64,000 nucleotides of DNA from Polytrichum commune (taxonomy: Eukaryota; Streptophyta; Polytrichopsida; Polytrichales; Polytrichaceae). Location of the stretch: NCBI GenBank assembly GCA_950295325.1, contig OX485805.1, positions 3,286,501 to 3,350,500 of the forward strand. Reading direction: 5' to 3'. Below the pieces are notes generated by a model that was not told the origin of the DNA, did not search any database, and worked only from the letters and a program-made list of their open reading frames with translations. The position numbers and the translations under genes were made by a program. Below are positions 1 to 64,000 of this stretch, one piece after another. Within the stretch, counting starts at the first letter, position 1. Every line of letters begins with the position of its first letter.

Positions 1-135
1 TCTCAGAAACAACAGTTACAGGGTGAGATCCTTGAATTGTGACAAGAAGTTATGAAAAAGCAACATGCATATGTTGTCACCTTGGAGATGGAACTCCAGA
101 CAGAAGTGGAAGAATTAACGACCACTTTCTAGATC
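1..135 (+). pseudogene. Decayed coiled-coil coding fragment at window edge
   Basis: Frame 1 from base 1 reads as a glutamine- and glutamate-rich, coiled-coil-like peptide. It is broken by TGA at 40-42 and closed by TAG at 130-132. The heptad-like spacing of Leu and Met with many Glu and Lys residues suggests an old coding exon, from a host gene or a retroelement gag region. It is cut by the window edge and has no recognisable family signature. It could also be chance. Confidence 0.22.
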
Positions 136-1013
136 AAATTGTAGCATGCAGAATTATATCTGCAAATTGATATCTCAAAGCATGATATGATTGCAGTTTT
201 CTTCCATATGCTTCCCAAACTTGTATCACTCATACAGCTTGGTTGATGATATTTTTGTGGGTACAGATCTTACGGAACTCTTGAGATAGTTAACTACTAA
301 GATGCTTGGTTGCTTTAGAATGGCAGGGAATTTACTTCTCTCTGAACAAACATAGAGTGGAGGTAACAAACTAGATAGCCCAGTTTTGGGTGATCTAAAG
401 GTTTGTACTATCTCTTGCGGAAATGAAAAAAATTGCACTTCTTTTGGCTTCCAGAAGTGAACGCACTAAGTTCTTGCATTCCACATTATGGCTAGGTGTC
501 ACCTTACATTCTCCAATTCATGAGGAGTAAAGCCACCCAGATACTAGCCCAGGCCAATGCATACATACTCAAATGAGGTTGCTTAGGCAATTAGAGAACA
601 CTTCAAACCCCCTGATGAACTGATAGGGGATAAACTGCATGTGATGTTCTCAACAACATTTTGAGAATGTTTGGTTTTTGGATTCGGCTGATAATCGTAA
701 GGGACAACATGTTTTGAATGAATTTGTCCAACTCTAAGATTGTCAATAATATATTGGCAGCACTGGTTCGGCAAAAGTGTTGAATCCCCTCCTTGTTCAC
801 ACATGCCTTGCTTGATGCGTTGGATTCATTATAGAGACACACTTTCATCTTCAAAAAATTTGATGTGGGGAAGAGCTTTTGCCTTATCTGAACCTAAAGT
901 GGACTACTAAATCACAGCATTACTTAGCTATCATAAAGAGTAGTGTTTCTTTGATAGGCTACAGACCAACTAGAGTAGGTTTGTAGGCAAAGATATTGGA
1001 GGGTTGATTTATG
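136..1013. other. Intergenic, no feature recognised
   Basis: Short ORFs here overlap in several frames and have no family motif. I see no RNA gene or clear repeat. Confidence 0.4.
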
Positions 1014-1456
1014 TTTACACTACAAAGGTGGTTGTAATTGTGGTTAACCACCACAATCAACCTCAATAACCGTTTTTTTTTTCATTCACATTTGTCTTGT
1101 GCGAATCCTTGTTGTTGTGTTTGATGATAGGGTTGTTCTACTAAATTGCAATTTATTATTGATCTAGGTATTGGGCTCGAGAGGAAATTAAAATGATTGT
1201 TATTTTTGTTGGCTTTGGATTATAGTGTTAAAGTGGTTGAATTCTCAAATGTTTTCAAAGACCTTGGCCTTCAAGCTCTCTAGCGATGCCACATGAGCAT
1301 GAACAAGCACCCCAAGGATGGTTAACCATGTAGAGTAGGGAGGTTGATGGGGTAAGGGGTGGTCATGGGGATGGTTAGCATTGTTAAGCCGTTTTCATGG
1401 AAATAGAACCTAAGAAAGTAAACCACTATCACAACCACAACCACCCCTAGTGTAAA
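1014..1456. mobile_element. MITE-like element with TTTACACTA terminal inverted repeats
   Basis: The left end reads TTTACACTA, a short spacer, then GGTGGTTGT. The right end, reverse-complemented, reads TTTACACTAGGGGTGGTTGT. The 443-bp interior has no coding frame. The CACTA string inside each end could point to the CACTA superfamily, but I see no convincing 3-bp target duplication, so superfamily is open. Confidence 0.45.
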
Positions 1457-2450
1457 TGACCCTTAGGATTTTGTGAGGAAACTAGAAACCATTGCCAATG
1501 TGTTCCTACACTAGCCGAAATCTAACATTGTCAGTCGTTCATGCTTGGCATTGATGGCATGGCCAAATTCCTTGCTCTTGGACAAAGCCAATGGAAAAGC
1601 TTGTGAAAGGCCAAATGTCATTGTACCCCAACTCCCTTGTAGGTATCATCTTGGTGGATCAAGAGAGAATTTTCTCATAACAAGTGGCCTTGAATCTTGG
1701 GCACACATAACTCGTTTGCACTAGCTAAATAATGTTACGGTATGTGGTCCTTAAAGTGACACTCCCAAGGTTTTTTTTTTTTTGATTTCTTAACATTAAA
1801 GAAAGAAAGAAAATATCTTGGGTTAGTAAATGGATTATAAATTTGCCCATCAAAAAATAATCCAAAAATAGTAATTTTGTGGCCTTTATAAGTTGTCAAA
1901 GTACATTGCATCATTGGGCCTTTTGGTGTCACATGGGAGGGTCCACTATTGTTGGATTGTTAGGTGTAGTCCATCACAAAATCAACCTTATAGGGCATGG
2001 GAACGTTGAATGAGGATATTGTTAACCTTTTGTCAAACACTTTTCATACCTCCTCATTGAGCAAGTAAATCCTAGATTAGCCATTGTGATTGGCCAAAGT
2101 TGGTGCTCTTCTTAAACCGTTCTTACATCCTTAATACACCACCACTATAATTGACAAAGTGATGTTATTTTGTGCTTATTTTTGCATAAATTGATGGCTT
2201 TTGACTTTCACTGTACTTTCACTTACTTTATGCACCGTCATATTCACTTGTTGACACTTTAAGGATGAAATATAGGTGTCGCAATTATGTTAGTGGCACA
2301 ATAAGGACTGCTTACCTTATGCAAAACACTTTAAGTGCGGAGATATATTTAATCTCCACATGAAAATTTGTAGGGTTCCAACCAATGCAATAACAACACG
2401 TGGCCTTTAAAAAAAATCAAATTATATCTATTTCTAATAAGATAGGCAAC
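1457..2450. other. Intergenic, no feature recognised
   Basis: AT-rich sequence with short homopolymer runs and no supported gene. A minus-strand ORF at 1735-1932 has no family signature. Confidence 0.4.
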
Positions 2451-2452
2451 TA

Positions 2453-3022
2453 CAGTCCTACCTCTCTAGTATAATGGATTTGGGAAACGAGAAAATTGAC
2501 GTATTACCAAGGTGTCACATATTCAATAATATGACAAGTTGGACCTCTTTGCTGCAAATTAGATAATTTTCCACATATAAAAATGGATTATCTTATATTG
2601 TCTTCACAAATATGCAAATTGTTCTCATGAAATCTATGTGGGCTTGAAGAAGGAATCAATAATTTGTTGTTGTTGGTGGAAAACTGTTGCGAAAGGGATA
2701 GAAGCTAATGAGTCTCTTGATTAAGTTTTGAGATAGAGAACCTAGTTCCCTTAGTTTCCATGTTCTAACATCATTTTACAATATTTTTTTTTATCCACAG
2801 TTTATATGTGAAAATTACATAAATGTAATATTAATAAAATATTGATACTTGTGTGGGACCCACCATATATGCATTTATTACCTCTATAATATGGCTTTTG
2901 GGGGTCAAAGCGTGTTGTGTTAACAATGTCATAGTCGTATTATAGAGGTAGATTTAACTAGAAAGTTTGGTCTACAAAATTTGTGTCATTAAAACGAGTA
3001 TCGTAGTAAAGAGGTAGGACTG
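2453..3022. mobile_element. pogo/Tigger-like MITE with CAGTCCTACCTCT ends
   Basis: The left end starts CAGTCCTACCTCTCTAG directly after TA. The right end, reverse-complemented, starts CAGTCCTACCTCTTTAC and is followed by TG where TA would be expected. The string ACCTCTATAATA and its reverse complement recur inside both ends, as subterminal repeats do in this group. CAGT starts and TA targets are typical of pogo/Tigger elements. At 570 bp with no transposase frame it is a non-autonomous relic. Confidence 0.5.
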
Positions 3023-3848
3023 TGCGGTGGTAAAGAAGTCTCACGAGGTTCCAGATATTCGATGCAACTTTGAGTTTGAACAAATGCAGCACAAAGATTG
3101 GGATTTGCATCCGGAGCAGCAAGGACAGAGAGTCTGCCTAGGAGTTTGGAGCACAATTTAGGTCACTGTATCGACTGCGGAGGTAGGGAACATCATAGAT
3201 GCACTGCCTAGATAGCTGTTTCACTCAATTCCCGTCTTCACAAAAGTGGTTCCGCTCGAGGTAGATGGAAGTCTCGTTGTTTTTGATTCATGTGGGTCCT
3301 GGCTTCTGAGGGTTCCTTGAATGTAGAATTTTATGTTCACAGAGCTGAAATTGGACTCTTTGAACATCAGGCTCAAATCAGAATTAGGGGGAGGCTTAAC
3401 AATTGTGTTCAATGTTAAGGATTAGGCTTTTGAGGGTTGAGAATTGAGAATTGGAAATTCATGTCATTAATTGAGGGCCTATGCGTTTGGTGATTGTCAA
3501 CTCCTATTGTACAGCTTTTCCATCTCTCTTCCGCTGTTTCCACCACCATCCACACGATTCTAAACGTGAGTGCTTGCAGTTTCGGTGGTCTCAATCTCTC
3601 CCACTTGCAGTACCAAAGGTCTTTGCTACAATTCTCTATCTGTCCCATGCATTGCCCAGTTTCACTTAGCCTTCTACTCACGCTGACTCCTGGGCAGAAA
3701 TTTGCAACCTGGAGTTCAAATATGGCGTGTTGATAAAAGCAGATTGGCTTCTGCAGGAACGGAGATGGGTTTCTGAGCAGAACTCCTCAAACAACATAGA
3801 CGCAGAGCATTTTGGCACCTTTGCACGCTTCAGTTTGCCAAAGCAGCT
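3023..3848. promoter_or_regulatory. Upstream region and probable 5' leader of the MUT7-like gene
   Basis: From about 3480 the sequence becomes richer in pyrimidines and less AT-biased, as expected of a promoter-proximal leader. No TATA box can be named with confidence. Short upstream ORFs starting at 3723 and 3727 precede the chosen ATG and might act as upstream ORFs if transcribed. Confidence 0.35.
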
Positions 3849-6800
3849 ATGGAAGAGGCGGGTGCTTCAGAAACAGGATGTGAGGATCACATCGATGGTA
3901 GCAACAAGGATTCTGATTACTGGCAGCTTGGTCTTCCACGAGAACGCATTCTTTTTGTTGACTCCAGGGATTCGGAAGAATTCAATGTCCTCCTTGTAGC
4001 CCTAGATGGGGCTAAGGTTGTGGCCATGGATGCAGAGTGGAAGCCTGTGCGCAAGGCTGGCAGTGTGCCTAGGGTTTCCATCCTCCAGCTCTCCTGCCGC
4101 ATGGATAACATGTCCATGTCATGGGCCAGCATTGAATCATTTCTTTCCTCCAGGAAATTGAGGGCAGAAGCATCCGAGGAGAGCTTGAAGGCCAAAATTG
4201 ATGGAGTAAATCTTCAAGAGGATGATGTTCACAGATTGAGGATGTTGAAGAAGGTTGAGGCTGCCATGGAGGGCCTGTCTGTGAGCAATGGGCAGGTTAG
4301 GGATGATGATGCAGTGATTGCTGGCAGAACAGTGGGATTAGATTCACAGGACGAAGAGTTTGAAGGTGGTGAGATTCAATTAGAAACAGAGGTGCACTCT
4401 AGCAGGGATTTGGTCGATGAATTGGACGTGGTTCAGGATGAGGTTGGTCTTGATAGTACCACTGAGGAGATTGAGTGCACCGGAGGTGGCGAGGAGATCA
4501 TCTTTGTGTTGGATTTGTTGGCTCTTTCAGCCACGGATTTCTCATCTGCGATGAAGAGAATGTTGTGTTCACCCAGGGTTTTGAAGCTGGGATTTGCGTT
4601 TAAGCAAGACCAGCTGAACCTTGCAGCATCCTTTCCTGGTCCTGAAGCTAATGGCTGTTTTGATAAGGTAAGACGAGTGTTGTCTATATATTCGAGTGTC
4701 TGCTTTTGTGGCTCACAATCAACGACTACCAAAGATGAATAGAGGGTTGAGCTTAGAAGTCTAGAATAGAGGGTAGCTATTGTGATGGTTCTGTCTCTGC
4801 TCCTCATCTTTCAATGCCAATTAAATTTCTCCTTTCTTGCATTGAGTTTTCTAAATTTTTCCCATTGTTGTGGTTGCAGGTGGAGCCGTACTTGGACATA
4901 GCCAACCTATATAAACAAGTACTTCAACTAACTTCAGTGGATGTCAAGCGCCAGGGAAGGAGGTTTGTTGTTGGAGGAAAGTACAGCCTCACAGGAATTT
5001 CCAAAGCAGTTCTTGGGGTGGGCCTCTGTAAGGTATAAAACTCCTGGTTCCTGAAATCTATACTGTGGTCAACACCTTCTTGTAAACGCAACTTCTCCAG
5101 AATAAGAAATTCCTTGAAATGTTGTGTAAATGTTAAGATACATGAGTAGGTAGTCAGTACACAGGTCTCTTCAATCCACGAAATGAAGCAAGGAGAGCTT
5201 ATTGTAGAAAGTCCTTAACATCTGCCCCCCTTGCTCACTTTGAATTCCTTTCTTGTACTTCAATTTTGATAGGTCATACTTTTCTGGTGAACATCACAGT
5301 AAGTGATTTTACCTCTGCATCTGTAATTGGGACAGATTAATATAGCATGTACAGATCTTGCCGTATTTGATATATCTCATCAGCATTGATGCCTTTGTTT
5401 AGGGACAGTGACTTTGTAAAAACTTGGTTAGTGCTATAAGACCTAGATACCCATTATTTTAGTCTGGGTTTCTTTTGGAGCTCTCAATTGTAGGCACTAG
5501 TGTGCAAATTTGATTACATTGCTTCACTCTTTCTTAGTGCTTCGTTTCTTCCCAGTTACACCGCATTGTATGTACAGAGTTTTCTTCATACTCATAAGGA
5601 TGCATACTTTAGTTTTACGCTGCAGGATTCACAGTGTAGTAATTGGGAGCAGCGGCCACTCTCGCCAGAACAGATTGAGTATGCAGCTGCAGATACACAG
5701 TGTCTGCTCGCAATATTTGACACACTACTATCCAAGGTTGACACCACCATGAGCCCCTCTACAGCTTCTGCTGTTGCAGGTCAGAGATTGTTCTCCAGAA
5801 ACATGGATTTCAAAATTTTATGTTGCAACCTAAATACCATTAACTGTTAGTGACATATTCCAGGACCTTATGCTTGATTCTTGGAGATTCTGTTGCATAA
5901 TCATGAATACTATCTTGAAGAGGATGATTGTTTTGGCCTCCACATCAAGAAGAAATCCAACTCAGATTGATCTTCCCTTACACATGTGTTCTGAAGGTGG
6001 AATTATTTTAGGACCACTATCAAGTTCATGCATTGAAGTGCTTTTTCCAGGTGATCAAACATGCTTGTCAATCCACCATCGACAGTCAAGCCTTCACGAG
6101 GCTAGGGAAGGAGGGCTGAAGCTTCTAACAGGCAAGATTAATCTCTTTCAGAACCAAACTGTCTCTACCTCTGTCTGGGACTTTACCAGCCTTCCTTTGC
6201 TTCTATATGTGTCCATTTTGGCCATAAATTTCTGAACGGCATTTTGTCTGATGCTTTGACATTTGTGATCAAAGTGTTGAGTATTTCTGGATCCTTGCAA
6301 TGGGTCATCGTAGATGTCATGGGCCATATACATGTTGCCTTGTCTAGAAAGTCTCAAGACAAAAAATTCTATGCTTCTCCATCTCTATTATTTCTTATTG
6401 TACGAATATTCCAAACAAGTTTGAAATGTTCTGTGAGCTAGGCATGTTTCTAATGTGCTAATATATATACGTAAGTGCTTCCAGGCGGAACTCAAGAGAA
6501 GACATCAATGGGGATAGTAGTCAGCCATAAGATGGGCATTGCAAAGGAAATGGTTGAGGCAGCACTACATCCACCATTTTCGCTGGACTCTGTCCCCTTT
6601 GAGAAACAAGAAATTTTTTCTTTGCAATATGCAAAAGTTGTGAAGAGATATACAGAGAGGTTGCTTGTTGGTGAGGAAAGCCCAAGGAAGACCCGTGTGC
6701 CTAGGCCAAGAGGTCGGCGAGCAAGGGAGGCTTTGAAAAACCCAGATGCTAAAAGAGATTGGAACTGGATTGGACCTGCACCTTGGGATGTGAGGATAGG

Positions 6801-8876
6801 CGGCGATGGGAAACCTAAATTTATGTGTGATGATATGGTAAGAAATACCTCCCTTTTCTCTACAACCATCAAAGCTGTGGACTTTTTTGTGGGTTATAAG
6901 GTTATCCCTTTTTCGTGACAGCATAGATAACAAGAATCAGTGTACCAACACTAGTTAGTACGTTGTGGTTCCTATGTGAGAATGCTATTGTTGCAGATAA
7001 AGATAGACTGCCATAGTTCAGTTGCCACTGTCTGTCATGTTGCTGGCGGTGAGCTATTCTGAGAAATCTAGTGTAAAGTGTCTGTAAATGAAGCTATCTG
7101 CCTTCCTGGAGTAGTACCATGCAAACCTAGTATTAGTAGCTGTGAAAATAATGTTTAAGAACTGGTACAAGTTGAGGAATTCATCAGAGGCACCTTTTGA
7201 ATGTTTTGCTGCATATCAAATTTATCAGATACATCACCTTTACTAGTATTTGGTACTCCCTCTGTTTCAAAATAAAATTGTGGTTTCTATTTCAGTGCGG
7301 GATTAAGAACAGTGACCGGATTTGAACCACAATGCGCTTTTTAACCAAAATTGGGAGCTGCCGAAAAGTTGCCGACGTCTCTGTCATGCCCGGAGGAGGT
7401 CCGTAACGAAACCATGGTTTTATTCTGGCACGGAGTTTATGCAGAAACCATGGTTTTATTGTGAAACAGAGGGAGTAGCTATTTTGAAAATCAGATCTTA
7501 TTAATGTTGTGACATAATGGCTCCTGCAGGTGGAGGGTTTGGCACGGCAGCTCCGTTGTGTTGGAATTGATGCTGCAACTCCAGGAACCAAGAAAAGTGC
7601 TCGAAGGTAATGTTGTGATGGCCTCGTGGCTACATTTAAGTTGATGTTCATGACCAACCTAAAATTCACCTGGCATCCCTCACATCTGTGTTTAGTTATC
7701 AAAAAGCATTATCAATATCTTTGCATAAAGAAGAATGTTAGTTGAGTTTTTTTATTCTGTGATGATTTTGGTGCATTATGAGATACTGAAGCTCATTCTG
7801 CTCCTCGCTTACACAGGCAGCTAGTAGAGCATACAATACAAGAGGGTCGCATTCTCTTGACGAAAGATATTAGATTACTTCGGCAAGGACTAATCCCTGA
7901 TAATATGTCCTATTTTGTCAAGAAGTTGGACAAGTGGGAGCAACTTGAAGAGGTAACACCTGTTCTTTAGAGATTAAGGGGGTAACACAAATTTACTTAT
8001 TAGCAGTTCGTTGTTGAAGATTAGGCTAGTCGTGCTCAAGATAATGCTTCCTTTTAATATTTTCTCCCCTGCTTACGATTTAAATTAAACATTTGATGGT
8101 CTAGTATCTCCGAAGATAGACTGGAGCTGGAATTAGCACTTGGCAGGGACCCCTGTCATAGCTAGTCCGTCTATTAGGTGCCCTTCATAATCTGGTTGAA
8201 TAATTTTAGACTTTTTCCTGGCAGGTGATGAAGGTTTTCGAGATCTCAATATCTGAGTCATCCCTTCTCTCAAGATGTGTCAAATGCAATGGAAGTTTTC
8301 TTCCTAATTCTTTGACATCTAAAGAAGCTATGGCAGCAGCACCTTGGGAGCAAGAAATTCCAGCTTCTATCCTTGAGACGTGCAACGAATTCTGGCAGTG
8401 CTCTATTTGTCATCATGTGTTCTGGCAGGTTTGTATCTCCTTCCACCTTGCTGTGCAATCTACATAATCACAAACAACACATTCTTTCAGAAGATTGTTT
8501 ACCCACAGAGCTTAGAATACTCTGTGGCATGTCAAATACAGCCATGTATCAATCTTATAAGTTCAAGTTGCATAACCGACCTTGACGTGGTCTCAGTTGA
8601 AGCATCTAGTCTTAATATTCCTACCATCAGCCTTTTTCATACTGATTAAAATCGTTTATCAGTTTGTATATAAACTGCAGATTCTAGTAATGCCTTGGAA
8701 TTGCAAGATATAAGTCCAGATCATTTAGAAACATGCACATACAGTGCAGTGAACTCTTTGGTTATATGTTGATTGTGTCTCGTTCTAAACTGCAGTTACA
8801 TTACTTCTTCAAGGAGCGGCTACGCTTGATATTGAAGCAGACAGAGAATCAAGAGGGAGCACTATCTGCACCCTAA
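3849..8876 (+). CDS. MUT7-like 3'-5' exonuclease (DEDDy exonuclease plus MUT7-C domain)
   Basis: The model has nine exons: 3849-4667, 4880-5032, 5626-5779, 6051-6131, 6485-6837, 7530-7606, 7817-7952, 8225-8428 and 8796-8876. Phases agree throughout and give 685 residues. The N-terminal half is an RNase D-type exonuclease: Asp61 and Glu63 in AMDAEWK, Asp254 in KQDQLN, and Tyr343 with Asp347 in YAAAD complete a DEDDy set. An acidic insert (about 150-215) lies between the first two motifs. A basic linker near RPRGRRAR leads to MUT7-C, which has a PIN-like core (CDDM near 517-520, LLTKD) and two CxxC pairs (609/612 and 650/653) likely to bind zinc. Relatives trim or degrade RNA; C. elegans MUT-7 acts in small-RNA silencing. 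The substrate here is unknown. Intron 4 starts with GC (ACAG/GCAAG) rather than GT. Intron 5 carries a Stowaway-like MITE. An upstream start cannot be excluded. Confidence 0.85.
7256..7475. mobile_element. Stowaway-like MITE in intron 5 of the MUT7-like gene
   Basis: The ends are CTCCCTCTGTTTCA and its near-perfect reverse complement, flanked on both sides by TA. The start closely matches the CTCCCTCCGT consensus of plant Stowaway MITEs (Tc1/mariner). The element is 220 bp. Its interior repeats the motif AAACCATGGTTTTAT twice. It lies wholly within the intron and does not touch the splice sites. Confidence 0.8.
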
Positions 8877-10325
8877 CGACACTAGTGCAAATTATCTGCC
8901 TTGTGGATTTGTGTCTTTCTCCATTTAATCAATGTTCCGTTTCTGCCAGTGAAATGTTTTCTCAATCCAGATTTAGAACTGGACTGCTCTTTATCTTTCA
9001 TTCTGAGACTGCACCTCATGGCATGGTTAGGATCGTAGTGTTAGACTGGCCACTGTAGACCGCCAAACAACTGCGAATGGTCATATTGTTCAAATGAAGT
9101 TGTAAAGCAGCTTTTCTTCAAGAAGTGGATTTATTGGATGAAGTGAACACTTTTGCAAATACTAATGTTGATGTGACTTCATTGTTCTTAACAATTAAAA
9201 ACTGCATATGACTGAAGAGTGGTTTGGATTATCTTTGTAAATTGTTGTGCAACCTTTTGTGCCTGATAGGACAGCGAACCTGCAAATTGTAGCTAGTCAA
9301 ACATTTATTACAGTCCAATATTAGCTCTCTGTATTCCTACAATGTATGATCGTTGCTGAAGTTGCACAAGGTCATCAACATTGTAAAGGTCCTATGTATC
9401 TTCTATAGCATAGGGTATGTCCTCCATTTTCCAGATCTAGATGCTTTTTTGGAACTACACTAAATTTTGTATTTAGTGTCAAATGGTATTTTATGACATT
9501 GTGGTAACTTTCCTAAAGTACCTCCTTATGACAATAAGTTTGCAAATAATAGAGTTATTCATAAAGTAAGGTGCATGAAATCATGGGTTTAGTCCCAAAC
9601 CATGAGTTTATAAGAATTAACACAAAGTCACTCAAGTTTTCTTAGCGATTAAATTATTATCCACAAGGAGTGGTGTCGGGCTATTCAAAACCGGTTTCCT
9701 AGCTTGTCCTACTAGGATGGGTGGGCCAAGCTAGCTTAGCAGAGGCTGATATGGGATTTACATGCGCATGCCCTTTTTGAGATCCTAATATTCTCTCAAA
9801 GTATGAGAGGTGGGAAGAGGTCCCAAAATTTGCACCCAACTTTGAAAATAGGCTCTGAAACATGATTAGCTAGCGAGCTCTTAATTGAAAGTTTTTCCAA
9901 AGAAGAATCAAACCCATGTTTTTGTCCCTCTTTGAGAGACTTTACAAATAACTCTAATGTCATCTCAACTATCTTCTAGTCCATCCACTTTTGGTATATT
10001 TTGCATCCTAACATTTGTAATGAAATATTGTCATGAGTAATTAAAATTTGGATGCAAAATCACTCAATAAGTGACAATAATTGCATTATTGTAAATCTAT
10101 AATGCCCAAATTTAATTACAAGGAATGAAAAATAGTGTTAGGTTTACATTTAGTAAACCTAACATCTGAGGTTTGCAAAGGATGGTAATGGGCACATGGA
10201 CACTGATGTTGTCCATGAGCCCACAATGCCACGGTAGGGCCTAGGCGTTAGGTTGTAGGGCTAGATGGGTAGATATTTATATCTATATTTTCTTTCTTTC
10301 TTTCTTATTGTTAGCAATAAACATA
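8877..10325. other. 3' region of the MUT7-like gene and intergenic DNA
   Basis: The first few hundred bases are probably the 3' UTR, but no poly(A) signal can be chosen. The rest is AT-rich with no gene-like frame. A short TTTC run occurs near 10290. Confidence 0.4.
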
Positions 10326-10329
10326 TAGG

Positions 10330-10725
10330 GGGCAAGTTTTCACTAGTGTTGGAATAATATTGTATTTTTTGGTACCATTGGATACATATAATGAGGAGCT
10401 CAATTTTTTTGGTACTAGTAAAATATGGATATTTGATAGTATTTGTGTTTTTGATACCATTCGGATTTGTATATCATGCAAGAATTTTGAACATCCCTAG
10501 TAAAATTGTCATAGTATCAATATCGCTAAGAGTGGTATTGATCTAAATAACAACTAAGATATGCAAAGGTTCTGTCACCTTGACATACCCATCGAATATC
10601 AATATTTGACTGACTTGCTATAATTTTGATATTCATAAGCATGTTTTAGGATACCATTATTGATGTTGATTATCAAGACCTATGCATTCACCTATATGTA
10701 CCTATCCAACATTGGTTTTTACCGC
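10330..10725 (-). repeat. Dispersed repeat, inverted relative to the copy in intron 2 of the IDM-like gene
   Basis: Read on the minus strand, this segment aligns by eye with 14915-15245. Shared blocks include TCAACATCAAT, TATTGATATT and TTCTTGCATG followed by a run of GGTATC and CCAAATGGTATC motifs. Neither copy codes. The ends are not sharp enough to assign a class. Confidence 0.55.
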
Positions 10726-10979
10726 TCCCCTTGGTGGAAAAGCATCAGCAGAAAACTTGTCTGTTGACAACCAAATGCTTTTGTTGCAATATTAACAACC
10801 AAGACCCTATAGTTGACAACCAACATGATTGTTTATGCACTTTCTTGCCACGAGTTGCAACATATGATTGTAATGGACAAGTTTTCTTCTAGTGAGGTGT
10901 GGTGAAACGAAAACCCCAAAACTCAAAGAGCCAAGAGGGGGCCAAATCTCAAGGAACGGTACATTTCCAACAAGACTCG

Positions 10980-11161
10980 CTAAGGAGAGAGAGAGAGCCA
11001 AAGGCAGGAGAAAGGAGCAAAGGGCAATGAAGAGATGATGCCCGTTGTGGTGATTGCGCGTGCGTCGTTCAGCGCTCGCATTGCAGCACAATCGCCAGCA
11101 ACGCAGTTCTCCTAGCTACTCGCTCCCCAAGGTTATTTTATTTTCTCTCTCTCTCTATCCG
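10980..11161 (+). promoter_or_regulatory. Probable promoter-proximal leader exon of the IDM-like gene
   Basis: CpG content rises here, followed by a CT-dinucleotide tract (about 11144-11157), a common feature of plant leaders. It ends in a strong donor, CCG/GTAAGTATG, at 11162. The first ATG after the matching acceptor at 13645-13646 is the chosen start of the downstream gene. The transcription start itself is not visible. Confidence 0.4.
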
Positions 11162-11444
11162 GTAAGTATGTACGCATACAAACAAACCACGCGCCCTACC
11201 TTCTCCACACTTAAATCTCCTGCTTCTCATTTGCTCCCGGTTACGCATGGTTTTGGGGACGACTTTTGATTTTTCCTTCAAGGCTTGTGGATTCCAGGAA
11301 CCATGATTAATATGGGCCATGTGTATGTGTGTTGCGGTTGCGCGCGGTTTAGAGCTTGGTTTTGCATGGGGTAAAGGGTGAAGCGTGTGCGTGGAGCAGA
11401 TTTGGAACGTTTATTTTGGATGTGTTGAGTTTGGTTGTGATGCT

Positions 11445-11745
11445 GAGAGTTTGAGGAATTTCGGTGCATGTGTTGGGTTTTTTGTAAGCGCTTGTATGCG
11501 GTTTAGAGTGCAATTGTTTGTTTGTTTGTGGTCAGTGTGCTGGCAGAGAGTGCTTTTGGAGGAGTTTTTGGTTTTTGGGGTTAGGTTGCGTCTATGAGAG
11601 TTTGAGGAATTTCTGTGTATGTGTCGGGAGTTTTGTAGCGGTTGTATGCAGTTTAGAGCGCAATTCTTTGTTTGTTCGTGGTGGGTGTGCTGGGAGAGAG
11701 TGCTTTTGGAGGAGTTTTTGGTTTTGGGGGGTTTGGTTGCGCATT
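11445..11745. repeat. Tandem duplication, period about 151 bp
   Basis: GAGAGTTTGAGGAATTTC begins at 11445 and again at 11596. Most of the intervening unit repeats with it, including AGAGAGTGCTTTTGGAGGAG. A partial unit flanks the array. The unit is strongly T+G-rich on this strand. It lies in the predicted leader intron. Confidence 0.75.
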
Positions 11746-12459
11746 TGAGTGTTAGGAGATTATGTGGCGTTTGTGGGTGCTTTGATGGGGAGTTATTGAT
11801 GGAAATTTCCAGGAATTGTACTGAATTCTGGGGTTTGGTGCTGGTTCTGAGGTTGTGAGGAAAGTTGTGGGGCAGGTGGTAGAATGGGCGAGTGAAAGAA
11901 AATAGGGTTTGGTATTGGTTGTGTGCTGGGGTGGGGTGGGGGTTAGAGGGTGAAGGTAGAGGTGGATTAGTGTTCCTTCTGGAAATGTGTAACTCTGGGC
12001 TTAGCTGCTGCCACTCCACTTCACTAGTTCGGCCCACTCTCAACAGGGGCATGACGAAGGGGGATTTTTTGCTCGGGTTGCTCTGGCAGATGCAATTTCG
12101 CCCTAGTCACCTGCTGTGCCACACAGTCCCCAGTGTTGTTTTAATAATTGCAGCCTGTACTGCGTGTCTGGGGCTATTGAGAGAACTACTGGTAATCATG
12201 GGGACTGATGAGATTAGTGACCGCATGCTGAGACCATCGAGCTCAGCAAGCTTCGTGAGTTTCACTCAACAAGTTATGACTTTTAGGGTGCGATTATCGA
12301 TGAGTCGGGTTCTTCCTAAGGAAATCGACCATGTTGAGCTGATGTTCTGACATCAATATGGATTAATATTAACAATGTGGTCAGGCTGTACGGTTCTCAA
12401 ATTGATAGCAGGGAGATGATGTTACTACCTTCGATCATTTTTGGAAAGAGAGAGGTCAA

Positions 12460-12491
12460 GGGGGAGGGGGAGGGGGAGGGGGAGGGGGAGG
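12460..12491 (+). repeat. GGGGGA hexanucleotide repeat
   Basis: Five consecutive GGGGGA-type units lie in the predicted leader intron. On the coding strand this could form a G-quadruplex in DNA or in the pre-mRNA. Confidence 0.85.
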
Positions 12492-12501
12492 AATAAACGA
12501 T

Positions 12502-12912
12502 GTATTGTCGATATAGCCCTATTTTCATTATCAATTTTCTTGTTAGCAGAGCAGAACGTGTTTAAGGTTATATACCTAAACTTGCGCTTAAGATGCTTTT
12601 ATTTAATCTAATATGATGAAGATAATCTTCCAATATGAAGATCACATGGTTATCTGTCAAGATGAATTGCACTGCTTGACGATATAAGGAGCCTTAAATT
12701 ATACTGCCTATGGCAAAGCTCTATATTGTCGATTTAGCCTTATTTACATGCTCGATTTTCTCGTAAGCAAAGCACAACGTGTTAAGCTTCTCTACCTGAA
12801 CTTGTGTTCAAGTTTCTTCATAATAATCTGATTTTATAACGATATCTCGAAAATGAAGATCACAAGGTTAGGTGTCAAGATGTTTTGTACCGCTTGACGA
12901 TATAAGGAGGGC
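12502..12912. repeat. Diverged tandem duplication, period about 220 bp
   Basis: TATTGTCGATATAGCC near 12502 recurs as TATTGTCGATTTAGCC near 12723. The shared order continues through AATGAAGATCACA-type blocks to CGCTTGACGATATAAGGAG-type ends near 12690 and 12905. Both copies lie in the predicted leader intron. No reading frame spans them. Confidence 0.7.
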
Positions 12913-13744
12913 TACCTGGTGTCATAAAGGACACTGCCTGTGGCAGAATTCCACTGTGCCCGGACTGTTGTTTTTCGTAGGTCATGGGTGCACAGTACCA
13001 ATTGAAATATAGGTTCACGTTTGGTGATAACTCAGGTTTACTGCCACAAAATTGTCAGGACAGGTACGAGGTGTTGCTCGATTTTGTTGGTGGAAAGTTT
13101 GAGTGACTCAAATGTTTGGATTTCTGAGCTGTTTAACCCTGGACTTCGCAAATTACTTGTGGGAGCAGTTTAGGCATGTTTCATTAGTCAGAGCAAGCCG
13201 AGAGACAGACAGGGAAGAGGATATGGGGCTGACGGCAACCTGGGTTGGCATGAATGAGAGTCGCTCTGAGCCTGACCTAAAGTCAGCCTCAAATTCATTC
13301 AATTGAAGAAAACTTTGGACTTGGAGGATCCGATTTGCATGGCCAGCAATTGCAGTCTACATTAGTGCCTTGTATCAATACACTGGCCCTAATGCATCTG
13401 CAACTGCTGTTCATGCAGAATCTGAGACGGAGGTTTCATAATTGCTCAGCATTGTATCTATCTAACGTGCCAATTCTTCCTCACCTCTCAAAGGGTTCAA
13501 GTGACTTGTGATGTTGGAATTTGATGTGGAATTTAGATGCTGCAATTTTATTTTTCATTGGCGTTTATTGCATGCTGGAAGGCCCTTTGGTTATTGTTTG
13601 TGAAGGCCATCATCATTAATCGCTTGTTTCTGGGTGTACGCAGCAGGGTGAACCAAAATCAAGGCCACCATTTCTGCAAAGGAACAATTTTAAGTGGTGG
13701 GGGTTGTCAATCTGGATCCTCCAGGAGTGGAGGAAGGAATCATC

Positions 13745-16647
13745 ATGGAAGAACACTTTGATATTATTGAGCAACCATCTCCCCCATCACAAGGGGATTT
13801 TGTGTCTGACACTGTAAATCTACCTAAGGCCCGTGTGGGTGCATCGACAAATGATCAGCGCTTTTTACTGGTTTTCATACTTGGAACCTACTTTGGTCCT
13901 GATTTGCGAGACGAAGTCCCACGCAAATCAGCTCTTCAGCACGCCATAATGGGATTGCCTCCATATTCAGCTGATCAACTCGGGGGTTCTGTATTCAAAT
14001 TGTCAGAAATCGAAAGCATCTATTATTATGCGCTCAGGTACCCAACTGCTGGAGGGTTGCCAAACTCATCAATCTAATCATCTCCACAAGACTAGTATCA
14101 GCATATGGTGTAGGAAAATCGACTGCAGGAAGACATCTATATATTGATTGTCAGTTGTTCACCAATCATTTTATTTCTGAAACTGACCAGGCTAGGTAGG
14201 CACTGTGGAGTTTGTGTTAAAGGTAACATTTAAATTTTAAATTTTATTATTATTTTATTATTCTGGTTGTCAAAGAACTGGTTCTTGTTTTCCTGCTTAA
14301 CCCAAAGAGGTGCTGAAGGTAGGGTTTGTAGAATTGTCTATATTTTTGGGTTCTTAATACATTTGTGGCGCAGGCCCTAAATATGAGAAGTACATGTTAA
14401 GTTTTTGAATTAGAGCATCTTACATTTTGTTGGATCACCAGAAACTCTCATCCCAGTGCACGTGTCAAGCTGCAATCTCTCTACAAGTTTCTACAAGGCC
14501 ATCTTGCACCTCCAGTGAAGGAGCCTTTAGAGGATGTTCGGCAATTCACAGCCTTCTTTCCTCCACATTTACATCGTCAGTCCCGGTACAAAGGGACCTA
14601 CAAAGTTATTGAGAGCATGGTATTTATTGATGACCCTGACATTTCATACATGAAGGAAGAGGACATTGAGCGATTCAAACGCCTCAGTGGGCTACATGAT
14701 CTTGCATTTGACCGGGAGGAGGCACGCAGTTTCCAACATGGTCAACGAAGTGATCGAGATGAAGAAAGACAGGTGATGATTGCTTCTCTCTTGTCTGAAT
14801 GACGCTCATTTTCAGTATGTATAGTCTACCTTCTATGATTTTAGTTGGTCTAGTATCTGCATTTACTGGCCTCATGACTTTCCCTCCTGTCAATTGGTCT
14901 GGTATACGTAAATGCATGGTATCAACAATCAACATCAATTAAGGTATCAAAGAACCTAGCCCTGGGTATCAAAATTGTAATACCAGTCAAGCATTGATAT
15001 TTGGTAAGTATGTCGAGGTGAGTTGTATCCAAATTTTTATTTGGGTCAATACTATTTTGAACCATACTAATACTAGGATGATTTTACCTATGTATGAAGG
15101 TTCTTGCATGGTATATACACCCAAATGGTATCGAAAACAAAAATACCATCAAACACCCATACTCTACGTCTATCAAAATATGTGAAATCCACATTATAGA
15201 TGTGTGAATGGTAAATAAAAGACGATACCAGGTTGGAACCAATGTAGGACTGTCATGTGGCAAAGTTGGAGGGAAAAAAATTATATTTCTTTAGAATAGA
15301 GAGCCCTCTACAGTACACCTGGTCCATCTCTTTGTACATGGAACATCTTACTCATGTTTTATGCATCTCAAGTCTATTGAAATATGAGCTATTCTGTTGA
15401 TGGCAGGCTCGTTTTCATGCAATGGCCGAAGCCCATGGTCATGTGCAGGAGACTCGGGCACACCCCCTTGTTATAATGGATGCATCTGATAAAAGGAAAA
15501 GACGGAAGCGTGACACGCCACTAGATGTTCTCTCCCTCCCATCACCAATACCTGGACCTCAGAAAGAGGAGAAAGCGGACTGGGCTCCTAATACCAAGCT
15601 AGGGGCTGCCATGCTACTCTTGCCCTCTCTACCTACTTTGGAACAATGGAATTCAGTGGTAAATGCAACCAAGCCCTTGATCACTTTCACTGGGACAGCA
15701 GCGGCTCGCAGTTCAGGACCACTGATTGGGCTTGTCGATATTGGGTCTTGTGAAGATGCTTACCTGTTTCGAACTGCACTGCCTGGTGTTCGAAAGGAGG
15801 AAGGTAGAAACTTAATGCTATGGAATGCTTCTGTTTCTACGTGTAGTGACATTTCTTTTTAGTTCCCATGGCTAAGGTTGGCTAAGGTCTTACAATGGTT
15901 ACTTTTCATGTTCGCTATGAAATACAACTCGGATTTGCAAACTCTACATTTTGGCTGATCTGCGAATGTGGATGGAGAAGCCATTTTCAATCTGAGAGAA
16001 ATTTGGAGCCCACCCTGAATTGATATGAATATCCAAAGTTGACAGTCACATAACCCCCAACAATTATGTTGACTATTGACTGGTTAACAAACTCTGAGCA
16101 CATAGGCCAATCCCTTTTACACACGGATTTTTGGTGTCCATTCTTAGATCCACACCTAACCACACACCACTCCACTATAGCTGTCCATTTCAGATAAGTA
16201 ACCGAATTAGGCCCAGTACCTTAGTGTTCCATCACGAGTTTGTTATTGGCAAGGTCATGTCTCGTTTGTAAACTTCATAGCGGATTTCTCATTTGTGGCG
16301 CATGTTAAGGTTCTAGAAAACTTTTCTTTTTGTAATTTTTCTATCAGTAAGATGGAGCATTGGGCATTGCAGGTGAGTTCAAGTGTGAGGTGGAATGTGA
16401 TGGTAAAGTGATGATCAAGGGGACAACAACAAGTGGGGAGGCCCGCATTGTTAGGAGCGAACGAGTTTTTCATATGCAAACCCAGTACCTGTGTCCTCCT
16501 GGTCCTTTCACTGTCTCCTTTTACTTACCTGGTCCTGTCGAACCTAATCAATTTACAGGTACGTTCGGATCAGATGGGATTTTGGAAGGTATAGTAATGA
16601 AGCAGCGGAACAGAAGTGGCGCAGCAGCCTTGATTTTTGAATCTTGA
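13745..16647 (+). CDS. IDM2/IDM3-like alpha-crystallin domain protein
   Basis: The four exons are 13745-14037, 14442-14772, 15407-15803 and 16373-16647. They are phase-consistent and give 431 residues. The ATG is the first after an in-frame TAA at 13691. The N-terminal part (FGPDL, PRKSALQ, GLPPYSADQLG, YYYALR, then an FTAFFPP and DIERFKRLSGL block) matches the plant family that includes Arabidopsis IDM2/ROS5 and IDM3. A basic KRKRRKR cluster at 237-243 could be a nuclear signal. The C-terminal domain (about 315-420) is an HSP20-type alpha-crystallin fold: GLVDIGSCEDAYLFRTALPG, then GEFKCEVECDGKV, ending FGSDGILEGIVMK. In Arabidopsis these proteins act with a histone acetyltransferase complex that helps ROS1-dependent active DNA demethylation; that role here is inferred from family. 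Introns 2 and 3 both contain repeat insertions. Whether it is closer to IDM2 or IDM3 is not resolved. Confidence 0.82.
14915..15245 (+). repeat. Dispersed repeat inside intron 2 of the IDM-like gene
   Basis: This is the partner of the minus-strand copy at 10330-10725, sharing the same order of GGTATC, TCAACATCAA and TTCTTGCATGGTAT motifs. It accounts for about half of the 634-bp intron (14773-15406) and leaves both splice sites clear. Confidence 0.55.
16018..16235. repeat. Dispersed repeat of the W-C/HQK family in intron 3 of the IDM-like gene
   Basis: The block with AACAAACTCTGAGCACATAG, TTTTTGGTGTCCATTCTTAG, CACACCTAACCACACACCAC and AACCGAATTAGGC aligns with segments near 25690, 36800 (inverted) and 49320. 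The minus strand encodes a short open peptide with WCVVRC and HQK, also present in the other copies. It is more diverged than they are, so probably the oldest. Confidence 0.6.
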
Positions 16648-17395
16648 GTTTCAATGTCTTGTTTATACAATTCCTCCGAGGGCTCTATTCATATGTTGAT
16701 TTCGCAGCAGCTTTTTGACCACCAAGAAGCCGGGAGGTTCACATATTCAAGTTCTGGGGCTGGAAGCTGTATCTATGGGATCGACTATTCTCTGTAAATT
16801 AGGAAACATGGTCCAGTGCCAAGAAGATGTTGGTAAAGGTTATGCTGGGGCGGTGTTTCACTTGAAGATGTTGGCTTATCATCCATTGTCTGTGCATAGT
16901 ACAATGCTTATTTACAAGGATCAAGTGTCCATGGAAGATGCTACCTGGACAATAGCTCTTGCCATTGCTGTCACATATGTCCCATCAAAAGACAAGCTTA
17001 TATTATTCTTGAAGGGATCATGGACAGGTTGTGGCCCCCAGTTCCAAGAGGTTCCTCCAATATGTCTGGGAAGATCAACAAAGACCTCCAGAATGGTGGT
17101 TAAGTTATGTATCTGCTTGGACAATCCGGCATTGTACCCAGCTGGTAAATCCAGTTTGACTGAATCTACAATGTATGATACCACTTTGCACTTCCTAGAG
17201 ACGTTTAGGAATGGCTTTGCTTCCAAATTTTAAGGAGAACAGATAGGTCCCGGCCCCTTGGTTTACCCCTGGTCTCCTATGTGAATTTCTTGAGATACGC
17301 ATAATGATAAGTTGAGACATGAACTGTACCCAGGAGTGTATAATGTCTTTTCATTGCTTATTTGCTTTGGCTGAAGGTTTTGTACTCGGTTAGAA
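16648..17395 (+). other. 3' region of the IDM-like gene
   Basis: This is a probable 3' UTR followed by intergenic sequence. A 172-codon open frame at 16715-17233 has no ATG at its start and no recognised domain, so I treat it as untranslated or chance. Its length is mildly surprising and alternative terminal exons are possible. Confidence 0.4.
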
Positions 17396-18177
17396 TACGT
17401 GATTTTTTCGTTATATAGCGGGCATGTTACTTCCCATACCATGGATTAATGATGTGGGTTGCACAATAGACATGATCACGGTAAATCGTGTCATAATATT
17501 TACCATAATCAATGTACCATGTAGTGAAGAACTTGCCGAAGGGATGGCATGAGTGACATTGGCACATGCATGTGTGGTCCGTCAACAATTTAGTTGTACA
17601 TATTGCACTCTTGAGATTTACAAAAATGTCTATAGTGCATTTCTCATGTAAGAATGTCTAGTATTCCCATCTTTGGAAAGTACTATTGTACATTTTGGAA
17701 TTGTGAAATTTTGAAATGATGAAGGTGAAGGTGTTGTTGTAGTGCCTCCTCCAAAGTTCCAAAACAGTTCATTGTTGGTGACAACATGTTGAGTGGACAT
17801 TGTAGGATTGTCCCAAGACATTCATACATATGCACATGCCCATATTAATGTCCTACATTTGTAAAGGCACTTTAGCTTATGCATTACCTCATATATATGA
17901 AATCAAATGTGCATGTATAAATTGATATGTGCAATTAGGTTCCCCCACACTATTCCACATTCCACACTATTTGACATTCCACACTATTTTGAACATTTGT
18001 AATAACAATAACAAAATACATCATTTTAACTTATTTTTATTTTATCGTGGTTGCAGATATTAGTTTAGACATATACATAGGACTAAATTTTGGGGTGAAG
18101 GATTTGTTATCTTTTTTGCATTGTCATAATAGACACAACATCTAAGTTATGGTTGAAGAGGTGTTGAGTGTGATATA

Positions 18178-18820
18178 CTCGGGGGGGAGGGGTCATTGGC
18201 AAAAATCGTACCAACAATGTGCGATAAAAAGTAGGGTCTAATATATTCATTATAGTTAGATTTTGCAAAAAAACGTACATATAATATAGGGGATTCTAAA
18301 ATAATGAAACATGTTTACATGTAAAACACCATCACATATGATGGCCTCTTTTATCTAGTCAATTCATGTAAAATAGCGTGGAAACAATTACTAGGGGTAG
18401 CGGGTCTAGGGTAGGGTCTGTCCTAGTGGATGGAAAGAGATAATTTTCTGTTGAAAAAACTTGGATGAATTACTTCGCAGGTTGGCTAGCTTGAATGATA
18501 CTAAATCAACGTATCCAATGTGGAGTTAATGTTCTCTACCTACGTGTTGGGAGGGAAAATTCCAGCACATTTGTTTAATAGGCAATCTTCTTTCTAATTT
18601 TCTTTGGCACTATAAGTAAAATAGGGTATTTCAAAATGATTCCCCAAAAAAATTATAATTATTGATAGGGTGTATTAGAATACAAGCATTTACCTTTATT
18701 TTGAAAAATACCATACCTTTTAATATTTTATGCAAGGTAAATAACCCTTTGATATATAGGTCCTAAGCACACGTGTATGCATGAATATAAGAGGGAGTGA
18801 CCCCCCCCCCCCCCCCCGAG
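18178..18820. mobile_element. G-tract TIR element, copy 1
   Basis: The left end is CTCGGGGGGG and then AGGGGTCATTGG. The right end, reverse-complemented, is CTCG, a long G run and GTCACTCCC. The flanks are GTGATATA (18170-18177) and GTAATATA (18821-18828), an 8-bp duplication with one mismatch. The element is 643 bp with no coding frame. It shares the terminal CTCG(G)n and GTCATTGG with the other members. Confidence 0.72.
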
Positions 18821-20651
18821 GTAATATACAAATGTGCATGTATGTGAATGTTAATGCTTGCTTGTACGTATAAATCACAGGGGGTGGACTCTTCATTGGA
18901 AACCTAAATGACATGTGTGGGTCACTATGAAATAAAACTCCCAATATGTGAGAAGTTCAGAGAGAAAACATGTGTATATGTACTAACGGCAGGCTAGAAC
19001 ATGGACTCATGTATTTATATTAAGCTTTTCAAATTGATGTGAAAATAGTCTCCACTAAATATACAAAATATAAATCATGAATTAAATATGCCTTAATCAC
19101 ATGTAAAATCCATGTTCACTTTCTAATGAGAAAGTCAATGAACATTTTTGTCATTCATAGATTGTAACCCAACGATTCCATCAAACAAACATAGACAAGA
19201 GCAAAATAACTTAGCCACAATATGGAGAGCAAAACTCAAGGAAGCCCATGAGCACTCCAAGAGCCTCTAACTTGTCCTATAACCCAAATGCAAACCCTAA
19301 TAAGAATGGACAAGGGAGCCATTGACGATTATTACCATATGATAGCAATGGATGAAAATGTGAATTAGATGGAACAAACACCGACATCTATTGTCAAAAC
19401 TTTCTCTAAATCTTAGGGCACCCTTTTTACATTCACCTTTACTTCAAAAAAAATTAATAACCTTTTCAAATGTACACACTAGAGAAAATTAATACCTCTC
19501 CCTTATGTATACTATATATGGTAATGCCTCAAATAATACCCCTTTTTACACTCACATTAGTTCGTACATGATATGAAGAGTCCACCCCTTGGGTTGTAGA
19601 TGCTATGGTCATGAACGATATGATAAATGTAACAAGGTTGTTACCCATCTTAAACCTTCAATAATCACAGGCACATAGGATGTGTCATGGGGAAGAAACT
19701 CCAACTACCTTGGTCATTTCAAAAGCAATGTGACCGAGGCTTCCATTTGAACTGCTTTCGTTTACATTTTATTTATTTATTCTCATTATATGGGAGTATT
19801 CACACTTCTTGTAATCAATCCTTCCTTCATACTTTATATGGCTTACACCCAAGCCGATTTCACACTGGAAGAGAAGTGATCAATTAATTGAGTTGGGGGA
19901 GACATGTCTTCATCAAAACACCAACCTAATTCACACATCAACCTCGTTATTCAAACATCTATATTTGGGTGCAAAATGGTTCAACATTTTGTTGTAACAA
20001 ATTTTTATTATTTACTACAAGAATTAATACGACACGTCATGGGTTGGGATGGTTGAACAGTCAATATTGAACACTAACCGCTTTAGACACAATTATGAAA
20101 CCCTTTAAGAAGATTGTGTATGTGTGATCTTTGAAGACTTGTCACAGTTTGAGAGACTCACTTTATTTGTCATTCTTATGGCATTGAATTCGTACAAGAT
20201 TTGATGATAAACTCGTTGATCTTAGTATGTCATGACACATTTTCTCAACTAGGTATACAACCAAAAACACACCACAATAACATACACAATATTAAAATGG
20301 TACTCTATCGGGAGGCATTTAGTACAAAGTCAACCTCCGAGGGTTACATTAGCAAATTTAGTTGACGGCTACCATCAACTTGGAACCCTAATCATGCAAC
20401 TTACGAATATGTTGCATATGAAGGGTTGGAATCAGAATGGCGGCACTAGACACTAAACATGTACCCAAAACCACATTGGTTCTTAACTTCTAAGTGCCAC
20501 AAAGTCCTTAGCCGGCTAAATGTGCAGCGAGCAACTCCAAGAATGCATTGTATGGGGTAGATGTGAGGACATACACTCCCGAGTTGCGTATTTCCACAGA
20601 GCACTGACATTCCACAATTCGCATTTCTTTGATTAGTTCACGGATAATGTG

Positions 20652-22379
20652 TCACCATTGTTGAATGTCAAAGTCAAGGTCAAGAATGGAAGGGTTTGGC
20701 GGTGGTAGAACTTTGAGATCCGTTGCCAACTTCAAGAAGACTTTTTTCTTGTGTCTTTGGTTCCTCGCATGAAGAGGGAACGGTAGTACTTCCTTCTCAA
20801 GAAATTCAGAGTAATCCGTAGCACTCACCACTGATGGTAAGGTGATATCTCCCTCCAAGAGCAACACATTAAATCCTGCCCAACATATTTAACTTGTTAT
20901 AGATCACCACAAAAAGTCGTCATCAAGTATTTGGCAACTCATAAATCTCAATCTACAAATGAATTTTCAATAAGTGGTTGTCCAAATTTGTTCAAACTTG
21001 TAACATAATGTTTGTAAGAGACTGAAAACTTGGATCATAAAATCATTTATTTACGAAAGGAGTTGATAACATGGAGACTTCCTTTTGTAAGAATCATTTA
21101 CTTAGGTGTAGGATCGGAGGTTTACCAATACCATAGATTATTGATAGAAAGGAACAAAATATATACACACCCATCAATACCCACCATAATTAACAAAGTA
21201 CAGATTTGGGACTCTTTCCTTTGTTTTGGCAACCCACAATGTGTAACATTCGTAGACATTAATTCCTAAAGTCCCTTGCAAGTAATGCCTAGTTGGAGCT
21301 ACTATATAGGCTAATCCTTAATGCGTTTCCATATGGTCAGCTATATATCTTGCACAGTTGAGTTCATCATATTCATAAGTTTCTATTATTCATGCAATTG
21401 TTTTTGATGTCTGGAATCTAAGCATGTGATCAAAATTCATTGGAAGAATATTAGATATTTTATTGTAAGGTTTTAAAATGTAGAAAACCAAGGCATAATT
21501 TTTTTATGAATCAAATATAGAAAGCATAATGTAATGACAAGATACATTACAAAAGTACAATAATGCCTTGGAATTATGCTAAGGATGAAATTAGGTATAT
21601 AATTTGAATATGGATAATATCTTACAATAAGGAAATGGTCATCTAGTTCACCATAGTCCCATGCCAGTTTCTACAAACCATTGTCAATAACTAAATCTAT
21701 TTCCAGGCGTGCACTCTAAGAAACACAATATTCTATCAAATTCTCATGTTTTCGTAAAAAATAGATTTTCTTTACTATATTGATATTTTAAAATTCAACA
21801 AATCCTAAAGTAATACAATAAACGCTGAAACGGCCATGGTACTAAGGAAGTTGAATTCTTAGTACTCTAGAACTTTCAAATACAATTAATAACCAAGAAG
21901 ATTCTAAAAAGATTTACTAGATTTGCAAAGTTGAATAGAAAGTAGACATTGAGACTTTCATTACAATTGAGATGATCGTCAAAGTGGAATTCAAGCTTGA
22001 ACCATTCTATTCTAAGGGTGTTATCAAGCGCAATGTCCTAGATTATATTTCAGTTGTGGATGCATGCCAAGATCTACGGTGCATATGTTGTTATGTTCGC
22101 AATATTATGCTGTGGATGTTGCCTCTCTCACCAAAGGGGAAGTGGGAGCCAGGAACATGCAAGAGTCCGGTGAGGAGATGCAATAGACTCACCAACATGC
22201 ATCCGATCTTCTTCAGCTGGAGCTGCCTCGTGTTCATGGTTGGCAAGTGTTTGGGTTGTCTCCTCGGAGTCCCCTTCGTCTTCGTGGATTGCGTCGAACA
22301 TTGTCATTGGCCGTGGGGAAGCTGTTGGGTTAGCCAAAGCTTCGTCCACAGCTAAAATTGTGAAGAAGTTGTGGTGCGT
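20652..22379 (-). pseudogene. Broken copy of the unidentified two-exon frame found in copy B
   Basis: This is the paralogue of 29655-30700. Exon 1 (about 22379-22193) has ACG where copy B has its first ATG. Exon 2 (about 20883 downward) ends early at TGA (20652-20654) directly after FDIQQW. Elsewhere the two proteins are nearly identical in VLLLEGDITLPSVVSA and KVLPPPNPSILDLDFD. The donor GGTGAGT and the acceptor GGGCAG are kept. Confidence 0.45.
20885..22010. other. Copy-A-specific stretch, no feature recognised
   Basis: AT-rich DNA with no counterpart in copy B and no supported gene. It would be intronic if the minus-strand frame were transcribed. Confidence 0.4.
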
Positions 22380-22829
22380 TACATGGCCGCCACCTTCACC
22401 GACTCTGCCAGTGTACAACGTCACAATTAAACATGTGTGATGCTTGGGAGAAACTGAAATAGCTAGGTGTTTCCTATGGGCCTTCTACAGACAAACCCGA
22501 TTTATGTTAATTACTGTGTTGACTATGAGTATTTGAGAGGAATCTGGAGCTGGAGCTCACCTTGCAGCCTCCATGATGAATTGGGAGTGCCGGGTGGTGT
22601 ATGTAGCTGAGTGAATTGGGCTCAGTTGTGGGAAATCTTGCAGCTGGGAAACAATTAAAGATTCCGATCAGAATCAGCGCAACGGGCTGGCTGTCAGTAC
22701 GGGTATATACATCCTTCAATACAAATCATCAGCACTCGCTCAGCCTAACTCATACAAATGAGAACCCATATAAATTTTGTGTTCAAACAAGTCTAGCTTG
22801 ATACGGATGTCAATTGTAGGATCTCTGGT

Positions 22830-23045
22830 ACACCAGCAGCGGGGAGTTGGAGGAGCAGCGGGGATTTACAGCAGCAGCGGGGAGTTGGAGGAGGAGCTGC
22901 GATTTACAGCAGCAGTGGGGAGTTGAGCCAGCAGCGGGGATTTACAGGAGCAGCGGGGAGTGGGAGGAGGAGCGGCGCTTTACAGGAGCAGCGGGTATTT
23001 ACTGGGGCAGGTGGGATTTAGAGCAGGAGAGGGGAGTTGAGCGGG
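22830..23045. repeat. GC-rich minisatellite
   Basis: Irregular tandem units built on CAGCAGCGGGGAGTTGGAGG and CAGCGGGGATTTACAG. It is purine-rich on the + strand. The 22847-23080 open frame only reflects the repeat. Confidence 0.8.
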
Positions 23046-23268
23046 GAGTTGAGCCTAGATGTCTGACTACTAGGAACTGATGACATATATATTTCGTTCC
23101 TAGATGTCTGACTAGGAACTGATGTCATAGGTATTCTGCTCCTAGAATCTAACTACCAGGAACTGATATCATATGTTTTTAGTTCCTAGATGTCTCACTA
23201 CTAGGAACTGATGTCATATATATTTCGTTCCTAGATGTCTAACTACTAGGAATTGATGTCATATGTGG
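23046..23268. repeat. Tandem repeat, about 55-bp unit, interrupted by a hAT-like element
   Basis: At least four units follow the pattern CTAGATGTCT-GACTACTAGGAACTGATGTCATAT. A further diverged partial unit lies at 24764-24800, on the far side of the transposon at 23277-24741, so the array existed before the insertion. Confidence 0.78.
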
Positions 23269-23706
23269 GATATACGCAGTGGTGATTTTTCACAAGGTCC
23301 CCAATATGTCCAGGGACATGTTCATAAAAAAAACCTTTCCAGTGGACGGGTTCTTAGAAAATGAACCGGTTTTTGGACGTGTCAAATTGACTTTGGACGG
23401 GTTCTAAAAATAACAATTTTTTTGATAAATTTTTCCAAAAAAATAAATGGTACAAATATCAATTACATTATGTCATATATGACATGTGAATATAAACATA
23501 ATGCAATCAAACCACTAATACCCAATCAAAATATACATCTTGAAGTGCTTGATTCACCTGCATATATTAATTCATCAACCATAAAATTTAGAACCTTTTT
23601 CACATAATGTCAAAGATTATAATTGAAGGTAAACTTAGCAATTTAATAAGAATTAGTATATCCCTAAACATGTTCAAAAATTTAAAACTAAAGAGCTACT
23701 CACCCT

Positions 23707-23928
23707 TCAAAGAAGTTGATGAATTCTCCTATCCTTCATGTTTTTGCAAACAAGCATCACTGCATTCCAATTGATGTTTTCAACTACAATATTTGCACAT
23801 GAAATGCGCATCAAAGCATCTAAAGTCTCTAACTTCAAACTAGCACGTAGATGACTTTTGATTAGGTTTTGTCTAGAAAAACCCCTCTTGTGGAGGGAAT
23901 GCGGGTGGTGACGGACGGGCGATGACAA
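23707..23928 (-). pseudogene. hAT transposase C-terminal fragment
   Basis: The 73-codon frame includes RGFSRQNLIKSHLR, then LDALMRISC and later NWNAV. This resembles the C-terminal dimerisation region of plant and animal hAT transposases (pattern RGFS-N-IK-LR then LDALM-IS). It is a remnant only. Its position inside a hAT-like element with 8-bp duplications supports the call. Confidence 0.6.
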
Positions 23929-23980
23929 GTGATGGAAACACCTTGAGGATAGAGTGTGGGGAAAGAAATTGGAGATTGAA

Positions 23981-24320
23981 CTCGGGGGGGGGGGGGGGCA
24001 GTCATTGGTTGGAGTAGCAATATACGTGCGAACAAATGATAGGGTATTTTAAAAACATGGGGGCAAAAAATTATAATTGGACTTAAGAGTAATATAGGGT
24101 ATCAAAAATGGCACTGGACATCTTTAAAGTACTATAGGGTATGGAATAATAGGTAATTTGAAATTATAAGTAATGCAAGCCATTTTCTATTAACCCAAAG
24201 TAGAAATTTACATAATGATAGCATGTGAAAAAAAGAAGAGAATTGAAAGTAATACCCCCCTATAAAATAGTGGTTGTTCGCACCTATAGCCTTAACTTTT
24301 TAACACACTGCCCCCCCGAG
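23981..24320. mobile_element. G-tract TIR element, copy 2 (nested in the hAT-like element)
   Basis: The ends are CTCG with a 13-19 G run and CAGTCATTGG on the left. The right end, reverse-complemented, is CTCGGGGGGGCAGTGTG. The flanks are AGATTGAA at 23973-23980 and 24321-24328, an exact 8-bp duplication. The 340-bp interior is non-coding and matches copy 4 (57933-58275) in the opposite orientation almost throughout. Confidence 0.85.
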
Positions 24321-24496
24321 AGATTGAAGGACAAGAAATAAAAAGAAATGATGGTGGCAGAGGAAATTAGAATGGGGTGTACTGGAAAGATGAGAATCAA
24401 CAACAAAAGACAGATAACTGATGGGCATTGAAGGCATAATTTGTGAAGATCCTGTTGTTTCCAAGTGCAAACAATCACATGTCAACATGTTTTTTT

Positions 24497-24530
24497 AAAA
24501 TAAAAATAAAAATAAAAATAAAAATAAATT
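24497..24530. repeat. AAAAT microsatellite
   Basis: Five or more AAAAT units in the interior of the hAT-like element. Confidence 0.85.
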
Positions 24531-25309
24531 ACCAACATTGTAAGAGACTTATTTATACGTATTGCGGGATGGGTATTTTCATTTCCAAACCGGTTTTGGG
24601 ACGGGTTGTTTTTTCTTTAACCTTCCATGGACGGGTTGGTTTAGAAACTACCAGTTTTGGGACGGGTGGCAATTTTTTTTGCCTTTCAATTCAAGGTTTT
24701 TGGACGTGGACGGGCAAAAACTTTGTGAAAAATCAGCCTTGGATATACGTACCTTTAAGTTATTCCTAGATGTTTGACTACAAACTAATGTCATATTTGG
24801 GAAATTAATAGTATGAGACAACATGAGTACTTTAGTAATTCCTTCCCAAATCTCAATACTTATAATATGTTAGGGAAGCAAGCATGGTCAAGTATACACA
24901 AACAATGCTCCGGTATATTAAAATCATAAGTTTTTTGGTTAATCCTCTAAAAGCAATTATAGCAAAGTGTTGTTTAAAATGGCAATTCTTGTCATGGCTC
25001 CTTCTTGTGTTAGATATTCAAATATAAAATATGAAAATGAGATCTTCAAAACTTATCATTAAAAGTATTTCTTAAAAGGTGATGGCTATTTAAGGCAATG
25101 ACTATTTAAAAGGCATTTAATTTAATTTAATTTAATCATATTTCAAACAAATTTTAGACAATTACGTGTTAATATACCTACTTGCACATATTTGCACCGT
25201 CTTCTAAAATATGTAGACTTTTCTTAGAAAACATGTTGTCAACATAAATTTCTTCACTTTGTAGATCAATGTGTCTTTCAAATGTTTGTGAAATTCTCCT
25301 TCCCAAAAT

Positions 25310-26310
25310 TTCAAATTTAGTGCATAGTTTTGAATCACTTTCATTAAACCTATCCAAGGTACTGGAGTTGTGTATTTAACTGTGCTTACGCCCGTAGCGC
25401 CTAGTGGAGGGCTATACCTAAAGGAGAACTCTTCTATGAGAGACTACCTTAGTAACGTAAGTGAGTCTTAAATGGAAGCTTTTAGCTTTGCACCCACTTA
25501 TGGTAGGATCTGAAACACACAATTGGTGCAAGATGATCAACAAATCCAAATCATGCCATAGTCACTTTTGTCATTATTTTCAGAGCTCATATGAATCTCC
25601 TATTCATCGTCAAAATGAATTTCTTTGAGTTATTAAATAATTATACATGTCCCCTCAATTATGTAGACTATTATGTTTAGAATGGTTAGTAATATCGGAG
25701 CACATAGTCCAATCTCTTTTTTGGTGTCCGCTCTTAGATTCACACCCAACCATACACCACTAAAATTTAGGTGTCCATGTAAGATTAGAGGCAAAGCAAA
25801 TTTGAGGAACGGTCAAAAGGGACATCCACCATACTTGGAAGGTACGGTGCACATGAATAAAGGCAAACCTGCCTTGGAAGTTGGTATGCAAAAGTGGATT
25901 TTTGTGTTGGTCCAAGTTAACTCACTTCCTTGGACCATACATTCCTTAGTGCATTAGAATATGAATTTGAGGGTCGTGAACCTTGATTATGTAAAGGCCT
26001 TGAGGTTGATTTAGTGGATTAGACCAATCACGAACATGGATTCACACATACCATGTCAAACCCCCAAATTGGTTTTATCTCCCTATGCAAACCAGCCCTT
26101 TATGCCAAAGCAAGGTCCTCATGGAACATGAAATCTCTTTTATTTAAAAAGAGTAAGTCTGCATGAGGCTTAGCAATGTTAGAGAGCACAATTTGAGCTT
26201 GAAAGATACCACACAACAGTTTTAGAGCATGAAAGAACCACCTCCCTCTTGTGAAATTGTACACAAGTTTTTGTGCAAGCCCTTCTTGAAAGCAAGCAAT
26301 ACAAATCAAC
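25310..26310. repeat. Dispersed repeat P (copy 1)
   Basis: Matches 36230-36590 and 48960-49850. Shared landmarks are TTTAGCTTTGCACCCACTTA, GGTAGGATCTGAAACACACA, TTTTCAGAGCTCATATGAA and the AGCACATAGTCCAATC block. The minus strand of 25690-25780 encodes WCMVGCESKSGHQK after a stop. It continues into a second shared part (GGATTAGACCAATCACGAAC; AAGCAAGGTC) that also occurs at 33930 and 49680. No intact protein. Confidence 0.65.
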
Positions 26311-26533
26311 CATGCCTAATATTTTCTTCAATCTGATTGACGTATCAGTTAATGATGTCTAACTTTATACGCCCTCACCCTCGACCCCACCCCCCTAAAA
26401 AATCGTTGGTTATAATATCTCTGCAATTGTCCTAGCCCCAAATTTCAATAATACTATGGAGTTCATCCCTAGAATAATTATGGTCATGATGTAAAATTAG
26501 AATACATGATTTTTTTTATATATAGCGGGCATG

Positions 26534-26791
26534 TTATTTCCCATACCATGGATTAATGATGTGGGCTGCACAATAGACATGATCATTGTAAATCATGCCA
26601 TAATATTTACCATAATCAGTGTACCATGTAGTGAAGAATTTGCCAAAGGGATGGCATGAGTGACAATGGCCCATGCATGTGTGGTGCTTCAACAATTTAG
26701 TTGCACATGTTGCACTCTTGAGATTTACAAAAATGTCTATAGTGCATTTCTCATGTAAGGATGCCTGGTATTCCCATCTTTGGAATACCAC
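26534..26791 (-). CDS. Conserved frame of unknown function ending NPWYGK
   Basis: The 85-codon frame has a Cys/His-rich stretch (CATKLL, HTCMGHCHSCHPFGKFF) and an aromatic tail with DYGKYYG, DHVYC and HIINPWYGK before the stop. The matching stretch of copy A (about 17440-17640) keeps the same frame open with several substitutions, which would be unusual for neutral decay. It may be a 3' exon of a minus-strand gene or a transposon protein. I do not recognise the family. Confidence 0.25.
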   Translation of the reverse strand: MVFQRWEYQASLHEKCTIDIFVNLKSATCATKLLKHHTCMGHCHSCHPFGKFFTTWYTDYGKYYGMIYNDHVYCAAHIINPWYGK

Positions 26792-27326
26792 AAATCATGT
26801 AAGGATGCCTGGTATTCCCATCTTTGCATCTTTGGAAGTATTACTATACATTTTGGGATTGTGAGATTTTGAAATGACGAAGGTGAAGGTGTTGTTGTAG
26901 TGACTACTCCAAAGATCCAAAACAATTCATTGTTAGTGATAACATGTTGAGTGGACAATGCAAGTTTGTCCCAAGACATTTATACATATGCAAATGCCCA
27001 TATTAGTGTACTACATTTCAAAAGGCATTTGAGCTTATACATGACCTCATATATATGAAATCAAATGCGCATGTATAAATTGATATGTGCAATTAGGTTC
27101 CCCCACACTAATGTATTGACATTCCACACTATTTAGAACATTTGTAATAACAGTAAGAAAATACATTATTTTTATTTATTTTTATTTTATCGTGGTTGCA
27201 AATATTAGTTTAGACATATATACATAGGACTAAATTTTGGGGGGAAGGATTTGTTATCATTTTTGCATTGTCATAATAGACACAACATCTAAGTTATGGT
27301 TCAAGGAGTGTTGAGTGTGTGATATA

Positions 27327-27972
27327 CTCGGGGGGGGGGGGGTCATTGGCAAAAATCGTAGAAACAATGTGCAATAAAAAAATAGGGTCTAATATATTTA
27401 TTATAGTTAATTTTTGTAAAAAATCTACATATAATACAGGGGGTTTTAAAATAGTGAAACATGTTTACATGAAAAATACCATCACATATGATGGCCTCTT
27501 TTACCTAGTCAGTACATGTAAAATAACGTGGAAACAATTACAAGGGGTAGCGGGCCTAGGGTACGGTCTGTACTAGTGGATGGAAAGAGGTAATTTTATG
27601 TTGAAAAAACTTGGATGGATGACTTCACAGGTTGGTTGGCTTGAACAATACTAAACCAACGTGTCCAATGTGGAGTTAATGTTCTCTACCTACGTGTTGG
27701 GAGGGAAAATTTCCGTGCATTTTTTTAAATTACAAATCTTCTTTCCAATTTTCTTTGGCAGTATAAGTAAAATATGGCATTTCTAAATGACTCCCCCGAA
27801 ATTATAATTACTGATAGGGTGTATTAAAAGACAATCATTTACCTTTATTTTGAAAAATACCATACCTTGTAAAAAACATTACAAGGTAAATAGCCCCCCG
27901 ATAAATAAGTCTTGAGCGCATATGTATGCTTCAATATAAGAGGGAGTGACCCCCCCCCCCCCCCCACGCAAG
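27327..27972. mobile_element. G-tract TIR element, copy 3 (duplicate of copy 1)
   Basis: The left end is CTCG with a G run and GTCATTGG, preceded by GTGATATA. The right end has a 15-C run and decayed CGAG. It is collinear with 18178-18820, so it arose by duplication of the host segment rather than by a separate insertion. Confidence 0.72.
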
Positions 27973-29654
27973 GTGATCTTCAAATGTACATGTATGTGAA
28001 TGTCAATGCTTGCTTGTATGTATAAATCACAGGGGGTGGACTCGTCATTGGAAACCTAAATGACGTGCGTAGGTCACTATGAAATGAAACCCCCAATATG
28101 TGAGAAGTTCATAGAGAAAACATATGTAGTCGTACTAACGGCAAGCTAGAACATGGACTCATGTATTTATATTAAGCTTTTCAATTTAATGTGAAAATGG
28201 TGTCCACTAAATATACAAATTATGAATCATGAATTAAATATGCCTTAATCACATGTAACATCCATGTTCTCTTTCTAATGAGAAAGTCATCCATGAACAT
28301 TTTTGTCATTCATAGCATGTAACTCAACAATTTCATCAAACAAACATAGACAAGAGCAAAATAACTTAGCCACAATTTGGAGAGCAAAACTCAAGGAAGC
28401 CCATGAGCACTCCAAGAGCCTCTAACTTGTCCTATAACCCAAATGCAAACCCTAATAAGAATGGACAAGGGAGGCATTGAGGATTACTACCATATGATAG
28501 CAATGGATGAAAATGTGAATTAGATGGAACTAACACCGACATCTATTGTCAAAACTTTCTCTAAATCTTAGGGCCCCCTTTTGTGCATCCACCTTTACTT
28601 CAAAAAAATCAATAACCTTTTCAAATGTACACACTAGACAAAAGTAATACCTCTCTCTTATGTATACTATGTCTGCTAATGCCTCAAATAATACCCTTTT
28701 CTACACTCACATTAGTCCGTGCGAGATATGAAGAGTCCACCCCCTGGGGTGTAGATGCTACGGTCATGAATGATATGATAAATGTACCGATGTTGTTACC
28801 CATCTTAAACACTCAAGATTCACAGGCACATAGGATGTGTCATGGGGAAGAAACTCCAACTACCTTGGTCATTTCAAAAGCAATGTGGTCGAGGCTTCCA
28901 TTTAACTGCTTTCTTTTACATTTATTTATTTATTCTCATTTATATGGGAGTATTAACACTTCTTGTAATCAGTCCTTTCTTCATACTTTATGTGGCTTAC
29001 ACACAAGCACATTTCACACTGGAAGAGAAGTGATCAATTGAGTTGGGGGAGACATGTGTTCATCAAACACCAACCTAGTTCACACATCAACCTCATTATT
29101 CAAACACCTGTATTTGGGTGCAAAATGGTTCAACATTTCGTTGTAACCAATTTTTTATATTACTGCAAGAATTAATACGACAAGTCATCGGTTGGGATGG
29201 TTGAACAGTCAATGTTGAACACTAACCGCTTGAGACGTACCTATGGAATCCGTTAAGTAGATCGTGTATATGTGATCTTTGAAGACTCATCACAGTTTGA
29301 GAGACTCACTTGATTTGTCATTCTTATGGCATTGAATTTGTACAAGACTTGATGATAAACTCGTTGATCTTAGTATGTCATGACACATTTTCTCAACTAA
29401 GTATACAACCAAAACACACCACAAAAATATACACAATACTAAAAAGGTATTCTATCAGGATGCATTTAGTACAAAGTCAACCTCTGAGGATTACATTAGC
29501 AAATTCAGTTTATGGCTACCATCAACTTGGAGCCCTTACCATGCAATTTAGGGATATGTTGCATATAAAGGGTTGGAATTCGAATGGCGGCATTGGACAC
29601 TAAACATGTACCCAGAACCACATTGATTTTTAACTTCTAAGTGCCACAAAGTCC

Positions 29655-30700
29655 TTAGCCGACTAAATGTGCAGCGAGCAACTCCAAGAATGCATTGTAT
29701 GGGGTAGATGTGAGGACATACACTCCCAAGTTGCATAATTCCAAAGAGCACCGACTTTCCACGATCCGCATTTCTTTGATAAGTTCGCGGATAATGTGTC
29801 TCCATTGTTGAATGTCAAAGTCAAGGTCAAGAATGGAAGGGTTTGGCGGTGGAAGAACTTTAAGATCCCCTGCCAACTTCAACAAGACTTTTTTCTTGTG
29901 TCTTTGGTTCCTCGCATGAAGAGGGAATGGTAGTACTTCCTTCTCAAGAAATTCCAAGTAATCCGCAGCACTCACCACTGATGGTAAGGTGATATCTCCC
30001 TCCAAGAGCAACACATTAAATCCTGCCAACATATTTAACTTGTTATAGATCACCACAAAAAAACATCATCAACTATTTGGCAACTCATAAATCCCAATCT
30101 ACAGTTCATTTCACCAAATCCATAAATTTCTATTATTTTTGTTATTATAAATATAACAAGGTTGCCCAACTACCTGTGACATAGTTAAATTCATAATAAT
30201 AATAATTTGAAATGATAAATTTGAAATAATAATATAAGATGGAATGAGATAGGTAGCGCACGAGGACCAAGGCATCTGCAAATAATGGCTTGCATGAGGA
30301 CCAAGGCCATGTATCACGGACTGCTCTATGTTGAAGGCGTTATCAAGCGCAATGTCCTAGATCATATTTCAATTGTCGGATGCGTGCTAAGATCTACGGT
30401 GCATATGTTGTTATGTTTGCAGTATTATGCTGTGGAAGCTCGTTGCTCTCACCAAAGGGGAATTGGGAGCAATGAACATGCAGGAGTCCGGTGAGGAGAT
30501 GCAATAGACTCACCAGCGTGAATATGATCTTCTTCAGCTGAAGCTGCCTCGTGTTCATGGTTGGCAAGTGTTTGGGTTGTCACCTCGGAGTCCCCTTCGT
30601 CTTCGTGGATTGCGTCAAACATTGTCATTGGCCGTGGGGAAGTTGTTGGGTCAGCCAAAGCTTCGTCCACAGCTAAAATTGTGAAGAGGTTGTGGTGCAT
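29655..30700 (-). CDS. Unidentified two-exon protein in segmental copy B
   Basis: On the minus strand, exon 1 runs from an ATG at 30700 to 30514 (donor GCTG/GTGAGT) and exon 2 from 30022 (acceptor TTGGCAG) to a stop at 29655. Phases match and give 184 residues. Exon 1 is acidic (FDAIHEDEGDSE). Exon 2 has VLLLEGDITLPSVVSA, a proline- and asparagine-rich LPPPNPSILDLDFDI, and ends LELLAAHLVG. There is no signal peptide, membrane segment or known domain. The paralogue in copy A has lost the ATG and gained a stop. Possible explanations are a transposon-encoded accessory protein, a captured gene fragment, or a lineage-specific gene whose true 5' end lies further upstream. No function is claimed. 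Confidence 0.35.
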
Positions 30701-31139
30701 TACATGGCCGCCACTTTCACCGACTCTGCCAGTGTACAACGTCGACAAAAAAAAACATGTGTGATGCTTGGGAGAAACTCAAATAGCTGGTTGTTTCCTA
30801 CACATGGAACTTTCACCTGTCTCCCAATGGGGAAAATTCTCAAAATTCCCTTTCATGTCCCGTGGTTCATAAGGCTTGGAAGGGAATGTGGAAAGAGTGG
30901 GAATTTTGCTCATGTTTCTTGATTGATAATGGGAATGTTCAATTGGACATGGGAAATTGTGTAGATGGGACATGTTGTATGGATGATGGGAATATGCTAC
31001 TTGGGAGTTTTTTCAAAGGGAAATTTCAAAAATTAGGTCATCATACACATTCCATAAACTTGGTTTAACCTATATAGGTAGACCCTCTCCACTTCCAAGA
31101 TGGGGCCTAGGGGTGTTGGAGAAGGAATATGAACCTTGT

Positions 31140-31205
31140 GTTAGTGAAGGGATTTAAACCTTGGACCTCACAACCCTATTCCAACACCTTAGCCACCAAC
31201 TAATT
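31140..31205 (-). repeat. Possible tRNA-derived SINE head
   Basis: On the minus strand TGGCTAAGGTG resembles a pol III A box. GGTTTAAATCC resembles a B box and lies about 33 nt further on. The spacing suits a tRNA-type promoter. The sequence does not fold cleanly into a tRNA, and no poly(A) tail was identified. Confidence 0.3.
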
Positions 31206-31494
31206 GCACATGACATGTGTGATTGGAGGGCTTTTAAGAACTTTACATGCAAAGTTGGCGTTTACCTTGTAATGTAAGAATGTAGAAGTTAAAACACCTC
31301 TCCTCCATCCAACATAAAAACTTGTTCCTTATAGATTTTTGGCGGATTCATCTCAAACAATTTGGACTAGACTAACTTGGGGTCTTTGAACCTAAATCCG
31401 GTGTCTAAATGACTGAACATAGTAAATAGAGGCTTGTTTATTATTTCAAGGCTTCTTGTTGGATGAATGAAAAACACTTGTAGGTGGCAATTTC

Positions 31495-31530
31495 CTCTCT
31501 CTCTCTCTCTCTCTCACTCTCTCACACACA
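31495..31530. repeat. CT/CA microsatellite
   Basis: Uninterrupted CT dinucleotides grading into CTCA and CACA units. Confidence 0.85.
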
Positions 31531-32325
31531 TTGGTAATTACTTACGAAAGTGACTCACATCTAGATGTAGACTAGATCTACAAGATCCTTAAAATGAAAC
31601 AAAGATAGAACATTCTTTCATGGACATTCAATAATAAACAAGTGATTAGTATGAGATAATTCGCAAATCCAAATCAAAGTTTTAATCACTTTTCCAATAA
31701 ATTTTGGAGCTCACAATGATATGTTATTCATTGTCAATTGAAAGTAAAAACCCTAAACCGGCAAAGGCAGAGTCAAGTTTGGAGGGGCCATCATGTTTTG
31801 AAATAAAATTATTAAATTCCCACTATTGAAAAGTTGAAATTCTTCCTTTGATTGAGAGGGATAACTGTGAGATGAAACAAATTCTCATATTTCATGCATC
31901 TCACTTTGGTTTGTCCCACGATGACTCCCCTCTATCATGAGACATACAAACTTCCCATCTATAACATTATGACCCATGGGATTTAAGGGGTATGTCCCAT
32001 GTTCTTCCCATGGACACAGTTAGAAGTTGCTTGTGTTACGGACTATGATAAATTGAGAGGAATCTGGAGCTCACCTTGCAGCCTCCATGATGAATTGGGA
32101 GTGCCGGGTGGTGTATGTAGCTGAGTGAATTGGGCTCAGTTGTGGGAAGTCTTGCAGCTGGGAAACAATTAAAGATTCTGATCAGAATCAGCGCAACGGG
32201 CTGGCTGTCAGTACGGGTATATACATCCTTCAATACAAATCATCAGCACTCACTCAGCCTAACTCATACAAATTGGAAGCCATATACATTTTGTGTTCAA
32301 ACAAGTCCAGCTTGAAACGCACGTC

Positions 32326-33059
32326 TATTGTAGAATCTCCAGTTCACAATATACTGGCTGAAGAAGTTTGCGGACTCTTTTGCTAAAATCAAGGCTAGCC
32401 CTTCTTCAACGTGAAAAATCCTACTTAGTCGAATGAGCTAGATCAAGCAGTGAAGCCAACTATATATCAGTGGGAGTCGAATACCAAAACTGAAAGCGTT
32501 CCACCTAGGACAGCAATTAATCTTGTGTAAGATCCGCAAGGGTGAGTGGCGATGGGGTGGCAATCCAGAGAAGACAAAGAGGTCATCTACAACACATTGA
32601 GGATACTAGCAGTTGTCGTTGCTAACAAGTGGCCATGAGGAAGGTGTATCCTGTTACAACCAACTTGACCCCAAAGCTCAACTGCAAAATGCCTCATACA
32701 CACACCAGTACACAACAAACCAAGCTGTTATATGTGTGAGCTCAGAGCCGTATGAGAGGGCAAAAAGAAGAAGTCCACAGCATGCACAGTATCATTGTGC
32801 ATGAGCAGTAGAACAACGTCTGTATAGGAGTCCGTCTGTATAAGGCCTAGTATCTTTTTTGGGGAGTGCCAAATTGCCAATGTCTACGACTCTTCCTATA
32901 CATCTATTAATCACCGCCAGGATATGGGCAGCGAAAAGCCGTCAGGGGTCCTAAAAAGTGCGCAAATTGCAAGGGGGAATGGGCCTATGAAACTTCCTAG
33001 CAGCTTACGAAACTTCCACGTTACTGCGTACTGACTATTATTTTAGCCTATGACGGGAT
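32326..33059. other. Copy-B flank, no feature recognised
   Basis: Moderate GC content, no frame above 63 codons with a recognisable motif and no clear repeat. Confidence 0.35.
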
Positions 33060-33150
33060 AATCGATAATTCCTTCCTGAATCTGAATATTTATAACATGG
33101 TGGGGGTGGGGGAGAAACAAGGTTGAGATACAGAAAAGTGCTCCAGTGTA

Positions 33151-33921
33151 AGGTAGAGGGTGCTAAAACCAACATCCCATCCAAAACCAACACCTTTAAA
33201 CACCTCCCAATTGCCAACACATTACGACCTTGAACCGGTGTAGGAGTGTCTGGGCCCACGGAGTGACGGTTTTAGGTGCCATTAGTGATGACACCTCATA
33301 GCGGCCTCCGGGACCTCCATGTAGGGTAGGTAACGGGCTCCACCCTATCTCGGGTTGGTTCAAGGTGGGATTAGGGCGGCTTGTCAATGCCTATTCTAGC
33401 CATTCTATTCACAACGCCAAGGAGGTAGGCCCACAAAGCACATAAGGGTCATTTCCCAGGATGCAAGGAGGTCGGGATGCAAGGTGATGGGGAGGGATCA
33501 TGGAGGTAGCCGTGTGGCACAAGTAGTAATGGTACACTAAGCCACCTCCATGATCCCTCCCGGTTTGCTTGCAAAACCATCACCATGAGGGAACCGGGAG
33601 GGATCATGGAGGTGGCTACTTGGGCTTTGATGTAGTTTAGGTCTAGTACCCAACTATGTTATGTTGGTTTTAGGCAATGAAGGTGGGAGTCCTCATCACA
33701 TGCGAGGTTGCCATACACGGGGCCTATGGATTGGTTTAAGGAAGCTAGTGGTTTTGACTTTGAATATTCATCAAATACTCAATTGAGACTAAAAAACATT
33801 TTTTCTTTCTTGATACCTATGTTTAGCCCAAAGGCTAATATAAATATCTATTTTATATATCAACCACATAGCCATATGTATTTGTAATAGCTTAAAGTGT
33901 TGGTTTAAGCACCCTCTACCT
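33151..33921. mobile_element. TIR element with AGGTAGAGGGTGC ends (copy 1)
   Basis: The left end is AGGTAGAGGGTGCTAAAACC. The right end, reverse-complemented, is AGGTAGAGGGTGCTTAAACC. TA flanks both ends. It is 771 bp with no transposase. A perfect 25-bp-arm hairpin lies inside it. A second element with the same ends is at 62921-63560. TA targets suggest a Tc1/mariner relative, but the ends are not a consensus I recognise. Confidence 0.6.
33541..33616. repeat. Perfect inverted repeat (25-bp arms)
   Basis: Arms at 33541-33565 and 33592-33616 are exact reverse complements (GCCACCTCCATGATCCCTCC plus CGGTT), separated by 26 bases. A third copy of the arm core, GGGAGGGATCATGGAGGT, sits at about 33490-33508. 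Confidence 0.9.
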
Positions 33922-34489
33922 TATTAAAATCATTAGATTAGATCAATCACGAACATGGGCTCACGCATGTCATATTAGACCCCCAAATTGGCCTTGGCTC
34001 CCCATGTAAAGTGGCCCTTAGTGCCAAAGCAAGGTCCCCATGAAACATGAAACCTCTTTTATTTAGGAAGAGTAAGTCTGCATGAGGCTTAACAATGTTA
34101 GGAAAATAAAGTTATTACAAAGCACTGTGAGCCCAAAATGGTGCCCACATGTGGTGATTAACTCTTCGAAACCAATTTTAGTTTGACTTTGATGTGTTAT
34201 GATTATTCACAAAACATAAAAAGAGTGAAGTGTGGTTTGGATTTAAGTTTAGGCATTAGAATGTGTGGTGTAGTTATTTCAAGGTTTGATTTCAATAAGA
34301 GGATGCCTTGATTATGTGAGTAGTGGGTAAGGTGAAGCAAGGTGAGCTCCGCGGGTTAAATGCCCACTTTTGGATCCACCTTGGTAGTTTAGGAAGAAGG
34401 AAGCTTGGTGGATGGGGATTAGTCCCTACTTTGGAGGAGAGGGTTAAAGGATTGTGATTGGAGGTGCTAATCCTCTCACCCTATCCTCA

Positions 34490-34540
34490 CCTCTCTCTCC
34501 CTCTCTCCCTCTCTCCCTCTCTCCCTCTCTCCCTCTTTGC
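34490..34540. repeat. Pyrimidine microsatellite, 8-bp CTCTCCCT units
   Basis: Five to six repeats in L1, immediately upstream of a TACTTAAGG string that may sit in the element's promoter. Confidence 0.85.
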
Positions 34541-34918
34541 TACTTAAGGTGTTTTTTCTCTCATTTGCCTCTCTCTCCATCAAGCGCTCTCAAGGGAGCA
34601 AGCTCTTAAGAGCTTGAGCCACGTGTGTGGGTCATTAGTTTTAGTGAAGTTAAGTAGTTAAGCTCTCCCTCTCAAATCCTCTCAAGGGGAACGAGCTCTT
34701 AGAGTTTGAGGCTTATGTGTGGATTAGTTAGTTATAGTGAAGTTAGGAAGTTAATCCCTCTTATGAGTAGGGGAAGCTTAGAGTCATTGGACTAAGCTCA
34801 TGAGTAGTGGTTAGATTGGATTAATTTAGTGGGAGGTGTGCATTCATTAGTTAAGAGGCTTAGATGAGCAATTGATTAAGCACTAGAGTTGAAATTAGTT
34901 TGGTGTTGATTTCATCAA

Positions 34919-35340
34919 CTGCTGCCGGGACTGCTGGTCCAGGGGCCTCCCAAGGCTCAACTGCTGCCGGGACTGCTAGTCCAGGGGCCTCCCAAGGCTC
35001 AACTGCTGCCGGGACTGCTTAGTCCAGGGGCCTCCCAAGGCTCAACTGCTGCCGGGACTGCTTAGTCCAGGGGCCTCCCAAGGCTCAACTGTTGCCGGGA
35101 CTGCTAGTCCAGGGGCCTCCCAAGGCTCAATTGCTGCCGGGACTGCTTAGTCCAGGGCCTCCCAGGCTCAACTGCTGCCGGGACTGCTAGTCCAGGGGCC
35201 TCCCAAGGCTCAACTGCTGCCGGGACTGCTAGTCCAGGGGCCTCCCAAGGCTCAACTACTGCCGGGACTGCTAGTCCAGGGGCCTCCCAAGGCTCAACTG
35301 CCGCCGGGACTGCTAGTCCAGGGGCCTCCCAAGGCTCGTT
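34919..35340. repeat. 42-bp tandem repeat, ten copies
   Basis: The unit starts CTGCTGCCGGGACTGCTAGT and continues CCAGGGGCCTCCCAAGGCTC. Ten copies are present. Some have a one-base insertion (CTGCTTAGTCC) and one lacks two bases. Each unit contains the dyad GGACT-GCT-AGTCC. It lies inside L1 and is much more uniform than its surroundings, so it expanded recently. Confidence 0.92.
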
Positions 35341-35971
35341 ATCTCAGTAGCCGAAAGGGCCGAGACCAGCTCATTGAAGTGGTGAAAGCGAAGGTCAACT
35401 TTAAGGGAACCTGGATGGTTGGTTTAAGCTGGGTTACCGAGGAATGGGTTTAGGGGCCTAAAGCTTAGCCCAAATCGAACATTATCACTAAAACTAAGCA
35501 TAGGGCAAGTTATGCATTTTAGATTATTCTAGTGCATATGTAAGTTTTAGACTTATTAGGCTAGGTAGTGTGAGGTGTGGCTTGCTAGTAAATGTAATTG
35601 GGGTGGACTAGTAAGAACAGTGTTTTTGAACACTCGCATCTTATTGGGCAAATAAATCACTTGCATTATTAATGGAGAAGGTGGATGACCCCCGTGATGA
35701 CGAGACAAAGGAGGTTAGGCCAAAGGTTGCAAGGGGGATGTCTTTAAAGGCATGTGTGGCCACGGCCGCGGGTTGGACTCTTGAGAAAGCCAACTCTAGC
35801 ACAAGCCAAGAGGCCAACATTAATAAAGTACAATGAGTGAGACAATACATGTTCATTTGGACATGAAAATTACCTTGCACATGGTTCAATGTTGTAATAG
35901 ATAAATGTGATTCTCAAAGTCATCACCTGGACTAGGACGCTTAAGGGTGGTGGATTTGGCCTCACAAGCAC

Positions 35972-36229
35972 ATCAAGATTACACCCACGTAATTTAAATA
36001 TAAATTTCAACATAGTGACATGGCATGAATTCATGTATATGATTTTGATTCATACACAATCATTTTCAAGTACCATATGATTGATAGTGTCCCAAGGCCA
36101 AAAAAAACTACATACAACATGGTTTGAAAACTTGCAAAAAACAATTTACAACCATGTGTAGAAATGGTGGCTAAAAGTGTCAAATATTTCATAGATTGTA
36201 CGTTGTATTCCTTCATGTATCATCTATGT
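35972..36229. other. Intergenic flank of L1, no feature recognised
   Basis: AT-rich sequence without a gene. Confidence 0.35.
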
Positions 36230-37212
36230 TTGCACCCTAAGATAAATTTCACTTTCATTTAAACCTATGCAAGGTACTAGAGCTATGTACTTAACCGTAC
36301 TTGCGCCCATGGGGCCTGGTGGAGGCCTATACCTCGTCCATGAGAGAACTCTTAATAAGAGAGGTGAGTCTTAAACGGAAACTTTTAGCTTTGCACCCAC
36401 TTACGGTAGGATTTGAAACACACAAATGGTGCAAGATGATTAGCAAATCCAAATCATGCCGTAGTCACTTTCATCATTATTTTCAGAGCTCATATGAACT
36501 TCCTATTCATTGTCGAAGTGAATATTCTTTGAGTTACTAAATGATTATATAGGTCCCCTCAATTACGTTGACTAGTACATTTAGGATAGTCATTTAGGGA
36601 TATTGATATAGTCGGAGGAAGATAGTTGGGCGGAATGACACACATATCTAAGCAGGTTTTGCTCTTCGAGAGGCGTGTCATTGGTTTCTCCATTCTTTGC
36701 GGCCACACAAGGTTTCAAACCAAATTTTGACCTCGACTCAGTTACACTAATCCTTCCAAGTATGGTGGATGTGCCTAATTCGATCTTTGATCTTAAATGG
36801 ACACCTAATTAATATTTGAGTGGTGTATGGTTGGGTGTGAATCTAAGCGCAGACACCAAAAAGACATATGTTGGAAAAAAAAGAGATTGGACTATATGCT
36901 CAAAACTTGTCGAGAAGAAGTCTATGGGAGGCAAACCAGGGTTCTGGCCTTTGGTGAGGCCACGTCGCTAGTTCGAAACCTTGAAAACGTCGTAAATCTA
37001 CCAATCCTTAACTATCCTAAATGTACTAGTCAACGTACTTGAGGGTACCTATATAATCATTTATTAACTCAAAGAATATTCACTTTGACCATGAATAAGA
37101 AGTTCATATGAGCTCTGAAAATAGTGACGAAAGTGACTACGGCATAATTTGGATTTGCTAATCATCTTGCAACAATTGTGTGTTTCAGATCCTACCGTAA
37201 GTGGGTGTATTT
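36230..37212. repeat. Dispersed repeat P (copy 2) as an imperfect palindrome
   Basis: 36390-36590 and 37010-37209 are inverted copies of one another. The first runs from GCACCCACTTACGGTAGGAT to TACATTTAGGATAG and the second runs back. Between them, 36600-36900 is an inverted copy of 49360-49610. The + strand of 36827-37042 therefore carries the WCMVGC and HQKDICW frame seen on the minus strand elsewhere. Confidence 0.65.
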
Positions 37213-37439
37213 TCAGCAATTTTCTCTTTTAATTTTTAAAAAATCGGCTTAAATTCATTTTTAAATTTCTATTTAAGTTTATATCTTGTACATCTCTCTT
37301 GCATTGAATGACAAGTAAGATGTGAACTTGTAAAGAGTTAAGAATGCTCTGTGCTTTATGCAAGTAGAGTGGAGTTGTGTTCAACAATGCATATGGAATA
37401 TGTAAACTTTGAGGTCAAGCACCGAGTTAGACTTCATTT

Positions 37440-37775
37440 TTATAACACGCATAACTTTTTCATAGAGTCTTCAAATGACATAAAATTTGTTGAAGGTGAA
37501 AGATTACTTGATTTCTAAACTTTTCTTAGACCAACAAAATTCCAAAAAAGTTGATCTTCTATGCACAAATGAGCTCCGAAAAACTGTTATGAACGCATTT
37601 TAATTTTTTGATCTTTACATGGCTGCAATGTTTTGTCCATATCTTTTGCATAAAGACTTATTTTGACACAAAACTTGTTGGAGGTGGAAGAAGGATTGAT
37701 TTCTCAACTTTTGTTAGTTGGACAAAATTCTATAAGACTTCATCTTCTATGCTAAATGTCAAGAAAAGAAAGTTA
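37440..37775. repeat. Diverged tandem duplication, period about 180-190 bp
   Basis: ACATAAAATTTGTTGAAGGTG recurs as ACACAAAACTTGTTGGAGGTG (first 20 of each compared). Each is followed by TGATTTCT-AACTTTT, ACAAAATTC and ATCTTCTATGC in the same order. Confidence 0.65.
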
Positions 37776-39720
37776 TTACAAAGCATGAACTAACGTGTGT
37801 GTAGAAAGGTGTATTAATTGAGGCGTACATAGTATACATATGGGAGAGGTATTTTTTTTCCCTCTAGTGTGTTCATTCAAAAAGGTTAGTAACAATTTTG
37901 GAGTTTAGGTAGATGTACAAGAGGGGTCCGTAAGGTTTAGGAAAGTAATTTGATAGTTGATGTGTTGGTATCATCTAATTGACCGTTTTCATCCATTATT
38001 GTCATTTAGTAATTGTCCCCATTGACTTTTATATGTAACAAAGGCCTATTTATTCCATGATTTGTAATATGTGTATGTAGTGGAGGCATTTATCACATTA
38101 AATTAAGAAAAACTTAGTATAAATACATGAGCCCATTTTCTAGCCTACCATTAGTACGTATACATTTGTTTTGCTCTATAAAATTCTTGTATATAGGTGG
38201 ATTTGATTTGATTATTACCCACACATGTCATTTAGGCTTCCAATGAAGAGTCCACCCTGTATGGTTGAAGTAGAAGTTTCTTCACTATATTGGGTGTAAA
38301 GTAAACCACAATCAACTTCTAGGCGAATCGCCCAAGGGAAAGAGGGGAGACTTATTATTATATCAAGTTTTTAGAAGAGAATATTATGAACAGAAATTGC
38401 ACTAATTACCCCAATTAGTGATGGAGGGTTCATAGTCAAGTGTGAGAAATCAGTGAAAGTGATACTAAATTTTGTTACATTTTGAAATTAGTGCCACCAT
38501 AAGATCTAGAAAGCACTGTGCAACCCCGCACTATTCTCCGGAACTACTATTCATAACATCACCATTCACTAAAAGTATTAAGTCTAGTATTCATCCTAAC
38601 AATGTTCACTTTGCATATGATTCATTATTTTTAAATCGTTCTACAAACACCTTAAATTGGAATGATCAGTTTGGTTTTCTACCCTCCATTCAACACACGA
38701 GGCAAATATTGTGAACTACATTAAAAATATATTGATATTGAATAGTTCATGCATTACATGTTGATGGTGATTAAGAATTATTACCATATTTATTTCATTT
38801 AAATGGAATGTAAATTTATTCTTAGACTATAAAGTTTCTCATTTATTACAGTTGCTCCCTTCATTTTAATCTTTTTGGATATCATGGGTCTCACTTTTGA
38901 GCTGCTCATGGTAAATTTACAATAATTTGTAACATTGTAGACCAATCACACAAAGTTGATCAAATATCAATATTTTGTGGGTTTCATCAACATACACTTG
39001 CTTCAAAAAAGCCAACCATGAAATGACCTAAGCAGCTAGGGATGCAAAATCAATCCCAGTAGGTTTGTGATTCCAACTCCCAACCTCAAAAAGTACTGAG
39101 AAAGTGCATCTCTCATAACAAGTGTGAGTAAACATGAGTGCACAAAAGGGGTATTAATTTGAACGTTGCCGTATTATGTAGACATATGCTACACAAATTG
39201 TAGCTTGTAGTTATGTACATGTATGAAGGATCTTTAGAAAATATACATCATTTGTATTTGCATTGTAGTGTCATAAAACTTTATGGGATAATTATTCAAT
39301 ATTGGATGAAACTAGGATGAATAAATCTCTCATTTCATTATCTCATTCATGCATGTATGGAAGAGGCAATATTAGGGTTTTGGATGGGGTTGTTGAGTTG
39401 AGAACGAGGGCACTTCTTGCAAGAGGAATGGGCCGTGCTTCTTTACGAAGGTTGATCAAAGGGGATGTGGATGGTTGATGCAGGTGTTATTGCAGGCATT
39501 GGGTGACTTAGAAGTTAGGTCTTGCCGCAATGACCAACATAAAAGTTTGTTGAAAGTTGCAAAGGTGCTCCAAACTCCTCCTTTCCTCATACATTTCATG
39601 TGTTTCACATTGCCCCCACCTCCTTTTGGGGCTAGTCACATTAGTGGCTTTGTGGATTGGATTGTGGAAGCAACAATAAGTGTTCATAGATAAATTCTTT
39701 CAATAATTGAATTCTTGGTT
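37776..39720. repeat. Dispersed repeat X (paralogue of 49860-53420)
   Basis: Landmarks shared with 49860-50310 and 52590-53420 include GAACTAACGTGTGTGTAGAA, ATTCTCCGGAACTACTATTC and TAGCTTGTAGTTATGTACAT. Part of it (about 37850-38280) is also an inverted relative of 18890-19600 and 28050-28750. No intact gene. Confidence 0.65.
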
Positions 39721-40700
39721 TTGAGTAGACAACATAGTGCTTGTCTTGTCTCTGAATTAACATGTGGCTATTAGTAAAACATGCATGGTAGAGACTAATT
39801 AACAAGTGACATAAGTGGGTCAAGTAGTTTCTTTTTGTTCAAGAAACTTTGAGTATTGATTTCTAATATCATAACTACAAGATTCAAGCAAGGAAGTCAA
39901 GACAAGAACACACTAGAATTGTCAAATAATGAGGTAAACCAAAAAATATGCTCCAATTAAGGTTTAGTTCAGTGTCCGGGGAGATTTTTGGCCATTAGTA
40001 GTTTAGATCCTAGTGTTTCTAAGTCCAATGGATTATGCATTGACACCTTCCAGTTGTCTATATCAATTTGAGGTATATAGATTCCTCTAAAAGGATCGAT
40101 AATTATCCCAAAGTCTTGAACTTCAACTGGTGATTTCTCAAACTCAACCGGTTCATTTGTAACTAGCGGTCAATTCTCCCCATTCATTGGTTTGGTTTGT
40201 TAGGTTGATATATAAGATGCATAGAAAAATTGGTAATTATTGGGTGAAGTATAGAGATCCAATTGACTTTATGGACCGTTCATCAAACATGGACATTGGC
40301 TTATGTTGGTATCAAAAAGGCCAACAACAATTGGACTTATAATCTCACTAATCATTTGATGAAAAAGTTCTTATGATCCTACAAATCCTTTGAAACAATA
40401 ATTGCATTCGCTTCTATGACTTATACTCTAGACTTAGATACTTCTGAATTACATCCGGGGGATGAAAAAGTCTTCAATGTCCTTATGATGAATTCTAGGG
40501 TTTTGCATTTTACATAGGATAGGGGTTGATTATTATTCAAGAGTACATTTGTATACCTATGTTAATGACTATAAGGGTTTAATACCAAGGGTGGGTCGAA
40601 CGGGCATTCCAATCACGCTGATCACATGGTCAGCGTTTCTTCTTTCTTTCTTAATGATTATATATGAATGTGATCTTTTTAGAAAGAGGTTTATAAGCCT
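39721..40700. other. Intergenic, no feature recognised
   Basis: AT-rich, short frames only. Confidence 0.35.
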
Positions 40701-40883
40701 TTCCCGAAATGCTGGCCTCTGAGGCGCCCACGTCACTTTCTAGAATTAGGGTTAGATCCGGATATTAGTATCTTCAAATGCAGCCATACGAACGTGACTA
40801 ACAACACTCACAAGGCAGCAATCGATCGATCGATCGACTGTGGAAAAAAGGAAGGGAGGGAATCGGAGGACGAGGACGACAAG

Positions 40884-40952
40884 ATGATCATGGCTACGTT
40901 GGTCATGAACTCGCAGGGGAAGCCAAGGATCACCAAATTCTATGAAAACGGG
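40884..40952 (+). pseudogene. AP-3 complex sigma subunit, first-exon fragment
   Basis: The ATG at 40884 opens a peptide with MNSQGKPRITKFYE, which matches the conserved start of the sigma (small) subunit of the AP-3 adaptor complex (family pattern MNxQGKPR-KFY). AP-3 sorts cargo to the vacuole. The preceding 150 bases are GC-richer and carry an ATCG repeat, as a leader would. A weak donor follows (GGTTAGG). I find no later exon of the family in the window, so this is a truncated copy or the first exon of a gene with a very long intron. A faint likeness to the next family block at about 41010-41070 is not reliable. Confidence 0.45.
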
Positions 40953-42237
40953 GTTAGGATTGGTCCTATCTCTCTCTCTCTCTTTTCCCACATTGCAGGA
41001 ATTTCACAATTCAGCCTTTGGATTATTATTAGCTCCCTGCTGTGTGCATTAATCGATGATGAGAAAGTTACCGAATTCTGGTAAAAGCCAACCGAGTTTA
41101 GTCTTCGCTCTCCTGGCTTGCTTTCTTCAAGAAAACAAGAAGAAGTGGGTTTGAGGGCGCCTAGTTAGCACTGAGGAGGAGAGCAGGACTTGACTGATTT
41201 GGTGATGAAAGCTATCACCCCTTGTATAATAGATTGGGATTTGAAACCATAGGCCGGACGATTCTTGTAGTGTCATTGTCCAAGATGAATAATTTCATCT
41301 TGGAATGCAACTGCAGGTCAGTTGCAAATATATGGAGGCATTGAACAGGAAATATATTGTGAAAGGGTTGCTTCTCCACTGTTTGGTTCGGTCTCATGCT
41401 CGTGGCGGTTGAGAAGGTTTGAAGTATGAAGATTTCAATGTGTTTCTGTCAAGTTCCGGGTCATTTCTACATAAACAGCATAAACATGTTTTCTTAAGAC
41501 ATGACAACTTCCAAGTAAGATCAATGACCCAAACAGATGTGCGTTCATAGCCGATTTGTCATCCAAGAGCAGAAAGGTTATTATTATAACTCATCACAAT
41601 GATCCATCCATGAAGACATGACATCATGTAGATTCTTTTGAGTGATGTATGAGAATGGACTTCAAACATATGTCTCGTGGTAAAACTTGAGTATATGTTC
41701 AGTATAGATTTAATGAACACATTTAAGAATGCTTATGTGGTCATTAAAAAATCTTCACATTATCCTCTTGATTAGTTTGCATCTCTGCTTTTAGTGCAAA
41801 ATTTGAACATGTAATCCCTATAATTCACAGCTACTACCCAAATGAGACAATTTCCAAGCCCATCCGAAGACTGGAAATGTCTGGAGTTGAAATTCCCTTT
41901 GATATACGTTACGACATGAAGTGTTTACACATGGTATCAGTATATCATCAATACTATAGTGTGTAGCTAAAGTGTGGAGATTGAAACACTCACTGCACAA
42001 TTCTCAATGCCCTTATACTACATTCAACTGGGTTTTGAGAATATTTTGCATTCATACCATAATAGAGTTCTGGGTCATGTAGGATCACTTTCAATCAATC
42101 GGCAGCTTTCATGGCATTCATGATCTGTTGGCAAGTTACACGATCACCGTGATCATGTCCACTACAAGATTATAAAAGTGAAAGCGAGCGTGCCCAGGTG
42201 AGGTTATTCACATATCCTTCACATTGAGTCGGTCTTG
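40953..42237. other. Intergenic, no feature recognised
   Basis: No exon, RNA gene or delimited repeat could be supported. The last 25 bases (CATTGAGTCGGTCTTGCATA) recur in diverged form near 44525. Confidence 0.35.
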
Positions 42238-42338
42238 CATATTGTCACCAAAAATTCCCCACCCTTCGATTTCATCCTAGCCCGAGTGGAAAAGTTATAA
42301 TGACACGTAGAAAATCCTCCCTCGGTAATGCAATAAAC

Positions 42339-42385
42339 ATCATAAGTCAAAAACATCATAAATCAAAAACATCATAAGTAAAAAA
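42339..42385. repeat. CATAARTCAAAAA short tandem repeat
   Basis: Three to four 14-15-bp units inside L2. Confidence 0.75.
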
Positions 42386-42404
42386 ACTATAAGAGTGTCA
42401 CTAT

Positions 42405-42662
42405 TTTTTTGGAAGTTTGGACATAGTCTCGGTTTTTTGGCTCTCAAAAATTTATATGAAATCCAAAAAATGAGTTCTTGGTATCCATGGATAGGTAATG
42501 AAGTCCTCTACATAAATATGCAATAATATTTTTACTGCCACAAAGTATATGGTCGCAATTCTACGCTGTTCCCTTTTAATCTACATTTTTTTACTAGTTT
42601 TTGGAAGTTTGGACATAGTCTCGGTTTTTTGGCTCTCAAAAATTCATATGAAGTCCAACAAA
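42405..42662. repeat. Direct repeat pair, period about 191 bp, inside L2
   Basis: TTTGGAAGTTTGGACATAGT followed by CTCGGTTTTTTGGCTCTC occurs at about 42408 and again at about 42599. The two copies are nearly identical. Confidence 0.82.
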
Positions 42663-43562
42663 ACTAAATGCTCCAATAAGAGACTTTGCACATCCGCATA
42701 AGTATAAGGCTAATCAATGTAAATCCAAGTACTCAAACAAAGCCATAAATTGAACTTTAAATCATTCACGTCCAATTATTACTAACAAGAGGTCAAGCCC
42801 TCTTCAAGGCCAACTAGCCTTGGCTCCTAACCTTACACCCATGCACACACACGTGCTCCTATCTTGCTTCCCACGCACCCACACTTATAACACGTGGGGT
42901 GCCAAAGAGCACAAAGGAAAGAGAGGATGACTGAGGGAAGAACGAGGTCTTAAATAGTGAGTTGAGAGGGAGTAGGTGAGCACCCTCAAGATAAGCCTTT
43001 GTAATCTCCTCCTACTTTGTAGGCTCTCATCTTATTTTCTAAGCCTTCCTTCCTCAAACGATCAACAAAGATCCTAATTCAAATATTTAACTATCCTTGG
43101 CTTTCTACCTACCACACTTTCCACCAAGGTCATGTCTTCACACTACTAAACTTACTCAATCCACTCCACACAAGCCTAATGCTTAAACTTAGCTTTCTTC
43201 AAGCTTCATTCTTTTTATATTTTTGTAAATAGTCATAAATCATAAAAACATCACTTGTAACGTTTTACAAGTGTTAACAACACATATGGGCATCATTTTG
43301 GGCTTACACATATGTGAGCTGGTCTTCCATATGGTATAGAAGAGTTGGCAAGAGGGTTGCAGTTTCAGTTGTGGACTCCGTAGCAATTGAATAAGTATCA
43401 CCAAATGTAGGTGCCCAATACCGGTTAATAAGTGGTCACTAAGTTATAATCCATTCATGTTTGTCAAGGAGTCCTAAAACTATTTTGACACAATTTCCTC
43501 TTAGGTGTTTTTGTTGGAATACGCAATTATCATTCTTATTACTGATGTTCATCCAGTTCAAG

Positions 43563-44450
43563 GACAACTTTTAGGAGGTTTTTGTGAATGATGGGTGGGA
43601 GGCCAAGTTTAAGGATACAAGAATCTGGTAAGCAACTCTATTGGTTTGTATTTCAAACCATAATCGAAATCCCCTTGTCTGATGGCCTGTGTAAAGTATT
43701 TGTTAGGATAAATAGTCTACAGGACACTTGGTGTAAGTCATGATGGATCTTTGCGTGGTGTGCATATTGGTGACGTGTACGAGCACAGGCTGATTGATCA
43801 CATGGTTGCATACGCCCTGAAGAGTGAGGGAGGGTATGTGTGGGCGTATAAGAACTATGATGGTGATGCCCACAGGTACTCCTGCCATTTCTCAAAGCTG
43901 TATAAAGTTTCACTTGAATATAGATCGTTACAGTAGACAATCACTGGCAATCTTGTGAACAATCTTGTCGTTCATCTGTTACTGTCTTTTCCTTCGCATA
44001 GTATGTTTGATCAGAAGTGTACACATATCTAATTTTGAAGCTTCTGTTATGAATGAAGAGGATTATTGGACGGGAATACAAACCTTCAAGAGTTCGTTGA
44101 AAAATTGGAAACAACTTGTGTGTCCGTCGTGGACTCTGGAAAGATGACGAAGGACCTTGCTATCTTGACTCATGGCCCAAAGTATGTAGACCGTAATTCT
44201 AAGAAGACTTCTGAAGATTGTTGTGCTTTTTGCTGCAAATTAGTCATCTCGCTAATAACCTCCGATGAGGATCATCACTCTTGCATGTGACGTCCTGCCA
44301 TTTCTACCGATTTATCATCAACACTATTGCATTATCTCTCCTGGGTGCCTGACATGGTTTGTATTGGATTACAGAGTCACAAAGAAGGACTATCTCAGGA
44401 CTGAAGAGTTCATTGATGCAGTTGCTGAGGAACTTGAATCAAAGTTGTAA
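43563..44450 (+). pseudogene. NADP-dependent isocitrate dehydrogenase pseudogene
   Basis: Three parts match the C-terminal half of plant NADP-isocitrate dehydrogenase, which converts isocitrate to 2-oxoglutarate. 43563-43627 encodes WEAKFKDTRIW. 43778-43876 encodes [16 protein letters not shown] and [10 protein letters not shown]. 44066-44182 (VDSGKMTKDLAILTHG) plus 44375-44450 (TEEFIDAVAEELESKL, stop) form the tail, joined by an intron whose phase still fits. Defects are TAG at 43572-43574 where the family has Gln, a lost acceptor before 43778, and complete absence of the middle exons that carry DFLAQGFGSLGLM and the HGTVTRHYR motif. Retained introns show it came from genomic DNA, not from an mRNA copy. 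Confidence 0.82.
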
Positions 44451-44718
44451 TTAACACAAGAGTAATTGTAAGCATTCTGTCCCCAACCATTTCTGTGGGA
44501 GCCGTCAGTGCTTCTGATATCCTTCACATTCAATTTGACCCAGTCTTGCATATCTGAGCTGGTCTTCCATATGCAATGTACATGGGCCACCTTACACAGT
44601 TGTTGGCATGTTTTTCTATGTTTTAATCATCCATGAGTCCTGTATGAATTGTGCAGAGAATATTAATATGAGACCTTTTTGGTCTGCAAGCTGCAGATGT
44701 CAGTGGAGCCCCTCACTA

Positions 44719-45524
44719 CAGTCTAACCTTGATAATGTCACCCTTGTTAATAGAACACCTTGATATTGTCACCTAAAAGTTTGAAACCGATTTCCATAGT
44801 GTAAAACTCCCTCGTTATTGTTCCTATCACCCTTGGTAATGTCACTGTTTTTTTTCAAAATCCGTAGTGTACATGTGATAATACCAAGTATGGATGGATT
44901 GTTTGTGATGGTTGGATGGACGGATGTGAAGGTGAAGATGATTTTGAGGTGGAATATTCTACTAAGGAGCTTGTGCAATTAGTGCAAGATGGCAAACAAG
45001 TTCTTGATTCCATGGAAGTAGACCCATTGATTGTTGATAGCAGTGATGATGAGTCTAAAGTAGTGAAGCTAAGCGATGCACAAAAATATGCTATAGATGT
45101 TTTGAATTTTATGGCTAGCCAAGGTTCTCAGATTTTCAACACTCTGGAGTTGTTAGGAATGGAAAAAATCCATGACAAACTCATTAGAATTGGTGTTGCA
45201 CATTTAACATCAACAAAACAATGTGACATTAGAAGCTTCTTTGTCTCTAGTGAGAGGTCTTTACCTGATCTCAATGACACATTATGATGTGCTCTTGTTG
45301 TTATTCACAATTTTGAATTAGATTTTACATTCAAAAACATTGAAGTCTCGTATTTGTTATTTTCTTTTTTACATTGTAATTTTATTTTGATTTTCTTCCT
45401 ATTTTTTTGATAATATCACATTATGCACAAATCTTCAAAATGTGACATTATCAAATATGTCACACCTTGTTTATAACACTCTTTTTGGTGAAACGGATGG
45501 TGTGACATTATCAAGGTTAGACTG
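44719..45524 (+). mobile_element. pogo/Tigger-like element with TA duplication
   Basis: The ends are CAGTCTAACCTTGATAATGT and its reverse complement, each flanked by TA. The subterminal string TGACATTATCAA, in direct or inverted form, recurs five or more times near both ends. The interior holds the tail of a transposase-like frame (44916-45287). At 806 bp it is a deletion derivative. CAGT ends and a TA target fit the pogo/Tigger branch of Tc1/mariner. Confidence 0.8.
44916..45287 (+). pseudogene. Transposase C-terminal remnant (pogo/Tigger/CENP-B-like)
   Basis: The 123-codon open frame is acidic at the start (DSSDDESKVVKLSDA) and then encodes a helical tail (YAIDVLNFMASQGSQIFN, HDKLIRIGVAHL) and RSFF near the stop. 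Acidic, helix-rich tails of this type follow the DDE domain in Tigger- and jerky-like transposases. The catalytic triad is absent, so it cannot be active. The frame is intact, so decay is limited or recent. Confidence 0.5.
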
Positions 45525-45526
45525 TA

Positions 45527-46015
45527 TTGAACATGGAGGCAATTTGAGCACCTCAGAAGTTATGACTCTAGCTGCCCTTTCAATGTACTGCTCCTTCGTG
45601 CTAATGACATATCCAACCTTTAAGGTAAGGTTTTGAATGCCATGTGTTGGGTCCTTGGTCCTTAATTGAGAGAGCTTGAATATTATGTCCGCGCCTCCCT
45701 GGGAAGGGAAGGCTGTACGATTTGCCCTCTTCTCTTTCCTCTGTCGCTCCTCTCCAGTTTTCATACTAAGTTCTCGATCTCATTCGGGATGCGTCATGTG
45801 ATGCTGGATTCTTTCTCCTGTAATCCAAAAACACTACTGTGTGGGCGTTCATGCATAACCTGAAGGTTCAAACACAAGGTCCAGGCAGTGCAATTGAAAC
45901 CTAGTATACACGTTGAATTGCAGAATGACAATTAGTGAAGTCACGAACCACAATCCTACCGCACTATTTAAGAGGCAGCAAGGAACTGGCTTGCTAGCCT
46001 TCAAGTAAGTCGACC
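45527..46015. other. Intergenic, no feature recognised
   Basis: No supported gene. Two overlapping short frames at 45471-45863 lack any motif. Confidence 0.35.
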
Positions 46016-46274
46016 ATGGCGGACGACGATGGAACATCACCATACATGGAACCTGCCATGGCTCGGTTCGAGGCACTCTTCAAAGCACAGCAGGCAGGGC
46101 CTCATGGACTTCATTTAGGAGAAGTACAAGGTAAAGAGGCAGGAGAAGGATTTGCGGAAGAAACAGCTGAAGAGACGGCGGTTGGATGATTTGAAGGAGG
46201 TTTGCTTCAATAGTCGCACGGAGCAGAAGGATTTGGGGCTCAAGGCGGACATTGTGACACAGCTGCTGGTGTGA
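46016..46274 (+). pseudogene. Unidentified frameshifted small gene
   Basis: The ATG at 46016 opens MADDDGTSPYMEPAMARF. After about 30 codons the more protein-like frame shifts: it reads LMDFI, TAG (46116-46118), then EKYKVKRQEKDLRKKQLKRR and a charged coiled-coil-like tail ending at TGA 46272-46274. GC content and codon quality stand out from the flanks. A frameshift plus a stop suggest a pseudogene. The family is not recognised. Confidence 0.35.
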
Positions 46275-47132
46275 GGCCCTTAGGGTGAAATTTGTGAGGC
46301 AGTTCCAGGGAGAAGATAACGGTGAGGAGTTGGCATTTCGCTTCTTGAGGAGGTCATGAGCCTGTTGCAGGCGGAGATGAAGGTCGGAAATGGGCCACGC
46401 GTTGAAACGATGCGTGCGTGAATTATGATTCGACCTGTCGTGGCAGAGCAGCAGCAGAAGAGCACTAAGAAGAAATCAATTGAACCTCTACAGGAGGCTG
46501 GATCATCACATGCTTCAGAGGAGGACACCGATCTACACGTTCAAGTCAAAGCAGTTGCATGATTGATGATTAGGGTTGTGAATCACTTTACTCCTCCTTA
46601 AAACTCATTTCTTGAAACTCTAGATAGAAATAGGAAAATAGGAAAATCCTTCCAGGAGGACGCCACTACACAAGTATTTGCGAAATTATAATGGCTGGGT
46701 GATGTGAATGAAAAATCTCTCCGGTTGATATCACTGACTTTGTTTGGAATTCACTTATTGTGACTTACAATATTTGTCATCTTGGAGGTATAAACTCGTT
46801 GTCACAGGACATGTGGAGAATTCTCTCTCCCTTTCTCTTGAATATATACAGTAAGTGCAGCCTATGTTGCTACTTTCAGTCAAGAATGTTTCTAATGTGG
46901 AGGTGCTTTTGAAACTGCACAATTTTGCAGAATCAAGTCATGTATGTCGGTCTAGACATCCAGGAATTTGACATACAACCCTGCCAAAACATATGGTTGT
47001 GACAACACTGAAAGTAAGATGCAGATTTCTATTTGCACTTTTTAGTTATGTGAATTTGAGTATTCCCTTTCTTTTTCTTGAGGATGTGGTCCATCGTATA
47101 TTTATTGATACGTATCATAATAATGATATGTA

Positions 47133-47178
<46 letters not shown>

Positions 47179-48960
47179 TATATATTATTCTCCAGCGGTA
47201 GATGTTATATTCGCGTATGAATAAATGAAAAGGTTCAAACTGGTCTCTTCCTTTGATAACATGTTGCATTTCTTGATCTTCAGATATTGATTAAATTCCT
47301 CTGTGAGTGATTGTGATTGTGGCCAATAGGAATGATATATTTTAATGGCCAACAAATAATTCATCTGGTACTTTTAGAAAGACACGCAAAATGTAGACTA
47401 AAATGCATGCCACATATACACCAACTAGTTTACCTCATAAACACATTGTATTTTTTTTGCTCCACATGCAACAATATCCATGAAACTAATCAGAGCTACC
47501 ATTAGAACATGTGTTGAAAATGTAATGGGCATGAGCAAGAACATAATATGTTTGAAAGATGCAAATACATAGACCGCATAAAAAATTATGATGAACAAAA
47601 TATGTCATTTATTATTCAATCGTTTCCTACGTATGATCCAATACAAAAGGATTTGAGGATGGGTCTCATTATATTATAACTACGACCTGCTTCACTTTTA
47701 TATTGTCGAATGAGTTGTTATTCTTTCCTATCCGCTAAATGTTTTTTGGCCGTATTATACATTATTGCCATGTCAAAATGTTCCAAAAAAGGGTAAAATT
47801 TTTTTGCATCTTCTCTCATTCGAAGATGAGGGCTTTGGGCATGTTGTCGATACCTATTTTGTGGTCGTATGGACTGTCCAACATAAACACATCCATTGTC
47901 TTTGCAAAAAACGAATGTCTATAAACATGTAAACAACCAAAAACTAAATAATTGATTCTAAAAAAGGTGAATATTACGTGAGATGTAGGTAAGTATAGAC
48001 ACTTATGATCGCCTCATGTTTTTTGAACGAGATGTCGAAGGAGCGTGATTTTGTAGTATAAACAATAAGTATGGATTTTAAAATAAAAATATGGAAGGTA
48101 TGGCACTTAATGTTCAGATATTCGAACAAATAGCATCAACCCTTGCAAAGGCATAATGGCTCTGCTGAGTTGGCTATATAACTGTTGACATGAAGGTTAT
48201 GTAGATAGTAACAACACATTGAATGTTGTACTTATCTGAACTTGGAAATTTTCACCATGCACATGATGATGCTTCCGGAGTTTAATTGATGAACCCCTGT
48301 GAATACTACCAAAGAACGCTCTTTCTCTCCTTCAAGCTGTATTTTTTCTTTTGTACTCAATACATTTTAAGAGGAGGAGATTGCAATTGTTTGAACACCT
48401 GCTACCCATTAGTAAGTGTGAGTAGAATTGTTTCCGTGGAATTTCTTGAGGGTTGGAATTTTTCGCATAGTGAGCTTTCTGCTGTTTGATTAATTACCCT
48501 AGATTCTAAGTAATTGACATATCCAATATTTGATATTTGCATTTTCTCTTGTTGTGCTAAAGAGTTTGGTTGAGCTCTTGGTTATATGAGAACAAGCAAC
48601 TTCTCTGCTCATGTAATGAGTGCCTGATTTTTGTGAATCTTGTGGTTCTTACAATCTACAAGGATGTAGCGGATATCAATTGCCTTGTTCTCTCATTTTC
48701 ACAATGTGCAGTCAAGTAGTTTCTGACCATACTCATTTGACGCTTGAAGACGAGATAACGAATTCAATACATTAAGCTACATGAGTACAAATTACCTTCA
48801 CTAGAAATGTCACGGTAGCTACAACTTCAGGTTTTCAGGATGTTACATGCCTTAGCCTAATTAAGCATGTTGTGATGAAGGGCTCTCCGCATTTTGAAAG
48901 GTTGGTTTCTAGATTGGTACTTCCCAACATGAAGGATTTTTGAATTGAAATTTCTACTTA
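46275..48960. other. Intergenic, no gene recognised
   Basis: 46275-46560 may still be remnants of the preceding small gene (short frames with FVRQFQGEDNGEE). The rest is AT-rich with scattered short frames and one TTA microsatellite. Confidence 0.35.
47134..47174. repeat. TTA trinucleotide microsatellite
   Basis: About thirteen uninterrupted ATT units, followed by TATATATTA-type sequence. The isoleucine run in the overlapping frame is only this repeat. Confidence 0.92.
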
Positions 48961-49850
48961 GTTCTCCTTAGATGAATTTCACTTTCATTTAAACCTATGC
49001 AAGGTACTAGAGCTATGTACTTAACAATGCTTGCACCCGTGGGGCCGGTGGAGGGCTACACCTCGTCTATGAGAGAACTCTTAATAAGAGAAGTGAGTCT
49101 TAAAAACTTTTAGCTTTGCACCCACTTACGGTAGGATCTGAAACACACAATTGGTGCAAGATGATTAGCAAATTCAAATCATGCCGTAGTCACTTTCGTC
49201 ATTATTTTCAGAGCTCATATGAACTTCCTATTCATGATCAAAGTGAATATTCTTTGAGTTAATAAATGATTATATAGGTACCCTCAAGTACGTTGACTAG
49301 TACATTTAGGATAGTTAACAAGTTTTGAGCACATAGTCCAATCTTTTTTTTCTTTCCAACACATGTCTTTTTGGTGTTTGCGCTTAGATGTACACCTAAC
49401 CATACACCACTCAAATATAGGTGTCCATTTAAGATCAAAGCCCGAATTAGGCACATCCCCCATACTTGGAAGGATTAGTGTAACTAAATCGAGGTCAAAA
49501 AATTGGTTTGAAACCTTGTGTGGCTGCAAAGAAGGGAGAAACCACTAACACGCCTCTCAAAGAGCAAAACTTGCTTAGACTTGTGTGTCATTCTGCCCAA
49601 CTATCTTCCTCTATTTTATCAATTTCTCTTTAGTGCATTAGAGCCTTGTCTCCATTATATAAAGGCCTTGAGGTTATTTTAGTGGATTAGACCAATCACA
49701 AACACGGATTCACGCATGTCATGTCAGACCCCCAAATTAATTGGCCTTGGCTCCCCATGTAAAGCGGCCCTTAGCGCCAAAGCAAGGTCCCCATGATACA
49801 TGAAATCTCTATTATTTAGAAAGAGTAAGTCCGCATGAGGCTTGACAATG
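48961..49850. repeat. Dispersed repeat P (copy 3)
   Basis: The longest direct copy. It runs from AATTTCACTTTCATTTAAAC through GCACCCACTTACGGTAGGAT and AGCACATAGTCCAATC to AAGCAAGGTCCCCATGA. The minus strand of 49284-49529 is an 81-codon frame with FEWCMVRCTSKRKHQKDMCW. It runs straight into repeat X (49860 on). Confidence 0.65.
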
Positions 49851-50208
49851 TTAGGAAAATAAAGTTATTACAAAGTATGAACTAACGTGTGTGTAGAAAG
49901 GTGTATTATTTGAGGCATGAGCGTACATAGTATACATATGGGAGAGGTATTTTTTCCCCTCTAGTGTGTTCATTCAAAAAGGTTAGTAACAATTTTGGAG
50001 TTTAGGTAGATGTACAACAGGGGTCCGTACGGTTTAGGAAAGTAATTTGATAGTTGATGTGTTGGTATCATCTAATTGACCGTTTTTATCCATTATTGTC
50101 ATATAGTAATTGTCCCCATTGACTTTTTATATGTTACAAAGGCCTATTTACTTCATGATTTGTAATATGTGCATGTTGTGACGGCATTTATCACATTAAT
50201 TTTTTTTT

Positions 50209-50227
50209 AAACCCTAAACCCTAAACC
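50209..50227. repeat. Interstitial telomere-like repeat at a deletion junction
   Basis: AAACCCTAAACCCTAAACC, two and a half units of the plant telomere motif, lies exactly where copy X (38101-38530) has about 430 bp that are missing here. Confidence 0.8.
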
Positions 50228-50313
50228 ATCATTCTCCGGAACTACTATTCATAACATCACCATTCACCAAAAGTATTAGCTTTATTCATCCTAACAATGT
50301 TCACTTTGCATAT

Positions 50314-52584
50314 ATGTGAGCCCAAGATTTTGCTCACATGTGGACTTGGCTTAAAAAATAGCAAAACCTTAGAATTAGCATTTGCTTGAGTTAGTTAGAA
50401 GGATCAAAAAGATTAGAAGCTTCAAAGTTTAGATAGAATTGCATTAAGGGTTTCAAGTTTAGGAATAATTAAAGGAAAACAACCAAAAATAAGTAAGTAG
50501 TTTCATTTGGGGTTTAAGTATGTGAAAGGCCAAGTGGCTAGAGGCCAAGGTTATTGTTCATTTTGGGGTGGGGGTCCTCTCGAATGTGGATGACGCTCTA
50601 GAGGCAGAAAACAAGGGAGATGGCGGAGGCGCTGCTGGGGTGTGCACCGGACTCTTGGTGTGCGGCTTGCAAGGCTGGGGGATGCTCTCGGAAGGACGTC
50701 GGTGCTTTCGGGTGAGTTGCCAGTGGTAGGGAATGTGCGGAAGGGAGGGAGAATGTGAGAAGAGGGTGGTGGGCGGAGGTGAGGCCTGGTCGCAGCTTCA
50801 ATCTGCAGCTTGGGGAATGTGAATTTTCAATGACCAGATGTAGGGGGATGAGGTAGAAAGGCGAAGCGAAGGTAGCAGAGGAGGCGGTTTGGAGAGAGAA
50901 AAAACGGCGACTTGCGGAAGGAGCTCTGCTTAGGCAGAAATCCCCTTCGAGTTGAGCGAGACAAAATTGCAGAGGATGGAGATGGTTGCTTGAGGGTGAG
51001 CAACTCTATGGGAGTTGTGGAAGCTCCAATGCCGTAGAAGACAAGAGTGCTGGAATAGGTGAATTCACAGTGCGGCGAAGGACTGAGTTGCGAGGCGGGG
51101 TAGCAGTAAGGTGGAGTGGAGTGAGTAGTGTGGGTGGCAGCGATGGAGGAGTTCCTGGAGCGAACCGAGAGGGAAGAAATAAGTTGGGCAGCAGTGGCTC
51201 ACGTGAAGAGGAGACAAGATGCGCTAGTGCCCTAGATTCAAACAGCTACGAGGCCCCAAATGCTCACATGGAGTGCCTAAGAAACTAGGGAGGGTTGTTC
51301 AAATTCGGTGATGAGAGCACGAGATGGCAGTTCTCTCGGACAGTCGTCCGAGCATTCCTCTGTAAGCTCTTCGAGTTCATGTCTGATGTTAGCATTGGCA
51401 TTACAGTGTTTCGGATGTCTTTACTAATACTGAGGCCGAGCGATGGAAGAGTGAGCGCATGGTTTGCCTCTCCACATGCCGCATTGTGTTGAGATGCCTC
51501 GTGACGGAGGTATGCAAGCAATGACACAGTAGATGTCAGCACTTGGCCACTCGACAACAACCTGTAACCAAAGACTGCTGCCTCCAGCAGATCTGGGAAC
51601 TACATCCCAATTGCAGAACTCAATTGAACGTCAAGTCAACACTTCCAGCGTCGTCGACTAAGACCCCCTGGACTCCGATTTTGAGGTAGAGATTACACCT
51701 ACAGTCTAATAAAATTCTAAATTGCCTCTGAAGGGGGCATTGCACGTCTGTTGGACAGCCCTGAGGGCAGATTCTCGGCAACTGTCGGTAGCCTAGGGAG
51801 GTGTTGATGTTGGTGCGCAAGGAAAAGGTGGAACGAAGATAATTTGGTCGGCTCATGCCGAGGAGGGAATGTTGTCGAGCTGGGGAGTGAAGGTGAAGGT
51901 GAAGGTGACAACGCTTGCGGCCGCTAATTCCATGTGAGTTGACTCTCGAATAGTGGAAGGAGAAACAGGGTTGAATCTTGAATATCGGGACTTGGAAGAG
52001 TTACCTGCATGGAATGGGGTTGTGTTCAAATGCCGGATTTTGCTGAGACAGGAGAAGTCATTGTGTTTAAGGGGAGTCGGGAGAGCTCCAGTGCATGGCA
52101 GGCCAAGGAAGGAAGGTCTAGCAGAGGGGTGGCTGATTGGAGCTAAATGCCATGCCTGGAAGCAAGCGGAGCCTGAACTTGGAATTAGTAGCTGGTGGAT
52201 GGTAGATGGTAGGAAGTGTTTATTTGGGTGGTGTGAATTGATTAGTTGATTTGTAGTGGGAAGGTTGGCTAAGCCGACTGTTTAACTCGGCGTTGGTTTA
52301 ACCCAAACTTAGGATAACTCATTTTGGTAGGGTTTAGGGTTTAAGTGTGGTGTGTTGAAGACTTAATAGGTGAGGGTGTTTGGCAATACCCACAAGGGAG
52401 AAGAGCATTTCTAAATGCTCGTAACCTTGTTTCATTTTGAGTAAAGTTGTGTGTGTGACATTCGTATTGTTGGAGCATTGGTGTTGCGTTCCAATGGCTA
52501 AGTAAGGTCAATCAAATACATGTAAGTTGTAGGCTTCCACCCGGACTACAACGCATAAGGGTGGAGATTTAGGGCTGAAAATAT
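50314..52584 (+). mobile_element. LTR-like element L3 (TGTGAGCCC family)
   Basis: TGTGAGCCCAAGATTTTGCT starts at 50315 and the family 3' motif CACCCGGACTACAACGCATA lies near 52540. CATAT flanks it at 50309-50313 and 52585-52589, with one extra A at the left end and a changed right end. Copy X supplies the empty site. The interior is GC-rich at 50580-51700, with ORFs (50986-51288, 51285-51560) that have no family signature. TAGGGTTTAGGGTTTAAG near 52330 is telomere-like. No retrotransposon protein is seen in about 2.27 kb. Confidence 0.65.
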
Positions 52585-53479
52585 CATATTTTTTAAATCG
52601 CTTTACAAACACCTTAGAGCACGTCCTAATTGGAATAATTAGTGTACTATTCTACCCTCCATTCAACACATGAGGCAAATATTGTGGACTACATCTAAAA
52701 TACGTTCACATTGAATAAATCATGCATTACATGTTGATGGTGATTAAGAATTATTACCATATTTATTTAATTTAAATGGAATATAAACTTATTCCTAGAC
52801 TATAAAGTTTCAATCATTACAGTTGCTCCCTTCATTTTAGTCTTTTGGGATATCATGGGTCACACTTTTGAGCTGCTCATGGTAAATTTACAATAATCTG
52901 TAACACTGTAGACCCATCACACAATATTTATCAAACTTCATTGTGGGTTTCATCAACATACACTTGCTTCAAAAAAGCCAACCATGAAACAACCTAAGCA
53001 GCTAGGAATGCAAAATCAATCCCGGTAGGTTTGTGATTCCAACTCCCAACCTCAAAAAGTACTGAGAAAGTGCATCTTTCATAACAAGTGTGAGTAATCG
53101 TGAATGTATGAAAGGGGTATTAATATGAATGTTGTCGTATTCTGTAGATATATGCTACATAAATTGTAGCTTGTAGTTATGTACATGTATGAAGGATCTT
53201 TAGAAAGTATGCAACACTTGTACTTGCATGGTTGTGTCACAAGACTTTATGGGATAAATATTTAATGTTGGATGAAACTAGGACGAGCAAATCTCTCATT
53301 TCTTTATCTCATCCTTGTATGTATGGAAGAGGCAATATTAGGGTTTTGGGAGGGGTCGTTAAGTTGAGAACGAGGGCACTTCTTGCAAGAGGAATGGATT
53401 GCCCATGTTTTGTGTCAAGCCCATCTCTTTGAGGTGGGCCCTAGGACCACTTTACATTATGGCCAAGGTTGTGATCATG

Positions 53480-54042
53480 CACGGGTAGGTCACTTAGTGC
53501 ATTTTAAAAACGACGTGCGGCATAATATAGAGAGGATTAAAATCATTTGAAATAAAAATTATAAAGGAATTCCAAATAATGAAGGGGCCATTAAATGTAG
53601 ACAATCCCATTATAAGTAAGTTAGATGGACATAAAATGTGGGCCATTATTTTTTTGTAAAATTAATATAGGGGCTGAAGATAAGGATCCTAGAAGGTATG
53701 TTTTGTATGTTTGCTATGGTCTCCTATGTGTTTTCTTCATAACTTTGTTTGCAATGATATTATTGTTTGCACCCTTCTTTGTTTCCATGGTTTCCCTTAA
53801 CACTCGTCAATGCGTTAGGAAGTAGATTAGCTTTTATTACTTAAAAGGAATATAGAGTACAAAAAATTGCAATGACTTGGACAATATAAGTAATGGAAGG
53901 GTGCAAACAAATGGGCCATTTTTGAAATTTAAGTAATTATAGGGAGGCTTTAATTCAGCCCTTGAAGGTAAATAGCCCCAAAACAGAAAAAACCCCCAGC
54001 CGCACGTGGTGCACAAAAATGCCTTAGAGTGACCTACCCGTG
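53480..54042. mobile_element. TIR element with exact 8-bp duplication TGATCATG
   Basis: The left end is CACGGGTAGGTCACTTAG. The right end, reverse-complemented, is CACGGGTAGGTCACTCTA. The arms stay similar for about 40 bp (to ACGTGCGG). TGATCATG flanks it at 53472-53479 and 54043-54050. The 563-bp interior lacks a transposase. The 8-bp duplication suggests a hAT-like superfamily. Confidence 0.8.
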
Positions 54043-54050
54043 TGATCATG

Positions 54051-54885
54051 AAATCACGAGGGCCCTTGAAACTCGTATGGAAGTTGTAAAATAACTTTAT
54101 GATATTTCTACCTCTTCGCGGATGTGCAAGAGAAACTTTATGCCACCATGTATGGTAACATTGGTGACTTTCATATATACATCATATAACATACTCGAAC
54201 CTTGGCGTTTAAATGTGATCCATTGATGGACATTGTTGCTACACTAATTATCCCAAATGTTTCACTCCGAGATGACCCTAAAGTACTGGATGAATGTGGA
54301 GAGGTATCCAAAACCAAATGGAGTGGTTGGTAGTTTCATTCCATGCACTAGAAGGAATCATGTCCAAATCGACCCTCCTCTGCGGTAATGGCAGGGTCTG
54401 TGTCCACTGCCATTCTGACTAAAACACGCAGTTTAACTGCCGGCACCACTACAATTTGGGTATATGTCAGCAAATGTTGGGTGTAACTTGGTTTAGATGG
54501 GTGACGGTTGCGATGTCAACCTGGACGGTTGACTGCCACCGTTTTGGTAGCCTTTGGGTGGCGTTCTTTGTGCATCGGTGTAGATAGGTTTTTAGATTGG
54601 GTTCCAATTAAGAAAACCACACAGGGAAGGCCAAATGAGTGTCAGGTGTTGCATCTAGGGATCACCATTGAGTTAATTGATAGATTACAAGAGAATTAAG
54701 ATGTATTTAGGACAACAAACACAGGGAAAAAGACTTCTAGAATGAGTTTTAGGATTGATTTAATTAAGGTTGAGGGTCACTCACAGCAGTACATGCAATT
54801 GATCAGTCACTCCCTCACAACCCACTCTCATCAGTAACATCACTCTTATAATGTGTTTTGCAATTCAGGGAGTCACAGCTCAGCC
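54051..54885. other. Intergenic, no feature recognised
   Basis: No gene, RNA or delimited repeat. A 63-codon frame at 54508-54699 has no family signature. Confidence 0.35.
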
Positions 54886-55400
54886 ATAGACATTTGAGTA
54901 CGCCATAGTCTCAGAAACCCAAGGCAAAAACTCCTTGAGGTGAACCATAGTCTCTTCAGTAAAGTAGCCAAGTATCGAAAGGCCACACCACAGTCAGTAA
55001 GGATATTATGTTCACAATTGACTCCTCCTATGGTTAAGTGATGGATTTAATTAAATTAGTTATAGACCACAGTAATGAATTATTTCCTTAGTCAGTTTTA
55101 GACTTAACACTATCTCAATGGAATTGAATGCATTAAAATAAATTATTAAAATTAACAAAAGTCTAACGTGTGACAGAAACCTAGTGACCGAGTCTAAGCG
55201 AAGCGAACTGAACCGGACCGGGACCGTAAGAGTCTAATCGGTAGGACCATAGTCTGCACGGCACGGCCATAGTCTAGTCACCAATAACAGTCACAAGTAA
55301 CCAGTGTCAAGTCACGTCTCATAGAGAGGGCCATAGTCTTAGTATCCAGTAACCAGTAACAAGTAGCCAGTAACTAGTAACCAGTAACCAAGTCAGCGTC
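54886..55400. repeat. Cluster of CCATAGTCT and CAGTAACC motifs
   Basis: CCATAGTCT occurs at about 54905, 54946, 55245, 55265 and 55331, with a near match at 54894. A short-period array of AGTAACCAGTAAC-type units fills about 55335-55395. Spacing of the first motif is irregular, so this is not a simple tandem array. Confidence 0.6.
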
Positions 55401-57240
55401 TTGTTCTCGGCTAAGGAGCAGGCTGCTCCTCCTTTTATGCTTGCCTTTGAGTGCTCCCCCTAACGATATGGGTTAAATACCCACGCTTCTCCCGCGACTC
55501 CTTCCTTTTCAGTCTTCACTCCCGCGCGCGCGACTTCCTCTCCGATCGGCCACATCTACGCTTTTCGTTCCCCCTCTTCGCAATTGGCGACAAGTTTATC
55601 ACAGCAACACTTCTTCCTTTGAATGCATTTGAGCTTATCCACATCATTATGGTGAGTAATCACTACACCGATTCCGTGCATCAGACAAAGTGCTTCGACA
55701 GAACAATCTTCGCACTCTCTCTCAAGGTGATAATTGCTACTACCACTTAGCAAACTCCATCGCGGCAAACTTTCAGAGCCTCATTACACCTACTCACTCG
55801 ACACTTAATTCAGTAGTGATTTCCACCGACGAATCTCTACTCTGAAAACATAACGTTGTTATCCGTTTGGAGTTACAGACAAACTCTGTGTGGACAGGTA
55901 TTTTCCTTCACTCAAATAGCACCTTAGTTATCAAATGAGTATGTTATCTAAGGATTTGACTTCAAGATATCTTCTATACTGAATTCATCTCGAGTAATCT
56001 CCACTACTCTCTTCCCTTTGGCTGATGAGTTTTCGACACTGGATTTTCATTCTGATCGAGAGTTCGACTTCAATCATTCACGGTAAGTTAACCACGACCA
56101 TCACAACCATGAAAGGAAGGGGGTTTGCTCACTGAAATAAGTTCTTGCATTCAATTAAGACACTTATCACCTCAGGCGTCCAGACACACTTACTTATTTG
56201 GCTTGGAGTCTCCTGATTAAATTTACAGAATTAAGACATAAAGTGGCTCTCACGGAATTTCACATTCCTCATTCCACTCATGCACATAGATAAGCCCAAA
56301 GGATATAATATGGTTAAACTGCTTCGCACAGTTTCACCTCAGACAATCACAAGACAAAGGTAAATAGAATTCACTTCTTTCACCGATGTTTGATTTCAAC
56401 TTGCACCTGTATAGGAATTTCCAAAGAGAAGACAGGATGTTTCTCAAACTTCTACCCTGAATTCACATCAGATAGAGTGGGATTAATCCAATCAATTCTC
56501 ATGGCCGAATACACACTGAAGGGACAAATTTCACATTCACCCGATGACGACATGATGAGTTCACAATGCGAACTTACATTTCCATTACCGGGAGTGAATC
56601 ATAAGACACGATTTACAATCTTCAATAGGCTTCACGCCAAGAGTAATTAAACAAGGTAGACTCCAGCAACTGTAGAGAGATTGTCTCTCCCTTCCCGAGA
56701 GGACCACTACCAATCAATCACGTTGGAATTTCACATTCAAACCCGGTGACTGATAGACTTTCACCATTGAAATCACACGACAATTAATTTACTTCTTTCA
56801 CAGAAGTAAGACGTCGCAACTTCACTCTGGATTCTTCCCGAAACCAGGAAATATACTCTGACTCAATTAATTCACAACGTATACCCACACAACAAATTCA
56901 ATCTTCTCACATAGAATTGACAAAATAGCTTCACGCTTATATTATGTAGAGTAAAATGTACATTCAAAAGGGCTTCACACCCAAGTTAGACTCGCTCAAA
57001 AACTGCAAGACGAGGGAGACTCTCTTTTCGAGAGGAACTCCCTTCTCCTCCCCCTCTTCTCCTCTATATCCCCTGAACTAGCTTCCTTGCCTCTTGGGGC
57101 CAGATTTCATAAGTCTCTTCGACTTGGTCACATGTCTATTGCCCTGCCCAAAAGACTCTTCCTCTTGGAACTGTTTCATATGAACTAAATGTCTCACCCT
57201 TAGCTCATTTCGGATAATTGATCACTAATAACTTACTTTA
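55401..57240. other. Unusual TTCAC-rich stretch without a gene
   Basis: TTCACATTC and TTCACTTC-type strings are dense. A block near 56640-56710 (GAGAGATTGTCTCTCCC, CGAGAGGA) recurs in diverged form near 56970-57045 (GGGAGACTCTCTTTTCGAGA). Both can form short hairpins. It could be an LTR or an internal non-coding part of an unidentified retroelement. Confidence 0.35.
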
Positions 57241-57932
57241 GTGTCCATTTCACATTGCAAGTGTCGATATGAATTCACATCCTATCAAAATCCTAAAATG
57301 ACTATTCTGAGACCAAAAAGTTGTACCACAATCGGGTTTGGGTTTTGGGCATAGGGTTGCAAGCGGATTGGCGTTCATCGGTTGCACAATGCACTGCCGA
57401 GGGTGGCCACCATATGTGGGTGGCTTGGCACCCGTGTTGGGTGTCATTGGCGCCCCCCGGGGCATTTGTATATTGGCCATTTCCTCTCCTTTCCCTTGAT
57501 GGGCTTGTACTCTCCTAGGGTGTCTGCTACCTAAGCATAACCCGAATTTCCCAAGTGAACGGGTTTTTGCACAAACATGAAGTATTGTTCAATGCAAAAC
57601 CCTAATGTGGGAGGGAACAACATTTGTCTTTACACACAGAAGCTTTGATCGTGACCCTGGTTGCCTCATATTTGTGGGTCTAGACCACAATGGGAGATGG
57701 CGACTGCAAGCCCACTGATAACTGCAATCGCCATGACCATGGGGGGGACTCGCATCCGCAATGCGCCTCCTCGACATCAAGAACCACGCTCCATGCGCAA
57801 GTCCGTGGTTTAAGGGCGTTCCCTGCACACACAGAGGTCGCTCGCACAATTGCTTCCATGCGCAACATGTGTGGAACCCATGGGCGTGCGATTGTTGTAA
57901 GTGCCGTCGATACAGGTGGAGCTTCCATGGTT

Positions 57933-58275
57933 CTCGGGGGGGGGGGGAATGTGTTAAAAAGTTAAGGATATAGGTGTGAACAACCACTATTTTATAGGGG
58001 GGTATTACTTTCAATTTTTTTTTTTTTTTCACATGCTATCATTATGTAATTTTCTACTTTGGGTTAATAGAAAATGGCTTGCATTACTTATAATTCCCAA
58101 ATTACCTATTATTCCATACCCTATAGTACTTTAAAGATGTCCAGTGCCATTTTTGATACCCTATATTAATCTTAAGTCCATTTATAATTTTTTGCCCCCA
58201 TGTTTCAAAAATACCCTATCATTTGTTCGCAAGTATATTGCTACTCCAACCAATGACTACCCCCCCCCCCACGAG
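57933..58275. mobile_element. G-tract TIR element, copy 4
   Basis: It starts CTCGGGGGGG, and the other end, reverse-complemented, is CTCGTGGGGGGGGG followed by TAGTCATTGG. CCATGGTT flanks it at 57925-57932 and 58276-58283, an exact 8-bp duplication. The 343 bp match copy 2 (23981-24320) nearly end to end in the opposite orientation. Confidence 0.86.
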
Positions 58276-58780
58276 CCATGGTTTAGGGCTATTCATGTCG
58301 GCACGCCGCAACTTCGATTCAGAATTGAACCGCGGGATTCTCTTTTTGGTTGTGTAGGTCACGTGCTTTCATATATTGCGGTGGTTTAGGTTTGTGTGAT
58401 TTTTTCACATGTTCCATACCGGAGTTCGATTTTGTATTGGCATCTTTGGATTCTGAACACTATCATTTGTGGTTTTAATTTTTTGCTTTTCAATTATTGT
58501 TGCACGGCACATCCGTCCATAGATTGTTGTCGGAATTATGATTTGGCATGAACCATCTATCATCTAGCTCCTCACATCTTCGCACAATCTTGTGCGAGGT
58601 CCAGTCCATTGCCACTCATTGTGCCCTTGGCACAAGAAATTTCCCGAAAAAAAACGGCGTTTCAATTGGGCCAATGTGTCTTCAAAGCCAACATATGCGG
58701 ACTAGGCAACCAATTCCCCACGTCACGCTCATTCAGGATTATCAACACATAATTTCGTCCTTGGTGTTCGACATGCCGTT

Positions 58781-59620
58781 GTGAAGGGGACCAATATCAC
58801 CAAAACGAGTCCACATGTCGCACATGTTGTGATTTCCGACCCGCGGCCACTACAATGTGATGGGCACACATTGCAGGAACACATTGGAGGCTGCCCGCCT
58901 TTCGTATCTGTGGATGTCAGGTGTGGATGCATGGATCTCCCTCCGCAAGGACGCCCATTGTTTTTGGGTGAAGGGAGTGGGTATGCCCAAACTGATGTTC
59001 AACCCATCCAAAGATCATTGGCACATGACAATGGATCAGTCCTGCAAATATTGCAAGTCCCTTTGGTGCAGTCGGCTTCTGCAACAATTCCAAATGTGCA
59101 TGCCATTGTTGAATCTCATGTAGTGAATGTCAAGGGAAAAAATAAAGACAACAATAGAGGGGATTCCTTCGGGTCCCTACAATTCTTTGGATCGCAACTA
59201 CCTGCTTGTTTCGTAGGACAACTAGTTGTTGCACACATACCATCGCCGGGACCGCATGAGAGTCATTGTTCATCCCTCAAATTTGTTGCGCCTGATGGTT
59301 GTTGTGCACCTATGCTCGGTCATGCACAAGAGAGACGCCCATGGGGTGGCGACAACAATGCAACAGATCCTGTGTGCGGAGAATTTGACGGATCTTTGAG
59401 CGGAGACTTGGAGGCAATCAGAATACTATCCAAGAAACTTGTGTGTGTGAACCATATTATGTTGGCCACAAGTGCAAAGACTTGGGTGGTCGGACATGTT
59501 TTGGAAAACTACACTTGCTTGCTGTCTAGGAGAAACCTCTATGATGCGGACTCTGGGGATTCGTATGGTCATCAAACCGTTCTTGTTGGTGACTGCGAAT
59601 CGTTGTGCGACATAGAATAG
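58781..59620 (+). CDS. Unidentified long open reading frame (279 codons)
   Basis: This is the longest uninterrupted frame after the MUT7-like gene's first exon. It is rich in Gly, Ser, His and Cys, with no signal peptide, membrane segment or recognised domain. A different frame (58857-59123) reads equally well or better, with SLRKDAHCFWVKG and CKYCKS, and a minus-strand frame overlaps its end, so the true coding phase is uncertain. Length alone is the main support. It may be a fragment of a transposon protein. Confidence 0.2.
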   Translation: MKGTNITKTSPHVAHVVISDPRPLQCDGHTLQEHIGGCPPFVSVDVRCGCMDLPPQGRPLFLGEGSGYAQTDVQPIQRSLAHDNGSVLQILQVPLVQSASATIPNVHAIVESHVVNVKGKNKDNNRGDSFGSLQFFGSQLPACFVGQLVVAHIPSPGPHESHCSSLKFVAPDGCCAPMLGHAQERRPWGGDNNATDPVCGEFDGSLSGDLEAIRILSKKLVCVNHIMLATSAKTWVVGHVLENYTCLLSRRNLYDADSGDSYGHQTVLVGDCESLCDIE

Positions 59621-59760
59621 CCCCTTCTGGTCTCCAAAATACTTTTGCAACCTCCTTTTGATTTGCAAACCTTCACGGCAATGGAACGACCTTCGCCGAT
59701 TTTTAGTCTGCGAGGCGCCATACACCACCACTTCTTGATAAAATACACCAATGGTATGTG

Positions 59761-61143
59761 TATTTAAAACTTATGATTTGTATTGTCGAATTTATATTAA
59801 TTCAATTCATATTGATAATGAAGTATCATGTTTTGGTATATCAACATATATGAATTCTATTGAACGATTTTAGGGGTACGAATGATTGCTGAAAAGCACA
59901 GGTGTTCCGAGTAAAAGCAAAGATGCAGTTTACAATGTATTTTAGTGCAAATGCTTGCTTTGGAATAAACCTACAAAAGAAAGCTGTATAAGTCAAAATT
60001 TTAATTACATCTAGTAACTTGGACAATTGGAACTACACTAAATGTTGTAAACAATTGTCACCAACACTAATGTAAACTTAGCATTGATTGTCATGCCTTG
60101 TGAATAAATTTGGCATTACAGATTTACATGCTTGTAATGATTAAGTGTTTTGCAATCCAAATTTCAATCATTCATGACAATATTTCATTACATGAATGTT
60201 AGGGTGCAAAATATACCAAAATATATTTCAATAATTGGCACTTGGATGAACGAAAAGTAAGTTGGAACGATAGAATTTGAGACTTATTCATAAGTGTCAG
60301 TGGAAAAGTTACCATATGACACGAAGTACAATATTTAGTGTAGCAACATCATCGTTGTTTTTCACCAGATTTTTATTTTGAAACATTTGATTGCAAATAA
60401 AAAAATATTGATTGATTTGGGCCTTCAAGTAGGGTTCGGAGGTGGGTAATATTTATTGCCATCCCTTGGTATTTGCCGTCACAATCCGTTTGCAAATGAG
60501 TAGTTTGACTCCTTCCCTTCACTTTATTTGTCGTTTTTTTATCCCTACACCTCCACCTATTCTGGCACAACTACATATGTGAAGAACATGTTTAGTTCAA
60601 CCTTGGTGTCGAAATCTAATATTTAAATGTATGTGTATAAAACATACCCAAAGACAATGATTGAAACTTTAATGATTGAGCATTTTGGAGTACATCACAA
60701 AGGGCACGAGCATCTCCAACTTTAGGTTGTCAATTCTATAATGTATTGTTTTATCAAGTAAAGATGTTTATGTTCTACAATGTTTGAAGAACTTAATTGA
60801 CATTTGTTGTCTAAACCAAAAAAAAGATATAGCATTGTGTAGCTCCAAATAGGAAGTGACACTTAATACCATAATGGTGTAGTTGTTGATTGTGACTATC
60901 AACACCAATTATGAATATAAATTAGGCCCAGGGCTAGACACCCACCTCTTTGAGTTGGGCCTCTTATCACTAATTCCCAATGTGAAAATGCATGCAATTC
61001 TATCATAGCTTACATGGGGGTTTTTTTTTTTTGAAAATTGAAAATTGAAACTAGCATCAAAGGCTCCAAATTAGTGTAAAGGGAGCCAATTGTCAATGAG
61101 ATGAAGAAACCACAACCTATGGGGTTCATTATTTTTACTAGAC
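59761..61143. other. Intergenic, no gene recognised
   Basis: AT-rich. A CACCTCTTTGAGTTGGGCC string near 60942 echoes CATCTCTTTGAGGTGGGCC at about 53421, so a shared repeat end is possible. Confidence 0.35.
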
Positions 61144-61148
61144 CTCTT

Positions 61149-62857
61149 TGTGAGCACCAAACCTTCACCCTTAAGCGTCCTAGTCCGAATGAAGGTTCAG
61201 GGTTCACCAGTAATTATTTAATCCTACTTGCACTTGCGCTTTCCAACAGATGCCCAGGCACAAATATAACACACATACAACTTTACTAAATCATTTTGGT
61301 TTAAGATTACAAGCATTCAAAAATGTTTTTCACACGTGGCTAAATCCCTAACCCTCTCCTTCCGTTCGCCCCTAACTACTATGCTCCTCTTACCCATCCT
61401 TGACTCCCCATAATTCCTTAATTGCTGGAACCAACCCGGCAGCCCAGCAGCAGTGATTAAAAGCCCCTGTTTGCAAGGCGTCAACCCGTCAACCCATTTC
61501 ATGCCAGCTGAAGGCTAAGACGCCACCCATGGCCAGCTGCCTCCAAGCCCTTTAACCAACCAACTGCTGGCCTCTTCTCCCTGCACTCATTCCCTGCCTC
61601 GAGGTCCAGCTTCGTCGCTGCACCAGAATGCTCCGATTCCCACCCAGCCACTGCAATTCCTTCCAGCCTCATTAATCCGACTCGCCCCTCATGTCGCAGC
61701 CGCTGCTGCCTCCTCAGTGCGCATCATTTCTCTGCTGGTTTGCACTACTAATAATTCAGACAAGAGATTTTGATCTCTTCCCGAATCCTCTCTGCTGCTT
61801 CTGCGTGCCACCCGACTCCACATTCACACTCTCTCATTCTCACATAAGAAAAACTCAACAAGACTGGCATGGGTTTGGGAGGCCGCTCCCTAGCAGAGCC
61901 CTACATTGGGCGCCCATACCCATGCCCATGGGTTTTGGGTGGGCATGGCTGCGCTATTATTGTTCATGGGTGGGCATAGCTGCGATATTATTGTTCATGG
62001 GTGGGTATGGGTGGGGCACAATTACACAACTACACAATTACACAATTACACAATACACATTACATAATTTTTGAATACATGGGCGCAATTTGAATAGCAT
62101 GGGTGGGCATGGGTGGGCACATGTCATGCTATGTGTGGGCATGGGTGGGCATGGGTGCGCACATGTCATGCTATGGGTGGGCATGGGTGGGCATAGGTCG
62201 CTGCTGATGGGCATGGTCTGGGTATGGGTGCAATTAGAAAGAAAAATGTTGGGCTCTGCTCCCTAGTCGATCCCTTTTCTCCTCAATGCAGCGCCGAATT
62301 GGACCTGGCAGCCCCCGCCCTGTCCACAAAATTCTACCTTTTCTGCCGCATCTGCCCCTGTTTCCCCTCATTCCACTCTCTTTCTGCCGCATTCACCCCT
62401 GGTTGGGTGCTGGCATCCCCCGGCTACTCATCCCCGTAGAGATCCCTTAGCAGATTCGCCAACGGCTGCTCCCTCCGTCCGCAGCCATTCTTCTTCAGAG
62501 AGAGAGAGAGAGGAGGTCGGCCCAGGCCTCCTCCCTGGAACCGGCCCGGGAATTTTTAGGGGTACAACGCACCTCTCCTAAAACGAACACAAGTCTAGTC
62601 TAAAACACACCGGGTCAGCCGGCCCAGCTCTATAACCTCACTCCTTAAATCCTACTACACTTAACCCGTTCCCTACCAATTTCTTCACTACTTCCAACTA
62701 ATAAACACGACAATCACACCTAAAGCCTAAAACCACAACACAACTTACTCTCCACTCTTTTACGTTTTAAGATAATCAATGAAAAATCAAAGCACAAGCT
62801 TTAGTATATTTTCAGGTTTAAGAACCTGTGTACGTGGGTCCGATTTTTGGGCTCACA
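61149..62857 (-). mobile_element. LTR-like element L4 (TGTGAGCCC family), minus orientation
   Basis: On the minus strand it starts TGTGAGCCCAAAAATCGG and ends with the family motif (GGACTAGGACGCTTAAGGGT) and TTTGGTGCTCACA. CTCTT flanks it at 61144-61148 and 62858-62862, an exact 5-bp duplication. It is 1709 bp, GC-rich in the middle, and contains a GGGCATGGGT minisatellite. No retrotransposon protein is visible; ORFs at 61691-62439 are low-complexity. Confidence 0.78.
61915..62230. repeat. GGGCATGGGT and ACAATTAC minisatellites inside L4
   Basis: Irregular repeats of CATGGGTGGGCATGGGTGGG with two ATTATTGTTCATGGGTGGGT-type segments. A short ACAATTAC array (about 62018-62058) sits in the middle. 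Confidence 0.82.
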
Positions 62858-62920
62858 CTCTTCACCTTGGTAACAATGGTGGGCCCAAAACAAATAGGTG
62901 GGCACCTAGCGCTGGTCATA

Positions 62921-63560
62921 AGGTAGAGTGTGCTAATTTGAACACCTTCCTAAAAGTGTTGCATGTGCACGCCTTCTAATCATGTAATTGTAGCACACCT
63001 TAAACCGTTTGAATGCTTCGGTGCAAAGCGGGCGGATTTGGGTGAAAAATGAGGCGGTTCTAGGAGAATGTGGGTTTGGTTTTGGGTGAATGTCAAGTTG
63101 AATGTGACAATTGGGACATAGCTAGGTGTGGGTCACCTATATGTTTTGTTTATTTTATTCTATTTTAAAGATCACGTATGCTAAAGTAATGAAGGCATAG
63201 TTCTTATTGGTTGGAGTGTTTATTTAGTGCAGAGGTGGTTTGAGCGAAATGTGGGGATGCTTTTGAGAAAATGAGGGGTTCGATTTGGACAACAAACGGT
63301 GCGGTTTTGGGTGAGTGGCAGCATGAATTTTGGAACCATTTATAACGGAGGCAATGTAGATATGGGAAGGGTTTTAAGAAACTAGGGGAAAGAGACTTTA
63401 AAAAAATGTGATACATATTTATATAATGTGCAATTTATTTTGTTTTTGTCTGTATCGTGTCTAAGCCAATTTGCTAAGCCAATCCTACACACCACTAATC
63501 CAAATAGAATCTCAAAATAGGCTAAATCAACCAAAAGGTTGGTTTTAGCACCCTCTACCT
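62921..63560. mobile_element. TIR element with AGGTAGAGKGTGC ends (copy 2)
   Basis: The left end is AGGTAGAGTGTGCTAATT. The right end, reverse-complemented, is AGGTAGAGGGTGCTAAAACC. TA lies on both sides. Ends match 33151-33921 but the interior is poorly conserved. 640 bp with no transposase. Confidence 0.6.
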
Positions 63561-64000
63561 TATTGGGAATTTCGGACCACCCTCTTTGTGAATAATGGAA
63601 ATAAGTGCAGAACATAATAATTCTATCATAGTACTATGTCGAATGCACATTAAGATAGTAATTTACTTATCAATAGATGCTCATTGTCAAAGGGCTGATG
63701 ATTTGTGTGGTCCAGATAGCATTGCAAGTGTAAAACTCACGGTACTACTAGTAGTTAGTACAAGAAGTACTCATGGTTATAGTCATCAAAGATATCAACT
63801 AACACTTCGTCTCCACTCATGTGGATAATGTATAAGTATTTACTTACATAACACTTCAATTCGATATTGGCAATATTGAATTTGAAATTGCCTATCAAGT
63901 CCACAAATTGTTAGAGTAATTTGAAGCTTGTTTGATCATGGCCTCTCATTATAATCAATCTGATTGACCTAACCAACATATTTAACCCCTTCACAAAGAG
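63561..64000. other. Window end, no feature recognised
   Basis: AT-rich sequence with short frames only. Confidence 0.35.

Follow-up and report, generated by a model that had tools for sequence, protein, structure and literature searches.

The short elements with G-run ends described here are, in the reading that we consider probable, nonautonomous MITEs, of which at least two families are internal-deletion derivatives of large elements with a P-superfamily-like DDE transposase, and their G runs are a secondary feature. They were analyzed in a window of 64,000 nt, i.e., the whole stretch of DNA under study, and throughout the 408-Mb genome, where they form high-copy families.

Results

Elements in the window

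The first-pass annotation of the window had described a family of four elements, and all four were confirmed, at positions 18178-18820, 23981-24320, 27327-27972 and 57933-58275. That list was nevertheless incomplete, as a fifth member had been overlooked at 53480-54042. Two of the elements belong to a 340-bp family. The one at 23981-24320, on the plus strand (97% identical to L091), has the left end CTCG-G(n)-CAGTCATTGG and the right end CTCGGGGGGGCAGTGTGTTAA and is flanked by an exact 8-bp target-site duplication (TSD), AGATTGAA, at 23973-23980 and 24321-24328. The other, at 57933-58275, lies in the opposite orientation, on the minus strand (right end CTCGTGGGG..TAGTCATTGG), between exact copies of CCATGGTT (57925-57932 and 58276-58283). 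The description of the ends as complementary fails for this family, whose right end inside the G run reads AGTGTGTTAA, not GTCATTGG.

The element at 18178-18820, on the plus strand, is a nonautonomous member of a 640-bp family (643 bp; 87% identical to L027 over 625 bp), with 7 Gs in its left run, followed by AGGGG, and 17 in its right run. Its flanks, GTGATATA (18170-18177) and GTAATATA (18821-18828), match at 7 of 8 positions, and with these all three insertions reported to have 8-bp flanks were recovered. The plus-strand copy at 27327-27972, whose right end has decayed (CTTGCGTGGG), had been called a duplicate of the former, correctly so: the two lie in a segmental duplication, with one unit at 17390-19846 (plus strand) and its partner at 26497-29000, about 9.15 kb apart. 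The scan for this duplication covered 17000-29000, and the unit may extend further. Two more loci, L021 and L030 (C3:1.99-2.05 Mb), have flanks resembling those of this insertion and, judged by them, look like further copies of it. Because of the shared segmental duplication and the shared flanks, all these copies were counted as one insertion event. In another copy of the same insertion, W27, the right flank GTGATCTT matches less well (6/8).

The fifth member, 563 bp long and on the minus strand, has a perfect 15-bp TIR, CACGGGTAGGTCACT, no long G run, and an exact TSD, TGATCATG, at 53472-53479 and 54043-54050; it is 97.9% identical to an element nested in L083. A subterminal ACGTGCG at 53513-53519 (plus strand), position 34 from the element end, is a candidate transposase-binding motif. 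The window contains six occurrences of the string CTCGGGGGGG, where 0.04 would be expected. Neither Rfam families nor tRNAs were found there, and the pieces searched yielded no protein diagnostic of plants.

Genome-wide copies and target-site duplications

The pattern CTCGGGGGGGN{0,14}GTCATTGG gave 542+502 matches genome-wide, against 0+0 for the reversed pattern. Queries of 343 and 643 bases returned 1608 and 1204 first-look candidates, respectively, which are rough counts with 40 of each scored. The tabulation of flanks across the assembly, as proposed in the first-pass annotation, supported 8-bp duplication. Among the 35 copies of the 340-bp family, 33 could be anchored via internal motifs, and an 8-bp TSD was present in 33/33 (26 exact, 7 with one mismatch). 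Controls yielded 0/33 at shifts of 1 to 4 and 2/1056 when flanks were swapped between copies, the two matches being attributed to L015 and L016, a single insertion assembled twice. The flanks of the unanchored copies, L018 and W58, match at 7/8 and 8/8. Copies lacking duplications, which had been named as evidence that would count against the family, were therefore absent from the anchored 340-bp set; among 22 scored 640-type copies, 9 have flanks at 8/8, 4 at 7/8 and 3 at 6/8, and in 6 the scoring script found no 8-bp duplication.

Nested insertions also have 8-bp TSDs (AATTTACA, CGATTAAA and CTTTGAAA), as do the longer pairs in 7/7 cases (6 exact, 1 at 7/8). Further insertions of a 1308-bp type have an exact TSD in 3 of 4 cases (L101/L102, L104 and L105), with none found for L106; the L101 and L102 copies are not independent, since the 1308-type copy was amplified inside a 9.5-kb repeat.

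Terminal block and subterminal motif

The families have the TIR block C(T/A)(C/T)GGG(G/T)AGGTCACT or derivatives of it. ACGTGCG, with at most one mismatch, was present in 13 of 14 ends; among interior windows the count was 21 of 492, and among shuffled ends 109 of 2800. The motif had been picked after inspection of the same 14 ends. It sits 34 to 45 bp in from the element end and appears to link the families.

Large coding elements

Both the 640-bp and the 1308-bp family appear to have arisen from large elements by internal deletion, with 82 to 96% identity in the aligned parts. Over 1061 bp, L086 (1308 bp) and L117, a transposase-bearing element with the right end CTCGGGGGGGCACTCCC, are 96.3% identical. 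The 640-bp family aligns with the C5 element at its two ends (82% and 86%) and, in the transposase-bearing C6 element, with the left end (85.5%). Both families have ends in common with a coding element and no transposase of their own, as is the criterion for MITEs. Longer, transposase-bearing elements, which the first-pass annotation had called for, were found for these two families. For the 340-bp family the search yielded no coding parent, and this family is tied to the large elements by its ends, TSD size and ACGTGCG only.

Two large elements were measured, at 6,667 and 7,655 bp. As read (C6 at its left end), none of C1, C2, C5, C6 and L117 is an intact parent: C2 has no TSD, C5 has a TSD at 6/8 and no core region, and L117 and C1 have no left end. 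One element has a possible 2OG-Fe(II) oxygenase ORF (E 0.033). A second frame, ORF2, makes better sense as the C-terminal portion of the transposase gene than as a separate gene, and its region matched no Pfam family.

An apparent autonomous element and a MULE origin were rejected. L081 (6,816 bp) is a 640-type copy with about 6.2 kb inserted, including PIF1-helicase-like ORFs, and matches the 640-type only at its outer ~273 and ~345 bp. C2 holds a MULE transposase fragment, which was taken as a nested insertion because it is on the opposite strand and matches a distinct MULE family at 94 to 98% identity (L108 and L109; L108 has 233-bp TIRs).

Catalytic signature of the transposase

The transposase core has at least 83 matches listed genome-wide (76 of 295 candidates scored). 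Nine of the listed matches lie in stop-free frames of 1,493 to 1,549 codons; these matches are 55 to 58% identical to the core. Such frames of some 1,500 codons, together with the low mean divergence of the 340-bp MITEs from their consensus (1.6%), would fit recent activity.

The D, D, DxxH and E residues are invariant in five of five cores. The cores thus have the P-superfamily signature, D...D...[C/D]xxH...E, in which about 190 inserted residues precede the E. DxxH and E are 188 to 195 residues apart, compared with 192 in DmTNP and 199 in hTHAP9, and a further acidic residue downstream (D in four cores, E in L120) lies 102 to 106 residues beyond DxxH, compared with 105 in both animal proteins, according to the residue numbers in the available text of PMC8230255. 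The gap between the first two acidic residues is longer, at 117 to 120 (73 in DmTNP, 70 in hTHAP9), and that from the second to DxxH slightly longer, at 42 to 47 (36 and 40).

Profile and structure searches were less informative. At E values up to 10, the five cores matched no P family in Pfam (best, DUF2760 at E 0.19), no PF05699 (hAT dimerization) and no KDZ domain. A KDZ-type transposase was rejected on this basis; a genome-wide search with PF18758 (KDZ) was empty as well, its control being equally silent, and one with PF21787 (P transposase), likewise empty and with a silent control, was uninformative. PDB sequence matches were chance-like (best, botrocetin at E 0.028 and BCCIP at E 0.11). 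Both structure models were poor (mean pLDDT 33 and 44), and Foldseek with the latter gave weak top matches to RAG1 and Mos1, not P (best E 0.031, probability 0.16). One scan confirmed no viral relatives, and the N-terminal pieces tried had no THAP domain among their Pfam matches. DxxH-type motifs occur in several superfamilies. From signature and spacing, rather than from a profile or structure match, the transposase is read as P-like.

Discussion

The first-pass annotation was right in seeing cut-and-paste DNA transposons with 8-bp TSDs, but its hAT assignment is not supported, as the CTCGGGG ends are tied to a P-like transposase. That these are hAT MITEs with unusual ends, moved by a hAT transposase of the genome, is improbable. 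The 8-bp TSD is usual for hAT (in the part of PMC12730594 available), hAT is among the five superfamilies into which plant MITEs are sorted by TIR and TSD (likewise for PMC12550479), and 150 Dimer_Tnp_hAT matches were scored among 1060 first-look candidates. However, none of these 150 listed matches falls, by coordinates, inside the parent loci L103/L110 and L111-L117, and none of the 40 of them read about 2 kb downstream has CTCGGG or CACGGG at the placed end. Two hAT groups end instead in CAGAGCCC and CAGTGTTGG; in a third pair (L044/L080) the alignment stops at GCCTAA, and for a fourth group the read stopped short of the end. Short CTCGGGG or CCCGAG strings do occur near several hAT loci, and at L058 a 640-type copy lies beyond the hAT element. 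It is somewhat unlikely that the transposase belongs to a new superfamily, or to a named one without a Pfam model (e.g., Novosib), with only general DDE architecture in common with P. The lack of any meaningful hit in Pfam or the PDB up to E 10, the approximately 47 additional residues that separate the first acidic residue from the second and the unmatched ORF2 region would fit such an origin, whereas DxxH...E and the later acidic residue come in the same order as in P/THAP9 and at closely similar distances, and the 8-bp TSD and the site inside the TIR agree with P too. We regard as unlikely the related view of a separate, undescribed giant-DDE superfamily, P-related at the catalytic signature only and apparently recently active, in which a slippage-prone G block shifts the spacing between cutting and binding sites.

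The G runs, whose lengths form a series from about 4 to 23 across ends, look secondary, with GGGGAGG as the older block, and the long runs behave like expansions of that block after loss of its A. The first-pass annotation had instead taken the homopolymer for a functional terminal repeat, be it a length-variable transposase site or a G-quadruplex end under selection. Copies of the 340-bp family do have 7 to 23 Gs at both ends, with at least 15 in 20 of 66 ends, but we doubt this role strongly: relatives that have the same terminal block and short runs (53480-54042 and L027) show clean 8-bp TSDs, left and right lengths are uncorrelated (-0.05, anchored 340-bp copies), and expansion accompanies loss of the interrupting A (more than 7 Gs in 10 of 20 uninterrupted blocks versus 3 of 22 interrupted ones), a pattern that leaves room for selection on a minimum length. 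An assembly artefact, in the runs or their lengths, is highly improbable. Homopolymers are error-prone, and between L015 and L016 the run at one end differs by a single G, the run at the opposite end being equal; yet CTCGGGGGGG has 1644+1644 matches genome-wide versus 382+369 for its reversed control, and the runs coincide exactly with the element ends, beyond which clean TSDs lie.

In the mechanism that we favor, a P-superfamily-like DDE transposase of about 1,400 to 1,500 residues, encoded by the large elements, would bind ACGTGCG plus the TIR, cut at the CTCG/CAYG end and insert the element by 8-bp staggered strand transfer, in P-element style. The same enzyme may also mobilize the 340-bp family. 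Loss of the A in GGGGAGG would have created a run of 7 Gs, which may then have grown or shrunk by replication slippage, independently at each end.

A MITE that has an 8-bp TSD is readily classed as hAT if the length of that duplication is the sole guide. As the ends lead here to a non-hAT transposase that Pfam does not recognize, its lineage may hide under the hAT label in annotations. A land-plant transposon review names six TIR superfamilies, P not among them in the text available (PMC9033089), and a P-like lineage in a land plant, if true, would extend that list. Literature on poly-G ends or plant P elements, partially covered, held nothing that we recognized as these elements. The G-run ends also offer a natural series for asking how a transposase tolerates shifts in the distance between its cutting and binding sites.

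Among known systems, hAT MITEs are similar in their 8-bp TSD and short TIRs, but the ends here are CTCGG, CACGG or CATGG, unlike the CAG ends of two hAT groups of this genome, and Pfam does not place the parent transposase in hAT. Zisupton, of the KDZ group (Zisupton/Kyakuja/Dileera), has an 8-bp TSD too (PMC12730594, available part), and the possible 2OG-Fe(II) oxygenase ORF of one element is a further likeness to this group, whereas the cores have no KDZ match. The MULE fragment, on the opposite strand within the C2 element, was read as an insertion from a separate family. Compared with P, the gene is large (about 1,400 to 1,500 codons) and its D1-D2 gap longer, and the searches revealed neither a THAP domain nor a match to a P model in Pfam; such domains are described as confined to animals (PMC7776569, in the text available). 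The elements are also longer, 6.7 to 7.7 kb where measured compared with 2.9 kb for P, and have a 15-bp TIR block and G-run ends. They nonetheless resemble the P superfamily (the Drosophila P element, THAP9 and zebrafish Pdre2) in the 8-bp TSD, the short TIRs and an internal transposase site inside the TIR, here a candidate one (for P elements, see the same source), in the many internally deleted copies, and in the D...D...DxxH...E signature with about 190 residues between DxxH and E.

Families of G-run-ended elements and their 8-bp target-site duplications

The four elements reported by the first-pass annotation were found at their coordinates in the window, namely two copies of the 340-bp family (23981-24320 and 57933-58275) and two of the 640-bp family (18178-18820 and 27327-27972). 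Its description of the ends as mutual complements holds for the CTCG and G run common to both ends, but the 340-bp family interiors differ, with (T/C)AGTCATTGG on the left and AGTGTGTTAA on the right. In the genome (407.8 Mb in 64 sequences, seven of which measure 42-78 Mb), queries of 343 and 643 bases returned 1608 and 1204 first-look candidates, respectively, 40 being scored for each. The pattern CTCGGGGGGGN{0,14}GTCATTGG gave 542+502 matches versus 0+0 for the reversed control, i.e., the same pattern written backwards, and CTCGGGGGGG gave 1644+1644 versus 382+369. The window also contains two adjoining tandem arrays at 22791-23290, with GC-rich units of ~19 bp and units of ~45 bp, and, at 3777-5850 (+), fragments of an apparently intron-split 3'-5' exonuclease (DNA_pol_A_exo1) gene.

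The proposed 8-bp target-site duplications (TSDs) were tabulated for 35 copies of the 340-bp family: the best 20 of 39 other listed matches, the first 13 pairs on chromosome C1 (sites ~340 bp apart among the CTCGGGGGGG matches) and the two window copies. Internal motifs could serve as anchors in 33 copies, the exceptions being L018 and the window copy at 57933-58275, and the flanks of all 33 match at 7 or 8 positions (26 exact, 7 with one mismatch). Shifting the flanks by 1-4 bases left no copy in 33 at that level, and swapping flanks between copies gave 2 matches in 1056, attributed to a single insertion that was assembled twice, as L015 and as L016. The duplication stops at 8 rather than 9, the next base equaling the element edge in just 6 and 12 of the 33 copies, and the duplicated 8-mers have no strong consensus. 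Among 22 copies of the 640 type (the 20 best of 38 other matches and the two window copies), 9 scored 8/8, 4 scored 7/8 and 3 scored 6/8, and script scoring gave no 8-bp duplication in 6; 640-type copies are older than 340-bp ones.

Nested insertions have clean duplications as well (AATTTACA in L083, CGATTAAA in L082, CTTTGAAA in L085), and the outer elements of the longer pairs have their own TSDs in 7/7 cases, six exact and L081 at 7/8. Of four further insertions of the 1308-bp family, those in L101/L102, L104 and L105 show exact TSDs, and none was found at the rearranged L106. L081 also contains ~6.2 kb with PIF1-helicase-like ORFs, possibly a Helitron, inserted into a 640-type copy. L101 and L102 belong to a repeat measuring 9.5 kb or more that has 98.5% identity between two chromosomes and holds the 1308-type copy; ORF2, best read as the C-terminal part of the transposase gene, scores 201.0-201.3 bits at 17 other places, which suggest recent amplification.

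An older terminal block and the origin of the G runs

Blasting the window with nine family representatives revealed a fifth member at 53480-54042, which shares 97.9% identity with the nested element of L083. It has perfect 15-bp ends, CACGGGTAGGTCACT, and an exact TGATCATG duplication, without a long G run. Together with CATGGGGAGGTCACT at both the left and right ends of a large element on C5 and CTYGGGGAGGTCAYT, the block of the 640-type copies (102+93 matches, versus 0+0 for the reversed control), these ends point to an older terminal block.

Hand transcription of the ends of the 22 640-type copies showed the block in 42 of 44, leaving out the right end of L023 and that of L039; an interrupting base was retained in 22 and absent in 20. 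Runs of more than 7 Gs occurred in 3/22 interrupted versus 10/20 uninterrupted ends (Fisher p 0.019, a guide only because the sample includes related copies). G runs of the 340-bp family are 7-23 long, with at least 15 Gs in 20 of 66 ends; the length on the left does not correlate with that on the right (-0.05), and the interior averages 1.6% off consensus. L015 and L016 have equal run lengths at one end and lengths one G apart at the other. The simplest account would be slippage once the interrupting A was lost, from which run-length sequencing error is inseparable here.

Coding relatives of the short elements

A hAT origin had been considered from the TSD size. Among 40 of 150 scored hAT matches inspected downstream, no placed end was CTCGGG-like; two hAT groups terminate in CAGAGCCC and CAGTGTTGG, the alignment of one pair stops at GCCTAA, and in L058 a 640-type copy lies beyond the hAT element. 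Elsewhere, L108:3497-6259 is a MULE whose terminal inverted repeats span 233 bp at 96% identity and which has a 458-aa MULE transposase frame.

Pairing of terminal sites yielded longer elements of 831-6,816 bp, several being composites with nested copies. One of 1308 bp, L086, contains a 120-aa ORF that had no match in a Pfam search and at least 150 matches from 1097 candidates in the genome. With a diverged version as query, further copies with longer frames were found inside large elements on C1, C2 (7,655 bp, without TSD), C5 (L111 452-7118, 6,667 bp, flanks ACGTGAAC/ATGCGAAC, 6/8), C6 and, on C4, L117. The C6 element carries the transposase gene and shares its left end with the 640-bp family (85.5% over 414 bp, C6 being compared at this end only). 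Both 640-bp family ends match C5 (82% along 420 bp at one, 86% along 189 bp at the other); C5, missing the transposase core, is itself a shortened relative of C6. L086 and L117 are 96.3% identical along 1061 bp; L117 terminates in CTCGGGGGGGCACTCCC, and a search for its left end found none. Two families of MITEs (short non-autonomous derivatives), of 640 and 1308 bp, have sequence in common with coding elements, and from these matches we interpret both as putative deletion derivatives of the latter. A search for a coding parent of the 340-bp family found none; this transposase may mobilize that family too.

The C5 element also harbors an ORF (L111:2379-3077, -) with HxD...H spacing and a weak, below-cut-off 2OG-Fe(II) oxygenase match (E 0.033); DNA transposons carrying dioxygenase genes are reported in fungi (PMC12730594). 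Three ~97-bp stretches of the window (36406-36501, 37097-37195 and 49131-49226), 72-73% similar to part of this element, are probably another repeat.

A transposase with P-like features

The C1 gene can be followed in a single reading frame, interrupted by 8 stops in 575 codons. Its core as query gave at least 83 matches listed (76 of 295 candidates scored), among which nine stop-free frames of 1,493-1,549 codons are 55-58% identical to it. In five aligned cores (stop-free L118-L120, broken L117 and C1), AED, SDG, QDxxH and GSDxxExFF are invariant, the acidic spacing is D-117..120-D-42..47-DxxH-188..195-E, and a further acidic residue lies 102-106 past DxxH (E in L120, D in the other four). 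Pfam searches of the cores gave nothing significant at the thresholds used, and PDB searches chance-like matches only. Confidence in the AlphaFold models was low (pLDDT 33 and 44); the first 16 of 237 Foldseek matches to such a model were RAG1 and Mos1, weakly (best E 0.031, probability 0.16), which would fit a DDE/RNase-H enzyme without making it firm.

Seven representative elements, the 340-bp family among them, were compared at their 14 ends, and 13 of these have an inward-pointing ACGTGCG (at most one mismatch) 34-45 bases in, its position shifting with G-run length; one L027 end was sliced one base short. The motif occurs in 21/492 interior windows and 109/2800 shuffled ends, a contrast that overstates its support because it was picked once the ends had been seen.

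Plant MITEs are assigned to five superfamilies largely by TSD and TIR (PMC12550479); the superfamilies named in a review on land plants are Tc1-Mariner, hAT, Sola, MuDR, PIF-Harbinger and CACTA (PMC9033089). A literature search, mostly at title level, recognized no publication as this G-run-ended family, which may be published elsewhere. The published P element signature comprises D230, D303, D339xxH and E531, with D444 essential, and the hTHAP9 counterparts are D304, D374, D414, E613 and D519 (PMC8230255). The second half of the pattern in our cores is a close match to both, whereas the D-D gap differs. P elements, too, contain a site for their transposase immediately internal to the TIR (PMC7776569); here ACGTGCG is a candidate site that the transposase presumably binds. 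These likenesses suggest that the transposase is related to that of P.
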